Part shown: in pieces, positions 1 to 64,000 of the stretch | How the letters are laid out: each line of letters begins with the position of its first letter | Position numbering within the stretch: position 1 is the stretch's first letter | Assembly (NCBI RefSeq): GCF_003269295.1 | Contig: NZ_QLTT01000015.1 | Location: 62,001 to 126,000 of the forward strand | Reading direction: 5' to 3' | Source of the DNA: Lentzea atacamensis | GTDB lineage: Bacteria; Actinomycetota; Actinomycetes; Mycobacteriales; Pseudonocardiaceae | DNA length: 64,000 bases | Position numbers and translations under genes: made by a program | The notes under the pieces: generated by a model | Told to the model about the DNA's origin: nothing | Databases searched by the model: none | What the model saw: the letters and a program-made list of their open reading frames with translations, nothing else

Positions 1-546
1 CCGACGGACCCGGGGAAGGTCGCCGAGATCGCGGACGGCGCGAAGCTCGTGGTCGGCACCGACCCGGAGAAGCCCGGAATCACGCTGGACGGTGACGACG
101 TGTCCGTGGAGATCCGCGGGCCAGAGGTGACGCTGGCCGTGTCGCCGGTGTCGGCGACCGCGCACGTGCGGGAGCTGCTCGTGGCGCAGCAGCGGGCGAT
201 CATCGCGGATGCCGTCGACAACGTCGGTGGCATCGTCGTCGAGGGGCGGGACATCGGCACCGTCGTGTCGCCCGACGCGCCGTTGAAGGTGTACCTGACC
301 GCGTCGGAGGACGCGCGGGCGCGGCGGCGGACCAAGCAGGACAGCGCGGCCGGACGTGAGTCCACTTTGGACGCCGTGCTGAAGGACGTGCAGCGGCGCG
401 ACAACTACGACTCGTCGCGAGCGGTGTCGCCGTTGAAGGCCGCGGCGGACGCCGTCGAGGTGGACACGACCGACCTCGACCTCGCGGGCACCGTGGACGC
501 GTTGCTCGACCTCGTCGAACGGCGCGGGCTGAGGGTGACCGGGTGA
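1..546 (+). CDS. cmk: Cytidylate kinase, C-terminal part
   Basis: The frame is open from the first base, so the gene starts outside the window. The visible 181 residues are the C-terminal three quarters of a (d)CMP kinase, which phosphorylates CMP and dCMP in the cytosol. The family motif VVEGRDIGTVV is at about residues 79-89, followed by VYLTASEDARARRR, the mobile lid arginine region, and QRRDNYDSSR, which matches the conserved D-x-x-D-S-x-R of Cmk. It overlaps the next gene by GTGA. The order cmk - acyltransferase - der is common in actinobacteria, which supports the call. Confidence 0.93.
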   Translation, partial: PTDPGKVAEIADGAKLVVGTDPEKPGITLDGDDVSVEIRGPEVTLAVSPVSATAHVRELLVAQQRAIIADAVDNVGGIVVEGRDIGTVVSPDAPLKVYLTASEDARARRRTKQDSAAGRESTLDAVLKDVQRRDNYDSSRAVSPLKAAADAVEVDTTDLDLAGTVDALLDLVERRGLRVTG

Positions 547-1175
547 GCGTGCCCGAGGGCACCGTCGGGTGGCTGTTCGACTTTGGACGGTGGATCGCGC
601 GCGTTCCGTACGCCTGGCAGTTCCGGATTCGGGTGCACGGCCGCGACCGCGTACCCTTGAGCGGCGGCGTGGTCGTCGTCGCCAACCACAGCTCGATGGC
701 TGATGGACCGATCCTGTTCGGTGTCGTGCCCCGGCGCGTGACGTTCCTGATCAAGCAGGAGATGTTCAAAGGTGTCGTGGGCAACCTGCTGCGCAAGATC
801 GGCCAGATTCCCGTCAAACGGGGAGAAGCCGATCGCACGGCGCTGACCAGCGCGTTGTCCGTGCTCAAGGCCGGTGGCGTGATCGGGATCTTTCCCGAGG
901 GCACGCGCGGTGAGGGCGACGTGGCTTCGGCGCAGAACGGCGCGGCGTGGCTGGCGCGGGTCGGCGGCGCGGTGGTGCTGCCGGTCGCGTGCCGCGGGAC
1001 GTACCAGGCCAAGGGCTGGCGGCCCCACGTCGACGTGATGATCGGTGAGCCGTTCCACCTCCCGGACGGGAAGGGGAAGGCCGCACTCGGCGTTGCCACC
1101 GAGCAGGTGCGCGACCGCCTGGCGACACTGGTCGCCGAACTCGATGGACTTCGTATGAGTGAGGGAAGACGATGA
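543..1175 (+). CDS. PlsC-type 1-acylglycerol-3-phosphate acyltransferase
   Basis: A 210-residue acyltransferase of the LPLAT/PlsC family, expected to transfer an acyl group to lysophosphatidic acid at the membrane. Motif I is seen as NHSSMADG (the H-x4-D catalytic pair), and the glycerophosphate-binding motif as FPEGTRG near residue 120. Length is normal for the short actinobacterial members. The GTG start overlaps the cmk stop by four bases and the stop overlaps the der start by four bases, so the three genes are translationally coupled. Substrate is inferred from the family and could be another lysolipid. Confidence 0.88.
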
Positions 1176-2593
1176 CGGACCTGGACGGCACCTGGGAGGA
1201 CGAGGCCGACTGGTCAGCCTTCGACGACCTCGACGGCTCCGACGGTGAGGACTCTTCGCCGCCGCAGCCGGTGCTCGCGGTGGTGGGGCGGCCGAACGTC
1301 GGCAAGTCCACGCTGGTCAACCGCATCATCGGCCGGCGAGAGGCCGTGGTGCAGGACGTGCCGGGCGTGACGCGTGACCGCGTGGCGTACGACGCGTTGT
1401 GGAACGGCCGCAAGTTCACCGTGGTCGACACGGGCGGCTGGGAGCCGGACGCGGTGGGCCTGCAGGCCGCGGTGGCCGCGCAGGCGGAGCTCGCGATGGC
1501 GACGGCGGACGTGATCCTCGTGGTCGTGGACGCGACGGTGGGCGCGACGACCACGGAAGAGGCCGTCGCGAAGGTGCTGCGCCGGTCCAAGAAGCCGGTG
1601 ATCCTGTGCGCGTCCAAGGTGGACGACGACCGGCTCATGGCCGACGTCGCGTCGCTGTGGTCGCTGGGCCTCGGCGAGCCGGTCCCGGTGTCCGGCCTGC
1701 ACGGCCGCGGCTCCGGCGACCTGCTCGACGTGATCCTCGCGAAGCTGCCCGAGACGCCGCGTGACGACTTCGGGGCACGCAGCGGTGGTCCCCGGCGCGT
1801 GGCACTGGTCGGCAAGCCGAACGTCGGCAAGTCGTCGCTGCTGAACCGCCTGACCGGTGAGCAGCGCTCGGTCGTCGACTCGGTCGCGGGCACCACCGTC
1901 GACCCCGTCGACTCGCTGGTCGAGCTCGACGGCGAGGTGTGGCGCTTCGTCGACACCGCCGGCCTGCGCAAGCGGGTGAAGTTCGAGAGCGGCGCCGAGT
2001 ACTACGCCTCGCTGCGCACCAAGTCGGCGATCGAGACCGCCGAGGTCGCGATCGTGCTGCTTGACGCGCACGAGCCGTTGTCCGAGCAGGACCTCCGCGT
2101 GCTGACGATGGTCGTCGAGTCGGGCCGCGCGTGCGTGCTGGCGTTCAACAAGTGGGACCTGGTCGACGAGGACCGCCGCAACGAGATGATCCGCGAGCTC
2201 GAACGCGGCCTCGTGCGAGTGCCGTGGGCGGACAAGGTCAACATCTCGGCCCTGACCGGCCGCTCGGTGCACAAGCTGGCCCCGGCGCTGCGCACGGCCC
2301 TGAACTCGTGGGACACCCGGGTTCCGACCGGCCGCCTGAACCAGTGGCTGTCGGACCTGATCGCCGCCACGCCGCCCCCCGTGCGCGGCGGCAAGCAGCC
2401 CAAGGTGCTGTTCGCGACCCAGGCCTCGACCCGCCCGCCGACGTTCGTGCTGTTCACGACCGGTTTCCTCGAGGCGGGCTACCGCCGGTTCATCGAGCGC
2501 AAGCTCCGCGAGGAGTTCGGCTTCCAGGGCAGCCCGGTCCGCATCTCGGTCCGCGTCCGCGAGAAGAAGAAGTCGGGCGCCGCCAAGAGGTGA
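1172..2593 (+). CDS. der: Ribosome-associated GTPase Der (EngA)
   Basis: A 473-residue protein with two tandem GTPase domains, the hallmark of Der, which acts in 50S subunit assembly. The first P-loop GRPNVGKST is at about residues 39-47 with DTGG downstream. The second P-loop GKPNVGKSS is near residue 214, with DTAG and NKWD. A KH-like C-terminal domain ends in a basic lysine-rich tail ([11 protein letters not shown]). An acidic N-terminal extension of about 30 residues ([19 protein letters not shown]) precedes the first G domain, as often seen in actinobacteria. The ATG start overlaps the previous stop as ATGA. It converges on the next gene with a gap of only 5 bases and no visible terminator. 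Confidence 0.95.
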
Positions 2594-2598
2594 GCTGG

Positions 2599-3776
2599 TC
2601 AGAGCGAGAACTTGTTCCTCGCTTCGGTGAGCCGTTCGACCAGCAACGCACATTCGGCCTGAGTGTGCGTGCTGGTCACGCCGATCCGCAGCCTGCCTTC
2701 TCCTGACGGCACGTGCGGGTGCACGAACGTTCCGACGAAGATCCCGTGGTCCATCAGCCAGTTCGAGACGGCCACGGTCTTGTGCTCGTCACCGACCAGC
2801 ACCGGGACGATGTGGCTGGTCGTGCGCATCAGGTTCAGCCCGGCCTCGGTGAGGCCGTCGATGACGAACCTGACGTTGTGGTCGAGCCTGGCGCGCAGGT
2901 CGCCGCCGTGTTCCTCGACGAGCTGGAGCGACGCGAGGCTCGCGCCCGCGACGCCGGGCGCGCTGCCGCGTGAGCTGGTGTAGCTCGGAGCGAGGTAGCG
3001 CAGCTCGCGTTCGAGCCCCTTGCCGGTGAGGACGAACCCGCCGACGCTGCCGAGCGCCTTGCTCATCGTGCCGACCACGGCGTGCACCCGGTCCAGCACC
3101 CCGAAGTGGTCGGCCACGCCCAGCCCGTTCGGTCCGATCGCGCCGAACGAGTGCGCCTCGTCCACGACGACCAGCGCGTCGTGTTCCCCGGCGAGTGCGG
3201 TGATCTCGTCCAGCGGCGCGAAGTCCCCGTCAGCGCTGTACAGGCCGTCGACCAGGATCACCCGGCGGCGCTTGTCCTTCTCCTTGCGCAGCAGGTTTCC
3301 AGCTTCTTCACGTTGTTGTGCGGGAACGTGCGCAGCTCGGCACCGGACAACCAGCTGCCCATGTAGATCGAGATGTGGGCGGTGCGGTCGCAGAGGATGA
3401 CGTCCTCCGCGGAGGCGATGGTGGAGATCACGGCGAGGTTCGCGGCCATTCCGGACGGGAAGAGGATCGCGGACTCCTTGCCGGACAACGTCTTGAGCTT
3501 CGCCTCGATGCCGTCGTGCAGCCGGGTGCGGCCGCAGAGCAGTTGCGCGCCGTAGGTGTTCGTGCCGAACTCGTGGATCGCGTCGATCGCGGCCTGTTTG
3601 AGCGCAGGCTCCTGGGAGAGGCCGAGGTAGTCGCACGAGCCGAACATGAGCAGATCGCCGTGCGCGGCGGTCGTGACGTGGTGGCCTCGGTTGGTCTCGA
3701 TCACCGGGAAGAACGGCGAAACGCCCTCGTCCTCCCACTCGTCGTACAGGGCGGTCGACTTGCCGAACAACGTCAC
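2599..3776 (-). pseudogene. Alpha-oxoamine synthase (AONS/KBL-like), frameshifted
   Basis: A PLP-dependent alpha-oxoamine synthase, the family that condenses an acyl thioester with an amino acid and loses CO2. The N-terminal half is in one frame (MFGSCDYLGLS, FGTNTYGAQLLCG, up to HNNVKKLE) and the C-terminal half in another (LLRKEKDKRRRVILVDGLYS, VVVDEAHSFGAIG, and GTMSKALGSVGG with the PLP lysine). The frames join at 3296-3298, where adding one A to the AAA run of the coding strand gives a continuous LENLLRKE and a normal protein of about 392 residues. Both halves are otherwise well conserved, so this is either a very recent mutation or a sequencing error. The start overlaps the adenylation gene stop (ATGA). 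In this operon it probably uses the carrier-bound acyl unit. Confidence 0.85.
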
Positions 3777-5137
3777 TGGATCCCCCTGGAAAGTGCGGTG
3801 CGGTCGGTCTTGCCGTTGGCCGTGCGCGGCAGTTCGGCCACCACGGAGAGCGAGTCGATGATCATGTAGCCGGGCAGGCGTTCGGCGCAGTGCCGTTTCA
3901 GGCCGACGAGGCCCGGGCGCTTGTCGTTGCGCGGCACGACGACGGCGTGCAGTTTCGCCTCCAGGCCGCTGCCCCTGACGACGACGGCCACGGCGCCGAC
4001 ATCGGGGTGAGCGGCGAGCGCGGTTTCGATCTCGCCGAGTTCCACGCGGTGGCCGCGGACCTTGACCATGGCGTCGCGCCGGCCGCGGTACTCGAGCACC
4101 CCGTTCGTTCGTCTGCCGAGGTCGCCGGTGCGGTACGGGCCCTGCTGCGGTGGCCCGCCCCAGTAACCGAGCATGACGGTGGGGCCGTCGACGACGATCT
4201 CGCCGTCGTCCAGCTCGACGTTGTTGCCACAGCTGGGAGAACCGATCGGCAGTGGGCGGCTCGGATCGACGTCGTGCACCTCGTACGACGTGCAGACGTT
4301 CGTCTCAGTCGGCCCGTACCAGTTGAACAGCCTGGTGTTCGGCCACGCCTTGCGCAGCTCGAGCACCTGGTCGGACGGGAACGGTTCGCCCGCGAAGACG
4401 CAGACGCGCAGGGCGTTGTCCCGGTGCAGAAGGCCGCCTTGCCGCATCATGAGCAGCAGCGCGGACGGCACGGAGTACCAGACCGTGATGCCACGCGTGA
4501 CGAGGAAGTCCGTGAGCTCCGCCGGGTGGTAGGCGACATCGCTCGGCACGAGGTCGACCGCGGCGCCCGCGTGGAAGGCGCCGTAGAGGTCGAACACGCT
4601 CAGGTCGAAGTTGAACGGCGCGTGGTTGCTGAGCCGGTCTCCCCGGTGCAGACCGGTTTCGCGGGCCGCCCAGGAGACGAACGCTTCGGCGTTGCGGTGG
4701 CTGACGCAGACGCCCTTCGGTTCGCCGGTCGAGCCCGAGGTGTAGAGGACGTAGGCCGGGTCGTCCGGCTCCGGCTCGTGGATCTCTGGTGCTGAGCCCG
4801 CGGTTGGCGCGGTGCGCGAGTCGGTGATGGCCAGCTTCGGCCGCGCGCTCCTGATGATCTTTTCCACGCGCGCGGGAGGGTTGGCCGGTGCCACCGGTAC
4901 GTAGATGGCGCCGACTCGCAGTGCGGCCTGCATCAGTGCGATGGTGTCCGCGCTCTTGTCGGCGGTGATGACGATGCGGTCGCCCTTGCCGATGCCTTGT
5001 TCCCGCAGGCCCGCGGCGAGGTGGCCGGCACGGTCGTCGAGCTCGCGGTAAGTGATCGTCGTGGTGCCGTCGTGGATGGCGGGCGCCTCCGGTGTGCGTC
5101 GGGCGGCCTCGCCGACGAGCCGGTGCAGCGCGGTCAC
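3773..5137 (-). CDS. Stand-alone amino-acid adenylation enzyme, probably prolyl-PCP ligase
   Basis: A 454-residue ANL-superfamily enzyme expected to adenylate an amino acid and load it onto the carrier protein encoded two genes upstream. Core motifs: YTSGSTGEPKG (A3), NFDLSVFDLYG (A4), NWYGPTETN (A5), YRTGDLG (A7), GRRDAMVKVRGHRVELGEIE (A8) and NGKTDR with the catalytic lysine (A10). Aligning by eye to PheA numbering I read specificity residues D-L-F-Y-V-A-W-V-C-K. From memory this is close to the DL(L/F)YLALVCK code of proline-activating enzymes such as PltF, RedM and CloN4. The GTG start overlaps the dehydrogenase stop (GTGA). Adenylation is certain; proline as substrate is inference. Confidence 0.85.
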   Translation of the reverse strand: MTALHRLVGEAARRTPEAPAIHDGTTTITYRELDDRAGHLAAGLREQGIGKGDRIVITADKSADTIALMQAALRVGAIYVPVAPANPPARVEKIIRSARPKLAITDSRTAPTAGSAPEIHEPEPDDPAYVLYTSGSTGEPKGVCVSHRNAEAFVSWAARETGLHRGDRLSNHAPFNFDLSVFDLYGAFHAGAAVDLVPSDVAYHPAELTDFLVTRGITVWYSVPSALLLMMRQGGLLHRDNALRVCVFAGEPFPSDQVLELRKAWPNTRLFNWYGPTETNVCTSYEVHDVDPSRPLPIGSPSCGNNVELDDGEIVVDGPTVMLGYWGGPPQQGPYRTGDLGRRTNGVLEYRGRRDAMVKVRGHRVELGEIETALAAHPDVGAVAVVVRGSGLEAKLHAVVVPRNDKRPGLVGLKRHCAERLPGYMIIDSLSVVAELPRTANGKTDRTALSRGIQ

Positions 5138-6219
5138 AGGCCCAGCTCCAGTGCCGCCAGCTGCCGCTGGATGTCCGACGTGCCGGAGAAGATCAGGCCT
5201 CCCACGGCGTCCCTGAGGTGCTCCTCGATGCCCTCGCCGGTCTGGTAACCGCGGCCGCCGAAGAGCTCGACGGCGTCCAGCGCGGTCTGCACGGCGGCCT
5301 GTGAGACGGCGAGCTTCGACAGTGCCGCGGGAAGCACCGCGAGATCGTCCTGGTCGATCGCCCAGCAGGCCTTGTAGAGCAGCAGACGGGCGCTTTCCAG
5401 TCGCAGCCGCATGTCCACGACCCGGTTGCTGACGGACTGGAAGTCGCTGAGCCGCCTGCCGAACTGCTTGCGCTGCTTGACGTGCCTGATGCAGCGCTCG
5501 ATCAGCCGGTCCTGCACGCCGAGGTAGATCGCGAAGAGGCAGGCGCGTTCCCAGAGCATGCCGTGCTGGAACACGAGGGAGCCGTTGCCCAGCACCGCGT
5601 CCTCCGGCACCGCGCAGTCGCGGAACTCGACGGTGCCCGCCGCGCAGCCGTTCATGCCGAGCTTGCCGAACGGCTCGCCCCTGACCAGGCCGGGCGTGCC
5701 GGCGTCGACCACGAAACCGGTGGTGCCGAGGTGGCCCGCGGTGGGGTCGGTGACGGCGTAGGTGACGTAGACGTCCGCGATCGGGCCGTTGCTGACGAAG
5801 CTCTTCATGCCGTTGAGCACATATCCGTCGTCATCGCCGTTGCGCACGGCGGTGGTCTTCAGCGCTCCGATGTCGGATCCGGCGTCCGGCTCGGTCATCG
5901 CGTTGGCGCCGATGAGCGTGCCATCGCACAGTCCGGGGAGCTTCTTCTTCTGGCTCTCGGAGCCGAACGCGGCGATCGGCAGCGCCACGGCGAAGAGGTG
6001 CGCGCCAGCCGCGAAGATCAGCCCGGTGTCGTGGCAGCCGTACCCGGCGGCCTCGAAGACCAGGGCGGTGTCGAGCGCGCCGAGTCCTCGTCCGCCGTGT
6101 TCGACGGGTATCGCGGCGCCGAGCACGCCGAGTTCACCGAGCCGTTGCCAGTCGTATTCGCCGGCATCCCGAATTGTCCGGCAGCGGTCTCTTTGTGCGG
6201 CCGTCTGGCCGAACTCCAT
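5134..6219 (-). CDS. Acyl-CoA dehydrogenase-like, probable prolyl-PCP oxidase
   Basis: A 361-residue flavoprotein of the acyl-CoA dehydrogenase fold. Signature segments are GANAMTEPDAGSDIG (residues about 120-134), the mid-domain and RKQFGRRLSDFQ, and near the C-terminus ELFGGRGYQT followed by FSGTSDIQRQLAALELG. I start it at the ATG at 6219 (MEFGQTAAQRDR), which has GGGTGAG upstream and lies 5 bases past the carrier-protein stop. A longer in-frame reading to 6375 only translates the carrier gene out of frame. Next to a PltL-like carrier and an adenylation enzyme, the likely reaction is four-electron oxidation of prolyl-S-PCP to pyrrolyl-2-carboxyl-S-PCP, as by PltE, RedW or CloN3. The substrate is inferred. 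Confidence 0.85.
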   Translation of the reverse strand: MEFGQTAAQRDRCRTIRDAGEYDWQRLGELGVLGAAIPVEHGGRGLGALDTALVFEAAGYGCHDTGLIFAAGAHLFAVALPIAAFGSESQKKKLPGLCDGTLIGANAMTEPDAGSDIGALKTTAVRNGDDDGYVLNGMKSFVSNGPIADVYVTYAVTDPTAGHLGTTGFVVDAGTPGLVRGEPFGKLGMNGCAAGTVEFRDCAVPEDAVLGNGSLVFQHGMLWERACLFAIYLGVQDRLIERCIRHVKQRKQFGRRLSDFQSVSNRVVDMRLRLESARLLLYKACWAIDQDDLAVLPAALSKLAVSQAAVQTALDAVELFGGRGYQTGEGIEEHLRDAVGGLIFSGTSDIQRQLAALELGL

Positions 6220-6224
6220 CCGGC

Positions 6225-6485
6225 TCACCCGCGCAATGCCGTGACGAGTCCGGCGATGCTTTGCAGATCTCGGAAGTTCTCCGTCGTGACTTGGGCCGGT
6301 GGAACGCGCACACCGAATTCGGTGCGCACGTACGTCACCAGCCGCGTGGTTTCGATCGACTTGAGGATTCCCCACTCCATCAGCGGTGTCGTGGCCGTGA
6401 GCTCCTCGTCCTCCCCGTCGAGGAACTCGTCGCGCACCAGTTCGGTGAGCTTCTCCAGCACATCGCGGTGGTACTCGTCGGACAT
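6225..6485 (-). CDS. Stand-alone carrier protein of the PltL/CloN5 type
   Basis: An 86-residue acyl/peptidyl carrier protein. The phosphopantetheine serine sits in MEWGILKSIETTRL (about residues 36-49). The pattern PLxEWGxLxS followed by YVRTEFGVRVPP and ENFRDLQSIAGLV is what I recall for PltL/CloN5/RedO, the carriers that hold proline while it is oxidised to pyrrole; it differs from ordinary fatty-acid ACPs, which have D-S-L. It is first in a four-gene minus-strand operon with the dehydrogenase, adenylation enzyme and oxoamine synthase. A lysine replaces the usual Asp/Asn before the serine. Confidence 0.85.
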   Translation of the reverse strand: MSDEYHRDVLEKLTELVRDEFLDGEDEELTATTPLMEWGILKSIETTRLVTYVRTEFGVRVPPAQVTTENFRDLQSIAGLVTALRG

Positions 6486-6622
6486 GGGTCCCCTATTCCA
6501 CGTCGGCGGGTGTTCCGGTGCCTGCTCTGCCTTTGTACTGCCGAAACGGATTGTTCGGTGGCCACGCCTGGACTTGTACGACGAAGCCCGAACAAAATGG
6601 GGAGCGGGGGAGGTAACCGACT
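6486..6622. promoter_or_regulatory. Divergent promoter region, carrier operon / HTH gene
   Basis: This 137-bp gap separates the minus-strand carrier-protein operon from the plus-strand HTH gene and must hold both promoters. It is less GC-rich than the flanking genes. It contains an inverted repeat CCGAA-N8-TTCGG (6541-6558) and TTGTAC twice (around 6533 and 6574). A strong ribosome binding site, GGGGGAGG, precedes the plus-strand ATG. The neighbouring HTH protein is an obvious candidate to bind here, but no operator can be assigned. Confidence 0.35.
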
Positions 6623-7117
6623 ATGGCCCGCAAAGAGCGTCCACTCGACGAAGGAGACAGCCCGCTACTACGATTCGCCGCCGACCTGCGCACACTGCGA
6701 CGCGCGGCCGGCATGCCGACGTATCGCCGGCTCGCCGCGTTGACGCACTACTCGGCCGCGACGCTGTCCGACGCCGCCGGCGGCCGCAAACTGCCCACGC
6801 TCGACGTGACCTTGGCCTACGTCCGCGCGTGCGGCGGCGACGAACCGTCGTGGGAACGCCGCTGGACCTCGCTGGCCGCGCAGCCCGCCGACGTCAGGAT
6901 GAACCGCGCGCCACAGGTCCGTGCCTTCAACGCGGCGGCCACGATGCTCGCCACCGTGGCGGAGGCCGGCGTCGTCCTGTGGCACATCCAGGACCAGCGC
7001 TTGGTGACAGTTCTGCCGCTGCTGGGACCACCGTTGCGCGCCTTGGTCTTCACGTCCGACGACTCGCACGTGATCGGAGTGCACACAGATGGTGTCGTGA
7101 CCACTTGGGTGATCTAG
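6623..7117 (+). CDS. XRE-like HTH protein with short WD40-like tail
   Basis: A 164-residue protein. Residues about 12-75 form a helix-turn-helix of the XRE type common in actinomycete HTH-WD40 proteins (LRTLRRAAGMPTYRRLA, ATLSDAAGGRKLP, RACGGDEPSWERRW). The tail (about 95-164) has two stretches resembling WD40 blades, VRAFNAAATMLAT...VVLWHI and LRALVFTSDDSHVIGVHTDG...TTWVI. A real propeller needs about seven, so this is a short or truncated relative of the large HTH-WD40 proteins. GGGGGAGG lies upstream of the ATG. It diverges from the carrier-protein operon and could regulate it, but that is only positional inference. Confidence 0.6.
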   Translation: MARKERPLDEGDSPLLRFAADLRTLRRAAGMPTYRRLAALTHYSAATLSDAAGGRKLPTLDVTLAYVRACGGDEPSWERRWTSLAAQPADVRMNRAPQVRAFNAAATMLATVAEAGVVLWHIQDQRLVTVLPLLGPPLRALVFTSDDSHVIGVHTDGVVTTWVI

Positions 7118-7152
7118 TTGCCCTTTGGCATGGGGTGCGGTTGGTTGGGCTC

Positions 7153-7785
7153 GTGGCCGTACGAGTGGTGCTAGCCGACGACGAGGCCCTGCTGCGGCGG
7201 GGCCTGAAGGTCCTCCTGGAAGCCGACGGACGGGTGGAGGTCGTCGGCGAGGCCGCCGACGGCGCCGAACTGGTCGAAGTCGTCCTGGCCCGCCTGCCCG
7301 ACGTCGTCCTGGTCGACGTGCAGATGCCGGGCGTGGACGGCCTGGAAGCGGTGCGGCGGCTGAGAACGTGGGCCACACCGCCCGCCATCGCCGTGCTGAC
7401 CACGTTCGACCTGGACGACTACGTGGCCACCGCCCTCGACCTCGGCGCCCAGGGCTTCCTGCTCAAGGACGCCGAGCCAGAAACCCTGGTGCGAGCCGTG
7501 ATCGACCTGGCCGCGGGCGGCGCCGTGCTGGACCCCCGCATCACCGCCCGCCTGCTGCCACGACTGCGCGGCTTCCGGGCCAACCGGCAACTGGACTCGT
7601 TGTCGGCCCGCGAACGCCAGGTGCTCGAACTGCTCGCCGGCGGCCGCTCGAACCACGCGATCGCGGAAGAACTGTGCCTGTCCGAGGCCACGGTGAAGAG
7701 CTACGTCTCGACCGTGCTGACCAAACTGGGCGTGGAAAACCGGGTGCAGGCGGCCCTGGTCGCGCACCAGGTCGGTGTGTGGTGA
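7153..7785 (+). CDS. NarL/FixJ-family response regulator
   Basis: About 210 residues: an N-terminal receiver domain (VVLADDEALLRRG with the acidic pocket, phospho-acceptor Asp in VVLVDVQMPGVDG, TTFDLDDY, and lysine in GFLLKDAEPE) and a C-terminal LuxR-type HTH (LSARERQVLELLAGGRSNHAIAEELCLSEATVKSYV). It is the DNA-binding partner of the downstream kinase. The frame is open far upstream, so the start is uncertain. The GTG at 7153 puts the first beta strand in the usual place; GTG at 7135 and TTG at 7141 are alternatives, and no strong ribosome binding site decides. The stop overlaps the kinase start by GTGA. Confidence 0.9.
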   Translation: MAVRVVLADDEALLRRGLKVLLEADGRVEVVGEAADGAELVEVVLARLPDVVLVDVQMPGVDGLEAVRRLRTWATPPAIAVLTTFDLDDYVATALDLGAQGFLLKDAEPETLVRAVIDLAAGGAVLDPRITARLLPRLRGFRANRQLDSLSARERQVLELLAGGRSNHAIAEELCLSEATVKSYVSTVLTKLGVENRVQAALVAHQVGVW

Positions 7786-8894
7786 AGCCGCTCTACCGCG
7801 AAATCCTCACCGTGGGCATCACCACGGGCGTGGTCCTGCTGGCCCAGGACCGCCCGTTCCCGTGGTCGCTGTGGACTGCGGTGGTCGCCTCCCTGCTGCT
7901 GCCCGTACGCCTGCGCTGGCCGTGGCTGGCCGCGTTGCTGTGCGTCCCAGCCGTGGCAGGCGGCCTGGGCTGGGCCCCGGCCCTGGTGGCCCAATACCGC
8001 TTGGGCCGCAAGGAAAAGTCGATCCCGGTCCAACTCTTCTGGGTCGTCCTGCAAACCGTGGCCGCAATCGCCCCGGTACTGCTGACCGAAACCATCCCGC
8101 TCGGCTCGTTGCTGCTGGCCACCGCCTTCGCCTTCGGCCTGGCAGGCGCCCCCACGGCGCTGGGCGCCCTCGTGACCACCCGCAAGGACCTGACCCGGTC
8201 GCTCTACGAAACCCGCCGAGCCCGAGCCGCCGAACTGGAAGCCCAGGAAACCTCGGCCAGAGCCGCAGAACGCGCCCGCATAGCCCGCGAAATCCACGAC
8301 GCCGTGGGCCACCACGCCACCCTGATAGCCGTGGAATCCGCCGCCCTCGCCGCCACCGCCACCGACCCCGCCGTCCGCGAAACCGCACAGCGCTTACGTG
8401 CCCTGGCAAAGGAATCCCTGTCCGAGATGCGCGCCGCCCTGGGCCTGCTGAACTCCGACACGTCCTACCCGTCCCTGCAGGAGCTGGTGGACCGCGCACG
8501 GGTCGCCGGCGTGTCGGTGACGCTGTCCGAGACGGGCGAGGCCGCGCTGTCCCCAGCCGTCTCCCGCGCCCTGTTCCGCGTGGTCCAGGAAGCCCTGACC
8601 AACGTCACGAAACACGCACCAGGCGCCGCCGTGACGGTGACCGTCGACCGCTCATCGCCCGTGCGAGTGTCCGTGGTGAACGGCCCCAGCACGCTGCCTT
8701 CCCTGGCCGACGGCGGCGGAGCGGGCCTGCACGGCCTGTCCGAACGAGTGCGGCTGGCCGGCGGCACCCTGACCACCTCGTACCGAGCAGACGGCGGCTT
8801 CAGCGTCTCAGCCGTCCTACCCTCCGGTAAGTCGAAGGTTGACGGACAAGACTCGACTTTCGGCGGTGGTGCACGAGACGCGGCCAACGCATAG
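7782..8894 (+). CDS. NarL-type sensor histidine kinase
   Basis: A 370-residue membrane kinase. The first 130 residues hold hydrophobic segments (for example VGITTGVVLLA, LWTAVVASLLL, ALLCVPAVAGGLGW, FWVVLQTVAAIAPVLL, LLLATAFAFGLAGAPTAL), giving about five or six membrane spans and little extracytoplasmic sequence. The HisKA_3 phospho-acceptor region is ERARIAREIHDAVGHHATL. The ATPase has the N box VVQEALTNVTKHA and the G box GAGLHGLSERVRLAGG. The GTG start overlaps the regulator stop, which fixes it and shows coupling. The signal is unknown; the compact sensor is typical of the intramembrane-sensing kinases of actinomycetes. A terminator follows at 8941. Confidence 0.9.
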   Translation: MKPLYREILTVGITTGVVLLAQDRPFPWSLWTAVVASLLLPVRLRWPWLAALLCVPAVAGGLGWAPALVAQYRLGRKEKSIPVQLFWVVLQTVAAIAPVLLTETIPLGSLLLATAFAFGLAGAPTALGALVTTRKDLTRSLYETRRARAAELEAQETSARAAERARIAREIHDAVGHHATLIAVESAALAATATDPAVRETAQRLRALAKESLSEMRAALGLLNSDTSYPSLQELVDRARVAGVSVTLSETGEAALSPAVSRALFRVVQEALTNVTKHAPGAAVTVTVDRSSPVRVSVVNGPSTLPSLADGGGAGLHGLSERVRLAGGTLTTSYRADGGFSVSAVLPSGKSKVDGQDSTFGGGARDAANA

Positions 8895-8940
8895 TTCTCG
8901 GTGTCGGTCGAGGATCGGGGGATCGGTCGGACCGAGGGAC

Positions 8941-8967
8941 GCGGGGACCCGCACGTCGGGTCCCCGC
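8941..8967 (+). terminator. Terminator of the two-component operon
   Basis: A perfect 11-bp stem (GCGGGGACCCG pairing with CGGGTCCCCGC) with a 5-base loop lies 46 bases after the kinase stop. No long T run follows, only CGTATTTCC, as is usual for GC-rich actinomycete terminators. Confidence 0.7.
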
Positions 8968-9006
8968 CGTATTTCCGCAGCTCCCGCCCTGTGCCGGGGG
9001 CCGTTT

Positions 9007-9034
9007 TTGATCTCTGTTCCGGGTGTTGTACGAT
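9007..9034 (+). promoter_or_regulatory. Sigma70-type promoter of tRNA-Pro
   Basis: TTGATC (9007-9012) and TACGAT (9029-9034) are separated by 16 bases and lie 33 bases upstream of the mature tRNA 5' end. Spacing and sequence fit a housekeeping promoter. Confidence 0.55.
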
Positions 9035-9067
9035 TCTCCCTGCACGCCGGGCAACCGGGAGTGTGGC

Positions 9068-9141
<74 letters not shown>

Positions 9142-9146
9142 CGGCC

Positions 9147-9189
9147 AAGAGGGTTCTCGCAGGTCAGATACTGCGAGGGCCCTCTTTTT
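9147..9189 (+). terminator. Intrinsic terminator after tRNA-Pro
   Basis: A long two-part hairpin: AAGAGGG (9147-9153) pairs with CCCTCTT (9180-9186), and CTCGCAG (9156-9162) pairs with CTGCGAG (9171-9177), with a small internal TT/GG mismatch and an eight-base loop. The stem ends in a run of five T. It is a classic rho-independent terminator, and it separates the tRNA from the integrase. Confidence 0.9.
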
Positions 9190-9258
9190 GTGATCTTGCC
9201 GAGTTCTGCCGGGTCGAGCACGCCGCTCATCGACCCCTTTACTCGGAGGGCTTTCACA

Positions 9259-10218
9259 ATGCCTCTGCTGAACCTCGACAAGCTCACCTTCGGCCTCTCG
9301 AAGACCTGGGCGGGATATCTCCGCGACTGGGATCGGACGCTGCGCTCCGCCAGCCATCCGGAGACCACTCGCTACAACTACCTGCTGGCCGCAGCCCAGC
9401 TCGCGCGCTACCTGGCGGAGTACTCGCCCGATCCCGACGCTGACGACGCCGCCGACGACCCGTGCGAGGTGACTCGCGCACACATCGAGTTCTTCCAAGC
9501 GTGGATGATCGAGACCCGGTCTGGCGCAACGGCGCTGAACAAGCACAAGGGTCTGCAGCAGTTCTTCAAGTGGCTCGAGTTGGACGAGCAGGACATCGAC
9601 CGCTCACCGATGGAGCGGGTGAAGCAGCCCAAGCCACAGAAGAAGGTTATCGCCGTCATCCGCGACGACGACACCAAAAAGGTCCTCGACACCTGCAAGG
9701 GCAAGGACTTCGTCCAGCTCCGCGACGAGGCCATCATCCGGCTCTACTACAACACCGGCGCCCGCCTGTCCGAAGTCGGCAACCTCAGCCTCGAGGATCT
9801 CAACCAGGACACCGACTCCGTGCACTACCACGGCAAAGGCAACAAGGACCGCCGCGTCCGGTACGGGCCCAAGACCGCACGAGCGATCAGCCGCTACCTC
9901 CGCGCCCGTGCGAAGCACAAGGGCGCTGAGCTGCCGGACCTGTGGCTGGCCGACCGTGGCGGCAAGCCGTTGAAGCCCAACGGCATCAAGATCATGATCA
10001 AGCGCCGTGGTCTCTCTGCCGGGCTGACCGGTGTGCACGCGCATCGGTGGCGGCACAACTTCGCGCACGAGTGGAAGCGAGCGGGCGGCGACACCGGCGA
10101 CCTGATGCTGCTGCTCGGCTGGACGTCCGAGGACATGCCGCGCCACTACGGCGAAAGCGCAGCCGCCGAACGTGCGCAGGAGATGCAGCTGCGGATGGGG
10201 ATCGGTGAACATGTCTGA
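9259..10218 (+). CDS. Tyrosine recombinase (integrase)
   Basis: A 319-residue site-specific recombinase. The N-terminal SAM-like core-binding domain (residues about 10-120) is followed by the catalytic domain. Visible catalytic residues are Arg in NTGARLSEVGNL, a Lys in YHGKGNKDRRVRYG, His-x-x-Arg in HAHRWRHNFAHEW, the third-motif His/Trp in LLGWTSEDM, and the nucleophilic Tyr in PRHYGES. I start at the ATG at 9259 because GGAGGG lies 8 bases upstream; the longer in-frame start at 9190 would run into the tRNA terminator. Placement just downstream of a tRNA is typical of integrative elements. No recombination directionality factor was recognised. Confidence 0.92.
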   Translation: MPLLNLDKLTFGLSKTWAGYLRDWDRTLRSASHPETTRYNYLLAAAQLARYLAEYSPDPDADDAADDPCEVTRAHIEFFQAWMIETRSGATALNKHKGLQQFFKWLELDEQDIDRSPMERVKQPKPQKKVIAVIRDDDTKKVLDTCKGKDFVQLRDEAIIRLYYNTGARLSEVGNLSLEDLNQDTDSVHYHGKGNKDRRVRYGPKTARAISRYLRARAKHKGAELPDLWLADRGGKPLKPNGIKIMIKRRGLSAGLTGVHAHRWRHNFAHEWKRAGGDTGDLMLLLGWTSEDMPRHYGESAAAERAQEMQLRMGIGEHV

Positions 10219-10903
10219 GGACCTGATTCGCCGAGCAGTGGCCGTGATTATGGGGACCGTCGTTGGGCTTACCTTCCTTTTCGGGTTCGGCAACGTATTG
10301 AGTCTCGGTCTGCGGCTGGGAGTGCCTGGATGGATCGCACCGCTGGTTGCTCCCGCAGTCGACTTGTCTGTGCTGGGTCTGCTCCTCGGCTTGCGTCAGT
10401 TGACTGCGGCGGGCGCGTGCGACTCGCAGCTCAAGCCCTTGCGTCGCTTGTTGATGTTCTGCAGCGTGGCGACGTTGGTCCTGAACGTGGCAGAGCCGCT
10501 GATCGGCGGCGAGTACGGCAAAGCAGCCTTCGACGCTGTGGGGCCGCTGCTCCTGATCGGCTGGGCGGATGTCGGCCCTTGTCTCTTGCAAGGGATACGT
10601 CCGGTCCTGCCAGCCCGTCAAGAAGTCGGAGATCCGTTGGCGACGCTTGGCCCGAATCAAGCCGCGGTTCAGTCGAATGCCGGTGCCATTGCCGCAACAA
10701 ACTCGGAGCCGGTCCACGACGAACTTTTGGAACGCGCAAGGCGTGAAGACGTCCGCCATCGCGAACTTCATCATCGTCCGATATCGGCGGAGACGCTGCG
10801 CCAGCGGCTACACGTTGGTTCTTCAAGGTCGAGGAGCCTGGTCAGGGCCATACGCTCAGCCTCACGGACAAGCGGTGATTCTGTTCGTGCGCTCACCGCG
10901 TAG
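10211..10903 (+). CDS. DUF2637-like membrane protein, copy 1
   Basis: A 230-residue protein with four likely membrane helices in its first half (AVIMGTVVGLTFLFGFGNVLSLGL, WIAPLVAPAVDLSVLGLLLGL, LLMFCSVATLVLNVAEPL, AFDAVGPLLLIGWADVG). This is the layout of the DUF2637/Spd-like proteins found in actinomycete integrative and conjugative elements. The C-terminal region is basic and helical. It is a clear paralogue of the next gene, alignable from the first helix to the end, including the AEPL(I/L)xGxYGKAAFDAVGP block. The ATG is inside the end of the integrase gene (8-base overlap), so the two are coupled. The exact role is unknown; a spread or transfer function is inferred from the family. Confidence 0.7.
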   Translation: MSEDLIRRAVAVIMGTVVGLTFLFGFGNVLSLGLRLGVPGWIAPLVAPAVDLSVLGLLLGLRQLTAAGACDSQLKPLRRLLMFCSVATLVLNVAEPLIGGEYGKAAFDAVGPLLLIGWADVGPCLLQGIRPVLPARQEVGDPLATLGPNQAAVQSNAGAIAATNSEPVHDELLERARREDVRHRELHHRPISAETLRQRLHVGSSRSRSLVRAIRSASRTSGDSVRALTA

Positions 10904-10996
10904 CTCCTGCTGGCCGACGTCGCGTTTGCCGGCGACCGACACTCGACCCCGCTGATTAAGAGTCCTCGGGGTGCACCCTGACGGAGGTGTCGGCTG

Positions 10997-11761
10997 ATGT
11001 CGGCCAGTGCCGTTTCCGCACGTCAAGTACAGGGTCCAGAGGCCACGCCTGCTGCTCGATGTCAGCCTGTGTCGTCGCAGGTCAGCGTTCTCGGGCCCGT
11101 CACGGGCTCGCATTCCGGGGTTCTGCAGGACGTGTCGCGTGCGGTCACGGTGATCATCGCGGTGGTTGTTGGTCTGACGTTTCTCTTCGGGTTCGGCAAT
11201 GTGCTCAGCCTTGCGCTGCGGCTCGGTGTACCGGTGTGGGTGGCTCCGTTGATCGCGCCTGCGGTCGACTTGTCGATTCTCGGGCTTCTTCTTGCGACGA
11301 GGTATCTCGCCATGCACGGCGCTTCGGCGGAGGACCTTCGGCCTCTGCACAGGTTCACGTTATTCGTCAGCGTGATGTCGCTGGCTCTCAACGTGGCTGA
11401 GCCTTTGTTGAGCGGTGCGTACGGCAAGGCGGCGTTCGACGCGGTCGGTCCGGCGTTGTTGATCGGTTGGGCGGAGGTCGGCCCGCAGGTCTTGCAGGCG
11501 CTCGCTCGCGTCAGTCCGTCCGCAGCCGTCCAGCTTGGGTCCGAACAGGTCGAGCGTGATGAGCTGGAGTCTGCAGCGCTCTCGCAGGACGACTTGGTGC
11601 GTGCTCGGCGTGCTGACGCGCGGTACTGGGCGTCGCACCTGCGGCCGATTCCGGCTGATGTGCTTCGCAGGGAGCTGGAGATCGGCACCGTCCAGGCACG
11701 TGAGTTGATCGCGGTGGTTCGCCGTGAAGTCGCGGCCAAGGTGTGTGCTGCGGTTGCCTAG
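10997..11761 (+). CDS. DUF2637-like membrane protein, copy 2
   Basis: A 254-residue paralogue of the preceding gene with a longer N-terminus. Four membrane segments (VTVIIAVVVGLTFLFGFGNVL, WVAPLIAPAVDLSILGLLLA, FTLFVSVMSLALNVAEPLL, AFDAVGPALLIGWAEVG) are followed by a charged C-terminal region (DLVRARRADARYW...RPIPADVLRRELEIGTVQARELI) that looks like a helix-turn-helix. GGAGG lies 9 bases before the ATG. The tandem arrangement suggests a local duplication that has since diverged. Probably part of the integrative element; the function is not established. Confidence 0.7.
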   Translation: MSASAVSARQVQGPEATPAARCQPVSSQVSVLGPVTGSHSGVLQDVSRAVTVIIAVVVGLTFLFGFGNVLSLALRLGVPVWVAPLIAPAVDLSILGLLLATRYLAMHGASAEDLRPLHRFTLFVSVMSLALNVAEPLLSGAYGKAAFDAVGPALLIGWAEVGPQVLQALARVSPSAAVQLGSEQVERDELESAALSQDDLVRARRADARYWASHLRPIPADVLRRELEIGTVQARELIAVVRREVAAKVCAAVA

Positions 11762-11762
11762 T

Positions 11763-12362
11763 TCAATCCCGTCGGTCGTCGTGCAGGGGATGGTTCAACC
11801 GGTTTGGATCGATCTGCCTGGCCCGGAGGAAAGTGCTCATGGAGGCCGAGTACGGCCCATCGATGTGGAACAGGCCGTACAGCCGCTCCATCTCGTTCCA
11901 GGCCTGGCCGAACAACCCTGTGCCGCGCTCGTAGGGGTGCACCCACACCCAGTCCATCCACCACGTGTCGTCCTCGCGGCTGAAGCCGGCCGCGCCCGCG
12001 GCGATGGGGAACGTTGCGGAGAACCTCTCTGAGTTGATCAGGACGCCCTGGTAGTTCGGATTCGAGGGGTCGAACGGGCCGAGGTCGTACCTGGTCTCTC
12101 GCTTGAACTGCAGCCCGATCTCCGCCACCACCTGGCGCAGTGCGTAGGTGTTGGGGTCGATCAGCACTCCGGACGGGCACTCCGCGGTCAGCAGCGGGAA
12201 CATGCGGATGTCGAAACGGGCTGGTTCGCCGAAGTGGGTCAGCTCCTGGCGGCGTCTGTCGAGAAGGTCGTCCATGACAGATGTGTACTGCATTTCAACG
12301 TCATGCGGACGAGTCAGCGCGAAGCTGATCGGCACTGTGATGCCGTCCGAGGCGACCTGCAC
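11763..12362 (-). CDS. Hypothetical protein, possibly GNAT-like
   Basis: A 199-residue protein I cannot assign firmly. The segment WWMDWVWVHPYERGTGLFGQAWNEMERLYG (about residues 140-169) resembles the acetyl-CoA-binding loop and helix of GNAT acetyltransferases (xVxPxxRGxGL). The N-terminal half (FDIRMFPLLTAECPSG, YDLGPFDPSNPNYQGVLINS) is not distinctive. The GTG start at 12362 is used; an internal ATG in VEMQYTSVMDD is a credible alternative. It converges with the DUF2637-like gene, with a single base between stop codons. Confidence 0.5.
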   Translation of the reverse strand: MQVASDGITVPISFALTRPHDVEMQYTSVMDDLLDRRRQELTHFGEPARFDIRMFPLLTAECPSGVLIDPNTYALRQVVAEIGLQFKRETRYDLGPFDPSNPNYQGVLINSERFSATFPIAAGAAGFSREDDTWWMDWVWVHPYERGTGLFGQAWNEMERLYGLFHIDGPYSASMSTFLRARQIDPNRLNHPLHDDRRD

Positions 12363-12448
12363 AGCAACTCCGTGAACTCGTTGAGGTCGTTGCGATTGCG
12401 GTCAACGTGTGCGCGGTCCTGGTCGAGTAGACCTTGACCACGCGCTCT

Positions 12449-13171
12449 TCAGGCGCATGCGCGCAGGTTGGTCGCCGTTGCCCGGATGATCGTGGCGACA
12501 ACGGCGAGCACTGCGTCGCAGTCGTCACGGACTTCCTCCATCTTTCGGCGCCACCGTGCTTTGCTGTTTGGAGCCGATGGATCTTCGTAGTCGAGATCGT
12601 GGACGATCGCATTTCGTGCAGCGAAGAACTTGTCCAGTGTTTCGATCTGCGCGACTGGGAGCTGTGCGTTCGAGATGCCCAGGGTGTCGCGCACTCGGGT
12701 CTTGACGTCGCCGCTGCCCTGCATACTGGCCTTGGTGCGGACATCGATGTACACCTTGATCATCTGCTTGCGAGGGTCGCCCGCAAGGATCGCCTGGGCC
12801 AGTGGATCGGAAGGGCCAGTGGCGAGCTCCTGTTTGATGAAGTCGTGGAACTTGCGGCCAGCAGTGGCGTTGCCCGCGATGAGGCTTTCCAAGGTGTCCC
12901 GGAGGAGCCGTTTGCAACAGGCATCAAGGCCGCTGGAAGTAAAGACCAGTGCCGCCCGGAGGAGATCCTCCTCGTCACTGGCGAGCCGGCCGCGTGTGTC
13001 TTGGCCCGTCGTGGCCTGCTTGGTCGCGCGGATAGTTGCAAGAGCGTCAAACAACCCTTTGACGCTGCTATGGCATCCGACGAGGTAACGCCATGCTCCG
13101 GTAACCAATGAGCCTGTGGGTTTTCGAGGCAGTGGCGTGAGAGCGATCGCCGTGTATCCGGCTCCAGCCAT
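12449..13171 (-). CDS. HEPN-domain protein
   Basis: A 240-residue, largely helical protein. Near the C-terminus FFAARNAIVHDLDY contains R-N-A-I-V-H, the R-x4-H catalytic motif of HEPN ribonucleases, which cut RNA in toxin-antitoxin and abortive infection systems. An earlier helical region (LLRAALVFTSSGLDACCKRLLRDTLESLIAG) resembles RiboL-PSP/MAE_28990-type HEPN proteins. GGGAGAAAG precedes the ATG. No small antitoxin or MNT nucleotidyltransferase gene is adjacent, so it is either a lone HEPN effector or acts with the neighbouring AlbA_2 protein. Nuclease activity is inferred. Confidence 0.65.
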   Translation of the reverse strand: MAGAGYTAIALTPLPRKPTGSLVTGAWRYLVGCHSSVKGLFDALATIRATKQATTGQDTRGRLASDEEDLLRAALVFTSSGLDACCKRLLRDTLESLIAGNATAGRKFHDFIKQELATGPSDPLAQAILAGDPRKQMIKVYIDVRTKASMQGSGDVKTRVRDTLGISNAQLPVAQIETLDKFFAARNAIVHDLDYEDPSAPNSKARWRRKMEEVRDDCDAVLAVVATIIRATATNLRACA

Positions 13172-13338
13172 AGCTTTCTCCCTGTGGTCGCTGCCCTGTC
13201 CTAACAGGATGAGCGACTATTCGGTGACACCTACTACAACAGCGCCCGGCGGCGTCTCATTGACCGCCGCGAGCCGGCAACCGAACCAGCTCGGCCCCGT
13301 CTCCCTGGCAACCTTGATCCGGGTTTCCAGCATCGGCC

Positions 13339-14664
13339 TCAGTCGGGAATGGTCGAACCGCTCGTCCCGAACTGATGGTTGAGATCATCAGCGAGTTGGC
13401 GCGCCACACCGCGCAGAGCGGCGACATCGTCCTCAGCTGAGAACCCAGCCTCCACCGCCACCGGATTGCGCACTGCCCGCGATCCAGGAACCCGTTGGTA
13501 GAGCGAACTCATCCCGCCGATGAGCTGATTGTCGATCGCCTCGAGCGGCGCGCTGACGGCCGCCTTACTGGTCAACAAGGCTGCGCGAGCCAGGATCGTG
13601 CCGACTGTGCCAAGCCCGCGGGCATGGGTCGCCGCCAGCGTGACCGCCTCCGCGATCGCAGCATCAACGATCTTGAGGTGCACCTGCATGGCAGTCGGAG
13701 ATGTGCCGACGATCTCCACACCCTGGGTGAACGCTCCCAGCGAGATTGCCAAAGCTATGGAGCCGTCGTGATGAAGTTCCACCAAGGCCCAGTTGACTCG
13801 TTCCTGGGCGTCGGTAGAGTAGTGATTCGACCGGATGACCCAGCGCCGCAAGCCGTGCCTTGCGTTGTTCACCGCATCACCTGACAACAGCTCGTTGAGC
13901 ACCGGCACCCTGCCTTGCCCCCGTCCGAACACCTCAGAGGCCAGCTGCAGAGCGGTCCTCAGAGTGGTAGACACCTGCTCGCGTTGCGGACGCCGGCTCA
14001 GGAGCGGCAACGGCGCGATGGGGCGCGCTGCTACCGCAAGCCAGACGCCCTTGTCGAAGTCGATCTCGGGCACCAAGCCGTCGATCAACGCGGTGAGCGC
14101 CGCCCGATCGTCGGCTCGCCGGGAGAAGCGATCACGGTAGGCGCGTTCGAGCTGGCCCTCCGACATCCACAGCGTGTCTGAGCCGTCGCGGTGCGGGATG
14201 CCCATCTCGTTCTTCTCACCGATCACGTGAGGTGCGTCGGGACTCGGAGGCACAGATACAACAATCAGGCCAGGAGCGTCGTCCTCACCGTTGAGCGGCT
14301 CGATCACCAGGCTGTCCACCAGCGGCCGCAGGTACTTGTGGGTGAACGACCGCATGGCCTGTCTGTCCTGCTCACTATTCGGCACGCCCAGCAGCTTGAC
14401 CGGCCGCTCGTTCTCCTCGGACACCCCGAAGACGATCAACCCACCTCGGGTGTTGGCCATCGCCGCTACGTCCTTGGCAAACTCCCGCTTCTTCTTCTCC
14501 TTGGCGTCGGGAGGCAGGTCTTTTTTCCAGGCCAGATCTCTCTTCCAGTCGAGGTCTTCGTTCTCACGAACGCCCTGCGCGATGGCCTGTTCCACCATGG
14601 CGTAGGTCAATGGCTGCGGGGAAAGGCCAAGTTCGGCATGGATCCGTGACCACATCAGCGCCAT
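13339..14664 (-). CDS. AlbA_2 (Schlafen-like) domain protein
   Basis: A 441-residue protein whose N-terminal 200 residues match the AlbA_2/Schlafen core: ENEDLDWKRDL, then KREFAKDVAAMANTRGGLIVFGVSEENERPVKLLGV, and later PHRDGSDTLWMSEGQLERAYRDRF. AlbA_2 proteins bind nucleic acid and some are nucleases or regulators in defence islands. The C-terminal 230 residues are not recognised. It diverges from the STAND gene across about 190 bp and lies downstream of no obvious operon partner. Start chosen at 14664; an ATG three codons in is equally possible. Confidence 0.65.
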   Translation of the reverse strand: MALMWSRIHAELGLSPQPLTYAMVEQAIAQGVRENEDLDWKRDLAWKKDLPPDAKEKKKREFAKDVAAMANTRGGLIVFGVSEENERPVKLLGVPNSEQDRQAMRSFTHKYLRPLVDSLVIEPLNGEDDAPGLIVVSVPPSPDAPHVIGEKNEMGIPHRDGSDTLWMSEGQLERAYRDRFSRRADDRAALTALIDGLVPEIDFDKGVWLAVAARPIAPLPLLSRRPQREQVSTTLRTALQLASEVFGRGQGRVPVLNELLSGDAVNNARHGLRRWVIRSNHYSTDAQERVNWALVELHHDGSIALAISLGAFTQGVEIVGTSPTAMQVHLKIVDAAIAEAVTLAATHARGLGTVGTILARAALLTSKAAVSAPLEAIDNQLIGGMSSLYQRVPGSRAVRNPVAVEAGFSAEDDVAALRGVARQLADDLNHQFGTSGSTIPD

Positions 14665-14852
14665 CAGCCGACACTAGCCAACTCGCCCGCCGACGACGCG
14701 AGGCTCGCCGGGACGCCGTGCTTTGGAAGCCAGCCTGAACGCGATAGCTGCACTGCTGGAGCCAACACCTGGCGCGTCGGACACGCGGCGAGGCAGCTGT
14801 GCATCCAAAATGATGGGCACTCAGATCGTGGGTGACAGCTGAAGGGATGGCT

Positions 14853-16652
14853 ATGGCGCGGTTGCCAAGTGAAGGCGAGAGGTCGGCCCTGGTGGGGTTC
14901 GCCGGCCAGTTCCAGTTGGCAGCCAGGATCGTCATCGCGAAGCTCGGGACGCTTGAGTGGATCCACGTGGCGGATCCGGCTGCCGGGATCGCCGACGACT
15001 TTCAGTTCAAGTCGGGTCAGCGGCGACATGCTCTGCAGGTCAAGTGGTCTCAGCTCCCAGGCATGTTCAATTGGAGTGATCTGACGGCCGGTGAGAAGGA
15101 CGAGCCTGGGCTGTGGACGAAACTTGCTGCAGCTTGGATCCGCTTGCGAGAGGTATCCGCCGAGCCACTGACCGTCTACCTGTGTACCAACAACCATGCG
15201 TCCACGACTGCGGCCACCGGGAAGACGCCGCTCGCCACGTCGTCTGCTGACAAACCGCGCAGTCTCGCGGCCTTCTTGGCCAGGGCATTCACTCCTGTGC
15301 GCACAATGATCGTCGATCGCGTCCAGGCATGGTCCGATCTTGCCGCGCTCCCGGAGGTCGTCCAGTGGGAACCAGCATGGACCCGGCTTCGTCAACTCAG
15401 CGGGCTGTCCGATAACGACTTCGTCCTGTTCATTCGAGACCTGGAGTTGATGTTTGGGCTCCAGCCGACCAGTCCGTTGCTCCGTCCTGACGAAGCGCCA
15501 GACGACCGCGAAGTTGACCACCTGGCTCAAACCTTGCAGAACATCGTGGCGGACCCCTCGCGGAAGGGACGGCTGAGTCGCGATGAGCTGCTGAGCAAGC
15601 TCGATTGGGTAGATCGTTTGCGGTATCGCCATCCTCACCGCTTCCCGATGCCCATGGTCTACGTGAGTAATGAGGCGGCCCGTGAGGCGCTGGAGTCGGC
15701 GGCGAGTGACCTGACAGGCGGGTACTTGGCGCTCGTAGGACCTGCTGGCTCGGGGAAGTCGACATTGCTCTCGATGATCAGCTTTCCGGGGCACATCGTG
15801 CATTACTACGCGTTTGTGCCGGACTCTGCGGATCCATTGAGCGGCCGCGGCGAGGCAGACAGCTTCTTCCATGACCTGTCGTTGGCCTTGGAGGACACGG
15901 GGCTGCGCCGCAGTGGCGTAGGCACTGACTTGCGTAGCCGTCAGAGGGTTCTGCTCGATCTGCGCGATCAGGCCGGCGTCAGGTGGGAGGAAGACGGCGA
16001 AGCTACGGTCATCGTGATCGACGGGCTTGACCATATTCCGCGTGAGCAGAGGCCGACGCGCTCGCTGCTGGAGGAGCTACCTGCGCCCGCTGCGTTGCCT
16101 CACGGTGTGTTCGTTGTTCTCGGCACGCAAACCGTGAGTGTGGTGCCGAGCGCGATTCAGGCAACGCTCGCTAGCGAGGGCCGGACGGTAGAGCTACCTC
16201 CGCTGACGAAACGGGAAGTGGAGCAGCTCGCGGAGGCCGCGGGCTTGACGGAGTGGCTATACCCAGGTCACATCAAGAAACTGGCAGAAGCCAGCGAAGG
16301 ACACCCGCTGGCGTTGACCTACGTCCTGGAGGAACTGAAGGCGCTAGAAGAACACGAGCCGGATGCTGGCGTTCGTCAGGAACTTGCGAGCCGGTTGCTC
16401 GTGGATGCGTCGAACTACGGTGGCGACATCGAGTAGCGCTACAAGGGGTACCTGCGTGCAGTAGGCGACGAGGCAGCATTGACCGACTTGCTTGGAGTGG
16501 TCGCTCGTCTTCGTGTCCCTGTGAACGTCCGTTGGCTTGCGACGTGGGCTGAGCCTCACGCCCTGGACGAGTTCGTGCAGAGGACCGCGCCGTTCTTCCA
16601 TCGCCACGGTCCGGAGTGGCAATTCATCCACAATAGCTTCCGTAGGTTTCTC
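14853..16652 (+). pseudogene. Nuclease-STAND NTPase defence gene, broken by amber codon and IS
   Basis: The N-terminus (GFAGQFQLAARI, DDFQF, ALQVKWSQ) looks like a PD-(D/E)XK nuclease of the DUF4297/Cap4 kind. A P-loop, LVGPAGSGKSTLL, starts near codon 294, and VIVIDGLDHI is the Walker B. This is the architecture of STAND anti-phage proteins. Codon 528 is TAG (16434-16436). The same frame then stays open for exactly 72 protein-like codons (RYKGYLRAVGDEAALTDLLG ... FIHNSFRRFL) until the IS begins at 16653, where its first three bases form TGA. So the gene has an in-frame amber, most simply CAG to TAG, and has lost its 3' end. The start at 14853 is chosen because AAGGG lies six bases upstream. 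Confidence 0.8.
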
Positions 16653-16677
16653 TGAGGTTCCCCCCGGTAGCTCGGAG
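16653..16677 (+). repeat. IS3 left terminal inverted repeat
   Basis: The 25-base left end begins TGAGGTTCCCCCC and ends CTCGGAG. It matches the right end with one extra C and two substitutions. It supplies the TGA that now ends the upstream STAND reading frame. Confidence 0.88.
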
Positions 16678-16718
16678 ACTTTCAAGCATGGTCCGATAGG
16701 GCCTGAAGGGAGTCGTCC

Positions 16719-17030
16719 GTGGCAGCACCGAAGAAGTACCCCGACGAGTTGAGGGCTCGTGCGGTCCGGCTGTATCGGGAGTCGGATCCGAAGCCGGTGA
16801 TCCGTCGGCTGGCCGAGCAGCTCGGGGTGCATCACGAAGCACTGCGCAACTGGATCCGGCAGGACGAGGCCGACCGCGGCGAGCGCGACGACCGGCCCAC
16901 CACAAGCGAGTCGGAGGAGCTGCGGCGGCTGCGGCGGGAGAACGCGGAACTCAAGCGTGCCAACGAGATCCTCAAGGCCGCGAGTGCTTTTTTCGCCTCG
17001 GAACTCGACCCGGCCCGGCGACGGTCGTGA
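16719..17030 (+). CDS. IS3-family transposase OrfA
   Basis: A 103-residue HTH protein: KKYPDELRARAVRLYRE and VIRRLAEQLGVHHEALRNWI form the InsE-like helix-turn-helix, followed by a leucine-zipper-like ELRRLRRENAELKRANEILK. It binds the IS ends. GTG start with GGGAG upstream. Near its 3' end the run TTTTTTC (16988-16994) is in the correct phase (T TTT TTC) for -1 slippage into orfB, whose frame is open from there, so a fused OrfAB transposase can be made. Confidence 0.93.
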   Translation: MAAPKKYPDELRARAVRLYRESDPKPVIRRLAEQLGVHHEALRNWIRQDEADRGERDDRPTTSESEELRRLRRENAELKRANEILKAASAFFASELDPARRRS

Positions 17031-17944
17031 AGCTCGTGTCACAGCTTCGTGGCCGCTTCGGGGTCGAGCCCATCCTCCGGGTCCTCGGTATCGCCTCCTC
17101 CACCTACTACGGCTGGGTCCAGCGCCAGGCAGACCCGTCACCGCGGCAGCGCCAGGACGAGGAACTGGTAGCCGAGATCGTGGACATCCACACCATCTCC
17201 GGCGGCACCTACGGCAGCCCGCGGGTGCACGCCACCCTGCGCCGCCGCGGGATCCGGGTGTCGCGCAAGCGAGTCGAGCGGCTGATGCGCGGCCACGAGC
17301 TGCAGGGCGCGTTCCTGCGCACGAAGTGGCGAACACCCTCCACCCGGCGCGATCCACGAGCCACGCCGGCACCGGATCTGGTCAACCGGGACTTCACCGC
17401 CCCGGCGCCGGACCGGCTGTGGGTCGCCGACGCCACCCGCATCCCCACCGGCGAGGGCGTGTTCTGGCTGGCCGCGGTCCGCGACGCCTTCTCCAACCGG
17501 ATCGTGGGCTGGAAGACCAGCGACCGCTGCGACACCAGCCTCGTGCTCGGCGCCCTGGAATACGCAATCTGGTCCCGCGACGTCCGCGACGGGCAGCTGA
17601 TCCACCACAGCGACCGAGGCTCGACCTACACCTCGATCCGCTTCGCGCAACGCCTGGCGGACAACGGAATCCTGCCGTCGATGGGCTCGGTCGGCGACTC
17701 CTACGACAACGCGCTGATGGAGAACTTCTTCTCCACGTTGAAGATCGAGCTGGTGTACCGGAACTCGTGGCGCACCCGCGACGAGGCCGAGAACGCGATC
17801 TTCAGCTACATCGACGGCTGGTACAACACCCAGCGCATCCAGAAAGAGCTCGGCTGGCTCAGCCCCGACGAGTACGAAGCCGCCTGGCACGCCGACCAAC
17901 TCGAGCCATCTATCATCCCGGCATCCCCGACCGGAGCCAGGTAG
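17027..17944 (+). CDS. IS3-family transposase OrfB (DDE integrase core)
   Basis: A 305-residue catalytic subunit. The N-terminal HTH_21 segment is ASSTYYGWVQRQ. The rve core has the first Asp in RLWVADATRIPTGEGVFWLA, the second in LIHHSDRGSTYTS, and the Glu in NALMENFFSTLKIELV, so the DDE triad is complete. The C-terminal YIDGWYNTQRIQKELGWLSPDEYEA is typical. The start overlaps the OrfA stop by GTGA, but the active form is probably made by -1 frameshifting. No disabling mutation is visible, so the element may still be active. Confidence 0.95.
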   Translation: MKLVSQLRGRFGVEPILRVLGIASSTYYGWVQRQADPSPRQRQDEELVAEIVDIHTISGGTYGSPRVHATLRRRGIRVSRKRVERLMRGHELQGAFLRTKWRTPSTRRDPRATPAPDLVNRDFTAPAPDRLWVADATRIPTGEGVFWLAAVRDAFSNRIVGWKTSDRCDTSLVLGALEYAIWSRDVRDGQLIHHSDRGSTYTSIRFAQRLADNGILPSMGSVGDSYDNALMENFFSTLKIELVYRNSWRTRDEAENAIFSYIDGWYNTQRIQKELGWLSPDEYEAAWHADQLEPSIIPASPTGAR

Positions 17945-17950
17945 TCAACC

Positions 17951-17974
17951 CTCCGAGTTATCGGGGGAACCTCA
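17951..17974 (-). repeat. IS3 right terminal inverted repeat
   Basis: A 24-base right end reading, on the minus strand, TGAGGTTCCCCC then GATAACTCGGAG. Two substitutions and one missing C relative to the left end. Confidence 0.88.
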
Positions 17975-18295
17975 TCGAGCGTCACGATCCGGGTCGTGCC
18001 TGCGGCGATCGGTGCCCACGCGGGCATACGCGGGCCGTTCACACAGCTGACGTTCGCCAAGTACGAGCCGCTGGTGTGCCTGAGGAGCGAGAACTCCACG
18101 CTGTTCGTCGAAGACGCCGCCGCAGTCGAGGGTTACGCCGCGATTGTCCGCTCCCTCGACCGGTGCAGCCTGGATGCTGATCAGTCGAAAGCAGCGATAA
18201 CTCGACTCGGCGAGGCGTTGTCGGCCACCGACTGCTCGAACGAGGAAACGATGCCGCAGGCCGATTCGATTCGCGCGCAAGGTGAATCCGCGTGA
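17975..18295 (+). pseudogene. XRE/DUF5753 regulator, 3' fragment
   Basis: The frame is open from the first base after the IS. SVTIRVVPAAIGAHAGIRGPFTQLTF ... VCLRSENSTLFVEDAAAVEGY ... ITRLGEALS is the C-terminal portion of the DUF5753 domain found in actinomycete XRE-family regulators. The HTH and the first half of DUF5753 are missing, so it is a 5'-truncated remnant. Its 5' part is nowhere on the other side of the IS. A GTG inside the fragment (17996) could start a short protein, but without the DNA-binding part. The stop overlaps the next gene by GTGA. Confidence 0.8.
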
Positions 18296-18738
18296 CGCGG
18301 TTGGGGATCGGCGGCCTCGAGGGACCGCAGACGGAGGTCCAAGCCGCCGCGCAGTCCTATCAGGACGAACATGGCTGGACCGTTGATGTGTACGGCTCGG
18401 GTGTGTGGCTGGTCGCCGGGCGTGCGGTCGAAGCCCTTGACATGCCAAGGGAACTTGGCTCCCGTACATGGAACCTGCTGGACCAGTTGGCCCCTGTGTT
18501 CGAGTCGTCAGACGATCACGCTGTCCGCTGGACCTTCATCACGGCGCCGCACATCGGGCCGACGCTTCCGGAGTTCGCCGTGCGGGGTGTCGACCACATC
18601 CGGTCAGGCCTGTCGATCGACCTACCACCCAGCACCTTCGGACGGCACCGCCTGCGTTGGATCACCCCACCGGTCCCAGCGCAGGTACCCAGTTTCAACG
18701 CCGTGGCCGATGCCGTGCTGCGAGCTATGCCGAGCTGA
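18292..18738 (+). CDS. Hypothetical protein, possibly primase/polymerase-like fold
   Basis: A 148-residue protein starting at a GTG that overlaps the DUF5753 stop. Features such as AAQSYQDEHGWTVDVYGSGVWLVAGRAVEALDMP, RWTFITAP and IDLPPSTFGRHRLRWITPP remind me of small actinomycete proteins related to the N-terminal domain of bifunctional primase/polymerases that sit beside XRE regulators. This is a loose resemblance only. Its last 220 bases overlap the convergent ORF on the minus strand, and this plus-strand reading looks more protein-like there. Having lost its upstream partner's promoter to the IS, it may be silent. Confidence 0.5.
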   Translation: MTRLGIGGLEGPQTEVQAAAQSYQDEHGWTVDVYGSGVWLVAGRAVEALDMPRELGSRTWNLLDQLAPVFESSDDHAVRWTFITAPHIGPTLPEFAVRGVDHIRSGLSIDLPPSTFGRHRLRWITPPVPAQVPSFNAVADAVLRAMPS

Positions 18739-19262
18739 CTGACCGGGCAAGCGACCATGACACGTGCCGCAGCCATCCGCTGACCCAGCCGTGGCCGCAG
18801 GTCCGCGTCTCCTGGCCCGCCGAACCGTTGCTCGGCGACGACGGAGAGCGCGCCGACCGACTCGACCACGGCCGCGAGTTGATCGGGACCATGCAACTCG
18901 CCCCAGCCGTCCTCGGTGTCGGCGGTCAGCACCTCGGACAGGGCAACGTCCGCGTGCGCGTCGAGTTCGCGCCACGGGTCGGCTTCCCACCACTGCACCA
19001 GCCAGTCGGGATCGCTGTCGTTGCAGTACTCCAGGAGTGCCAGGAGCCGTGGATCGTCGGGCAGCTGCGCCGAGATCTCCAGTTCTACACCGTCGAACGG
19101 TTGCCGCATCGGCATGGTGTCCAAGCGCTTGCGCACCAGGCGTTGTAACGCGCCCAGCTCGCGACGCAAGTAGGCGACGCGGTGGTGCGGGAACACCCCG
19201 ACCACCACGCCGTCCTCACGACGCCGCCACCCGAACAGGGGGCGGTTTACGGCTCGGTCCAT
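18516..19262 (-). CDS. Hypothetical protein downstream of the PPE-like gene
   Basis: A 248-residue frame starting inside the 3' end of the PPE-like gene (16-base overlap), so part of that operon. The first 160 residues look like a genuine helical acidic protein (VFPHHRVAYLRRELGALQRLV, DDPRLLALLEYCNDSDPDWLVQWWEADPW, LHGPDQLAAVVESVGAL). The last 75 residues read through the convergent plus-strand gene and are rich in Arg/Pro/Gly, unlike a folded protein. The native C-terminus has probably been lost by rearrangement next to the IS-damaged region, or a stop was lost. No family is recognised. Confidence 0.45.
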   Translation of the reverse strand: MDRAVNRPLFGWRRREDGVVVGVFPHHRVAYLRRELGALQRLVRKRLDTMPMRQPFDGVELEISAQLPDDPRLLALLEYCNDSDPDWLVQWWEADPWRELDAHADVALSEVLTADTEDGWGELHGPDQLAAVVESVGALSVVAEQRFGGPGDADLRPRLGQRMAAARVMVACPVSQLGIARSTASATALKLGTCAGTGGVIQRRRCRPKVLGGRSIDRPDRMWSTPRTANSGSVGPMCGAVMKVQRTA

Positions 19263-20725
19263 TCACCGATGACGGGCGGCGCCACCAAGGCGTCGCTGCC
19301 AAAGGTCTCGTCAGGGTCCGGTTCCAGCAGGTACGACGGCGTGGTCCGCTCGAGATCTTCCTCGCCCTTGCCCTTCGCGCCACCGGCACCCATGGCACCC
19401 ATCGCACCGGCACCGGCACCGGCACCTGCGCCACCGCGGCCAGTCGCCGCGCCACTGGTGCCCGTGCTGCCGCCACGGCCTGCCGAACCGTCACCGGGCA
19501 GCACACCCACGGATCCACCGGAGTTGAACCCCTTGGCGGCGTTGGGATTGCCGACGCCGGTGCCGCCGGGCACACGTCCGCCGCCCACACCGGTTCCAGT
19601 GCCACCTCGGCCTGCACCGGTACCTGCAGGGCCACCGGTCCGGCCGGTGCTCTTGTCGCCGGCGCCTGGGCCGGGCAGGAAACCTGGGTTGAGCCCGCCG
19701 CCACCGCGGTTGTTGTTGCCGTCGCCTGGCTGGTTGCCGCCCAGGCCGAGGTTGTTCTGGCCACCGCCCAGACCGCTGGTGTTGGTGGTGTTACCGCCGG
19801 TGCTGGTGACCGGTGGTGCCGTCCACGCCGTGTTGGTCGTGTCACCGATCTGCGGCGGTGGTGTGAACCCGCGGCCGTTCGAGTCATCGGTGCCGATCGG
19901 AGGCTGCGGCCGCGGCTCGGGTTGAGGCTGGGACGGTGGCGCTGGGGGAGCGGGTGCGAACGCGGGCTGGGCGGCCGCGGTCTGCGTCACTGTGCGGTCG
20001 TAGGTCTCTACCGCTCGCGCAGCGTCCTCGTGCTGCTGTTTCTGTTCCTGGAAGGCGGCGGCGTCGGCGGCAGCCTGTTGCACGTACAGGATCGGGTCGG
20101 TGATCGCCATCCGCCTGGCGTTCGCCGCTGCGGGGTCGTAGGGAACGGCGGGTGGTGGCGGCACGGTGGACTTCGCGGTGCTCAACGCGCGCGACTGCTG
20201 GGTGATCAGCGTGCCCGCGAGTTGCGCCGCCGTTCCGGCCTCGGAGGCTTTGTTGCCCAGGCCTGCGACCGCGGTGCGGGCTTGGTCGGCGGCTTTGCCG
20301 CTCCAGTCGGCCTCGCTGCTGCCGATCGCGGTGGCGATGCGGTCCTGGAACGCGGTGAGCTTGTTGCCGATCTGGGTGTAGGTGTCGCCGGCCGCGCCCA
20401 CGGTGCCGGGGTCGACGCCGTTGTTGACCATCTCGTGCAGTTGCGGGTGGGAGATGCCGAGGTAGTGCACGCCGGGCGCGGCCGGGGCCTGGCGGGTCGA
20501 CACACCCTGGTTGCGCAGGTTCACTGCCTGCCCGTCCAGGAGATCGTCGACCTGGCCGCTGCCCTGCACGATCGCCATCAGTGGGCCCATGATCGGCCCG
20601 TGCGTCGCCAGGTTCACCGCGGTGACCTGGTCATGGATCTGCTGGCCCGTCTGTACCTCGCCGTGACGCTGCAGCCCGTATCGCGAGTAGACGTCGCCGG
20701 ACTGACCGCGTGGCCCCTCGTTCAT
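19247..20725 (-). CDS. PPE-like putative type VII secretion substrate
   Basis: A 492-residue protein. The N-terminal 200 residues are helical with WSGKAADQARTAVAGL (the W-x-G hairpin) and long Ala/Gln-rich helices, like the PPE/EspB-type substrates of Pseudonocardiales. The following 60 residues are Pro-rich, and the C-terminal 220 are a low-complexity Gly/Asn/Thr-rich tail ending in an acidic segment (EEDLERTTPSYLLEPDPDETFGSDALVAPP). The operon also encodes an EspG, the chaperone family that binds PPE proteins, and a DUF3558 lipoprotein. No ESX ATPase or channel gene is present in the window, so export would rely on machinery elsewhere. Confidence 0.75.
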   Translation of the reverse strand: MNEGPRGQSGDVYSRYGLQRHGEVQTGQQIHDQVTAVNLATHGPIMGPLMAIVQGSGQVDDLLDGQAVNLRNQGVSTRQAPAAPGVHYLGISHPQLHEMVNNGVDPGTVGAAGDTYTQIGNKLTAFQDRIATAIGSSEADWSGKAADQARTAVAGLGNKASEAGTAAQLAGTLITQQSRALSTAKSTVPPPPAVPYDPAAANARRMAITDPILYVQQAAADAAAFQEQKQQHEDAARAVETYDRTVTQTAAAQPAFAPAPPAPPSQPQPEPRPQPPIGTDDSNGRGFTPPPQIGDTTNTAWTAPPVTSTGGNTTNTSGLGGGQNNLGLGGNQPGDGNNNRGGGGLNPGFLPGPGAGDKSTGRTGGPAGTGAGRGGTGTGVGGGRVPGGTGVGNPNAAKGFNSGGSVGVLPGDGSAGRGGSTGTSGAATGRGGAGAGAGAGAMGAMGAGGAKGKGEEDLERTTPSYLLEPDPDETFGSDALVAPPVIGEWTEP

Positions 20726-20762
20726 CCCTGCACCCTCTCAACCCACAGTCAGAACAAGCGCC

Positions 20763-21305
20763 TCACGGCAACTTCGGCGCGACGAACTCAGCGACCTTCA
20801 AGGCCAGCGGACAACCATCACTCTTTGGCGGAGGCGTCACCGTTACGTCAACGCGCGACGAGGAAGTGACCTCAAGCGCGATGATGCAGGTGCCCGCAGT
20901 GTCCTCACTGACCTGCTTGGCTGGGCGGCCACCGACGGTGATTTCGGTCAGCTTGCCGCCGTCGGCCTGTACCTGTGCCAAACCGAGGTTCGTGCGAATG
21001 CCGACGTGGAAGTTGGAGTCTGCGGACTTCCACTTGCAGGTGTCCTTGGTGCCGACCATTTCACGCTTTGGTGTTCCTGTGGCGCCGAGTCCGGAAGCCT
21101 CCGTCGAACTCAGCAAGGAGCAAGGATCCTTGTCCTTGAGTGACCCGTCGTTCGCGCTTGGAGTGGTTGAAGCGCTCGTGGTCGTTGTCGCGGCCTGAGT
21201 GTTGGTTTCTGGGCGTGGTGTTCCGGACGACTGTCCGCCCGAACACGCGCTGATGGCAACCAGCGCACCAGCCGCCAGCGTGGTCAGGATGAAGCGAGAT
21301 GTCAC
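20763..21305 (-). CDS. DUF3558-type lipoprotein
   Basis: About 180 residues. A lipoprotein signal peptide (FILTTLAAGALVAISAC) ends at the lipobox cysteine, followed by a Thr/Ser-rich linker (TNTQAATTTTSASTTPS) and a DUF3558-like domain (DPCSLLSSTEASGLG, CKWKSADSNFHVGI, GTCIIALEV). Two cysteine pairs could form disulfides. I chose the GTG at 21305 because AAGGA lies 7 bases upstream; a GTG at 21326 overlapping the upstream stop and an ATG at 21311 are alternatives. DUF3558 lipoproteins are frequent beside PPE/EspG genes; their role is unknown. Confidence 0.75.
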   Translation of the reverse strand: MTSRFILTTLAAGALVAISACSGGQSSGTPRPETNTQAATTTTSASTTPSANDGSLKDKDPCSLLSSTEASGLGATGTPKREMVGTKDTCKWKSADSNFHVGIRTNLGLAQVQADGGKLTEITVGGRPAKQVSEDTAGTCIIALEVTSSSRVDVTVTPPPKSDGCPLALKVAEFVAPKLP

Positions 21306-21322
21306 GTGCATTCCTTCGGTGT

Positions 21323-21721
21323 TCACGCCGTGGGGCCGCCAGCCTTGGTGATGTTCTGCTGGCCACCCTCGTCTGCGGCCTTGTAGGCGCCCATCGCCTT
21401 TTCGACCTCGGTTTTGAACTCCAGAGCTTCTTCGCGGAGCTTCGTCAGGACGGCGAATGCGCCTTGGCTTGGATCGGTCGCAACGGTCGCCATGAACGGT
21501 TTGTAGACCTGGGCAGCAGGAGTCGTGCCGAGCGGCAGTTCCTGTCCGAGGTCCCGTGAGTTGGCCAGGATCTCGCCAAGCTCGTCGTAGAGGTCCTGAG
21601 CCGCAGTGATCAAGGCTCGGCCGCCAGACTCGTTGATGGCCCAGCCGCCAGCTGCGCCGACAGCCTTCAAACTGTTCAACGCGTCGCCGAAACCACTCAC
21701 GCTCGACCAGATGTCAGCCAC
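21323..21721 (-). CDS. Small helical protein of the type VII operon
   Basis: A 132-residue acidic helical protein (MADIWSSVSGFGDALNSLKAVGAAGGWAINESGG...). The C-terminal half (LTKLREEALEFKTEVEKAMGAYKAADEGGQQ) looks like the helical end of WXG100/ESX-1 EspC-like proteins. No clear W-x-G hairpin is present. It has no signal peptide. It lies between espG and the lipoprotein gene and ends overlapping the alternative start of the latter. It may be a small secreted or partner protein of the PPE-like product; this is inference from context. Confidence 0.55.
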   Translation of the reverse strand: MADIWSSVSGFGDALNSLKAVGAAGGWAINESGGRALITAAQDLYDELGEILANSRDLGQELPLGTTPAAQVYKPFMATVATDPSQGAFAVLTKLREEALEFKTEVEKAMGAYKAADEGGQQNITKAGGPTA

Positions 21722-21813
21722 TGCTGCCCCTCCCTGACAGGTGCTCCAACGTTAGCAATTCGTCGCTCACCGTGTTCGGTGATTCCGACGTATGACCAGC
21801 GGCGCTGGTTCCT

Positions 21814-22593
21814 TCACGACACGTTCCTCACCAGGTTGGTCAGGTGTCGGTCGAGTGCAGCGAGATCAGCGGGCGTGTAGGTCGCTTGGAGTCGTCCGTC
21901 GCAATCGGTGCTGTTTAGGACGGCGTAGCGGCCCGCTTGGGTGTCCAGCCAGTTCATCGTGATCGGAGTGCTCTGTCGGCTGTTGCGGCTGCGGGCAGTG
22001 ACCAGGAAGTCGCCGCCACCCAGTCGTGGCTGGCGCAGGATGTCCTCGGCTGCGGCTCGTTGCGCCGCCGGCGAGTGTCCTGCCGCTCGTACCGTCGAGG
22101 TGAAGGTGAACTCGGAGAAGTCCTCGTCGACCCGTCGCCGCGCGGTCGGCGGGGGTTTGGCGGTCACGGTGACCGAGGTGCCCGGTCCTGGGGACAGCGG
22201 TGGCAACAGCCCGACGAGCCTGCGGATGACCGAGTCAGGTTGTGCCAGTTCGAACCGCAACGCCTCGCCTTCCTGCACCGCCAGCACGCCGGCGTGGTCG
22301 TCGATCACCGCGAGGGCGAGATGCTGCTCCTGGTCGGCAACACCACGCATGGCGATGGCGACCCGCCCACGCGCGTACACGTTCAGCGTCTGCACAAGCT
22401 CAGGGGCGAAGTCATCCCTGCGAATCAACCTGCGTGCGATCAGCTCATCCTGCGCGGCCTGCCCCAACCTCAGCCGCTCCTCCGCTTCGACGGCGAAGTG
22501 CGGAATCGAGAACGGAAACTGCCGGACGTCGAGCCGCAGCGCAACGCCCAGCACGTCGAGTTCGACGAACGAGCAGACGATCTCCCCTGACAC
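21814..22593 (-). CDS. EspG-family ESX secretion chaperone
   Basis: A 259-residue EspG homologue. Recognisable parts are the N-terminal FVELDVLGVALRLDVRQFPFSI, the central DDFAPELVQTLNVYARGRVAIAM and the C-terminal TPITMNWLDTQAGRYAVLNS, typical of actinomycete EspG proteins. EspG binds the tip of PPE proteins and delivers them to the ESX apparatus. It is first in the minus-strand operon with the PPE-like gene. GGAGGGAAG precedes the GTG start by about 9 bases. A 247-bp divergent region separates it from the plus-strand operon that encodes a second EspG. Confidence 0.82.
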   Translation of the reverse strand: MSGEIVCSFVELDVLGVALRLDVRQFPFSIPHFAVEAEERLRLGQAAQDELIARRLIRRDDFAPELVQTLNVYARGRVAIAMRGVADQEQHLALAVIDDHAGVLAVQEGEALRFELAQPDSVIRRLVGLLPPLSPGPGTSVTVTAKPPPTARRRVDEDFSEFTFTSTVRAAGHSPAAQRAAAEDILRQPRLGGGDFLVTARSRNSRQSTPITMNWLDTQAGRYAVLNSTDCDGRLQATYTPADLAALDRHLTNLVRNVS

Positions 22594-22840
22594 GTGGATC
22601 TTCCCTCCCCGAACACCGCTCCCACGGTGCGTGACCGGAAGCCATACTGCCAGTCGACCTGTGCTCTACGGAGCGTTACAGAACGGGTTGCCCCTGTTTG
22701 AGGGGTTGATCACTACGGTCCGTGAGTAGATTGCGGTCAACATCGGCATCGGGGATAGGTAGAAGCACGCAATTCCGGGTGAACGGCGTGCGCCTCCACC
22801 ACCTGTCATGATTCGCTCGCTGTGAGTGAGGGGCGGAGAC

Positions 22841-23359
22841 ATGTACGGGAACCCGGACGAGCTGGACCGGATCGCGGGCGAGATCGAGAAGCGCGCTGAC
22901 GGGGTGCGGGATCGCGCGAAGAAGCTCGACGACGATGCGCGGAAGATGGAGTGGCAGTCGGTAGCGGCCGAGGGGTGCCGGGAGACGGTCGGTGGGGACC
23001 GGCGGCAGCTGGAGAAGGCCGCGGATGGGCTGACCGAGGCGGCCGCGCTGTTGCGGCGGCATGCGCAGGAGGTCCGTGAGCTGATCGCGATGATCAAGAA
23101 GATCTCCGAGGCCGTGGTCGGCTGGTTCACCAGCGCGATCGACCGGTTCAACCGAGCGGTCGATGCCTTCAACCAGGCTGCACGGGATATCGCGAACGGT
23201 GTTGCGGATGCGCTGGGGTTCGGTGGTGGTCAGCCGCCTCAACCTCCGCAGCCGCCGTGGACGGGATGGAAGTGGGGGCCGGACAACCTGCCGCCCGCGG
23301 GGGACAAGGCGTGGCTCGAGGTCGGCGAGTACCTGCGTGGGCAGGGGGTGCCCGCGTGA
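22841..23359 (+). CDS. WXG100-like type VII secretion protein
   Basis: A 172-residue protein. The first 110 residues form the two-helix WXG100-like hairpin (DELDRIAGEIEKRADGVRDRAKKLDDDARKMEWQSVAAEGC, then RRQLEKAADGLTEAAALLRRHAQEVRELIAMI), with W-Q-S in place of W-x-G. The C-terminal part is amphipathic and then Pro/Trp-rich (GGQPPQPPQPPWTGWKWG). I start at the ATG at 22841 (MYGNPDEL), preceded by GGCGGAG. First gene of a plus-strand operon whose next start overlaps this stop by GTGA. It may be a secreted partner for the hydrolase encoded downstream. Confidence 0.7.
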   Translation: MYGNPDELDRIAGEIEKRADGVRDRAKKLDDDARKMEWQSVAAEGCRETVGGDRRQLEKAADGLTEAAALLRRHAQEVRELIAMIKKISEAVVGWFTSAIDRFNRAVDAFNQAARDIANGVADALGFGGGQPPQPPQPPWTGWKWGPDNLPPAGDKAWLEVGEYLRGQGVPA

Positions 23360-24150
23360 GCCCGGCACCGCACCGGCTCGTGCTCACCGCCGGCGAGCTC
23401 ACGTACCTGGTCGAACGCGCCGGTGTCGAACTGCCGCCAGCTTGGATGCCGTCCGCCGACATCGGCCCTGCCGAGGCCAGCCTGATCAAGAAGCGCGTGG
23501 TCGACGGAGTGGGCGGCGAAGTGCACCGGTCGGTGGTCAAGAACCTGGAGATCCTGGCGTTGCCGATGGTCATGCTGGACACCGTCGCGGCGATCGGCGA
23601 CAAGGGCCTGCACAGCATGCACACGGTCTCCGGCCCGTTGGGTGCGTCGCTGTTCGAGCTGGGTGACGGCGCGGTGGAGATGTCGATGTTCGCTTCGGCG
23701 GATCTGGGCAAGGAACTGATCCGGGCCGTTCCACCCGAGGGTCAGGGCACCAACGCCGGGATCGAGTCACGCCTGGGCGGAGGCGGATCGGAGCAGGCTC
23801 CGTTGCGTGGCCGGTTGCCGCTGGCGGTGCTGCAGGAGATGGGCGCCGCCAGGCTGTTCCGGGGTGCCGATCCCGGCGGTCCGGCCGCCGTGGCCGCCAC
23901 GCTGAACCTGTCGGGCGGTGAAGCGGCGCTCGCTCGACAGGTGGCGACCGAGACGGATGGGGCGTTGCGGTGTCTTGTTGTCGGTCGCAATGGGATGACG
24001 TCCCAGGTCAGCTGGGTGCACACCGACGGTGGCTGGAGCGGCCTTGAACCGGAGCCGGACGGCTCCGGGCGTCGGATGGTGCGGCTGGAGCCAGCCGAGC
24101 GTGAGGATCTGGGCACGTGGGTCGCCCCGGCTGTGGCGGGAGCGCTGTAA
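23356..24150 (+). CDS. Second EspG-family ESX secretion chaperone
   Basis: A 264-residue EspG-like protein starting at a GTG that overlaps the WXG100-like stop (GTGA). Typical features: HRLVLTAGELTYLVERAGVELPPAW at the N-terminus, a central hydrophobic region, LARQVATETDGALRCLVV, and the C-terminal MTSQVSWVHTDGGWSGLEPEPDG. It is distinct in sequence from the EspG encoded divergently, which suggests each operon has its own chaperone for its own substrate. The next gene starts within its stop (TAATG). Confidence 0.72.
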   Translation: MSPAPHRLVLTAGELTYLVERAGVELPPAWMPSADIGPAEASLIKKRVVDGVGGEVHRSVVKNLEILALPMVMLDTVAAIGDKGLHSMHTVSGPLGASLFELGDGAVEMSMFASADLGKELIRAVPPEGQGTNAGIESRLGGGGSEQAPLRGRLPLAVLQEMGAARLFRGADPGGPAAVAATLNLSGGEAALARQVATETDGALRCLVVGRNGMTSQVSWVHTDGGWSGLEPEPDGSGRRMVRLEPAEREDLGTWVAPAVAGAL

Positions 24151-25592
24151 TGCCCGATGACCGCGTAGTTCCTGATAAGCCGGTGGACCGCAACGTAGAG
24201 ATCGCCGCTGTCTCCGATATCCAGATCAGCGGTGGCGCTGGCGGGTTCAGAGCCAAGGGTGAGGATCTCGTGGCGATGAGCGTCCTCACCGATGAGGTTG
24301 CCGGTGACACGCTGAAGACCGCGTTGGCCAGCCACAAGTTCCTCGCTGAGCCCGACGTGCTGGCTTCGGCTCTGCTGAATCCGTCCGGGGTGGCGAAGTT
24401 CGAGGCGGCCATGGCCATGGCGCTCGACGGGCCAACCGGTCTCACCGCAACGTCCGCGGCCATCGGCCTGCGTGGCGATGCACTTCGCGCCACGAAGCTG
24501 GCTTACGAGGCCGCGGACGAGCTCGCAGCCAGGAGACTGGACGCCTCGCGATGGATGGCAGGCCTGGCGGTCGCCTCGGCGCCAGGTGGTGTTGTCGCCG
24601 CTGGGCTCGCAACGGGTACCGCGATCGCCGCGGATGTGTACACCAACTACGACGGTGACTGGCAGAAGTGGCTGGTTGATCACCCAGGCATGGTCGACAC
24701 CCTGATCGGCATGTCGCCCGGCATGCTCTCATCGCTCGGCGTACCGGTTGATCTGGCATCCACATTGGATCTGCTCGCCGCGACTTATGCGGACGGTACG
24801 GCGGACGTCAAATACCTCCAGACCTATGACGACGGTTCGGGACCGCACAACCTGCGAGACATTCTGCTGGGTCTTGACGAGCGCAACAGCCCCACCAACA
24901 AGGAACCGAGCAACATCGATGTACGAATCATCAAGGACGCCAACGGAAACGTGACCGGCTACATCGTGGATGTCCCTGGTACCAAGGACTGGAATGCGCC
25001 GTGGGATCCCAAGAGCGCCAACGACTCAGGCGTCAACGTCGACGCGATGGCAGGCAACAGAACCGTTCTGCAGCAGGGCATCGAGCAGGCGCTGCGTGAT
25101 GCCGGCGCGCAGGGATCCGGTGTGCCGGTGATGCTGGTCGGGCACAGCCAGGGCGGCATCGTCGCTGCCCAGTCGACCAGCGACCTCGTCGCGAGCGGGT
25201 ACAACGTGACACACGTGGTCACTGCCGGCTCGCCGGTCGGCCGCATCGACATTCCCGGCAACGTGCAGATGCTGTCGCTGGAGAACAAGGGCGATATCGT
25301 TCCGCATCTCGATGCCAGCGACAACCCGAACACCGCGAACCGCACCACGGTCACCTTCGAGAACCAGACCGGCACCATCGGCGAGAACCACAGCATCGGC
25401 GGCTACCGGGAGAACCCTGGCCAACCGCAAGACCAGCGCGTCGACCGCAACTACGTCGCGGTCGCGGGACAACTCGACCAGAGTTCGGATCCTTCGGTCC
25501 GGAGGTTCCTCGACAGCACGGAAGCCTTCACCCAGGGCGGGCCGGCGTCGCAGATGAGGACCTATCAGGTGACGCGTGAGGGAGTGAAGTGA
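24150..25592 (+). CDS. Alpha/beta-hydrolase, candidate type VII effector
   Basis: A 480-residue protein. The N-terminal 190 residues are alanine-rich and helical. The C-terminal half is an alpha/beta-hydrolase with the nucleophile elbow VMLVGHSQGGIVAAQ (Ser near residue 333), a plausible acid in ENKGDIVPHLDAS and a His in GENHSIGGY, spaced as in lipases. No signal peptide is visible. It sits directly after WXG100-like and EspG genes, with coupled start codons, so export through a type VII system as a secreted lipase or esterase is a reasonable inference. A C-terminal YxxxD/E export signal is not clear. Confidence 0.7.
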   Translation: MPDDRVVPDKPVDRNVEIAAVSDIQISGGAGGFRAKGEDLVAMSVLTDEVAGDTLKTALASHKFLAEPDVLASALLNPSGVAKFEAAMAMALDGPTGLTATSAAIGLRGDALRATKLAYEAADELAARRLDASRWMAGLAVASAPGGVVAAGLATGTAIAADVYTNYDGDWQKWLVDHPGMVDTLIGMSPGMLSSLGVPVDLASTLDLLAATYADGTADVKYLQTYDDGSGPHNLRDILLGLDERNSPTNKEPSNIDVRIIKDANGNVTGYIVDVPGTKDWNAPWDPKSANDSGVNVDAMAGNRTVLQQGIEQALRDAGAQGSGVPVMLVGHSQGGIVAAQSTSDLVASGYNVTHVVTAGSPVGRIDIPGNVQMLSLENKGDIVPHLDASDNPNTANRTTVTFENQTGTIGENHSIGGYRENPGQPQDQRVDRNYVAVAGQLDQSSDPSVRRFLDSTEAFTQGGPASQMRTYQVTREGVK

Positions 25593-26041
25593 GTAGCGCG
25601 CTGCGTTCGGTCGTGCTGGCCGGCCTGCTCGCCATGGTGGGCTTGCTGGCCGGGTGCAACGTCGGCGACCAGTATTACGAGGGCGTCGACAGCTTCGGCA
25701 AGCAGACGGTCGCTGACTGGAAGGCGATGCCGGAGGTCGTCGATGCGACCTATGAGTACCGCCATGGGCTGGACCAGGGGCAGGTTGTGTACCTCGACGT
25801 CACGATCCGCGGGGACGTCGACAAGGACACGCTGATCGGCCAGTTGCAGGAAGTCGCCCGAAAGAACTTCTGGCAGAAGACCTCGTCGAACGACGTCAAG
25901 GTCAACCTGGCGGTCCGTTCCGAGGGCAGCGCGCTCGGCGGCGGGTCGGCGACGCCCGGTCCGGTGATCTACGAGGGTGGGCTCGGCCAGGGTTCCGGAT
26001 CTCCTGAAGAAAAGTACGGGCCGAGAGCGACGACGAGGTGA
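25589..26041 (+). CDS. Small lipoprotein of the hydrolase operon
   Basis: A 150-residue lipoprotein. The signal peptide (LRSVVLAGLLAMVGLLAGC) ends at a lipobox cysteine at about residue 23. The mature part has YYEGVDSFGKQTVADWKAMPEVVDATYEYRHGLDQGQVVYLDVTI, a beta-alpha-beta-like fold, and a flexible Gly/Ser tail. The GTG start overlaps the hydrolase stop (GTGA). As last or next-to-last product it could be an immunity or anchoring protein for the hydrolase; there is no direct evidence for either. Confidence 0.7.
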   Translation: MSSALRSVVLAGLLAMVGLLAGCNVGDQYYEGVDSFGKQTVADWKAMPEVVDATYEYRHGLDQGQVVYLDVTIRGDVDKDTLIGQLQEVARKNFWQKTSSNDVKVNLAVRSEGSALGGGSATPGPVIYEGGLGQGSGSPEEKYGPRATTR

Positions 26042-26048
26042 GTAGACG

Positions 26049-26453
26049 ATGACTCCGGACGAATGGCTGGCCGACTTCGAGGCCAAGACCGCGGAACTGC
26101 AGCGCAACGCGGTCGCGTTCCGCCGCAACCTGGAGGCCGCGGGGCAGACCGTCACCTCCGAGGACAAGACGCTGACCGTGACGGTAGCGCCGAACGGCGC
26201 CCTGCTTGATCTCAAGATCGCACAGAACCCGGATCTCGCCGCGAGGCTCATAACGTTGGTGCGGCAGGCGAGGGAAGGTGCCGCGGCCAACGTGCTCGGC
26301 GAGTTCCGCAACGCGGTCGGCGGACAGGCAGGACAGCTTGACAGCGATGTGTCAGTGCCCGCGTTCAGTACTCCTGAACCGCGGAAGCCGAAGCAGCAGC
26401 TGGTCGAGGACGAGGACTTCAGTGACAACTCGATCTACCGGCGACCGTTGTGA
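26049..26453 (+). CDS. YbaB/EbfC-like protein of type VII loci
   Basis: A 134-residue protein with the YbaB/EbfC pattern: AELQRNAVAFRRNLEAAGQTVTSEDKTLTVTVAPNGALLDLKIA, then a helix (LVRQAREGAAANVLGEFRNAV). Actinobacterial type VII loci often include such YbaB-like proteins (for example EspL-type). The acidic C-terminal tail (VEDEDFSDNSIYRRPL) is typical of these secretion-linked versions. It is 7 bases after the lipoprotein stop and closes the operon. Confidence 0.75.
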   Translation: MTPDEWLADFEAKTAELQRNAVAFRRNLEAAGQTVTSEDKTLTVTVAPNGALLDLKIAQNPDLAARLITLVRQAREGAAANVLGEFRNAVGGQAGQLDSDVSVPAFSTPEPRKPKQQLVEDEDFSDNSIYRRPL

Positions 26454-27160
26454 TTGCGTAGTGGACGCCCCAGTGCCACCGCGAACCGCACGACGGGCAC
26501 TTCAGCACCAAGACCGATCAGTTTTCGGATCAGCCTGCTCGAAGGTCCCGTCCGCGCCGCGCCCTGCTGGAGGGGAACCGGATTGACACCGGCTGCGGGT
26601 GCCGAGCGAAATCCCGCCCAGCGCCCGTCATCTCAGTACAGGGGCGTCATGTCTTTGTTTTCGACGACGAGGTGCGCTCTCATGGCGCGATCGCATAGTC
26701 GCAGGTAGATGCGTTGCCTGCTGCTTGCGTCCGTCGTCCATGTCGGTGATCCTCCGTACCTGACCGCTGTGCGCGACTCTCCCATCGGAGTCCGTAGCGC
26801 TGCAGGCCGAAGTTCCGGGGCAGCGCTACTGCGTCGGCATGCAGCTCTGACCGATGGTGCCTCATCGTCATCCGCGCAGAACTGCAGTCCAACCTGCTCG
26901 CTTGAGACCTGAGTGTCCGCATCCGACTTCTGCGCGAAGCTCGTAGAAGGGTTCTATCGATCTCCGGCGCCACCGTGCTGCGCCACCTGTGCTTTTGAAC
27001 GGAGTGCGGTCCGGTCTCAAGGTGGAGTCTGTTGGCGTCGTTAACAGATTGAGTAGCAGTTGAGATGGTGATATCGTGTACTTCTGTTACATGCGGGGGC
27101 GTCGTGACGACGTAGGGCGAGTGGGCCGTTCACGGTCGGCGAGCGCGGGAGGGTGGGAGT
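26454..27160. other. Non-coding stretch before the kinase-helicase gene
   Basis: A 707-bp stretch with no convincing gene. Frames on both strands are short and lack protein-like composition. One minus-strand mini-ORF (26628-26741, 37 codons) starts with a good ribosome binding site (GGAGG, 8 bases before ATG) and encodes a very basic peptide; I do not trust it. The region is more AT-rich from about 27020, where the conserved TGTTGGCG motif lies, and must contain the promoter of the kinase-helicase operon. The earlier part may be decayed sequence. Confidence 0.5.
27030..27050 (+). promoter_or_regulatory. Shared motif, left copy (putative operator)
   Basis: A 21-base element: TGTTGGCG, two bases, GTTAACAGATT. 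It recurs in reverse orientation at 44410-44430 with 19 of 21 positions identical. It lies 110 bases upstream of the kinase-helicase start and points into that operon. It may be a common operator; it contains related half sites TGTTGGC and GTTAAC. Confidence 0.6.
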
Positions 27161-30100
27161 GTGAAGCCGGAGATGGACCTCGTGGCTGGCCGGTTCCGGC
27201 TGACGGCTGCGATCGGCAAAGGCAACATGGGCGAGGTGTACCGCGCGGAAGACCTGGAGAGCGCGGGCAGAGATGTTGCTGTAAAGCTCGTCCTGCGCGG
27301 CCAATCAGGCGCGGTGCTCGTCTCGGGATTCGACGAGAAGGCCGTTCGGCGATTCGAGCGCGAGGTCCGGATCATGCGCAAGCTTGATCACTCCAACCTC
27401 CCGCGCCTGCTGGCCGGTGGTGTCGACCAGTTTCCTTATCTGGCGATGGAGCTGTTGGACGGCCGCACGCTTCGCGACCTCGTGGACGAGCAGCCGCAGC
27501 TGCCTGTCTCCTGGGTTGCGGCGATCGGCGCGCAGATTGCCGATGGTCTCTCCGCAGCGCACGCGGTGAATGTCGTTCACCGAGATCTGAAGCCGGCCAA
27601 CGTCATGCTCGTCCAGGGCGGCGGTGTGAAGGTCCTCGACTTCGGCATGGGTCGCATCATTGATGATGCTGGGGACGGGAAGCTGACCAGCAGCGGTGTC
27701 ACGGTCGGTACGGCTCGGTACATGGCACCTGAGCAGTTCGAGGCCGCCTCCGTCACCCAAGCGGCCGACCTGTACGCGTTGGGCTGCGTCTTGTTCGAAC
27801 TGCTGAGCGGTGTTCCACCGTTTCACAGCGAATCCGCGCACGGGCTCGGCGAAAAGCATCTGAAGCAGCAACCGCCGTCGATCAAGCTCATGCGCTCGGA
27901 CACGCCGGAAGCGCTGGCGCTGCTGATCGAGAAGCTCTTGGCGAAGAGTCCGGCGAGCCGCCCCGCTGACGCCGTCGCGGTTCGTGAGGCGTTGTTGCCA
28001 CTTGCGGTGGGCGCCGAGGGAGTCCCAGGTTGGGATTCCCTGAACCCCGTCGCTTGGCTCGAGGCGAGGCCCGGAGCGCAGAGCGTGACCGTGGAGTCCG
28101 CATCCAGTGCAGTGGTGAAGACATCCGGAATGGACGTCTTCGCAGTGCACGAGAAGTTGATCGCCGACTACCGGGCCTTCACCGAGGGCGGCACGATCAT
28201 TCGCGACGACGAGATCGCCGAGTTCGTCCGGCAGGACCTGGACAGCAAGTCGCAGTGGCCGGACCCGTGGGTGTCGTTGAACCCGTTCTTCGCTTCCGGG
28301 GGAACGGTGCTCGAGCTGGTCAGCGATGGTGTGTTGCACAACGAATGCGCGCGGATCTTCCAGGCTGGCAAGACGGAGGGTGGCACCGTGTGCGACGGTC
28401 GTCCTCTGACCCTGCACCGTCACCAACGCGAAGCGATCGACATCGCGGATGCGGGCCGTTCCTACGTGCTGACCACAGGAACTGGGTCCGGCAAGTCGCT
28501 CTCCTACATCATCCCGATCGTCGACCGAGTGCTCAAGGAACGGGCTGAGGCGGGACCATCCGCACGCAGGCGGGTCCGCGCGATCATCGTGTACCCGATG
28601 AACGCCCTGGCCAACAGCCAGCTCAAGGAGCTCGACAAGTTCCTGCTCGACGGCTACGGCAAGGGCCACGAGCCGATCACCTACGCCCGCTACACAGGCC
28701 AGGAAACCGACGAGCGCCGCAAGGAGATCCGCGACAACCCGCCGGACATCTTGCTGACGAACTACGTCATGCTGGAGTTGATGCTCACCCGACCGGACGA
28801 CCGGAAATCGCTGATCAGAATGGCGAAGGGTTTGCGGTTCCTGGTTTTCGACGAGCTGCACACCTACCGGGGCCGGCAAGGGGCTGACGTAGCGCTGTTG
28901 ATCCGCAGGGTTCGTGACGCGTGTGAAGCAGACGGGCTCCAGTGCATCGGCACCTCCGCCACCATGTCGAGCGAAGACACGTTCGACGATCAGCGAAATG
29001 TCGTTGCCGATGTGGCCACGATGCTGTTCGGCGCCGAAGTGCGACCGGACAACGTCATCGGCGAGACGCTTGTGCGCGCCACCAGTGGTGACGACGGCGC
29101 TGTTCCGATCGGACGGCTTCGAGTACTTGAACCGCCACGTGCGTATGCGGACCTCGTGACCGATCCTCTCGCGTCCTGGATCGAGACGCGCTTCGGGCTG
29201 CGAACGGACACCACCGGGCGTCTGGTCCGGCAGAAGCCCGCCAAGATCGAAGATGCTGCCCGCGAGCTCGCCGACGCGAGAGGGCTCAGCGTGCGTGTCT
29301 GCAAGGAAGCGATCCAGCGGACGCTCAAAGCGGGTTCGGAGGCACGGCATCCGGTGACGGACCGTCCGCTGTTCGCGTTCCGGCTGCACCAGTTCCTGTC
29401 GAAGGGCGACACCGTCTACGTCACGCTTGAAGACAAGGCATCGCGCCACCTGACTCGCGACTACCAGCGCGTGCTGCCCGGCTCTGACGGCAAGATCCTG
29501 CTGCCGCTGGCATTCTGCCGTGAGTGCGGGCAGGAGTACCTGACCGTGTGGCGGACGGTCAAAGACGGCACGGTTCGCTACGAGCCCAGGCGGGACACCT
29601 CGGCAACGGGTGGACGTGCGGGCGACGGCTACCTCTACTTCGATGCGGATCGGCCCTGGCCCGCCACCACGGATCAGGCGATCGACGGTCGCCGGCTGCC
29701 CGAGTCCTGGCTGGAAACGGATGACCACAGCAACGAGCGCGTGCGTGAGTCATATCGGCCGAGGCTCCCGATTTCCATCAACGTTGATCCGTACGGCAAG
29801 GAGGTGGCAGCGGGGCTCGCCGTCGCGTTCATCCCGGCGCCGTTCCTGTTCTGCCTGCACTGCTCGGTCAGCTACGAGCAGACGCGGGGCAAGGACTTCG
29901 CCAAGTTGGCTACCCTGGACCAGGAGGGACGGTCGTCAGCCACGTCCCTGGTGTCCGCGTCGATCGTCCGCTCGCTCAAAGCAGTCCCGGAGGAAGCGCT
30001 CAGCAAGCGAGCGCGCAAGCTGTTGACGTTTGTCGACAACCGTCAGGACGCGTCGCTGCAGGCGGGGCATTTCAACGACTTCGTGCAGATCACGCAGTTG

Positions 30101-33100
30101 CGCGGAGCGTTGTACCGCGCGGTTGTGGCCGCCGGGGAGGCGGGCGTTCGGCACGAGGAACTGTCGTCGCGGGTTGCTGGTGCACTCGGCCTCACACCGG
30201 CCGACTACGCGAAGGGGGCTGACGACCTCGCTCCGGGATTGCGCACCCGTGCTGCCAAGACGTTGCAGGACGTCATCGCCTTCCGGCTCTATCTCGATCT
30301 TCAACGTGGCTGGCGGGTCACGATGCCGAACCTGGAGCAGACCGGACTGCTCCGGATCCAGTACGAGGACCTCGAGTGGCTCGCCGGCTCGAACGACCGA
30401 TGGGCCGGCACGCACCCGAGCATCCGTGACGCTGAGCCGGACCGCCGAGCGGAGATCCTCCGCACCCTGCTCGACCACCTGCGCCGCAACCTCGCCATCG
30501 ACGTGCAGTACTTCCGCGATGATTTCGACTCCCTGCAGCGTGCCAGCGAGGAGCGCCTCGTTGATCCCTGGATTTTGTCGACGAGTGACCAGCCGCAGGT
30601 GGGAACGGCTTTTCCAGGGAGTTCCCGGCCGGGGGTGAGCCGGTCGAGCCTGTTCGTGTCCGGCCGCGGAAAGTTCGGCAAGTACCTGCGTCGTGAGCAT
30701 TTCAAGGGCCTGTCGACGGACGATGCCGCGCAGGTGATCGAGCAACTGCTGGAACTGCTCGCCGAAGCCGGGCTCGTCGAGCGAGTCGACGTTGCCCCGC
30801 AACGCTCCGGGCGGTTCCGGAGAGGTACGGGGTCGAGCGCCACCGGTTACCGTGTCGCGGCGAGAACCCTGATCTGGCAGGCCGGAACTGGCGAAACGGG
30901 TTCGCACGACCCGCTGACCCGCACCTATGCCAGCGGGGACGGCCCAAGGGTCAACACCTTTTTCCGCGATCTGTATCGAGAGGCCGGCAGTGCGCTCAGC
31001 GGTCTGGCCGCTCTTGAACACACCGCGCAGGTCGATCCGGAAAGGCGCGAGCAGCGCGAAGAAGCGTTTCGCAGAGGCGACCTGAAACTGCTGTACTGCT
31101 CGCCGACCATGGAACTCGGTGTCGACATCGCCGAGCTGAACGCCGTCATGCTGCGCAACGTTCCGCCGACTCCTGCCAACTACGCGCAGCGCAGTGGCCG
31201 GGCAGGCCGGTCGGGCCAGCCCGCGCTGGTCACCACCTACTGCGCCACCGGCAACAGTCACGACCAGTACTACTTCCGCCGCTCCGACCGGATGGTCTCC
31301 GGCATCATCACCCGGCCTCGACTGGACCTGACGAACGAGGACCTGGTGCGCTCGCACGTGCACGCCATCTGGTTGGCCGAGTCGGGACTCAAGCTGGGGC
31401 GGGCGATTCCCGACATCATCGACATCAGTTACCGCGAGGACACCCGCCTTCCCAATCCTGAGCTGCGCCTGCACGACGACATCGATGTGGGACGCCGTGA
31501 CCCGCAAGCACAACGACGGACCGTCGAGGCGGCGCATCGCGTGTTCGATGCGATGGGAGCCGAGTTCGCCGAGACCTCGTGGTGGCATCCGCAGTGGATC
31601 GAGGAAACCGTCCGTGTCGCAGGTGAACGGTTTGACGAGGCGTTCGACCGGTGGCGGCAGCTGTTCAAGGCCGCTCTGGTCGACCAAGCCGAGCAGAACC
31701 GCCGAGTGCTCGACCACACACTGTCCAAACGCGACCACGACATCGCCAGCGCCCGCCGACGCGAGGCGGAGACCCAACTCAACCTGCTCAAGAACGACAC
31801 CGCCGACAGCAAGTCGGTGTTGTCCGACTTCAACCCCTACCGCTATCTCGCCAGTGAGGGGTTCCTGCCGGGCTATTCGTTCCCCCGACTTCCGCTCGCT
31901 GCCTACGTGCCCACCTCAGGACGTCGCTTCGGTGACGGCGACTACCTCCAGCGCCCGCGTTTCCTGGCCATTCGCGAGTTCGGCCCAGGAGCGCTGATCT
32001 ACCACGAAGGAAGCCGGTACCAGGTCACCCGTATCCAGCTGACGCCCGACGCGAGTGGCGACCTGGTCACCACGAGCGCAAAGCGCTGTGGTGCCTGCGG
32101 TTACCACCACGACGTCGTGGAGTCGGCCAGCCGATGCCAGATGTGCGATGAGCCGCTGAGGGACAATACGACCGGCCTGCTGCAACTGCACACGGTCTAC
32201 ACCCGCAAGCGTGAACGGATCTCCTCGGATGAGGAGGAGCGGCGCCGGGCCGGCTTCCGCCTGGTGACGTCGTACCGCTTCCACGACCACGGTGCCCGCC
32301 CTGGGCGGAGGGACGCCCTGGTTTCGGATGCGGACGGCCTGATCGCAACGGTCATCTACGGGGATTCGGCAACGGTGCGGATCACCAACGTTGGCCGGGT
32401 GCGTGCGCGGGAGGACGAACCGCCGGGTTACTGGCTCGACCCCGCGGACGGTCGCTGGCTGAACGAACGCGAGGCCGGCGAAGCCTCCGGGGACTCCAGC
32501 GAGCTGCCGGTGATCGACAGCGACGGTAACGAGAAGCGACACAGGAAGCGGGTTATCCCGTACGTGGAGGACCGCCGGAACGTGTTGGTCTTCAAGCTCG
32601 CCGAGCCGCTCGACGAGCCGGTCGCACTGTCCCTGATGTACGCGCTGGAGCGCGGCATCGAGGCCGAGTTCGAGCTGGAGGACTCGGAGCTGACCAGCGA
32701 ACTGCTCCCGCCTGATCAGGGGCCCCGCGAACGGTTCCTGTTCACCGAAGCGGCGGAAGGTGGTGCGGGCGTCCTGCGCCTGCTGCAAGCGGACCCCGAC
32801 GCACTCCGGCAAGCCGCAGCCAGGGCGCTAGAGATCTGCCACTTCGCCCCGGACGGCACAGACCTCGGTGGCCCGCACCCGGAACGGCTCTGTGCGCGAG
32901 GCTGCTACGAGTGCCTGCTCACCTACGGCAACCAAGGCAGCCACGGCATGATCGACCGCCATTCAGTGCGCGCGTTGCTCCTGAGACTTGCCGGTGCCCG
33001 TGCGGAGGCGACCGGCCGGGGCGAGTCCCGCACCGAGCAGTTGGAGCGGTTGTCACAGCAGTCGGAAACCGGGCTGGAGCAGCGGTTGATCACCTGGCTC

Positions 33101-33376
33101 AAGGAGCACGGCCTGAGGCTTCCCGACGAAGCCCAGCCGTTCATCGCCGAGGCGCTCGCCCGGCCTGACTACGTCTACCGGTTGCCCGGCGTGAACGTGG
33201 CGGTGTTCGTCGACGGCCCCGTGCACCAATACACCGAGGTCGCGCAACGCGATGCGGAGGCTGAGAACCGCCTGGAAGACGCGGGTTGGGACGTGGTCAG
33301 GTTTCCCCACGACGGCGACTGGGCCGCCATCGTGAGTGAGTGCGAACGCTACTTCGGCCGCATCGCGGGCGTTTGA
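27161..33376 (+). CDS. Ser/Thr kinase - SF2 helicase - DUF1998 - nuclease fusion
   Basis: A 2,071-residue protein. Residues 1-290 are a complete Hanks-type kinase: GKGNMGEVYRAE, Lys42, HRDLKPAN at 140-147, DFG at 160-162, APEQ. Residues about 410-1450 are a DEAD/DEAH-like SF2 helicase (TGTGSGKSL near 440, FDELH near 562, CSPTMELGVDI, RNVPPTPANYAQRSGRAGR near 1343). A C-x-x-C pair CGACGY...CQMC is near 1645. The DUF1998-type cysteine cluster is CARGCYECLLTYGNQGSHGMIDRH near 1905. The last 90 residues (PDYVYRLPGVNVAVFVDGPVHQYTEVAQRD...GWDVVRFPHD) resemble a DUF559/Vsr-like nuclease. The helicase and DUF1998 halves look like DISARM DrmA and DrmB joined. GTG start with GGGTGGGAG. First gene of the operon. 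Confidence 0.85.
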   Translation: MKPEMDLVAGRFRLTAAIGKGNMGEVYRAEDLESAGRDVAVKLVLRGQSGAVLVSGFDEKAVRRFEREVRIMRKLDHSNLPRLLAGGVDQFPYLAMELLDGRTLRDLVDEQPQLPVSWVAAIGAQIADGLSAAHAVNVVHRDLKPANVMLVQGGGVKVLDFGMGRIIDDAGDGKLTSSGVTVGTARYMAPEQFEAASVTQAADLYALGCVLFELLSGVPPFHSESAHGLGEKHLKQQPPSIKLMRSDTPEALALLIEKLLAKSPASRPADAVAVREALLPLAVGAEGVPGWDSLNPVAWLEARPGAQSVTVESASSAVVKTSGMDVFAVHEKLIADYRAFTEGGTIIRDDEIAEFVRQDLDSKSQWPDPWVSLNPFFASGGTVLELVSDGVLHNECARIFQAGKTEGGTVCDGRPLTLHRHQREAIDIADAGRSYVLTTGTGSGKSLSYIIPIVDRVLKERAEAGPSARRRVRAIIVYPMNALANSQLKELDKFLLDGYGKGHEPITYARYTGQETDERRKEIRDNPPDILLTNYVMLELMLTRPDDRKSLIRMAKGLRFLVFDELHTYRGRQGADVALLIRRVRDACEADGLQCIGTSATMSSEDTFDDQRNVVADVATMLFGAEVRPDNVIGETLVRATSGDDGAVPIGRLRVLEPPRAYADLVTDPLASWIETRFGLRTDTTGRLVRQKPAKIEDAARELADARGLSVRVCKEAIQRTLKAGSEARHPVTDRPLFAFRLHQFLSKGDTVYVTLEDKASRHLTRDYQRVLPGSDGKILLPLAFCRECGQEYLTVWRTVKDGTVRYEPRRDTSATGGRAGDGYLYFDADRPWPATTDQAIDGRRLPESWLETDDHSNERVRESYRPRLPISINVDPYGKEVAAGLAVAFIPAPFLFCLHCSVSYEQTRGKDFAKLATLDQEGRSSATSLVSASIVRSLKAVPEEALSKRARKLLTFVDNRQDASLQAGHFNDFVQITQLRGALYRAVVAAGEAGVRHEELSSRVAGALGLTPADYAKGADDLAPGLRTRAAKTLQDVIAFRLYLDLQRGWRVTMPNLEQTGLLRIQYEDLEWLAGSNDRWAGTHPSIRDAEPDRRAEILRTLLDHLRRNLAIDVQYFRDDFDSLQRASEERLVDPWILSTSDQPQVGTAFPGSSRPGVSRSSLFVSGRGKFGKYLRREHFKGLSTDDAAQVIEQLLELLAEAGLVERVDVAPQRSGRFRRGTGSSATGYRVAARTLIWQAGTGETGSHDPLTRTYASGDGPRVNTFFRDLYREAGSALSGLAALEHTAQVDPERREQREEAFRRGDLKLLYCSPTMELGVDIAELNAVMLRNVPPTPANYAQRSGRAGRSGQPALVTTYCATGNSHDQYYFRRSDRMVSGIITRPRLDLTNEDLVRSHVHAIWLAESGLKLGRAIPDIIDISYREDTRLPNPELRLHDDIDVGRRDPQAQRRTVEAAHRVFDAMGAEFAETSWWHPQWIEETVRVAGERFDEAFDRWRQLFKAALVDQAEQNRRVLDHTLSKRDHDIASARRREAETQLNLLKNDTADSKSVLSDFNPYRYLASEGFLPGYSFPRLPLAAYVPTSGRRFGDGDYLQRPRFLAIREFGPGALIYHEGSRYQVTRIQLTPDASGDLVTTSAKRCGACGYHHDVVESASRCQMCDEPLRDNTTGLLQLHTVYTRKRERISSDEEERRRAGFRLVTSYRFHDHGARPGRRDALVSDADGLIATVIYGDSATVRITNVGRVRAREDEPPGYWLDPADGRWLNEREAGEASGDSSELPVIDSDGNEKRHRKRVIPYVEDRRNVLVFKLAEPLDEPVALSLMYALERGIEAEFELEDSELTSELLPPDQGPRERFLFTEAAEGGAGVLRLLQADPDALRQAAARALEICHFAPDGTDLGGPHPERLCARGCYECLLTYGNQGSHGMIDRHSVRALLLRLAGARAEATGRGESRTEQLERLSQQSETGLEQRLITWLKEHGLRLPDEAQPFIAEALARPDYVYRLPGVNVAVFVDGPVHQYTEVAQRDAEAENRLEDAGWDVVRFPHDGDWAAIVSECERYFGRIAGV

Positions 33377-33398
33377 CGACGGAAGAGAACAGCAACAG

Positions 33399-36278
33399 AT
33401 GAGCACTTACACCGCAGGCTCGCTGGTTTCCGCGCGCGGCCGCGACTGGGTGGTACTGCCCGAAAGCGCCGATGACATGTTGGTCCTGCGGCCGCTCGGC
33501 GGCTCGGACGACGACGTGGCAGCGGTCTTTCCGGCTTTCGAGGAGGTCAGGTCGGCGGAGTTCCCCCCGCCCTCTCCCGACGACCTGGGTGACGACCTGG
33601 CTGCGGGGATGCTGCGCTCCGCCCTGCGAATCGGCTTCCGGTCAGGCGCAGGGCCTTTCCGGTCGCTCGCCGGAATCGCGGTCGAACCACGCGCGTACCA
33701 ACTCGTGCCCTTGATGATGGCCCTGCGGCAGAAGACCGTGCGCATGCTGATCTCCGACGACGTCGGGATCGGCAAGACCGTCGAGGCCGGTCTGATCGCG
33801 AGCGAGCTGCTCGCCCAAGGCAGTGCGCGCCGGCTCGCCGTGCTGTGCTCACCCGCTCTGGCCGAGCAGTGGCAGCAAGAGCTGCGGACCAAGTTCGGCA
33901 TCGACGCCGAGCTCGTCCTCGCCTCCACCGTGTCCAAACTGGAGCGCAAGCTGGACCTCGGGCAGTCGCTGTTCGACCGTCATCCGAACGTGGTGGTCTC
34001 CACCGACTTCATCAAGTCGACCCGTCACCGCGACGACTTCGTCAAGCACTGTCCCGACCTCGTGATCGTCGACGAGGCGCACACCTGTGTCACCGCGGAC
34101 GAGACCTCTTCGACGCAGAGCCAGCTGCGCTACGGGCTCCTGCAGCGAATCGCGGGCGACCCCGATCGGCATCTCCTCCTGGTGACCGCTACGCCGCACA
34201 GCGGCAAGGAGAGCGCATTCCGCGCCCTCCTGGGTCTGGTCAGGCCCGAGCTCGCCACCGCGGAACTCGACACCGACGCGGGCAGGCGCCTGCTGGCCGG
34301 TCACTTCGTGCAGCGCAAGCGGGCCGACGTGCGGCAGTTCCTCTCCACAAAGGACGGACTCGCCGACGACAGCCTGCGTGAGGACACCGTGTTCCCGGCG
34401 GACCGGGAGTTCAAGGACGAGACCTACCAGCTGTCCCCGGCCTACCGCGCGCTGCTCGACGACGCCATCGCCTACGCAGGGGAACGAGTCAGTGCCGCAG
34501 GTGATCGCGGCAAGCGCGAGGCCCGCATCGCCTGGTGGTCGGCGATCGCGCTGCTGCGGTCCCTGGTCTCGTCACCGCGAGCCGCGGCACAGACGTTGCG
34601 GACTCGCTCGGCCGCGGCCGCGGCTTCGACGGTGGAGGAGGCCGATCTGCTCGGTGCACCTCTCACCAGGGACTCCGCCGACAGCGACGCGCTGGAAGGG
34701 CTTGACGTCGCTCCCGGTGCGGAGCTGGACGAGCCGGGTGCTCGGCTGGGAGAGCTCGCTGACCGAGCGGCGGCCCTCGAAGGCCCAGCGGAGGACTTGA
34801 AGCTCGCCGCCCTGGTCAAGCACCTGCAGGCATTGCTCAGCAAGGGGTACAACCCGATTGTCTTCTGCCGCTACATCCCGACCGCGGAGTACGTGGCCGA
34901 GCACCTGCCGGAAGCACTGGGCAAGAAGACCTTCGTCCGAGCGGTGACCGGAACGCTGTCCCCTCAGCAGCGGATCCAGCGGATCGAGGAGCTCGCAGAC
35001 CAATCGCGAGGGCCTGGCGCGCGGCGAGTCCTGGTGGCGACCGACTGCCTCTCCGAAGGCGTGAACCTCCAGCACAACTTCGACGCCGTCGTCCACTACG
35101 ACCTGGCGTGGAACCCGACCCGGCACGACCAGCGAGAGGGGCGCGTCGACCGCTTCGGCCAGAAGACCGATGTCGTTCGGGTCGTCACGCTCTACGGCAG
35201 TGACAACGGCATCGACGGCAAGGTGTTGGAAGTTCTGATCAAGAAGCACCGGCAGATCAGGAAAGACCTCGGCATCTCGGTGTCGGTGCCTGACGAGATG
35301 TCGTCCGGAGTGACCGATGCGATCGTGGAGTGGTTGTTCCTGAGGGACCGGCGTCCGGAACAAGCAACTTTGTTCGAGGTTGAGACGGTGCGCGAACGGG
35401 CTGCCGCCGTCGATGCGGAGTGGCAGTCCGCGGCTGAGCGCGAGAAGGCCTCGCGGTCCCGGTTCGCCCAACGGACGATCAGGCCGGAGGAGGTCGCGAG
35501 GGAGGTGGCGGCGGTACGGGACGCACTGGGGCGCGCGAGTGAAGTCCGCGGGTTCGTCCGGCAGGCGCTCGGTTCGCTCGACGCCGTGCTCCGCCCAGAC
35601 GGCGACGGCTTCACCGCTGACGTGTCCGGTACCCCGGCGGGACTGAGGGACGCGCTCGCACCGGTCGTCGGAGGTGACCTGGACAAGCCGGTCGCGTTCC
35701 GCACCAGCGCCGCGGTGGCCCGCGGTGAGGCGGCTCTCGTGCGCACCGATCCGGTGGTGGGCGCGCTGGCCGGGTACGTCCTCAACTCCGCGTTCGACGA
35801 GAAGATCTCAGGCCCGAGGCCGGCTCGCCGATGCGGGGTGATCCGGACGAAGGGTGTCCAGACCAGGACGACACTGCTGGTCGTCCGGTATCGGTTCCAC
35901 CTCACGCTGCCGTCCCGTTCAGGCGAGCGGCAACTGGTCGCGGAAGACGCCCGGCTGCTCGCCTTCGAGGGCGCGCCGGCGAATGCCCGATGGCTCACCG
36001 CGGACCAGGCCCAGGCGCTGCTCGAACTGACGGCCGACGAGAACACCGACCCGGCGTTCGGTCATCGCACCATGGCCAGGGTGCTCGACGGACTGCCGGA
36101 GACCGCCGGGCACCTGGCGTCCTTCGGTGACGAACTCGCCGCCGAGTTGCTCGCGTCGCACCGGCGGGTCCGCAGTGCGTCCGGTGAGATCGTCCGCGGT
36201 GTGCACGTGACGGCACAGAAGCCTGCCGACATCCTCGGTGCCTACGTCTACCTGCCGGTCGCTGGAGGTGCTGCCTGA
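33399..36278 (+). CDS. SNF2-family helicase, DrmD-like
   Basis: A 959-residue SF2 helicase of the SNF2/RapA class. PRAYQLVPLMMAL precedes Walker A SDDVGIGKTVEAGLIASELL near residue 119. The DEAH box IVDEAHTCV is near 224 and VTATPHSGKE is motif III. The second lobe has VFCRYIPTAEYVAEHLP, VLVATDCLSEGVNLQ and HDQREGRVDRFGQ (motif VI, near 577). The C-terminal 300 residues are unassigned. This is the kind of helicase called DrmD in class 1 DISARM. The ATG start at 33399 lies 22 bases after the kinase-helicase stop. The stop overlaps the methylase start as TGATG. Confidence 0.87.
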   Translation: MSTYTAGSLVSARGRDWVVLPESADDMLVLRPLGGSDDDVAAVFPAFEEVRSAEFPPPSPDDLGDDLAAGMLRSALRIGFRSGAGPFRSLAGIAVEPRAYQLVPLMMALRQKTVRMLISDDVGIGKTVEAGLIASELLAQGSARRLAVLCSPALAEQWQQELRTKFGIDAELVLASTVSKLERKLDLGQSLFDRHPNVVVSTDFIKSTRHRDDFVKHCPDLVIVDEAHTCVTADETSSTQSQLRYGLLQRIAGDPDRHLLLVTATPHSGKESAFRALLGLVRPELATAELDTDAGRRLLAGHFVQRKRADVRQFLSTKDGLADDSLREDTVFPADREFKDETYQLSPAYRALLDDAIAYAGERVSAAGDRGKREARIAWWSAIALLRSLVSSPRAAAQTLRTRSAAAAASTVEEADLLGAPLTRDSADSDALEGLDVAPGAELDEPGARLGELADRAAALEGPAEDLKLAALVKHLQALLSKGYNPIVFCRYIPTAEYVAEHLPEALGKKTFVRAVTGTLSPQQRIQRIEELADQSRGPGARRVLVATDCLSEGVNLQHNFDAVVHYDLAWNPTRHDQREGRVDRFGQKTDVVRVVTLYGSDNGIDGKVLEVLIKKHRQIRKDLGISVSVPDEMSSGVTDAIVEWLFLRDRRPEQATLFEVETVRERAAAVDAEWQSAAEREKASRSRFAQRTIRPEEVAREVAAVRDALGRASEVRGFVRQALGSLDAVLRPDGDGFTADVSGTPAGLRDALAPVVGGDLDKPVAFRTSAAVARGEAALVRTDPVVGALAGYVLNSAFDEKISGPRPARRCGVIRTKGVQTRTTLLVVRYRFHLTLPSRSGERQLVAEDARLLAFEGAPANARWLTADQAQALLELTADENTDPAFGHRTMARVLDGLPETAGHLASFGDELAAELLASHRRVRSASGEIVRGVHVTAQKPADILGAYVYLPVAGGAA

Positions 36279-39200
36279 TGTCCGCCGTAACCCGCAACCA
36301 GGTCTTCCCCGCTGTCGACACCATCGGCGGCCTGCTGCCTGCGGACATGCTCTTGCGCATCGCCGAAGGCAAGGACGTCCGGGGGTGCATGCCTGCCGAC
36401 TACCGCGTGCTCGGCTCACGGTCCGTGCGTGACGAGGCCGAGCGCCATTGGGACTACCTCAGGGCCGCCTGGACGGAGCTGCGTGCGCACTTGCCGGTTG
36501 CGCCGGAACAGGACACGCCGGCTGATCCGACCGGCCGGGCGATCATTGAGTGGTTGTTGCCGCTGTTCGCCGAACTCGGCTTCGGTGAACTGACCGCTAT
36601 CGGTACCTCCGGCATCGTCGCCGACGGCGACGAAAAGAGCTTCGCGATCAGCCACCGCTGGAACCACATCCCGATCCACCTCGCGCCCTGGCAGTCCACA
36701 TTGGACAAAAGGTCGGGTGGCGCGGGCACGGTGCCACCACAGTCTCTGGTCCAGGAGTGCCTGAACCGCACCGACGCGCATCTCTGGGGAGTTCTCACCA
36801 ACGGCAGGCAGCTGCGATTGCTGCGTGACTCCAGTGCGCTGGCCACGGCTTCATACGTCGAGTTCGACCTGGAGGCGATCTTCGACGGTGAGCTGTTCAG
36901 TGAGTTCGTGCTGCTGTACCGGCTGCTGCACGTCTCCCGCTTCGCCGTGCCAGAGGGCTCTCCGGCCGCGGCCTGCTGGCTGGAGAAGTGGCGTCTCGAC
37001 GCGATCACGTCCGGCACCCGCGCGCTCGACCAGCTCCGGGACGGTGTTCAGCAAGCGATCACGACCCTGGGCACCGGTTTTCTCCGCCATCCGGCCAATT
37101 CCGGCCTGCGTGCGAACCTTGACGTCACCGCGCTCCACAACGGACTGCTGCGGCTGGTGTACCGCCTGCTTTTCGTCTTCGTGGCCGAGGACCGGGGAGT
37201 CCTGCACGCGCCGGATGCCACCGACCAGGCTCGAGAACGGTACGCCGCCTACTTCTCGACGGCGAGACTGCGTGCTCACGCGCGAAGGCGTCGCGGTACC
37301 AGCCATGATGACCTCTACCAGGCGCTGTACATCGTTCTGTCCGCTCTCGGTGACGAGAATGGCCGCCCCGAGCTGGGCCTACCAGGCCTCGGCGGCATCT
37401 TTGACCCGTCGCCGGCCGACCAGGTGCTCGATGGTCTTGCGTGCTCGAACGAGTACCTGCTGGCGGCGGTCAGGCACCTCGCGCAGGTGCGCGACATCGG
37501 CTCACGGCGGGTTAGGGCGGTGGATTACCGGCACCTAGACGCCGAGGAGCTGGGGTCCATCTACGAGTCGCTGCTGGAGCTCGTCCCGCGGCACAGTGCG
37601 GTGGACCGCACCTTCGAACTGGTGGAGATCGCGGGCAACAGCCGCAAGACGACCGGTTCCTACTACACGCCGTCGTCGCTGATCGAATGCCTGCTGGACA
37701 CCACGCTGGACCCAGTTATCGACGACGTGGTGAAGCGCGGTGAACTGGCAGCCTCAGCCGCCGGGCAGGCCGACCCCGCCGATGCAATCGTGAACGAGCT
37801 GCTGTCGCTGACGGTGTGCGATCCCGCCTGCGGTTCAGGACATTTCCTGGTTGCGGCAGCTCGCCGGATCGCCAAGCGTGTTGCCGCCGTGCGCGAACGC
37901 AATCCTGAACCTGTCACGGCAGCAGTGCGAGAGGCGCTGCACGAGGTCATCGCGCGTTGTGTCTACGGCGTCGACCTCAACCCGATGGCGGTGGAGCTCG
38001 CGAAGGTGTCGCTGTGGCTGGAAGCCCTCGTCCCCGGCAAGCCGCTGGACTTCCTCGACGCCCATATCAAGTGCGGCAACGCCTTGCTGGGCACCACGCC
38101 CGCTTTGCTGCGGCGGGGCATCCCGGACAGCGCGTTCATCGCGACCGAAGGCGACGACAAGAAGTTTGCCAAGGCTCTCGAGAAGATTAACCTCGAAGAA
38201 CGTGAAGGGATCTTCACCCTCTTTGACATCGAGGACGTTCCAAAAAAGGTCACCAACGCCGCCTTCGCCACCAGAGTCCGGCAGATCACCGGCAGGTCCT
38301 CGCACGAGCTTCGTGAAGTGCGCCGAAAGGCCGAGGCGTACATATCCTGGACGGAGTCGCCGGAGTACGTTGAGGCATTGCACCTCGCAGACGCCTGGTG
38401 CGCGGCGTTCATGTGGGTCAAGACCACGGACCGTCCCCGAGCCGTGACCGAGAAGGTCTTCCGAGCGTTGGAGGATCCTTCGGGGGAAGGCGTGTCGCAG
38501 GAGACTCACGACGAGATCATCCGGTTGCGCGACCAGTACCGGTTCTTCCATTGGCACCTCGAGTTCCCGGAGATCTTCGCCGCCGACACGGGCAACGACC
38601 TGGCGGGGACCGGCTGGCGGGGCGGGTTCAGCTGCGTCCTCGGCAACCCGCCGTGGGACAGCGTCGAACTCAAGGAACAGGAGTTCTTCGCCCAGCGCTC
38701 GCCCGATATCGCTGCGGTGGGCAAGGCGGACGCCCGGAAGAAGCTGATCGCGGCGCTGCGGAACGATCCGGACACGTTGCCGTTGTTCAACGCCTACGCC
38801 GACGCCAAGCGCGCTGTCTACGCCGAGAGCCACTTCCTGCGCCGGTCGGGCCGGGTTCCGTTGACGGGCAAGGGGAACCTTAACACCTACGCGGTGTTCT
38901 CCGAGACCGCTCGCATCTTGACCGGTGACCGCGGTCGCGCAGGCGTGATCGTGCCGACCGGGATCGCCACCGACGCCAGGACCCAGTACTTCTTCAAGGA
39001 TCTTGTGCTGCGTGGCTCACTGACGGCCGTGTACGACTTCGAGAACCGTGGCGGCCTCTTTCCAGCGGTCGACTCTCGGATGAAGTTCTGCATCATCTCG
39101 ATGGCTGGGCAGGCGCTTCGTGAACCGGCAGCCGAGTTCGCGTTCTTCCTTCACGACCCGGCCGAGCTGGACGAGGCGGGGAAGGCGTTCGCCTTGTCGC

Positions 39201-40408
39201 CGGAAGAGATCACCCTGCTCAACCCCAACACGGGCACCTGTCCGATCTTCCGGTCACGCCGAGACGCTGAAATCACCTTGGCGATCTATCGCCGCGTTCC
39301 TGTCTTCGTTAAGGAACCGGACGAACGAGGTCAAGATGGTAGCAACCCTTGGGGAGTGTCTTTCCTGAGGATGTTCGAAATGGCCCATGATTCTCGTTTT
39401 TTCCGTACTCGTGCAGAGTTGGAGCGGGAGGGTTGGGGGTTGGTTGGCAACATTTTCTCCAAGGGTAAGCAGCGCATGCTTCCGCTCTATGAGGCTAAGA
39501 TGGTTGACTTCTTCAATCATCGTGCGGCCGACGTGGTAAAGAGTGAGACTGCCGTCAGTCGGCAGAATCAGCCACGCCCGTTGGAGGAAGCCGAACTCGC
39601 AAAGCCGGGTCGTCTTGCTTTCCCGCTAAGTTGGGTGCCAGAGGATGATGTCCGAACCGGAAAGCTGGATAGAAAAGGGTTCGAGATTGAGGAAGCTGGC
39701 GTTCGGAGTCGCCTGGTAGGGCAAGAGTGGTCGTTCGATTGGCTGCTGGGGTGGCGGGATGTGACCTCATCTACCAATGAGCGCACTGCTGTACCGGCTT
39801 TCCTTCCGCGTGTTGGTGTCGGACACAAGTTTCTTCTAGAGCTGCCGCGTGTTGAGCCGCCTCTTGCTGTCGCTCTCTTGAGTGCTCAGAGTTCGCTTGT
39901 GTTTGATTTTGTAAGTCGCCAAAAGATAGGCGGCAACAGTATGTCCTTCTTCATTTGGAAGCAGCTTCCGGTACTAGAGCCTGAAGCGGTGACGGTGCAT
40001 GTGTCGTTCGTGGCTACACGCGTCCTTGAGCTTGCATATACCGCCTATGATATGGCGTCATTCGCTCGTGATCTCGACGGGAGCGGTCCTCCGTTCATTT
40101 GGGACGAAGACCGACGCGCTGTCATCCGCGCCGAGCTGGACGCGCTGTTCTTCCACCTCTACGGCATCGGGCGCGACGATGTCGACTACATCCTCGACAC
40201 CTTCCCGATCGTCAAGCGCAAGGACGAGGCCAAGTACGGCACTTACCGCACCAAAGAGCTGATCCTCGCCGAGTACGACCGCATGGCCGCGGCCGGCGTC
40301 AGCCTCACCAACCCGCTCGTGGACGGTGAGAACTACACCTCCAACCTCACCCCGCCGCCGGGGCACGGGCCGCGCCATCCCGCCCGAGACGGCCAGCCGA
40401 CGGAGTAG
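36278..40408 (+). CDS. Large N6-adenine DNA methylase (Eco57I/PglX/DrmMI-like)
   Basis: A 1,376-residue class gamma N6-adenine methyltransferase. YYTPSSLIECLL opens the domain, motif I is VCDPACGSGHFLVAAARRIA near residue 516, and motif IV is VLGNPPWDSVELKEQEFF near 789, so both SAM binding and catalysis look intact. The C-terminal part (from about residue 1,010) holds the presumed target-recognition domain. From about 39,290 to 40,090 the codons become clearly less GC-rich than before and after, as if this segment had been exchanged. The start overlaps the SNF2 stop. Its job is likely host DNA modification for self-recognition, as PglX in BREX or DrmMI in DISARM; it could also be a type IIG-like enzyme. 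Confidence 0.88.
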   Translation: MSAVTRNQVFPAVDTIGGLLPADMLLRIAEGKDVRGCMPADYRVLGSRSVRDEAERHWDYLRAAWTELRAHLPVAPEQDTPADPTGRAIIEWLLPLFAELGFGELTAIGTSGIVADGDEKSFAISHRWNHIPIHLAPWQSTLDKRSGGAGTVPPQSLVQECLNRTDAHLWGVLTNGRQLRLLRDSSALATASYVEFDLEAIFDGELFSEFVLLYRLLHVSRFAVPEGSPAAACWLEKWRLDAITSGTRALDQLRDGVQQAITTLGTGFLRHPANSGLRANLDVTALHNGLLRLVYRLLFVFVAEDRGVLHAPDATDQARERYAAYFSTARLRAHARRRRGTSHDDLYQALYIVLSALGDENGRPELGLPGLGGIFDPSPADQVLDGLACSNEYLLAAVRHLAQVRDIGSRRVRAVDYRHLDAEELGSIYESLLELVPRHSAVDRTFELVEIAGNSRKTTGSYYTPSSLIECLLDTTLDPVIDDVVKRGELAASAAGQADPADAIVNELLSLTVCDPACGSGHFLVAAARRIAKRVAAVRERNPEPVTAAVREALHEVIARCVYGVDLNPMAVELAKVSLWLEALVPGKPLDFLDAHIKCGNALLGTTPALLRRGIPDSAFIATEGDDKKFAKALEKINLEEREGIFTLFDIEDVPKKVTNAAFATRVRQITGRSSHELREVRRKAEAYISWTESPEYVEALHLADAWCAAFMWVKTTDRPRAVTEKVFRALEDPSGEGVSQETHDEIIRLRDQYRFFHWHLEFPEIFAADTGNDLAGTGWRGGFSCVLGNPPWDSVELKEQEFFAQRSPDIAAVGKADARKKLIAALRNDPDTLPLFNAYADAKRAVYAESHFLRRSGRVPLTGKGNLNTYAVFSETARILTGDRGRAGVIVPTGIATDARTQYFFKDLVLRGSLTAVYDFENRGGLFPAVDSRMKFCIISMAGQALREPAAEFAFFLHDPAELDEAGKAFALSPEEITLLNPNTGTCPIFRSRRDAEITLAIYRRVPVFVKEPDERGQDGSNPWGVSFLRMFEMAHDSRFFRTRAELEREGWGLVGNIFSKGKQRMLPLYEAKMVDFFNHRAADVVKSETAVSRQNQPRPLEEAELAKPGRLAFPLSWVPEDDVRTGKLDRKGFEIEEAGVRSRLVGQEWSFDWLLGWRDVTSSTNERTAVPAFLPRVGVGHKFLLELPRVEPPLAVALLSAQSSLVFDFVSRQKIGGNSMSFFIWKQLPVLEPEAVTVHVSFVATRVLELAYTAYDMASFARDLDGSGPPFIWDEDRRAVIRAELDALFFHLYGIGRDDVDYILDTFPIVKRKDEAKYGTYRTKELILAEYDRMAAAGVSLTNPLVDGENYTSNLTPPPGHGPRHPARDGQPTE

Positions 40409-40414
40409 GTGACG

Positions 40415-42565
40415 ATGCCGCAGCTCGCGTTCGCCAACAGCTTCTGGGAAACCTACGACCAGCTGGAGAAGCAGGTCAGGTCCGGGGTGCGCAAGGCCAT
40501 GTCCAAGTTCCAGCAGCTCTCGATCGCCGAGCTGTACGCAGACAAAGGGCTGCATCTCGAGTCCGTTGACAAGGCTCGTGATGCGCGGATGCGCACCATT
40601 CGGATCACCGACTTCTGGCGCGGTGTCGTGCTCGCACCCGACGACGGGAGCGACATCTTCCTGTTGCTCAACGTCGTGCCGCACGATGACGCATACACCT
40701 GGGCCGCGAAACGGCTCTACACGGTGAACACGGCCACGCGGGCGCTCGAAGTTCGCAACGTTGTCGCGATCGAGCAGTTGACGCCTCCCTTGGAGCAAGC
40801 GGCCGCGAACGCGCCGGTGTTGCTGTTCGAGAAGCACTCCGACACGGTGCTGCGGGATCTCGGCATCGACGACCAGGTGCTCCGGGCGGCGCGCGCGATC
40901 AGCGACCGGGCGCAGCTGGAGGCGTTCGGCAGCCTGCTGCCGGAGGACCAGTTCGAGGTGTTGCAGTACCTCGCAGAAGGGTTCTCGCCCGAGGAGGTCT
41001 ACCGCGATGTCGTAGCCGAGCGCCGGCCCGCCGATCAATCGTCCGAAGTGGACGACAGCCTGGCCAGGGCGATCACCAACACGCGCACGCGTATCACGTT
41101 GGTGACCAGCCCCGACGAACTCGCCGAGATCCTGGACAAGCCGTTCGCGGCCTGGCGGGTGTTCCTCCACCCGTCACAGCGACGGGTGGCCTACCGCGTC
41201 TCCTACAACGGCTCAGCGCAGGTGACCGGTGGCCCCGGTACGGGCAAGACGGTGGTCGCGTTGCACCGGGTGAAGCACCTGCTTTCCCGTTCTCCGGATC
41301 GCCGGGTTCTCCTCACCACTTATACCAACGCCCTCGCCAGGGCGTTGCGCGAAAACCTGGCGTTCCTGCTCGATGATGACGAGCAGCTTGCCAGGGTGCA
41401 GGTGACGACTGTCGACGCGTTCGCGAACCGAGTCCTCCGGGAACACGCCGGACGAGTGCTGTCTCCCATTTCGGACAACGATGGACGGCAGATATGGCGG
41501 CGCGTTTGCAGGCAACAGAACCTTCCTTGGAACGAACAGTTCCTCGCGAGCGAGTTCCGGCACGTCGTGCTGGCCCAAGACGTGCGAACCCATGACGAGT
41601 ACCTCAAGGTCGAGCGTCGCGGCCGTGGCTCGTCGCTTCGGGCTGCGCAGCGCAGTCAGATCTGGTCGGCGATCGAGGCTTTCAAGGCCGAGTTGCGCTC
41701 GGCGGGCAAGACCACGCACCTCCAGATCTGCGGCGAGGCGGCGGACGTCCTCGCTGGCGGCGAGCACCAGTACGACCACGTGGTCGTGGACGAAGCCCAA
41801 GACCTGCACCCGGCTCAGTGGCGAGTGCTGCGCGCTGCCGTCAAGGCCGGACCGGACGACCTCTTCATCACTGGTGACCCACATCAGCGGATCTACGACT
41901 CCCGGGTTTCGCTGCGCGCGGTCGGCATCTCGGTCACCGGCCGGAGCAGCAGGCTGCGGATCAACTACCGCAGCACCGCCGAGATCCTCGCCTGGTCGAC
42001 CAGGCTGATGGCCGACGTCGCGGTCGACGAGCTGAGTGGCGACGGCGGCGACACCTTGGTTGGCTACCGGTCCCTGTTGCACGGCGGGAAGCCCCGGCTG
42101 GCGGGGTTCCCGAACGAGCAGGCCGAGGTCGCGGCGATCGCCGGGTGGGCGCGCGACTTGATCGCCCAGGGGGTTCCGGCTGCGGACATCGCCGTGTGCG
42201 CCCGGTTCAACCTGACCTTGGACAAGGTGTTCGACCAGCTCACCGCCGAAGGGATTCCGGCGGTGCGGGTCAGAGACCAGCCGGGTGCCGATGTCGACGG
42301 AGTCAGGCTGGCCACTATGCACTCGATGAAGGGACTGGAGTTCCGGTGCGTGGCCGTGATCGGTGTCAACGAGAAGGCACTGCCCTTCGCGAAGGAGATC
42401 ACGCCTCCTGACGTCGATCTGCGGCAGTACGAGAGCGACCTCCTCAAGCAGCGGTGTCTGCTCTTCGTCGCATCCACGAGGGCAAGGGAGGCTCTCGCGG
42501 TTACCTGGAGCGGTACGGCCAGCCCGTTCCTTCCCGCTGGCGCGGAACGCCAGGTGTGGGACTGA
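40415..42565 (+). CDS. UvrD-like SF1 helicase with N-terminal extension
   Basis: About 716 residues. The first 100 residues (FANSFWETYDQLEKQVRSGVRKAMSKFQQ, DARMRTIRITDFWRGVVLAPDDGSDIFLLLNVVPHDDAYTWAAKR) resemble the RelE-like toxin fold often fused to such helicases. The helicase has Walker A VTGGPGTGKTVVALHRV near residue 270, VVDEAQDLHPAQW near 457, GDPHQRIYD, LRINYRSTAEIL and a C-terminal STRAREALAVTW. The ATG at 40415 is chosen because GGAG is 9 bases upstream; a GTG at 40409 directly follows the methylase stop. Similar N-terminal RelE/helicase proteins are common in defence islands. It is the last gene of the plus-strand operon and converges with the HTH-methylase gene. Confidence 0.82.
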   Translation: MPQLAFANSFWETYDQLEKQVRSGVRKAMSKFQQLSIAELYADKGLHLESVDKARDARMRTIRITDFWRGVVLAPDDGSDIFLLLNVVPHDDAYTWAAKRLYTVNTATRALEVRNVVAIEQLTPPLEQAAANAPVLLFEKHSDTVLRDLGIDDQVLRAARAISDRAQLEAFGSLLPEDQFEVLQYLAEGFSPEEVYRDVVAERRPADQSSEVDDSLARAITNTRTRITLVTSPDELAEILDKPFAAWRVFLHPSQRRVAYRVSYNGSAQVTGGPGTGKTVVALHRVKHLLSRSPDRRVLLTTYTNALARALRENLAFLLDDDEQLARVQVTTVDAFANRVLREHAGRVLSPISDNDGRQIWRRVCRQQNLPWNEQFLASEFRHVVLAQDVRTHDEYLKVERRGRGSSLRAAQRSQIWSAIEAFKAELRSAGKTTHLQICGEAADVLAGGEHQYDHVVVDEAQDLHPAQWRVLRAAVKAGPDDLFITGDPHQRIYDSRVSLRAVGISVTGRSSRLRINYRSTAEILAWSTRLMADVAVDELSGDGGDTLVGYRSLLHGGKPRLAGFPNEQAEVAAIAGWARDLIAQGVPAADIAVCARFNLTLDKVFDQLTAEGIPAVRVRDQPGADVDGVRLATMHSMKGLEFRCVAVIGVNEKALPFAKEITPPDVDLRQYESDLLKQRCLLFVASTRAREALAVTWSGTASPFLPAGAERQVWD

Positions 42566-42716
42566 CGGCTCCTTGCAAATGGGGTGTCTGTTCCGCGCTT
42601 GCGGCTATTCGCGGCACGTCACCTTCGCTGCCTTCGCACAAGCGTTGGCGAGGCATCTTGCGGCCTCGTCCTCGTAGGCAGGTCGAGCACCTGCGGCGGA
42701 AGACGTGCCGCGGAAC

Positions 42717-44384
42717 CTAGTCAGCGGTGTCCGGGCCAGGACGCAGAGCTCCGCGAGCCAGGCCGTCGCGAGCCAGCTCGACGGCGCGTCGGCTCCACCT
42801 CGCGAGTTCGGTCACGGACCTTTCGAACTCGTCGAGACGGCGGAAGGCCGCGCCATAGGCTCGTTGATCGGCAATGCTCATCTGGGGGATGCGTGCGCCT
42901 CGAACGTCCACGCGGAACGTGCCGCTGCTACTGGTGGCCTGCTTGATGTTCGCGGCGCTTCGCGCGAACCCCGCCAGGTAGTCGGTGTCGAGCCTGTCGC
43001 TGGTGGAGGTAACAGCATCACCGGAAACCTCGACGAGCCCGGCCCTGGCCAGATCGGCGATCTTGATCGCCGCACTGTCCAGCGAACCTGGACCTGCCGT
43101 GATGGTGGGCAGTAGCGTTTCGAGCTCCGCCAGCCGGGAGGCCACCGCTGCGCGAGCGGCTTCGTAGTCGGCGAGGTGGTCGATCCGCGCCGCCGCCACG
43201 TACCGGCCGGGAGTCAGATCGACCTCCTCGTCGAGCAGGTCGATGGCGGGCACGTCAACCGTGTGCGCCGTGTCCGGTTCGAGGGTGTCGCCCGGTGCGT
43301 GGTCACTCAGATCGATCATGCGGACATGGCTGCCGACTAGTTCCCCATCGGTCGGGCGCGTCAGCGACCAGAGCTGCACCGGCTGCTGATGGGAGGGGAC
43401 CATGCCGCCTGGCAGAGCGACGACCTGCGTGAGCACGCCGCGGCGGACGAGTTCGGCCCGGATTCGTCGTCCGGCCTTGCGGTAGGCGGCCGAGGCGGGC
43501 ATGACGACGACCGCCCGGCCACCCGGTGCCACGTGGGCATAGCAGTGCTGGAGCCAAGCCAGTTCGCTTTCCGCGCGGGTCGGCACACCGAATTCCCAGC
43601 GCCTGTCCAGCAGGAGCTCGTCACGTCCCCAGTCGCTGGCGTTCACCGGTGTCTCGCACACCACGAGATCCGCGCGAAGGTCCGGCCACTGATCATCGCG
43701 AAGTGAATCTCCGACTCTGATCGTGACCTGAGGTCCGCCACCGAGAGTCGCCCGGCACGCGGCGAGGCGCGCCGCGTTTGGATCCAACTCCTGCCCGAAC
43801 AGCGTCACCTCGTCGGATCCGCGGCAGGCGAGCAGCAACGACCCGACACCGCAGGCCGGGTCGAACACCTTTCCCCTCGCCGGACCGGCGAACCGGAGCA
43901 CGGCAGCTGTCAAGCGCGGTGTGGACATGGGCTCGGCGCCTGCTCGGCTGGGGGACGCGAGCACCCTTGCCAGCAGCGCGTCGACGACCTCGTTCGGTGA
44001 ACTGTCCCGCGCCATCTCGTGCACCTTCGCGCGGGAGTCCGGTCCAAGGCCGCTCGAGTTTCCCGTCGTAAGCTCGTCCGCGACGTCGGCCACGGCTTCG
44101 ACGAGGTCGTCGCCGTACCGGGCGCGCAGGGCTTGCCAGAGGAGAACTTCGGGTGAAGGGCCGTCATCTGTCTTTCCCTGGCTGTTCAGCCACGCTTCTA
44201 CGTCTGCCAACGCGAATCGGGCGGTACGGCCGACTCCGCTGGCAGGGGCGGGGAAATCCGGATACCGCTTGCGCCAGTTGGACACCGCGGCTCGTGTGAC
44301 GTTGGCCAGCTTCGCGATCTCGGCCGCCGTCACCAGCGGTCCGGGTCTATCTGCGAAGTCCGTGTTCACGAGACGATCGTACAC
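42717..44384 (-). CDS. HTH - HsdM-like methylase with degenerate motif IV
   Basis: A 555-residue protein. Residues about 18-65 are a helix-turn-helix (LVTAAEIAKLANVTRAAVSNWRKRYPDFP...GRTARFALADVEAWL) of the MerR/excisionase-like kind. The middle is a type I HsdM-like N6 methylase: motif I VFDPACGVGSLLLA at 174-187 and GQELDPNAARLA. Motif IV, normally NPPF before NxSDWG, reads CETPVNASDWG (243-253), so the catalytic Asn and first Pro are gone. The C-terminal part has the HsdS-like coiled segment. It may therefore bind SAM and DNA without methylating. Start is a GTG at 44384 without a clear ribosome binding site; GTG at 44369 is possible. The shared 21-base motif lies 26 bases upstream. Confidence 0.82.
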   Translation of the reverse strand: MYDRLVNTDFADRPGPLVTAAEIAKLANVTRAAVSNWRKRYPDFPAPASGVGRTARFALADVEAWLNSQGKTDDGPSPEVLLWQALRARYGDDLVEAVADVADELTTGNSSGLGPDSRAKVHEMARDSSPNEVVDALLARVLASPSRAGAEPMSTPRLTAAVLRFAGPARGKVFDPACGVGSLLLACRGSDEVTLFGQELDPNAARLAACRATLGGGPQVTIRVGDSLRDDQWPDLRADLVVCETPVNASDWGRDELLLDRRWEFGVPTRAESELAWLQHCYAHVAPGGRAVVVMPASAAYRKAGRRIRAELVRRGVLTQVVALPGGMVPSHQQPVQLWSLTRPTDGELVGSHVRMIDLSDHAPGDTLEPDTAHTVDVPAIDLLDEEVDLTPGRYVAAARIDHLADYEAARAAVASRLAELETLLPTITAGPGSLDSAAIKIADLARAGLVEVSGDAVTSTSDRLDTDYLAGFARSAANIKQATSSSGTFRVDVRGARIPQMSIADQRAYGAAFRRLDEFERSVTELARWSRRAVELARDGLARGALRPGPDTAD

Positions 44385-44409
44385 GTGGGCTGCAGTTCGA
44401 CCGTCGTCT

Positions 44410-44430
44410 AATCTGTTAACAGCGCCAACA
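44410..44430 (-). promoter_or_regulatory. Shared motif, right copy (putative operator)
   Basis: On the minus strand it reads TGTTGGCG, CT, GTTAACAGATT: the same 21-base element as at 27030-27050 with only the two central bases changed. It lies 26 bases upstream of the HTH-methylase start and points into that gene. Just upstream, on the same strand, is an AT-rich stretch (CCAATATA) that could be a -10 region, so the motif would sit at the transcription start, where a repressor would act. Confidence 0.6.
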
Positions 44431-44551
44431 TATATTGGTCCAAATGAATTGATTTACCTGGGCGGGCGAGCTCGTCAGTCAGGCCCCGTGCCCGCGACGC
44501 CCTGCGGATCAGCTGGCACGGCAAGCCCAGTCCGCACCTGCCGTGTAGCTA

Positions 44552-45784
44552 TCAGTCCTGTCCTTGAAAGACCTGCTGTAGTCGGGTTGCGGCGTGGCTG
44601 AGCGGGATGGCTTCCTGCTCGATCCTTCGGAACGGGGTGGGGCCGGCGGTTGCGATGATGTTGTACGCGGTGGTCTCGGCTTCGGTCAGGCGCGGCAGGG
44701 TTGTCGCTGACGGCTTGATGGGGCGGCCTGCCTTGTCGTGGTTGACGCCGTGTTGGGCGTACTGGTGCAGGTCAGTGGCATTCATGAGGATGGAGGCAAC
44801 GGGTCTCGCCGGTGCGCCGTCTGGCGCCGGTTCGGCCAGTGCGGCGCGGAACTGGTCGAGGATCGTGTACCCGTCCGCGTCGATGTCGCCCCAGTAAACG
44901 ATGTGGTCTGCGGCACGGATCCAGGGGACGTTCGCGAGTAGTGCGGCTGCGGCCTTGCCACCGCCCTCGACCACGATCGTGTTTCTGACTGGTGGGAACC
45001 AAAGGCGGGAGTCGCGGTTCTCGACGACGAGGACGACGCGCGGCTGATAGGCGATGTCGTGCACGTCGCCGGTGGTCCAGGCGTCGTGCCTGCGGCGCCC
45101 CGACGCAATGTGCTCAGGATCGACATAGGTCAGGTGCACGACGGTCAGCCGGGGTCGGACTTCTTCTCGGACATCGCGTCCGGCGGCATCGCGCAGCAGT
45201 GCGCCGTGGGTGTCTAGCCACTTGGTGTGCATTCCGGGAACCGGGAGCTGCCGCAGGGTCCACGTGCCGGCATCGGGGTGCTGGCGTAGCCAGGTCACGG
45301 CACTGAGCAACACCTCCACGTCGACGGCCTGAAGACGGTAGACGGCCCGGAGCGTGGTCGGGGAGAGGACCGCGTTGGCGGACTGCAGCATCAACGCGAG
45401 CGCACGGGCGCGGTCGACGGCCACGTTTGGAGGTTCAGCGTCAGCACGGGTGTCGGCTATGAGTGCGACGGCGCCGTCCAGATCGGTGACGAGCGTGGCG
45501 GGGAAATCGCCGGCGACTCTGCGGATGGTCACCGCCTTGCGAACGACTTCTGCTCCGGTGGGGAGCTGGCTGGCGAATTCGCGCCACTGCATGTGCCACT
45601 CGTGCCAGACGGCGTGCCCGAGCCGCTCGACGGCCTTGCCAGTCGACACACCTGGGCGGAGCGGAACCGAGAACACAATCTGTTCGCCGACACCGAGTTC
45701 CGCGCACACGGCCTCCGCCCACTTCTGATCGACCTTGCGGCGAACCGCCGCTACGGCGTCCTTCGGGGTGACGAGTGCGCTCAT
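44552..45784 (-). CDS. jetD: Wadjet nuclease subunit JetD
   Basis: A 410-residue DUF3322/DUF2220 protein, the topoisomerase-VI-like nuclease of Wadjet that cleaves small circular DNA extruded by JetABC. The C-terminal Toprim is clear: the Glu in NTIVVEGGGKAAAALL and the acidic cluster in IVYWGDIDADGYTILDQFR. The N-terminal AAVRRKVDQKWAEAVCAELG matches JetD homologues. The ATG at 45784 overlaps the JetC stop (ATGA); longer readings run into jetC. Last gene of the jetABCD operon, about 170 bp upstream of the HTH-methylase gene on the same strand. Confidence 0.9.
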   Translation of the reverse strand: MSALVTPKDAVAAVRRKVDQKWAEAVCAELGVGEQIVFSVPLRPGVSTGKAVERLGHAVWHEWHMQWREFASQLPTGAEVVRKAVTIRRVAGDFPATLVTDLDGAVALIADTRADAEPPNVAVDRARALALMLQSANAVLSPTTLRAVYRLQAVDVEVLLSAVTWLRQHPDAGTWTLRQLPVPGMHTKWLDTHGALLRDAAGRDVREEVRPRLTVVHLTYVDPEHIASGRRRHDAWTTGDVHDIAYQPRVVLVVENRDSRLWFPPVRNTIVVEGGGKAAAALLANVPWIRAADHIVYWGDIDADGYTILDQFRAALAEPAPDGAPARPVASILMNATDLHQYAQHGVNHDKAGRPIKPSATTLPRLTEAETTAYNIIATAGPTPFRRIEQEAIPLSHAATRLQQVFQGQD

Positions 45785-48700
45785 GCGTCCGGAACACCGA
45801 CCAGGGGCTTTGCCCAGGATCGGCCCTGGGAGTTCTTGAGGATCAGGTACTCCGCGTCCACGTGCGGTTCGATCGCGCTGTGCTTGTCGTTGGGGGCACC
45901 GATGACAAGTTGGAAGCCGAGGCCGCGCCATGCGCCGATGGCACGGCCGGTGAAGTGTGCGTCCGCCTTGATCAGCGCCTCGTCGAGGAACACGGGCGCG
46001 TAGCGGGGGCGGTCGGCGCCCGCGTCGCCCAGCTGGTACCGCAACGCAGCTCCGACGATGAACGCGACCAGCTCCTGCGACTCACCGCCGGACTTCTCGC
46101 CGATGTGGTCGTACACGGCGACGTGGTGACCATCGAGATCGCGTTTCTCGGCGCTGATCCGAACATGGTTGCGCACGTCGACGAGGTCGGCGAAATCAGG
46201 CGCGGTGCGTCGGATGCGGTCGATCACCTTGGCCATTCGGTGATAGGCGCGTTCCCTGTCATCGTCCGTTGCCGCCTGGTCGATGAAAGCGCGGACTTCG
46301 CGTAGCTCCTTGCGGAACCGGGCTCGCACCGCTGAGTGGCTCTCCTGAGGGTCGATCCGCAGCCGGTGGTTGTCGTCGGAGAACGGCAGTTCGGCGAGGA
46401 TGCGGTTGACCGGGTCGATCCGGTCGCGGATCTCCCGGACGGCGGCAGCGAGCTCGCTGTCCAGACCGGTGAGGTCATTGCCGGACAGTTTGAGCAAGCT
46501 GTCGCGCCACTCGGCCTCCAGCTCGTGCAGGCCGTTGGTCTCCAAGTCGGTGAGCAGCCGGTCGAAGTCGCGGTACGAGGCGTCCGCATCGACGCCGAGG
46601 TTCGGGTTCGGCCAGCGCTCGAGGAACGTCGACAACGTGTCGAGCAAAGCCTTCTTCGACCGGCCGATCGCCTCCGCCGCGGACTGCCGGTCGGCGCGCA
46701 GCCGCTCGGTAGCCCGCTTCACCGCCGCGTCGAACTCCGCGAGCACCCCAGCAGGGGTGGTGCCGTCCAGATCGCTGGAGAACAGCGCCTCCAGGTACGT
46801 GCGGTGTTCCACGCTGACATCGGCGCCTGTCTCCGCGGCGGTGTCCAGTGCCAGCTGGGCGCGGTCCACCTCGTCGACGGTCGCCTCCCAGGACTCACTG
46901 AGTACCTTCACGCTGTCTTTCTGCTGTCCGACGCGCTCGGTCAGTTCCCTGGCCCGATCCTTGAGTTCGTCCACCTGGCGCTGCAGCTCATCAATTCGCG
47001 GATTGCCTGCGCGGACCCCCTCGATGACGCGGTTCCAGCGGACTCGTTCCGCCTGAACGGACTTGATGTCCACCTGGTCCCAGGACAACTCGGTCAGGGT
47101 CTGGTAGGCCGTGCGCCTGGTTTCGAAAGAGTTGAGGTTCTCCTCTGCCCTCGTTGCAGCACCGACAGCATCGTCAAGGCGTTTGCGTGCAAGGCCGATT
47201 CGGTTCTCGAGGTCGGCAAGCAGCCGGTTGTTGGTGAAACCGAGCAGGTTGGGCCGACCGTGACCGCCGTGTGCGCCCCGACCACCTTCCGACGTCTGGC
47301 CGGTGATCGTGAGCGCCTTTGGGTGCTGCGCCAGCAACTTCGGTGTTTCGACACAGACGTAGTCGAACCGGCGGGCGAGCTCGCTCTTGAGCCAGGCGGT
47401 GAACGGCGACGGCCGGTAGTCGAGCCGGCCGGGGAGTGTCTTGCCGTCCAGTCCGATTTCGTCGCGCAGACCGGTGCGCACGCCCTCGAACTGGACCCGC
47501 CGCGCGGTCGGCACCGCGTTGATCGCCTCGCGGAAGGAGTTCAGCCGACCGATGTCGATCAGCATCCGTGTGGCGAATCCGCCGAGCGCCAGGTTGAACG
47601 CCTCGCGCCACGGCTCGAACTCCGTCCGTACCTCGATCAGCTCACCGACGAACGGCAGGTCGTCCGGGCGGAGTCCGGCGGCCTCAGCCAACGCCGCGCG
47701 AGCCGCGTGCAGCTCGGTCGGAATGTTGCCCCGCCGGTTCTTGACCGCCGTGTACTCGGCGCGCCACTCGGCCAACTCGCGTTCGGCTTCCTTCTTCTCC
47801 GTCATCGCATCGGCGAACCGGATCTGGGCGGTCCTCCTGGCGTCCGTATCCGCCAGCACCCGGTGCGCCGTCTCGACCAGGCCTGCGAAGTCCTCCCCGG
47901 TCGACACGGTCGCACCGATGGTGGCGAGTGCCCGGTCCAGCCGCTCCCGCGAGCGTTGGACATCGCCCAGCCGCTGCTCCACGCCGCGGATCTCCCGAAG
48001 GGCGGTGTCGAGGCGGTCACCACCGGAAGCACGAAGCGTGTCAGCCACCCCGTCGCGCTGTACTTCGGTCGCCTTGACCAGGGCGATGGTCTCCGACAGT
48101 TCGTCTTTCGCGCGGCGGTGCCGCCGGGAAAGGTCTGTTTCGGCCGCGCGCAGCAGATCGAGCCGGCGCTCATGACGCCACAACGCGGCAGGGGACGACG
48201 GGTCGGTGAACGATCCGACCTCGTCGATCAGGCGCAACCGGTCCACCGCTTCGTCGATCGTGTGCCGGTGTTCGCGGATCGGGGTCAACGCCTTCACCTG
48301 CTGGCGGGCGGTGATCATTCTCTTCCGGGTGCCGGACAGCTCGTCGAACTGCTGCACCACCGCGTCCGCGGTGGCCAGTGTGGACGGCTCCTCGAGGACC
48401 ATCGTCTTGTACAGAGCATCGACTGTGGTGATCTGCTGACCGGCCTGGATACGACCCAGCAGCGCGACCGCCTTGTGCCCATCGCCCGCAGCGCCGATGC
48501 CCAGCGTGGTGTGCAGACGCGCGGTGAAATCCCGGTCGGTGTCGAAGCAGGTCAAGCCGGTTGCCGTGACCTCGGCACGAGCGAGCTTCTTGCTTGCCGG
48601 GCCTTCCAGCGCCCGCAGTTCGTATCCGTGGTCACAGGTGGCGCGCACCGCCACGACGTCGTCGAGTCCACGGGCGGACGATGGCACATACCAGGCCCGA

Positions 48701-49125
48701 AGCGCGGTGAATTCGGCACCGGTGTGGTCGGCCCATGTCATCGCGATGGCGGACCAGGTGTCGCGGCCGTCGCCGCGCAGCACCCGCAATTTCGTCTCGC
48801 CGTCGGTCCGGGACTCGTCGAGTTTGCCGCGCGCGTAGGAGAGGATGTTGCGCTGGTCCTTGCCGCGGGGCCTGCCGACGACTCCGCCGTTGGACGCCCC
48901 GTTGAAGGGCGTTGTGTGCGGCATGAGCAACGCGATGTAGGAGTCCATCAGCGTCGACTTTCCTGAGCCGGAACCTCCACTGAGCAGGGTCGCTCCCGGT
49001 GCGAGTCGCAGGTGGTGGTACCCGTCGTAGCCGCCCCAGTTGACCAGTTGCAGGTCTCGTGCCACCCACTGCTGGCCTCGCGACGCTGCCGGGATCAAAC
49101 CGAACAGCGTGTCGATCATGCTCAT
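45781..49125 (-). CDS. jetC: Wadjet SMC-like ATPase JetC
   Basis: A 1,114-residue MukB-like SMC ATPase, the motor that extrudes DNA loops. Walker A is [24 protein letters not shown] near residue 48. Long coiled coils (for example [49 protein letters not shown]) flank a hinge-like middle. The ABC signature is [14 protein letters not shown] and Walker B is [17 protein letters not shown]. The ATG at 49125 overlaps the JetB stop by ATGA. Length and motif order match JetC of type I Wadjet. Confidence 0.93.
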
Positions 49126-49793
49126 GCGGTGGCCTCGTTCCGTCCGCGCAGCCACTGCTCCAGCTCGGAGAGCTTCGCGGTGCTCAACACAACCTCCACC
49201 ATCGGGGTGATCCGGTACCGGCCCGCTGACTCCTCTGTGAGCAGGCCTTCGGTGACCAGCCGCTCCACGGCTTTGCGGACCTCTTGCTGGCCGCGGGCCA
49301 GGTTGTGGTCGTTCGGATCGAAGTACGTCAGCACAGTCTGCTCCAGCTCTTCGATGTCCACCCTCGCGGACGTCTCGCCCGTGCCGCGTTCGCGTTGGAA
49401 GACGGTCCGCAAGTGCACGAGCACCAAGGTCTCGGCCCGGTTGTAGGGGTCGTCCTTGAGAAGGATCGGCACGTCGAGCTCCGCTGAGCGCACCTGCTGC
49501 TTGTAAGCGACGCCCCGGTCGTGGTCCACCACGAGGCGGACGAACAGATCATGCATCCGTGACTCGATGATCTGCTGGTTCTCCAGCAACGTGCGCCACT
49601 GCGTCGAGTTCTTCTCGGCCAACAAGAACTTGCGCCGCAACAACTGCACCAGCACCCGCCGCACATCCGCGTCCAGGGTGCCCGCGTCGCCGGCGAACAA
49701 TTCGGCTGGGTCGTCCTCCATCGAGACCGGGTCGATGAAACCGGCCTCCGTGCCTGCCGACCAGTCGTCGTCGGCGCCGTCCGGTTCACTCAT
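49122..49793 (-). CDS. jetB: Wadjet MukE-like subunit JetB
   Basis: A 223-residue DUF4194 protein with winged-helix content ([70 protein letters not shown]). It corresponds to the kleisin-associated KITE subunit (MukE-like) of Wadjet. It starts at the ATG 49793, inside the last codons of jetA, and its stop overlaps jetC. The first 40 residues are acidic and probably disordered. Confidence 0.88.
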
Positions 49794-51294
49794 CGCCACC
49801 GCTCCTGTCAGCACTCGCCGGGTTCGCCGCCACCACGCCGCCGAGGGCGAACCGACGCCGGGTCTGGTCGGGTCGGACCGTGTCGACCACGGCGACCTCG
49901 GCCGTCTCGGTCATACCGGCGTCATGGGCGATTTCCAGCAGGCCGAGCAGGTCTACCGGCCGCTGGATGTCCTCAACCGCCGCGCGGAACGCGGCCGTGA
50001 CGTCCACGCTCTCCGCATCGCCCGCGAACGCCGCCAGATGCGCGCGTAGTTCGGCGTACCTGGGCCCACCCCATGCGCGGGTGTCCGCGTCCGCCGTGTC
50101 CTCGGATTCATCCCATTCCCGCAACGGCGCAGGCGGCTGTGGTGGCCGCAGGTCGCTCATCCGCTGCCGCAGGTGCCCGACGTCAGCCACCGGCAGGCGA
50201 CGGAGCGGCTCGACAGCCTCGCCGCGGCGAGAGCCGGGAACCCACTTGTGGAAACCGGACATCACATCCCGCAGCAGTTCGTCCACCTGGCGATCCCGCA
50301 TCGGATCGTGGTTGCGGACCTGGGTGGTGATCACATGGGAAGCCTGCCGCTGCGCGGTCAGCACCTCCTTGACGCCCTGCTCGATGCGTCGCGAGATCTC
50401 GGTGAGCTCCCGCCGCTGCTGTTCGGGCAGCAGATGGGTGAACCGGTGTCGCAGCACCGTGCGCAGGTGGCTCCACAGGTCATCGATCTGGGCAGGGTCG
50501 CCGATCAGACGCAACGCCCCCGCGAACGCACGACCTTCTGGTGTCGCGTCCAGGATCCGCTGGCCGCGGGCCAGGTACTCGCGGAGCACCTCACCGGTTG
50601 GCCGCACGTCGTGCCGCAACTCGGCGACGACGTCGCGTTGGATGGCTTTGATCGACTCCGCCACGCGGGCGAAGTCTGCGGGCAGCTCCCGAGCCAGGTG
50701 CAGCACGTTCTCAGCCGCCTCAAGTAGCTGCTCATCCTCGACGGTCTCGACGGCGCCACCCTGTTCGAGCCGCGTGAGCTCCTTCTGACGCTGCTGAATC
50801 TCCTCATGCAGGCGCGCTATCCGGGCCATCACGTCCGGATCGGCGTCCTGCGCGAGCCGCTCGATCGCCTCCAGCAGCGTCCTGACCCGGGACTCCGACA
50901 CCCTGGTCCGCACTCCGCCGACCCGCCCGGCGACCTCGAGCGCACCGACGCCGTACGCGGACAGCCGGTACACCTCGACGTCGTCGTCGGACACCTGCCG
51001 CACCAGCCACCCCGCCTGCACCCACTGCCTGCACAGGTCCCGCGCATTCCCGGTGGGCAGCGGCTGGTTGTCCTCGTCGCCGTAGCCCGCGGCCCGTAGC
51101 TGAGCAAGAGCGTCGTTGATCTCCGCGTGTGAGTCAGCGACCGCCACCCTCGGCCGCTCCGCGGTGAACACCATCGCCAGCACCGTCACCACGAACGGTG
51201 CGTGTGTCTGGTGGAGCAGGGCGAGCATCGGGTTCTGGAACGCCCGGAGCGCGCCTTGGTAAGCGCCTTCTACGCCTCGTGTACCCATCGCCAC
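49786..51294 (-). CDS. jetA: Wadjet kleisin subunit JetA
   Basis: A 502-residue DUF3375 protein, the MukF-like kleisin of Wadjet. Characteristic parts are [25 protein letters not shown] at the N-terminus, [20 protein letters not shown] and coiled-coil [19 protein letters not shown], then [34 protein letters not shown] and the helical middle [36 protein letters not shown]. It is first of jetABCD. Start is GTG at 51294 or ATG at 51288; neither has a good ribosome binding site. A 17-base inverted repeat lies just upstream. Confidence 0.9.
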
Positions 51295-51298
51295 TCAG

Positions 51299-51315
51299 CG
51301 TACGACTCGAGTACG
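51299..51315. promoter_or_regulatory. Inverted repeat just upstream of jetA
   Basis: CGTAC, seven bases (GACTCGA), GTACG. It lies 4 bases upstream of the jetA GTG, where it could be an operator or part of the leader. The arms are short, so chance is possible. Confidence 0.3.
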
Positions 51316-51362
51316 ACATAGGGCCTTTGCTCGCCTGAAGGGCATGCCACTCGTCCGCTGGC

Positions 51363-51977
51363 CTACGTGTCGATCTGGACGTCTTTGCCCATCGCGCTGC
51401 TGATGAGGGCGAGCAAGGCGGTCTCGCGTGCGGTCATCGCGGTCCTGAAGTCGTCGGCGCGCAACGCCTCGGGGGAGATCTTGTGTGAATGCACGTTGAG
51501 GTCGACCTGTTCGGGTGTCGTCTCGGCGCTCTTGGCGAGGCCGCGCAGGTACGCGGAGGGAGCGCGGCCGCCGATGATCCGGTTGGTGCGGGCGGTCAGC
51601 GGCGTCTTGTTGAGGATCGAGTTGTAGTCGGCGGAGGGTATGCCCTGCTTCTCGCACCAGGCTTTGGGGAAGACGTGGTGGATGTCGACCGCGTTGTCGA
51701 AGTAGTTCTCGTCCGACATGTCGGATCCGGTGCCCCAGTCGACAGGTTCGTTCTGCAGGAGCAGTGCGTAGAGGCCCTTGTATGCCGCGGAGCCGCGGGT
51801 GCGCAGCGTCCAGAGGCGGCTAGAGAAGAACTGCGCTTCCTGCACAGTCCTCGGCTCCGCTCCGTGGCCGGCTACCCACGCGACGAGCTCGGGAAGGTCG
51901 CGTGCGAAGCGGGTCTCGGTCGTGCCGCCGTAGAGCTCTCCGAAGACTCCAGACCAGTACCAGCGGGAGATCTTCAT
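51363..51977 (-). pseudogene. GmrSD-like (DUF262/DUF1524) restriction enzyme, C-terminal remnant
   Basis: A 204-residue frame matching only the C-terminal part of GmrSD-type proteins: KISRWYWSGVFGELYGGTTETRFARDLPELVAW, then VDIHHVFPKAWCEKQGI (the HNH motif of DUF1524) and NKTPLTARTNRIIGGRAPSAYL. The large N-terminal DUF262 (ParB-like NTPase) half is missing. Upstream sequence in other frames is unrelated. GmrSD cleaves modified phage DNA; without DUF262 this fragment is probably not functional, though the HNH domain itself is intact. It lies 68 bp upstream of jetA on the same strand. Confidence 0.75.
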
Positions 51978-52422
51978 ACGGATGAACGATCCAGGGACCA
52001 GAACTCGTCGTCGAGCACGAACGCCACGCGCACAGGAGTCGCCGTCACTGCGCCATCGGCGCGGGTGAGGTCGTGCACGCCTCAACCGCCGTTCCAGACA
52101 GATGACTTGCCTGCCCGCAACTTCCTGCTCGCGACCGGTGCATCCTCCGTGGGGCGGGCTTGTGGCAACGACTTGCGTGTGCTCGAGGGCTGGGTGTACT
52201 CGTTGGACCGGATGATCATCAACCGGAAGGTCGTCGACGGCGACTCGCGCCTGTACGTCTGCGCCAGCCGGAGTGCCCCTGTCGCCGGTCGACGAGCGGA
52301 GCGGTCAACGTCAGCGGCATCCGATGGTCGCGCACTAGCTCCGCATCCGGCCACTCGCGGGGCCCAGGTCTCGCTATCGTGGCGATGAGATGCCTACGAC
52401 CGTTGCCGGGCGGAGGGCGCTG
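51978..52422. other. Region of gene fragments between GmrSD remnant and TIR gene
   Basis: About 445 bp without an intact gene. On the minus strand, VHDLTRADGAVTATPVRVAF and following VLDDEFWSLDRSS (about 51974-52075) has coding-like composition and ends at a stop just at the start of the GmrSD remnant. Further up, both strands have high-GC third positions in short frames (for example MIIRSNEYTQPSSTRKSLPQ on the minus strand). It looks like the scar of a deletion that removed the DUF262 half of the neighbouring gene. The ribosome binding site of the TIR gene (GGAGGG) is at 52412. Confidence 0.45.
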
Positions 52423-54930
52423 ATGTTCGACGTGTTCATCAACTACCGGACGGCCGATGCGCGGTTCGGCGCCGCGGCGGCGTTCGAACTGCTGGCTCGG
52501 AGGTTCGGGCGGTCGCGGGTGTTCCTGGACAACCAGTCGATGCGCCCCGGAGCCATCTACCCGGAGCAGATCCGGTCCGCGCTGTCGTCAATGCGTGTTC
52601 TGCTGGTGCTCATCGGGCCTGACTGGATGACCGGACCGGACGCCGAGTCACCGCCGATCCACCACGAAAGCGACTGGGTCCGTCGCGAGATCCGGGTGGC
52701 GATCCGGCGGGAAGTCCCGATCGTGCCCGTGCTCCTCGATGGCGCTGTGCTGCCCGACCCTAGGCAGCTGCCAGCCGATGTGCGCCCGATGCTCCTCCAT
52801 CAGACGGCCCAGGTACGCCATCGGTCCCTTGGCGCGGACATCGAGTCGCTTGCCCGGCACGTCGCCAGGTTCGTCCCGGCACAAGGCTCCGGCCGGAGCG
52901 TGCCCCGTCAGGTGCCAGCGAGCACCCCCCTCGTCGGTCGTGAGGATGAGTTGGCTCAACTGGACGCCTTCCTCGCTGAGACTGCGGACTCGATGCCGCG
53001 GCTCGTCGTCATCTCGGGTCCGGCGGGGGTCGGCAAGACTGCGCTGGCGTCGTGGTGGGCACATCGCGCCGCCGCCGACTTCTCTGACGGCCAGCTCTAC
53101 GTCGATCTGCGGGGATTCGGCCCGGACAAGCCTGTCGCGCCGCAGGAAGCGCTGTCGGGCTTCCTGCGGGCACTCGGTGTGGCGCGGCCCGAGGAGCTCA
53201 CCACTGAGGCGGAGCGATCTGCACGTTTCAGGACGCTGTTGAGCGGGCGCCGCGCGGTCGTGGTGCTGGACAACGCCCGGTCCGCCGCGCAGGTCGAACC
53301 GCTGCTGCCGGGAACGGGTCCAGCAGTGGTGATCGTGACCAGCAGGGACTTGCTGAGCGAACTGCGCATCCGGCACACCGCCACCCTGTTGCGCCTCGCA
53401 CCGCTGGAGACCTCCGAAGGGGTCCGGCTCCTGGTCGCCTGTGCGGGACCACGAGCATCCCGCGCGCCGATGGCGGCTGTACGGCTGGCGGAGCAGTGCG
53501 GCGGCCTGCCGTTGGCCTTGCGCATCGTCGCCGAGCGCTTGGTGTCCAGACCGCCGTCATCCCTGACGGAACTGGTCGCTGAGCTGGACGACGAGCGCGA
53601 GCGTTTCGCCGCGCTGAGTGTGCTCGGCCCGGAAGCCAACGTGCGCACCGTGTTCTCCTGGTCCTACAACCGGATCGACGGAGACCACGCCGCGGTGTTT
53701 CACGCGATCGGCCTCGGGCCGGGCCGTGGTGTCGAGGCTCAGACGATCGCTGCCATCGCCGGGCGCCCTGTCGACATGGTAGTGCGCGTCCTCGCGGACC
53801 TCGCTCGGGCGCACCTGGTGACCGAACTGGGTGGCGGCAGATACGGAATGCACGACCTCCTGCACGTCTACGCGGGCGAGGTCGCTGCGGCGAGCGACGA
53901 CCCGCCGCCCGAGGATGCGCGACGCCGTTTGTTCGACCACTACCTCCAGTCCGCCGCCCACGCGGACCGGCTGCTCACGCCGCACCGGGTGCGGATCCCA
54001 CTGACCGGTGACCAAGAAGTCGGCCGCGGGTTCGCCGACGCCGCCGCGGCGAAGCTGTGGCTGGGTGCGGAAGAGCAGAACCTCGTCGCCCTGTCCAGGC
54101 TGGAAGACCCCTCTCTGGACGAGCATCGCTGGCAGCTTGCCTACGTCCTGCGTGACTACTTCTACCTCACCAAGCAGCTCGACGGCTGGCTGGAAACCCA
54201 CGTGAACGGCCTCTCCGCGGCCCGACGGCGTGGCAACGACTACGCCGAGGCGCTCACGCTGAACAACCTCGGCATGGCGATGACCGCCAGCGACCTGCTG
54301 GACGACGCGATGCGCCAGTTCACCGCAGCTAAGGAGATCTTCGCGAGGATCGGCGACAGAGGCGGGGAGAGCAACTCGCTGGCCAATATGGCGTCAGTGC
54401 TCCGCAGACAGGGAAACCCCGCCAGCGCGCTGCGCCTCCTGGAAGCCGCCATGACCTACTACCGCCTCACCGGGTCTGCCAACCACATCGGTATCACCCT
54501 GCGCAGCATGGCGAACGCCCATCTGCACTTGGGGCAACCGACCGAAGCGCTCCGGTGCGCACAGGAGGCCGTAGCCCTCGCCACATGGCTGGAGTTCCCG
54601 CTGGACATCGCGCAGGCCAGCAACATCCTCGGGGCGGCGCACCGCCAACTCGGAGAACTGGTGCTGGCCGAAATCGCCCACAGGCAGGCGCTGGAGATGG
54701 GGGCGAGCTGCGAGAGCGAATTCGAGCAGGCGTGGGCGCACCGCGGTCTCGGTTCGGTGGCGCTGGAGGACGGCCGCGCGTCAACGGCGCTCGTGCACTG
54801 GCAGACCGCCCACGCGCTCTTCCAGGACGTGGGATCGCCCCTCGCCAATGATGTGGCCACCGACATCAGGCGGCTGGTGCCACGCGAGCGTGGGCAGGTG
54901 GAGCTCCCGGTCCCGCGACAGCCTCGATGA
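52423..54930 (+). CDS. TIR - NB-ARC (STAND) - TPR protein
   Basis: An 835-residue protein. Residues 1-130 are a TIR domain (FDVFINYRTADARFGAAAAFELLARRFG, RVFLDNQSMRPG, VLLVLIGPDWM) with the helix SDWVRREIRVAI, whose Glu is the expected NADase catalytic residue. The STAND NTPase follows: P-loop ISGPAGVGKTALA near 197, Walker B AVVVLDNA near 279, IVTSRDLL, CGGLPLALRI near 358, YGMHDLLHVYA (MHD-like) near 475. The C-terminal 250 residues are TPR repeats (YAEALTLNNLGMAM, GESNSLANMASVLRRQG, NHIGITLRSMANAHLHLG). TIR-STAND proteins can sense phage and deplete NAD+. The ATG at 52423 has GGAGGGCG upstream. The next gene begins 26 bases later. Confidence 0.85.
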   Translation: MFDVFINYRTADARFGAAAAFELLARRFGRSRVFLDNQSMRPGAIYPEQIRSALSSMRVLLVLIGPDWMTGPDAESPPIHHESDWVRREIRVAIRREVPIVPVLLDGAVLPDPRQLPADVRPMLLHQTAQVRHRSLGADIESLARHVARFVPAQGSGRSVPRQVPASTPLVGREDELAQLDAFLAETADSMPRLVVISGPAGVGKTALASWWAHRAAADFSDGQLYVDLRGFGPDKPVAPQEALSGFLRALGVARPEELTTEAERSARFRTLLSGRRAVVVLDNARSAAQVEPLLPGTGPAVVIVTSRDLLSELRIRHTATLLRLAPLETSEGVRLLVACAGPRASRAPMAAVRLAEQCGGLPLALRIVAERLVSRPPSSLTELVAELDDERERFAALSVLGPEANVRTVFSWSYNRIDGDHAAVFHAIGLGPGRGVEAQTIAAIAGRPVDMVVRVLADLARAHLVTELGGGRYGMHDLLHVYAGEVAAASDDPPPEDARRRLFDHYLQSAAHADRLLTPHRVRIPLTGDQEVGRGFADAAAAKLWLGAEEQNLVALSRLEDPSLDEHRWQLAYVLRDYFYLTKQLDGWLETHVNGLSAARRRGNDYAEALTLNNLGMAMTASDLLDDAMRQFTAAKEIFARIGDRGGESNSLANMASVLRRQGNPASALRLLEAAMTYYRLTGSANHIGITLRSMANAHLHLGQPTEALRCAQEAVALATWLEFPLDIAQASNILGAAHRQLGELVLAEIAHRQALEMGASCESEFEQAWAHRGLGSVALEDGRASTALVHWQTAHALFQDVGSPLANDVATDIRRLVPRERGQVELPVPRQPR

Positions 54931-54956
54931 TCAGGCAGAGCGGGTAGTCTCGCGCC

Positions 54957-57695
54957 GTGGAGGACCACATCGCGTTTCTCTCCTTCTCCGGGCTCAAGCT
55001 GCAACGAGTGGAGGCAATTCACAACGAGCTGGTCTTCCGCGGCCACGACCCCTTCATCGACCGGGAGAAGATCCGGCCCGGCCAGGGGCTGACGCCGGAG
55101 ATAGAGAAGGGGCTGCGCCGTAGTAAGCTGTTCGTCGTCTACTACTCCTCGTGTTACGCCATCCGCCATTCATGCCAGCTCGAGCTGCTGCACGCCTTAC
55201 TCTCCGACGAGGTAGAAGGTGGGGAGAGCCGGATCCTTGTCATCAACCCGGAATCAGGCCGGGAGCACATCCAACCGGTCGCCTTGCAGGACAAGCTGTA
55301 CATCGAGGATCGCGGCCAAGACGTTGGTGCGATCGTGGACTACATCTGCGCCAGGGCCCGGGATGTCCGAGGGACGTTCCCCGGTATCAAATTCGCCGTC
55401 ACGCCTCCGCGGATCCACGGGGCAACGCCGACCGTTGACGTGCGGATCCGGCGTTACGGCGACATGTGGCGAGTGCGGACCGCACTGACCCGCAACGACT
55501 TCCCGGTGACGCAACGGCCCGTTAGCCGAACCGCGTTGCTGACAGGGTTGCCCGGCGCAGGCAAGAGCACACTCGTCGACGACTACATCCTGCACTTCGG
55601 TCATCTCTACGACGACGTGTGGAAGCTGGACCTCCACGGTGTCGCGGACCGCTATCCCGACGAGATCGAACGTCTCCTCGGCGTGCGCGACCCGGGAGAG
55701 GCGGTGGATCTGCTGAGCACGAAGCGGAGCAGCCGGCGCCAGCTCTGGGTGGTCGACACGATCCCACCCGATCTCACCGACAAGCAGCTCGACGAGCTGA
55801 TCATGCCATTGGACACCGTCGACACGATCCTGGTCTCCCAGGGAGGGCCCGCGTCCCGACTCGCCGAGGAGGTACGCCTCGACGGACTGAGCGACGACGA
55901 GGCCGTCCAACTGGTCAAGCTGTACCACCCGCTGTCCGCCGCGGAAGAAGACGAACTTCCGGCACTGCTCGCCAAAAGCGTGTCCCGCCACCCGATGGCA
56001 CTCGCTGCTCTGGCCCGCAGCGCGCGTGAGCGCAGCGACCTCGGGACGTTCGCCGAACACGTCGGACGCGTGCGCGAGGGCGCGGAGGCTGGGCTCGATG
56101 CGATCATCACCGTGGTCGCGAAGCGACTCGGACACGAGGCGAACCCGAACTGCCTGACGCTGCTGCACCTCGCCGCTGAATGCGCCCTGGACGTCATCCC
56201 GGTGCGATTCACCTGCGCGGTGGCGGAACGGTTCGATCTTGACGAACACTCCGTTCTCCAGGCGCTCCGAAGGCTCCGCGAAAGCCACCAGATCATCTGG
56301 GAGGCCGAGTCGTGGAGCGCGCACGCGCTCGTCCGGCTCGCGGCTCGCAGGCTGCCGTACCGCGTTCCCGCGGACGACCTGGCTGCGGCGGCCGTGCGCC
56401 TGCTCACGACAAGCGACACCCCGCTCGACGACAGATTGCTTCCCCACGCACGGCACCTGTGCGGCCACAGCGCCATAGCGCCTCAGTTGCGGGAGCCGCT
56501 TCTCGCGCGCACGGCTACGACGCTGCTCCACCTGCGCCGCCCTGAGGTCGCGGCCCGCTTCTACGACCGCCTGTTGACCGAATTCCCCGCCGCCGGCACC
56601 GCCGCGACCCATCTCGCCGCTGCTCGCTGCCACGCCCACGCGGGTGAGCACGACCGCGCGGTCGAACATGCCCGCCAAGCAGGCGACGGGCTCGACGCCC
56701 TCCTTGTCCTTGCGACCTCACTGGACGCCGGAGGCAGGTTCGAGGAAGCGAGCCCGGTGTGGGACAGCGTGATCACCCACCCGGACATTGCATCCTGGCC
56801 GGACGGCGCCACCGCCGAGATCGACTGGGTTCGCTCCCGCCGCCTGCGCGGCGACCTGCTGCCGCACCGAGAGCGTCTGAACGCCATCCTGGAGCGTGCC
56901 GACCAGCTGCCCGCTCAGGTCGCCCACCAGGCCCGGCTGGAGCTGGCCGAGATCGACATGCGCACCGACCGGCCCGACGACGCACGAGCTCTCGCTCGTA
57001 GTGTCGTCGACCACTACGAGAACGCGAACACTCCGCACGACCCACTGGCCGCACAGGCCCGCTTCACCCTCGCCAACGCCGACATCACCCTGGGCTTCCT
57101 CGAGCTGAAGCCGGATCTCCAGCGCTGGCCGGAAGCCGAGAAGCGGCTACGGGCACAGCTGGCCGAGCAGGAGAAAGCACTCGGCCCTCGCAACCTCTCC
57201 ACCCTGACCACGCGCACCGCGATCGGCTTGGCCCTGATCGGACAAGGAGAAGCGGCCGCCGCACGCGACCACGCCAGAGACCTGCTCCCCGTCCTCGACA
57301 GCCGCGTCGGCGCCGACCACCCGCTCTACCACAGGTGCTCGTACGTCCTCGGCATGGCGTACGCACAGCTGGCCAGTTTCCCCCGCGCCGTCGACCATCT
57401 CGACTCCGCTCACCGCGGCCAGCTGATCACCTTGGGCGAAGCCCACCCCGAGACGCTGCGCACGCAGTTCGAACTCGCGATCGCGCTGAAACTTCGCGAC
57501 AGCAAGTCGAACAAGCGGGCGAACGCCCTACTCGACCGGGTACGTGTTCTGAGCCCCAGGGTCACAGGCCGGTTGAACGACCTCTACGGCCAATCGGTGG
57601 TGGCGTCCACCCTCGCGCGGTTCAGCCCAACGTGGTTGCTGCGCTTCGCGCACCGCGCCAACCACAAGAGCAAGTGGGCTGACGAGATCAGGTGA
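54957..57695 (+). CDS. TIR-like - P-loop NTPase - TPR protein
   Basis: A 912-residue protein, second of a pair with the upstream TIR gene. The N-terminal domain (HIAFLSFSGLKLQRVEAIHNELVFRGHDPFIDREKIRPGQ, LFVVYYSSCYAIRHSCQLELLHALL) is TIR-like with a Glu in CQLELL. The NTPase has TGLPGAGKSTLVDDYI near residue 196 and hydrophobic Walker B QLWVVDTIPPD. A winged-helix region (LTLLHLAAECALDVIPVRF...VLQALRRLRE) and about ten helical repeats of TPR type (ATHLAAARCHAHAGEHDRAVEHARQAGD, LSTLTTRTAIGLALIGQGEAAAARDHA) follow. It differs from the first TIR protein in every domain, so it is not a recent duplicate. The GTG start at 54957 has no strong ribosome binding site. Confidence 0.8.
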   Translation: MEDHIAFLSFSGLKLQRVEAIHNELVFRGHDPFIDREKIRPGQGLTPEIEKGLRRSKLFVVYYSSCYAIRHSCQLELLHALLSDEVEGGESRILVINPESGREHIQPVALQDKLYIEDRGQDVGAIVDYICARARDVRGTFPGIKFAVTPPRIHGATPTVDVRIRRYGDMWRVRTALTRNDFPVTQRPVSRTALLTGLPGAGKSTLVDDYILHFGHLYDDVWKLDLHGVADRYPDEIERLLGVRDPGEAVDLLSTKRSSRRQLWVVDTIPPDLTDKQLDELIMPLDTVDTILVSQGGPASRLAEEVRLDGLSDDEAVQLVKLYHPLSAAEEDELPALLAKSVSRHPMALAALARSARERSDLGTFAEHVGRVREGAEAGLDAIITVVAKRLGHEANPNCLTLLHLAAECALDVIPVRFTCAVAERFDLDEHSVLQALRRLRESHQIIWEAESWSAHALVRLAARRLPYRVPADDLAAAAVRLLTTSDTPLDDRLLPHARHLCGHSAIAPQLREPLLARTATTLLHLRRPEVAARFYDRLLTEFPAAGTAATHLAAARCHAHAGEHDRAVEHARQAGDGLDALLVLATSLDAGGRFEEASPVWDSVITHPDIASWPDGATAEIDWVRSRRLRGDLLPHRERLNAILERADQLPAQVAHQARLELAEIDMRTDRPDDARALARSVVDHYENANTPHDPLAAQARFTLANADITLGFLELKPDLQRWPEAEKRLRAQLAEQEKALGPRNLSTLTTRTAIGLALIGQGEAAAARDHARDLLPVLDSRVGADHPLYHRCSYVLGMAYAQLASFPRAVDHLDSAHRGQLITLGEAHPETLRTQFELAIALKLRDSKSNKRANALLDRVRVLSPRVTGRLNDLYGQSVVASTLARFSPTWLLRFAHRANHKSKWADEIR

Positions 57696-57726
57696 TGGAC
57701 CGAGGTAAGAAAGAACGGTCGATCCG

Positions 57727-58590
57727 ATGCCTGTACCGCCCACGGTCAGCACCACGTCACCGACATCTGGCGCATGCATCACATGTCCGCCGACGGTGTA
57801 CACGACCTCACGCGCCGCCTTCCATGCGCTGATCGGCACCGACAGCGCGCTGGGCGAGGAGAACCGGGCCGCCCTGGCCCAGGAGCACCTGGTCGGCGGC
57901 GAGTGGCTGGTGAACACGGTGAGCCTGGACGATCAGCCGCTGCGCGGCATCGACTGGGAGGACCTCGACGTCGTCGAGCAGACCAGCCGTCTCGCACTGG
58001 AACAGATGTGGGCCAACCGGGAGATCATCCGCACCGCCCTGGACGTGGTGGCGGACACGCCCGAGCTGCTCGCATTGTGCGAGCGGCCCGACCCGGTCAC
58101 GCTCGGCGAGGTCGGGCAGTCGCTGGACAAGATCGTGCTGTACGCCGATCCGGAGTCCGGTGTCCGGGTGCGGCTGCACGTATTCTGGAACGGGTGCTAC
58201 GACCTGCCGCACAACCACCGGTGGACCTTCGCCAGCATGGTCCTCAAAGGACACTTCCGTCACTTCATCTACGGCGATCAGGGCGACGACGACGCTGCCT
58301 TCCCGCTGCCCTTCACCGCGTTGCACGCGCGCCTGGAGCGACAGGGGACGACCTACGCGCTGCACCACCGGATGATGCACGCGCTCGTCGCGGAGGAGAA
58401 CACGGTCTCGCTCGTCATCCGGGGTCCGGCGCTCAAGGATTACTCGTTCCTGGTCGACACCAAGACCGGTGAACGCATATACCACTTCGGTGCGGACAAG
58501 GAATCACCGGAGAAGGAAGCGCGCAGGAAGATGACCCCGGAAGCCTTGCGTGACCTTTCCGCGAGGTTCAGCGAGTGGGGTCTGTTCTGA
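57727..58590 (+). CDS. Cupin-like hypothetical protein
   Basis: A 287-residue protein. The C-terminal half resembles a cupin or cysteine-dioxygenase-type barrel: RLHVFWNGCYDLPHNHRWTFASMVLKG gives H-x-H, and YALHHRMMHALVAEENTVSLVIRGPALKDYSFLVD gives the second histidine strand. These residues could bind a metal. The N-terminal half is helical and unrecognised. The ATG at 57727 is used, but the first 25 residues look poorly ordered and a later start is possible. It faces the metabolite cluster across a strong terminator, so it may or may not belong to it. Confidence 0.55.
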   Translation: MPVPPTVSTTSPTSGACITCPPTVYTTSRAAFHALIGTDSALGEENRAALAQEHLVGGEWLVNTVSLDDQPLRGIDWEDLDVVEQTSRLALEQMWANREIIRTALDVVADTPELLALCERPDPVTLGEVGQSLDKIVLYADPESGVRVRLHVFWNGCYDLPHNHRWTFASMVLKGHFRHFIYGDQGDDDAAFPLPFTALHARLERQGTTYALHHRMMHALVAEENTVSLVIRGPALKDYSFLVDTKTGERIYHFGADKESPEKEARRKMTPEALRDLSARFSEWGLF

Positions 58591-58600
58591 GTTGACGGTT

Positions 58601-58634
58601 GGTGCCGTGCACAGCTCGTGCTGCGCACGGCACC
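58601..58634. terminator. Bidirectional terminator between convergent genes
   Basis: A 10-bp perfect stem (GGTGCCGTGC with GCACGGCACC), extended inward by CAGC/GCTG around loop TCGT with one A/C mismatch. It fills the 48-base gap between the cupin-like stop and the NDPK-like stop and can serve both strands. Confidence 0.8.
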
Positions 58635-58638
58635 TTCG

Positions 58639-59613
58639 TCACGCGCGGGTCAGCAGGACTCCCTCGCCGTTCGTCCAGCTCTCGATGCTGACGCGGTCGA
58701 CGAGGCGGGGGATGCCCGGCAGGTCGTGTTCGATGTGCTCGCTGCCGATGAGCAGGGCGTCCCAGCCTCGCGGGTCGACGCCGGCGGCGACGAGACTGCC
58801 GGTGAACCACGGCCAGTCGAGCTTTTCGTTGCCGTGCCGCACCTTGTCGAGAGTGGAGAGGACCTCCGGGTCGGCGATGCGGGCGGTGACCCGGTCCCAG
58901 GCTGCCTGCAGATCCAGGTCGTGGGGGTCGGACTCGGCATACAGGTCCCGGATGTGGGCCGCGAGGTCTTCGGCGGCGCCGGGCGAAGCCGGTTCGGCCA
59001 TCGCGGCGTAGAGCTCGCGCATCCGCGTGCCGAGGAGGACCGAGATCTCCCGGATGAGGTCGACGGGTTCGTCCGGGGTGTGCACCAGAACGACCAGGAC
59101 CGTCTCGGCGCCGAGGATCGTGCGGAGGTGGTGTTCGGTGCGTTTGGCCGGGTTCGACCGTCCCTTGAGGTCGGTGAGGCGCAGGCTGGCGGGTATCACC
59201 GGTTCCGCGGTGGTGTCCTCGAGCAGGACCAGGAGCGAGTCGCCCCTGCCGCACACCTGGTCGGCGATGTCCAGACTGTCCTGCGTGGAGATGTTGGACT
59301 GGTAGTGCCAGATGCCGGCGGTCTGTTCTGTGCCGAAGTGGAACCGGATCGTGTGGACGGGTTCGAAACCCTGCCCGCGCACGTGTTCCACGCAGCGCTC
59401 CGCCGTCCGTCCGGCGATGCAGTCCGGCTGGATCACCAGCACGGCGTGCCGCTGCACGAGGCGGCTCGCGTCGTCACCGAGCACCTCGTAGGCCGCGTCC
59501 AGTCCCGACTTGAACCATTCGTCGTCGGCGTAGGCGCGCAGCTTCTCCTGATCGGCGGTCAGGGAACGCCATCGTTCGTCTCGCAGCAACTCGTGAGCCG
59601 ATGTTGGGAACAA
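58639..59613 (-). CDS. Nucleoside-diphosphate-kinase-like protein
   Basis: About 324 residues. The N-terminal two thirds has the NDPK fold: QRHAVLVIQPDCIAGRTAERCVEHVRGQGFEPVHTIRFHF resembles the first strand and helix, and RSNPAKRTEHHLRTILG followed by VVLVHTPDEPVDLIREISVLLG parallels NPxxAxPGTIRG and NxxHGSDSxExAxREI, keeping the catalytic His. The C-terminal 100 residues are unassigned. Start: a TTG at 59613 has AGGAGAG 7 bases upstream; a GTG at 59634 is an alternative. It is the last gene of the minus-strand cluster operon. It probably transfers phosphate to or from a pathway intermediate; true NDP kinase activity is doubtful given the divergence. Confidence 0.65.
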   Translation of the reverse strand: MFPTSAHELLRDERWRSLTADQEKLRAYADDEWFKSGLDAAYEVLGDDASRLVQRHAVLVIQPDCIAGRTAERCVEHVRGQGFEPVHTIRFHFGTEQTAGIWHYQSNISTQDSLDIADQVCGRGDSLLVLLEDTTAEPVIPASLRLTDLKGRSNPAKRTEHHLRTILGAETVLVVLVHTPDEPVDLIREISVLLGTRMRELYAAMAEPASPGAAEDLAAHIRDLYAESDPHDLDLQAAWDRVTARIADPEVLSTLDKVRHGNEKLDWPWFTGSLVAAGVDPRGWDALLIGSEHIEHDLPGIPRLVDRVSIESWTNGEGVLLTRA

Positions 59614-59627
59614 CTGTTTCTCTCCTG

Positions 59628-60920
59628 TCAGCACAGACCGAACGGTGGCTTGAGAAAATCGGGTCGCTCGCCGCGCTCGTCCACGGCCGGGGACGCGGTG
59701 AGCGGGGCGAACACGTCGTGCGGGATCGGGCAGTCCCACGGCTCGCCGAGCACGATGGTCGATGCGAGCCTGCCGATCTCGTCGGAACCTCTGGCGCCGT
59801 GGCCGTTGCCGCCGACGACGACCGCGAAGTCCTCGTCGACGTGGCCGATGTACGGGTACCGGGACGGTGTCTTCTCGATGATGCAGCACGCCTCACGCAC
59901 GGAGACCGGCTTGAGGTTCGGCACCATCAGGTGCGTCATCGTGGTGAGGAACGCCATCTGCCGCGCGGTGATCTTCTGGTTCGAGTACCACGACACCATC
60001 TCCTCGACCGTGCGTAGCTCCTCGACCAGCGGCTGCATGCCCGGGCCGCACCGCATGTACCACTTGCCGTCGGGATACCGGATGGGCGGCAACAGGTACA
60101 GCGACGTGTTCGCGTCGCCGGTGTCCGCGGGATCCACGGTCACCACGGACGGCAACATGCGCAGCCGGTCCAGCTGCTCGGGGTGCACCTCGAACAGCAA
60201 GTTGGGTTCGGTGAAAGCGCGCAGGTCGAGCTGATGCGACACCGGCAGCACGTTGTTGACGTTGGTGAACGCGCCGGTGGCGACGAGCACCCGCTCGGCC
60301 CGGATCCGCGGTGGGCACCCGGCGCCGTCCGTGCGGAGCAGCCACCCTCCCGGCACCCGTTCGACACCGGTCGCGGTGCCGCGCACAAGCCGCGCGCCCG
60401 CGGCGGTGGCGAGCGTCAGCTGGGCGCTGACCAGCCGCCGGGGGTTCAGGTATCCCGCCTGCTCGCGCTCCAGCAGGCCCATGACCCCTCCCTCCATCGG
60501 TGGCAGGCCGAGGTCGGGGAACTGACCGCGCAGGTCCTCTTCGGACAGTTGGTCGACGGCGATGCCGGCGGCCGCGCACTGGTCCAGGATCGCGTTCGTG
60601 CGGTGCGCGATCGAGTTCGCCATCAGCACGAGCGAGCCGCATTCGTGGAAGAAGCTGATGCCGGACTCGTTCTCGATGTCGCGATAGCGTTCCTGCGACC
60701 GGGCGTCGGTCATCTCCCACACCGGGTCCCAGCCCAGCCGTCGGGTGATCCGGGCCTCGTCGAAGTGCGCGCCGAACGAGTGCTGGCTGACCGGGTCGCC
60801 CGCCCGCGGCTCGGCCGGGCCGATGATCACCACGTCGGCGCCCGCGCGGCTGAGGTGCTTGCCGGCGGCCGCACCGAACATGCCGGCGCCCACCACCGCT
60901 ACTTCACAGTCGTACGTCAT
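59628..60920 (-). CDS. FAD-dependent oxidoreductase (DAO family)
   Basis: A 430-residue flavoprotein with the dinucleotide-binding motif VAVVGAGMFGAAAGKHLSRAGADVVIIG at residues 7-34 and the DAO-type C-terminal FAVVVGGNGHGARGSDEIGRLAS. Other blocks (VMGLLEREQAGYLNPRRLVSAQL, RVLVATGAFTNVNN, EACCIIEKTPSRYPYIGHVD) are typical of glycine/sarcosine-oxidase-like enzymes. It likely oxidises an amine or amino acid intermediate in the cluster. It overlaps the end of the kinase gene upstream by 17 bases, so the two are coupled. Confidence 0.82.
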   Translation of the reverse strand: MTYDCEVAVVGAGMFGAAAGKHLSRAGADVVIIGPAEPRAGDPVSQHSFGAHFDEARITRRLGWDPVWEMTDARSQERYRDIENESGISFFHECGSLVLMANSIAHRTNAILDQCAAAGIAVDQLSEEDLRGQFPDLGLPPMEGGVMGLLEREQAGYLNPRRLVSAQLTLATAAGARLVRGTATGVERVPGGWLLRTDGAGCPPRIRAERVLVATGAFTNVNNVLPVSHQLDLRAFTEPNLLFEVHPEQLDRLRMLPSVVTVDPADTGDANTSLYLLPPIRYPDGKWYMRCGPGMQPLVEELRTVEEMVSWYSNQKITARQMAFLTTMTHLMVPNLKPVSVREACCIIEKTPSRYPYIGHVDEDFAVVVGGNGHGARGSDEIGRLASTIVLGEPWDCPIPHDVFAPLTASPAVDERGERPDFLKPPFGLC

Positions 60921-62025
60921 CGTGTGCCCCCTGCGACGCGTTGTCGGCTGCCGGAACCGCGGCCTGGTCCACGGCTGCCTGCACCCGGCCGGCGAATCCC
61001 GACAGCTCCTCGGTGCTCATCCCTCTCGTGTAACCGTCGAGAGTCGCCAGTGCGACCAGCGCTGCGAACGGCTCGGCTCTGCGGAGGTCGTCGAGGCAGT
61101 CGTCGAGGGTGTAGTCGAGGCGGCGATGAGCGGTCAGCGTCGAGTGGTACTCGTGCAGGAGCTCACCCTCCCACGCGCTGCGCGACTCCGGTGTCAGCGA
61201 CGACATGAGGAGAAGCGCGACGTCGGACAAAGGGTTGCCCCACATGGTGAACTGCCAGTCGATCAGGAGGGCGGTGTGCTGCTCGGGAGGTTCACCGGGA
61301 ACGAAGAGGATGTTGCTGGCCCACGCGTCACCGTGGCAGAGCGAGACGCACCTCGCTCCGAGGTGCGACTCGGCGACCACCTGTGCGATGTCGCTGTCGA
61401 GGACTCGCCGCACGTCCGTTGTGGACAGAGCGTGCGGCCAGCACTCCTCGATCATCCGCGGGAGGTCGTCAAGTCCCATCCTGATGGCCGCGAGCAGCCC
61501 TTCCGAGGAGAGTCCGTACAGCCACGGGTAGGGGAGTGTCCGCGGGTCTGCTTCGGTGTCCGCCAGTGTGGAGTGGGCCTTCGCCAGGCACCGCACCGCG
61601 GCACCGGCCTGCGCGCGGCTCAGGCCCGCGGCCATGATCCCGTCTGCGGAGGGAACGCCCAGGTCCTCCAACGCGAGCGCGCCCCGGCCGTCGAGGCTCG
61701 ACGCCGACCAGTAGCACTCCGGCGAGACCTTCGGCGCCGATCGCCCGCGCGACTGGAGGAAGCGGTAGGTGCTCACCTCCCGCAGCCCGATGTCGGTGAG
61801 CAGGTTTCCCCAGTCGCTGGAGTCGTCCGGTGGTCCTTTGAAGATGAAGGACCGGCCCGCGCAGCTGACCTGGTCCACGCTGCCCATGACGCCGCCGGAA
61901 TGGGAGATCGAGCGGATACCGATCACCTCGTCACCGGTCAGCGGCCAGTTCAGGTGACTGCGAAGCCACTGGTGGTCGACCTGGGTCACGTCCATGACCG
62001 GCTCGGTGGACTCCGGCCGTCTCAC
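60904..62025 (-). CDS. CHK/EcKinase-like small-molecule phosphotransferase
   Basis: A 373-residue aminoglycoside-phosphotransferase-fold protein, closest by eye to the CHK/ecdysteroid-kinase-like branch. The catalytic loop is VSLCHGDAWASNILF near residue 228 and the metal site LLIDWQFTMWGNPLSDVALLL near 254; the ATP lysine region is RSFIFKGPPDDSSDWG. The GTG at 62025 is chosen because it overlaps the previous stop (GTGA) and has GGAGG 9 bases upstream; an ATG at 61995 is possible. In a biosynthetic cluster it may phosphorylate a hydroxyl of an intermediate, or protect the host from its product. Confidence 0.78.
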   Translation of the reverse strand: MRRPESTEPVMDVTQVDHQWLRSHLNWPLTGDEVIGIRSISHSGGVMGSVDQVSCAGRSFIFKGPPDDSSDWGNLLTDIGLREVSTYRFLQSRGRSAPKVSPECYWSASSLDGRGALALEDLGVPSADGIMAAGLSRAQAGAAVRCLAKAHSTLADTEADPRTLPYPWLYGLSSEGLLAAIRMGLDDLPRMIEECWPHALSTTDVRRVLDSDIAQVVAESHLGARCVSLCHGDAWASNILFVPGEPPEQHTALLIDWQFTMWGNPLSDVALLLMSSLTPESRSAWEGELLHEYHSTLTAHRRLDYTLDDCLDDLRRAEPFAALVALATLDGYTRGMSTEELSGFAGRVQAAVDQAAVPAADNASQGAHDDVRL

Positions 62026-64000
62026 GACGCGGACCTCCGGCGCGACAGCTCGGGCGGCCCTTCCAGGAACCCTTGCTCGGCGAACCTGGTGAGGTAGAGC
62101 GGTATCAGCTCGAGGATCGGGGGACAGGCCTCGCTGCGGGACTGGGCCCCGGCGCGGGCGTTGCGGACGTCGAGCCTGGCCGGGCGGAAGAACGGGTCCG
62201 CCGACTCGGTGAACAGGGGCAGCAGCGGGTACAGCGCGTTGTCGTCCTCGTAGCGCAGGTTCTCCAGTACCGGTTCCCACTCGTGCAGCGGCACGACGTC
62301 GAGCTGGTAGCCGGTGTCCCGGATGGCGTCGATGAACTCGCGGTAGGTGATGGGATCGCGATGGGTCAGGTGGAACGTTCGCCCGGAGGTCGTGTTTTGC
62401 GACAGCTCCACGATCATGCCGGAGACAACGTCGACCGGGCTGAAGTCGATCGTCGCGGAGATCTCGGGACAGGCGCCCAGTTGCAGGACTCCCTTGATGA
62501 ACCGGGTGAAGTAGTCGCCCAGCTGGCCGCAGCCACCCGCGAGGGCGCCCGTGATGGTGCCCGGACGGTAGATCGACGCCGGCAGGCCGGCGGCGCGCGC
62601 GTTCTCGACGAGCTTGTCCGCCACCCACTTCGACTCCGCGTAGCCGCCACCGTAGAGGCTGTCGCAGTGCGCCAGCGGCTGGTCCTCGTAGATCGTCGCG
62701 TTGCGCAGATAGCCGTAGGCGTCGAAGACGGCGTCGGACGAGATGTAGTGGAACGCCTTGGTCTTGTTGTCCACCGCGAGCCGCAGCAGCTCGCGGGTAC
62801 CCTCCACGTTGGCCAGCCGCAGCTTGTCGTACGGCAGGAGCGAGTTGACGTGCGCGCCGTTGTGGTAGATCGCGTCGATCTGGCCGCCCAGCTCCCGCCA
62901 CGCCGCGTCCGACAGCCCCAGCCGTGGTTGCGAGAGGTCTGCGGGAACGGCGATGACGCGATCCCGCGCCGACTCGGTCAGGCATCCGTTCGCCGCGAGG
63001 TTGTCGATCACCCGTTGCCGGGCTTGCTCGGCGTCACGGGCCCGCACCAGGCAGTGGATCCGCGCCGACGTGTCGCGCAGCAGATCATGCACCAAGTGTG
63101 CGCCGAGGAACCCGGTCGCGCCCGTCAGCAGAACGTCTCCACACGCCGCCTCGGTCGTACGAGGGGACACGGTGAAACCGCGGTCGAGGCTTGCGTCGGT
63201 GGCGAAACGCTCCCCGCGCGGCAGTGTGGTTCGCGCGGCGGGCACCGCGCGGCCGAAGAAACCACCGTCGCGCAACGCGTTCAGGCATGCCTTCGCGGTG
63301 TCGGAGATGTGCCGCAGATCCTCTTGGGTGTGGCCGGTGGACAGGAAGCACACCCTGGTCTCCAGGACGTAGATCCCCTTGAGCGCCAGCAGGTGGAAGA
63401 ACAGGTCGATGGCGATCGGGTAGCGCTGCAGGCTGTACTCGCCGTCGCCGATGAACCGGAACACCGACGAGAATTGCACGATCCGGAGCGGAAACTCTTC
63501 CCTCTCGCAGAAGGTGTTGAAGTCGTGCGCCAGCCAGGCGACGTTGTCCGCGAGCCGCCGCTGCAGCTCGGGTCCCTGTTCCTTCAGGTGGGTCAGCACC
63601 GCCTGCGTGGCGGCCATGGTCATCGGGTTCTTGTTGAAGGTGCCGCCGAAGAACGTCGTCGGCACGGTGGGCGTCGAGTCGTCCCCGTAGTTCCACTGAC
63701 CGCCGTCGACGGTGTCCATGAACTCGGCGCGGCCCGCGACGGCGCCGACCGGCATGCCTCCGCCGAGGATCTTCCCGTAGGTGACGATGTCGGCGTCCAC
63801 TCCGGACCACACCTGTGCCCCGCCGGGATCGACGCGGAACCCGGTGACGATCTCGTCGAAGATCAGCGCCGTGCCGCAGGCGCGGGTCAGTTCGCGAAGC
63901 TCGTGCAGGAAACGCTTCGGCTGCAGGTCGGGTCGCCGGCTCTGCACCGGCTCGACCAGCACCGCCGCCAGTTCGCCGCCGAGCGCGCGAATCGTCTCCA
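62022..64000 (-). CDS. Aminotransferase (AMT) - thioester reductase of an NRPS/PKS, partial
   Basis: The frame is open to the window edge, so the protein begins outside. About 660 residues are visible. First is a class III aminotransferase domain of the integrated AMT type known from iturin/mycosubtilin synthases (VLVEPVQSRRPDLQPKRFLHELR, LIFDEIVTGFRVDPGG, the PLP lysine in TYGKILGGGMPVGAVAG, GGTFNKNPMTMAA, CFLSTGHTQEDL). From about 63,150 a thioester reductase follows (GDVLLTGATGFLGAHLVHDLL, YISSDAVF, YGGGYAESKWVADKL with Y-x3-K, YRPGTITG), which releases a carrier-bound chain as aldehyde or alcohol. It is the most upstream visible gene of the cluster; further assembly-line domains or genes lie beyond 64,000. 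Confidence 0.88.
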   Translation of the reverse strand, partial: ETIRALGGELAAVLVEPVQSRRPDLQPKRFLHELRELTRACGTALIFDEIVTGFRVDPGGAQVWSGVDADIVTYGKILGGGMPVGAVAGRAEFMDTVDGGQWNYGDDSTPTVPTTFFGGTFNKNPMTMAATQAVLTHLKEQGPELQRRLADNVAWLAHDFNTFCEREEFPLRIVQFSSVFRFIGDGEYSLQRYPIAIDLFFHLLALKGIYVLETRVCFLSTGHTQEDLRHISDTAKACLNALRDGGFFGRAVPAARTTLPRGERFATDASLDRGFTVSPRTTEAACGDVLLTGATGFLGAHLVHDLLRDTSARIHCLVRARDAEQARQRVIDNLAANGCLTESARDRVIAVPADLSQPRLGLSDAAWRELGGQIDAIYHNGAHVNSLLPYDKLRLANVEGTRELLRLAVDNKTKAFHYISSDAVFDAYGYLRNATIYEDQPLAHCDSLYGGGYAESKWVADKLVENARAAGLPASIYRPGTITGALAGGCGQLGDYFTRFIKGVLQLGACPEISATIDFSPVDVVSGMIVELSQNTTSGRTFHLTHRDPITYREFIDAIRDTGYQLDVVPLHEWEPVLENLRYEDDNALYPLLPLFTESADPFFRPARLDVRNARAGAQSRSEACPPILELIPLYLTRFAEQGFLEGPPELSRRRSAS

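What the first reader, a model, noticed from the sequence alone, without database searches (positions are those of the whole stretch)
27161..44384. Non-canonical DISARM-like system with a kinase-helicase-nuclease fusion
Seen: a plus-strand operon encoding a Ser/Thr kinase-helicase-DUF1998-nuclease protein, a SNF2 helicase, an N6-adenine methylase and a UvrD-like helicase, closed by a convergent HTH-methylase gene. Class 1 DISARM has drmD (SNF2), drmMI (N6 methylase), drmA (helicase), drmB (DUF1998) and drmC (PLD). BREX type 2 has the kinase PglW, methylase PglX and PglZ. This locus has pieces of both but no PLD gene and no PglZ. Inference: a distinct defence system that modifies self DNA and uses kinase-controlled translocases.
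Basis: partly seen in the sequence, partly recalled or inferred. Interest (0 to 1): 0.85.

Follow-up and report, generated by a model that had tools for sequence, protein, structure and literature searches.

The report
Kinase-fused ARMADA antiphage operon
This is a bacterial anti-virus gene cluster of the recently named ARMADA kind, in which the central DNA-unwinding enzyme has been fused to a protein kinase; relatives suggest that such a kinase was added to ARMADA twice, which hints that a phosphorylation switch controls it.

Summary
In detail: a four-gene plus-strand operon (27161-42565) and a convergent HTH-methylase-like gene (42717-44384). The reading is half right. It is not DISARM or BREX but an ARMADA system (Bell et al. 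[quoted passage not shown] Gene order and tree make the core type I; ArmD is a type II hallmark. The paper's main text never mentions a kinase, yet the kinase-YprA fusion is in 14 of 32 other loci of an order sample and 78 of 80 GTDB loci (22 named genera), motifs intact, as one clade within type I with one sampled loss. A separate kinase gene stands just upstream of armA in 23 of 24 testable loci of one actinobacterial type II clade. Kinase coupling therefore probably arose twice. Most likely the kinase switches the helicase-nuclease; that step is inferred. The HTH-methylase has a degenerate motif IV and is a loosely linked neighbour. New variant of a known kind.

The parts
27161..33376 (+). 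armC-like gene: Ser/Thr kinase + YprA/DruE-like helicase + MZB(DUF1998) + Vsr-like nuclease, 2071 aa
   Evidence: E. coli ArmC comparison
27203..27967 (+). Ser/Thr protein kinase domain, residues 15-269; Lys42, HRD, DFG, APE present
   Evidence: motifs kept in 15 of 15 aligned kinase-bearing proteins incl. the window, two of them with SPE for APE, and found by pattern in 78 of 78
28418..31216 (+). helicase core: RecA1 (residues 420-605) to RecA2 (1281-1352)
   Evidence: Walker A and DELH kept in all 33 aligned YprA proteins
32633..32917 (+). MZB/DUF1998 zinc-binding domain, residues 1825-1919
33068..33358 (+). Vsr-like nuclease domain, about residues 1970-2066
   Evidence: D2003, D2018, H2022, D2031 invariant in 15
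33399..36278 (+). armA: BrxHII/DrmD-like SNF2 helicase (ORF from 33336; start at 33399 inferred)
   Evidence: PADLOC PDLC02853 1651 bits full length; Walker A, DEAH
36278..40408 (+). armB: PglX/DrmMI-like N6-adenine methylase, DPACGSG and NPPW intact
40409..42565 (+). armD: GajB-like UvrD helicase with N-terminal RelE fold
   Evidence: 36% over full length to E. coli ATCC 8739 ArmD; GajB 123 bits
40412..40699 (+). RelE/ParE-fold domain of ArmD, residues 2-97
42717..44384 (-). HTH + HsdM-like protein with degenerate motif IV (ETPV); loosely linked companion, membership unsure

Best explanation
A kinase-armed ARMADA defence system. Shown by sequence and models: the YprA helicase carries a complete Hanks-type kinase at its N-terminus and a Vsr-like nuclease at its C-terminus, and is packed in one operon with a SNF2-type translocase (ArmA), an adenine methylase (ArmB) and a RelE-UvrD helicase (ArmD). 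Inferred: ArmB marks or reads host DNA; ArmA, YprA and ArmD load on unmarked or replicating phage DNA; the nuclease cuts it without killing the cell, as reported for E. coli ARMADA II. Inferred and new: the kinase, by autophosphorylation or by phosphorylating its partners, is a switch that couples an infection signal to the helicase-nuclease or keeps it silent in uninfected cells.
For: Domains and model matches. ARMADA definition and experiments: in E. coli all four genes are needed, as are Walker motifs and ArmB NPPW, two other motif mutants losing activity only partly (PMC12458937, text read). YprA, ArmA, ArmB in the same order in 32 of 32 other loci of an order sample; in the tree type I with the window is set apart from four type II proteins with support 100. 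ArmD homology over full length incl. the RelE region. Kinase fusion in 14 of 32, 78 of 80, and 13 of 13 further loci picked by ArmA score against 0 of 7 lower-scoring ones fetched with them; kinase motifs kept in 15 of 15 and 78 of 78. A second, stand-alone kinase lineage upstream of armA in 23 of 24 testable type II loci of one clade, 0 of 15 in the remaining fetched loci. The fused and the stand-alone kinases are separate clades; one joint clade is disfavoured, AU p 0.031 (grouping chosen after the tree was seen). Wadjet I genes lie next door.
Against: No experiment on a kinase-bearing ARMADA was found. 18 of 32 order loci and 39 of the 40 plasmid records listed (of 68) lack the kinase part, so it is not needed for ARMADA as such. 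One nested Streptomyces locus, L176, has no kinase. A regulatory role is not shown: I looked for no substrate, phosphatase or phosphopeptide-binding domain beyond the family scans. Two kinase origins rest on quick trees with a midpoint root and host kinases of one genome only; the YprA tree carries long-branch warnings.
Confidence: 0.72

Rival explanations
1. The kinase is an effector, not a switch: it phosphorylates host or phage proteins to stop the infection, while the helicase-nuclease acts in parallel or as its sensor.
For: Best PADLOC matches of the kinase part are defence kinases, PD-T4-6 (268 bits) and MAD6 (215 bits). In one type II clade the kinase is a separate gene, so it can act in trans.
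Against: Those matches cover the common Hanks domain, which NCBIfam housekeeping-type kinases match as well (PknB-type 244 bits). Fusion to the helicase in one architecture, in 78 of 80 loci, suits control of the helicase better. E. coli ARMADA is reported to work without growth arrest (PMC12458937), and no kinase gene is annotated in the ATCC 8739 locus.
Confidence: 0.25
2. A specific form of the switch: the kinase keeps the system off by phosphorylating ArmA, ArmD or the nuclease, and phage interference with the kinase releases the weapon.
For: The system has two potentially self-harming parts, a Vsr-like nuclease and a RelE fold. Of 18 kinase-less order loci 8 have lost nuclease motif residues (L048-L051, L058-L060, L062), against 0 of 15 kinase-bearing ones (read from the alignment).
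Against: 10 of 18 kinase-less loci keep the nuclease motifs, so a nuclease without kinase is tolerated. Several of the losses lie in related loci, so descent may explain them. Whether the RelE fold is an active RNase is untested.
Confidence: 0.3
3. A non-canonical DISARM or DISARM/BREX hybrid, as first read.
For: armA and armB match DrmD (NCBIfam 291 bits) and DrmMI (PADLOC 238 bits) models.
Against: DrmD is far under its cut-off of 610; helicase and DUF1998 are in one protein; no PLD or PglZ family among scanned proteins; PADLOC's best match for armA is another model, full length at 1651 bits.
Confidence: 0.05
4. The HTH-methylase gene is an integral fifth component, for instance a specificity or control subunit.
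For: Homologues lie in the fetched stretch of 13 of 14 kinase loci (those of L045 and L046 weak and 13-16 kb after armB) and of 0 of 18 kinase-less loci; also in 18 of 80 GTDB loci.
Against: Position and strand vary: convergent after armD in L040, L042-L044 and the window, elsewhere upstream of the kinase gene on either strand. Not found in the held stretch of 62 of 80 GTDB loci, some of them cut short. Upstream flanks were fetched for only 4 of the 18 kinase-less loci.
Confidence: 0.35

Closest known systems
ARMADA type I (Bell et al. 2025, PMC12458937)
   Same: Gene order YprA, BrxHII-like, PglX-like; Vsr-like nuclease at the YprA C-terminus; YprA tree position; 36-52% identity over about residues 293-2066 to most of the YprA homologues on plasmids listed.
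   Different: N-terminal Ser/Thr kinase; armD present; HTH-methylase companion. The word kinase does not occur in the paper's main text; its supplements could not be opened.
ARMADA type II (E. coli ATCC 8739, L114)
   Same: The same four protein families including ArmD, 36% over full length.
   Different: Gene order armA-armB-armC-armD; YprA similar only in parts (24% over the C-terminal half, 36% over RecA1); no kinase gene annotated there. In one actinobacterial type II clade a separate kinase gene precedes armA.
Druantia type III (DruE/DruH)
   Same: DruE and this protein are YprA-family helicases; PADLOC DruE3 338 bits.
   Different: No DruH in the PADLOC rows shown; only local similarity to E. 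coli DruE.
BREX type 2 / Pgl (PglW kinase, PglX)
   Same: A kinase and an N6 methylase in one defence operon.
   Different: No PglZ family found; PglW model 39 bits where 990 are required. PglW architecture from passages of PMC12839542.
DISARM class 1
   Same: SNF2 helicase and N6 methylase of related families.
   Different: No separate DrmA/DrmB, no DrmC; below curated cut-offs.
Mokosh (MkoA)
   Same: A kinase fused to a helicase in a defence protein (recalled); PADLOC MkoA match 119 bits.
   Different: The match covers the kinase part only (residues 5-283); MkoA's helicase type and PLD partner are recalled, from no call.

Membership tests
ARMADA | YprA-like + BrxHII/RapA-like + PglX-like genes in one operon | tested here: met
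ARMADA | YprA protein branches with ARMADA, apart from Druantia | tested here: met
   only one Druantia sequence, no DISARM or repair YprA in the tree, long-branch warnings given
ARMADA | Vsr-type PD-(D/E)xK nuclease at the YprA C-terminus | tested here: met
ARMADA | BrxA-like insert and zinc-binding beta-barrel in YprA | not tested
   protein too long for one fold job; Cys pairs seen in the sequence only
ARMADA type I | gene order YprA, BrxHII-like, PglX-like | tested here: met
ARMADA type I | armD not part of the described type I operon | tested here: not met
   armD is adjacent here; it lies downstream in 11 of 14 kinase-bearing and near 3 of 18 kinase-less loci
ARMADA type II | order BrxHII, PglX, YprA, GajB-like; YprA in the type II clade | tested here: not met
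ARMADA type II | GajB-like helicase with N-terminal RelE fold | tested here: met
ARMADA | protects against phage without abortive infection | not testable with these tools
   needs phage assays
DISARM class 1 | DrmA with separate DrmB (DUF1998), DrmC PLD | tested here: not met
   (scanned proteins only)
BREX type 2 | PglW and PglZ | tested here: not met
   (scanned proteins only)
Druantia III | DruE with DruH | tested here: not met
   no DruH in the rows shown (at most 25 per protein) for 14 proteins scanned against PADLOC
Dpd | DpdE at NCBIfam cut-off | tested here: not met
   DpdE 177 of 500 bits; 7-deazaguanine genes were not specifically searched
MADS | MAD6 kinase and MAD2 methylase at cut-off | tested here: not met
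   MAD6 138 of 460 bits (first protein), MAD2 28 of 720 (armB)

The most novel reading that the evidence does not exclude
ARMADA of Actinomycetota is a phospho-regulated immune machine: two separate protein-kinase lineages were recruited independently, one fused to the YprA helicase-nuclease of type I and one as a stand-alone gene ahead of armA of type II, so that phosphorylation is a general way to sense infection or to restrain ARMADA, overlooked because the system was tested in E. coli, whose locus has no such kinase.
Probability: 0.45. Interest if true: 0.75.

Novelty: new variant of a known kind. Interest (0 to 1): 0.6.

Why it matters
Kinase-coupled ARMADA was found in 35 of 394 genomes of the class sample (my union of 14 with the fusion, and 22 with the stand-alone kinase, one genome in both; it assumes that both calls drew the same 394). 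So it is a common defence of actinomycetes, yet PADLOC labels its parts DruE3, DpdE, DrmMI and GajB. The kinase gives a handle on an open question, how helicase-nuclease defences such as ARMADA and Druantia are switched on by infection and kept off otherwise: kinase-dead and naturally kinase-less versions can be compared directly.

Tried and rejected
DISARM, BREX 2, Dpd, MADS and Druantia III memberships were tested against models and curated cut-offs and rejected. A fixed five-gene unit was rejected: the HTH-methylase wanders, and armB and armD are usually separated by other genes. The idea that the HTH-methylase family is dead throughout was rejected: 3 of 14 further members read by pattern have NPPY, though the window has ETPV and the order relatives D/E/H/Y-PP. 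Foldseek alone gave no match under E 0.001 for either model: for the ArmD N-terminus its top rows were still RelE-type toxins (best 0.007); for the nuclease its top rows were unrelated or only loosely PD-(D/E)xK. A profile search of solved structures with the ArmD N-terminus gave only weak YoeB rows (E 0.23). The MADS literature search returned unrelated papers. NCBIfam found nothing telling in ten neighbouring frames. Papers: of PMC12458937 I read the outline, parts 1-3 of 8 of the text (abstract, introduction, results up to part of the co-occurrence section) and the figure legends, not the rest and no supplements; of PMC11090510, PMC13192584, PMC12904381 and PMC12839542 passages only. Searches whose listings showed no kinase-bearing ARMADA; the library holds open-licence papers only.

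Rows dropped: the YprA tree used 59 of 67 collected proteins (8 close relatives left out) and took in 21 of the 80 GTDB loci; the kinase test used 86 of 90 rows: three kinase hits in type II loci that are not the upstream gene and one long host row were left out. 40 of 44 type II-like matches were fetched. 40 of 68 plasmid records were listed. Of 16 lower-scoring genomes, 7 were fetched as controls and 3 had been seen in the order sample.
Full report
What is there. The five reading frames are real. Pfam gives Pkinase, DEAD, Helicase_C and MZB in the first, an SNF2-type helicase in the second, an Eco57I/N6 methylase in the third, UvrD in the fourth, HTH_17 (just under cut-off) and N6_Mtase in the fifth. 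PADLOC gives DruE3 (338 bits), a full-length 1651-bit match to PDLC02853 labelled DpdE, DrmMI (238), GajB (123) and a type I methylase (253). No NCBIfam model in the rows shown reaches its cut-off (25 of 38 rows shown for the first protein).

Type. A sample of 397 genomes of the order held 33 (own included) with a full-length ArmA relative of 880 bits or more; the next match had 157 bits. In 32 of 32 other loci YprA precedes and ArmB follows ArmA (ArmB is cut by the fetched end in L064). In a 59-row YprA tree the window lies with type I, and four type II proteins are set apart with support 100 (quick method, long-branch warnings). Similarity to E. coli ArmC is partial, 24% over the C-terminal half; against most listed plasmid homologues it is 36-52%.

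The kinase. It is fused in 14 of the 32, with its catalytic motifs kept in 15 of 15 with the window. 79 of 80 are titled Actinomycetota, in 22 named genera; the other is a 9.9-kb contig of a Melainabacteria MAG. All 78 show the K, HRD, DFG and APE motifs by pattern. In a class sample of 394 genomes, 14 (own included) had an ArmA over 1260 bits; the kinase was found in 13 of 13 of the others and in 0 of 7 lower-scoring ones fetched with them. The tree needs two changes of the kinase label, which fits one gain and one loss. Against it: of 40 plasmid records listed only Streptomyces sp. BHT-5-2 covers the kinase; the rest begin at residues 293-325.

A second kinase. S. jietaisiensis carries a type II operon preceded by a protein kinase gene, 128 bp before armA (PF00069 120.8 bits). 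With its ArmA as query, 41 of 394 class genomes matched. Of 40 fetched loci, 25 form the higher-scoring set (L266-L290): L277 is cut off, L285 has no kinase, and 23 of 24 have a co-directional kinase directly upstream of armA; in the remaining 15 (L291-L305) none has (L301 has one on the other strand about 2 kb away). A related plasmid, S. griseoaurantiacus, shows no kinase before its operon, but its armA region lies at the record's end. The fused and stand-alone kinases are separate clades among 26 host-kinase rows; forcing them together costs 54 log units, AU p 0.031 (the grouping was chosen after seeing the tree). The own genome has 25 kinase matches in 9.3 Mb, so a co-directional kinase within 2 kb upstream is expected by chance for well under 1% of genes (my estimate).

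Companions. armD lies downstream of armB in 11 of 14 kinase loci, separated by 2.5-13.4 kb of other genes in the ten loci measured and about 3 kb in L040. Three cargo types were named by Pfam: McrBC (PF10117), GmrSD and DUF6119. In the window and L118 the slot is empty. In 11 of 18 kinase-less loci the McrB/McrC-like gene pair follows armB directly (by protein clusters). Bell et al. 2024 noted a DISARM-like cassette with McrBC (passage). The HTH-methylase is in the fetched stretch of 13 of 14 kinase loci, two of them weak, and 0 of 18 kinase-less, and of 18 of 80 GTDB loci. Its motif IV is ETPV in the window, D/E/H/Y-PP in the order relatives, and NPPY in 3 of 14 others.

How it most likely works. 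From PMC12458937: E. coli ARMADA II needs all four genes, the helicase Walker A motifs and the methylase NPPW, and protects without killing the cell. By homology the window's proteins should move along and cut foreign DNA, with ArmB giving self/non-self discrimination. The kinase sits just before the helicase; its activation segment has invariant T176 and T184, which would suit autophosphorylation. I take it as a switch. Whether it turns the system on or holds it off is open; the loss of nuclease residues in 8 of 18 kinase-less but 0 of 15 kinase-bearing proteins leans weakly to restraint, but relatedness could explain it.

Verdict. Ordinary as to kind, since ARMADA is named and tested; new as to the kinase, which the main text of the defining paper does not mention and which recurs in two forms. 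I could not read that paper's supplements, so the fusion may be listed there.

Noticed in passing
window 44552-51294: The four Wadjet type I genes (JetD, JetC, JetB, JetA) on the minus strand directly after the HTH-methylase gene.
   Followed up: no
window 52390-57695: Two TIR-TPR proteins, the first with an NB-ARC/AAA domain: STAND-like candidates for defence.
   Followed up: no
L033-L044, between armB and armD: Variable cargo slot of 2.5-13.4 kb with McrBC, GmrSD, DUF6119 and other genes (in L034 a protein that I read, unscanned, as type IIG-like); empty in the window and L118.
   Followed up: partly
L266-L290 (type II loci), L235 9132-10370: Stand-alone kinase gene directly upstream of armA in an actinobacterial type II clade.
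   Followed up: yes
L144 3800-9520 and L171 2465-9407: Divergent upstream set HTH-methylase, stand-alone kinase, armD next to a kinase-fused ARMADA; this kinase groups with a host kinase beside the fused ones.
   Followed up: partly
L048-L051, L058-L060, L062: Kinase-less type I YprA proteins whose nuclease motif residues are lost.
   Followed up: partly
L046 and L054: A second ArmB copy: before the kinase gene in L046, in tandem in L054.
   Followed up: no
L226 9001-20497: Deinococcus radiodurans plasmid MP1 carries a type I ARMADA trio whose methylase is annotated as two neighbouring CDS.
   Followed up: no
PADLOC model PDLC02853: Labelled DpdE but matches ArmA at full length in 33 of 397 genomes of the order sample, beside YprA and ArmB in the 32 fetched; likely a misnamed model.
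   Followed up: partly
L119: A 9.9-kb contig of a Melainabacteria MAG holds the kinase-YprA fusion at 76% identity; I suspect misbinning from an actinomycete, untested.
   Followed up: no
window 9068-16034: tRNA-Pro followed by a weak HEPN match (12449-13171, below cut-off) and a Schlafen AlbA_2 protein (13339-14664), possibly the edge of an island.
   Followed up: no
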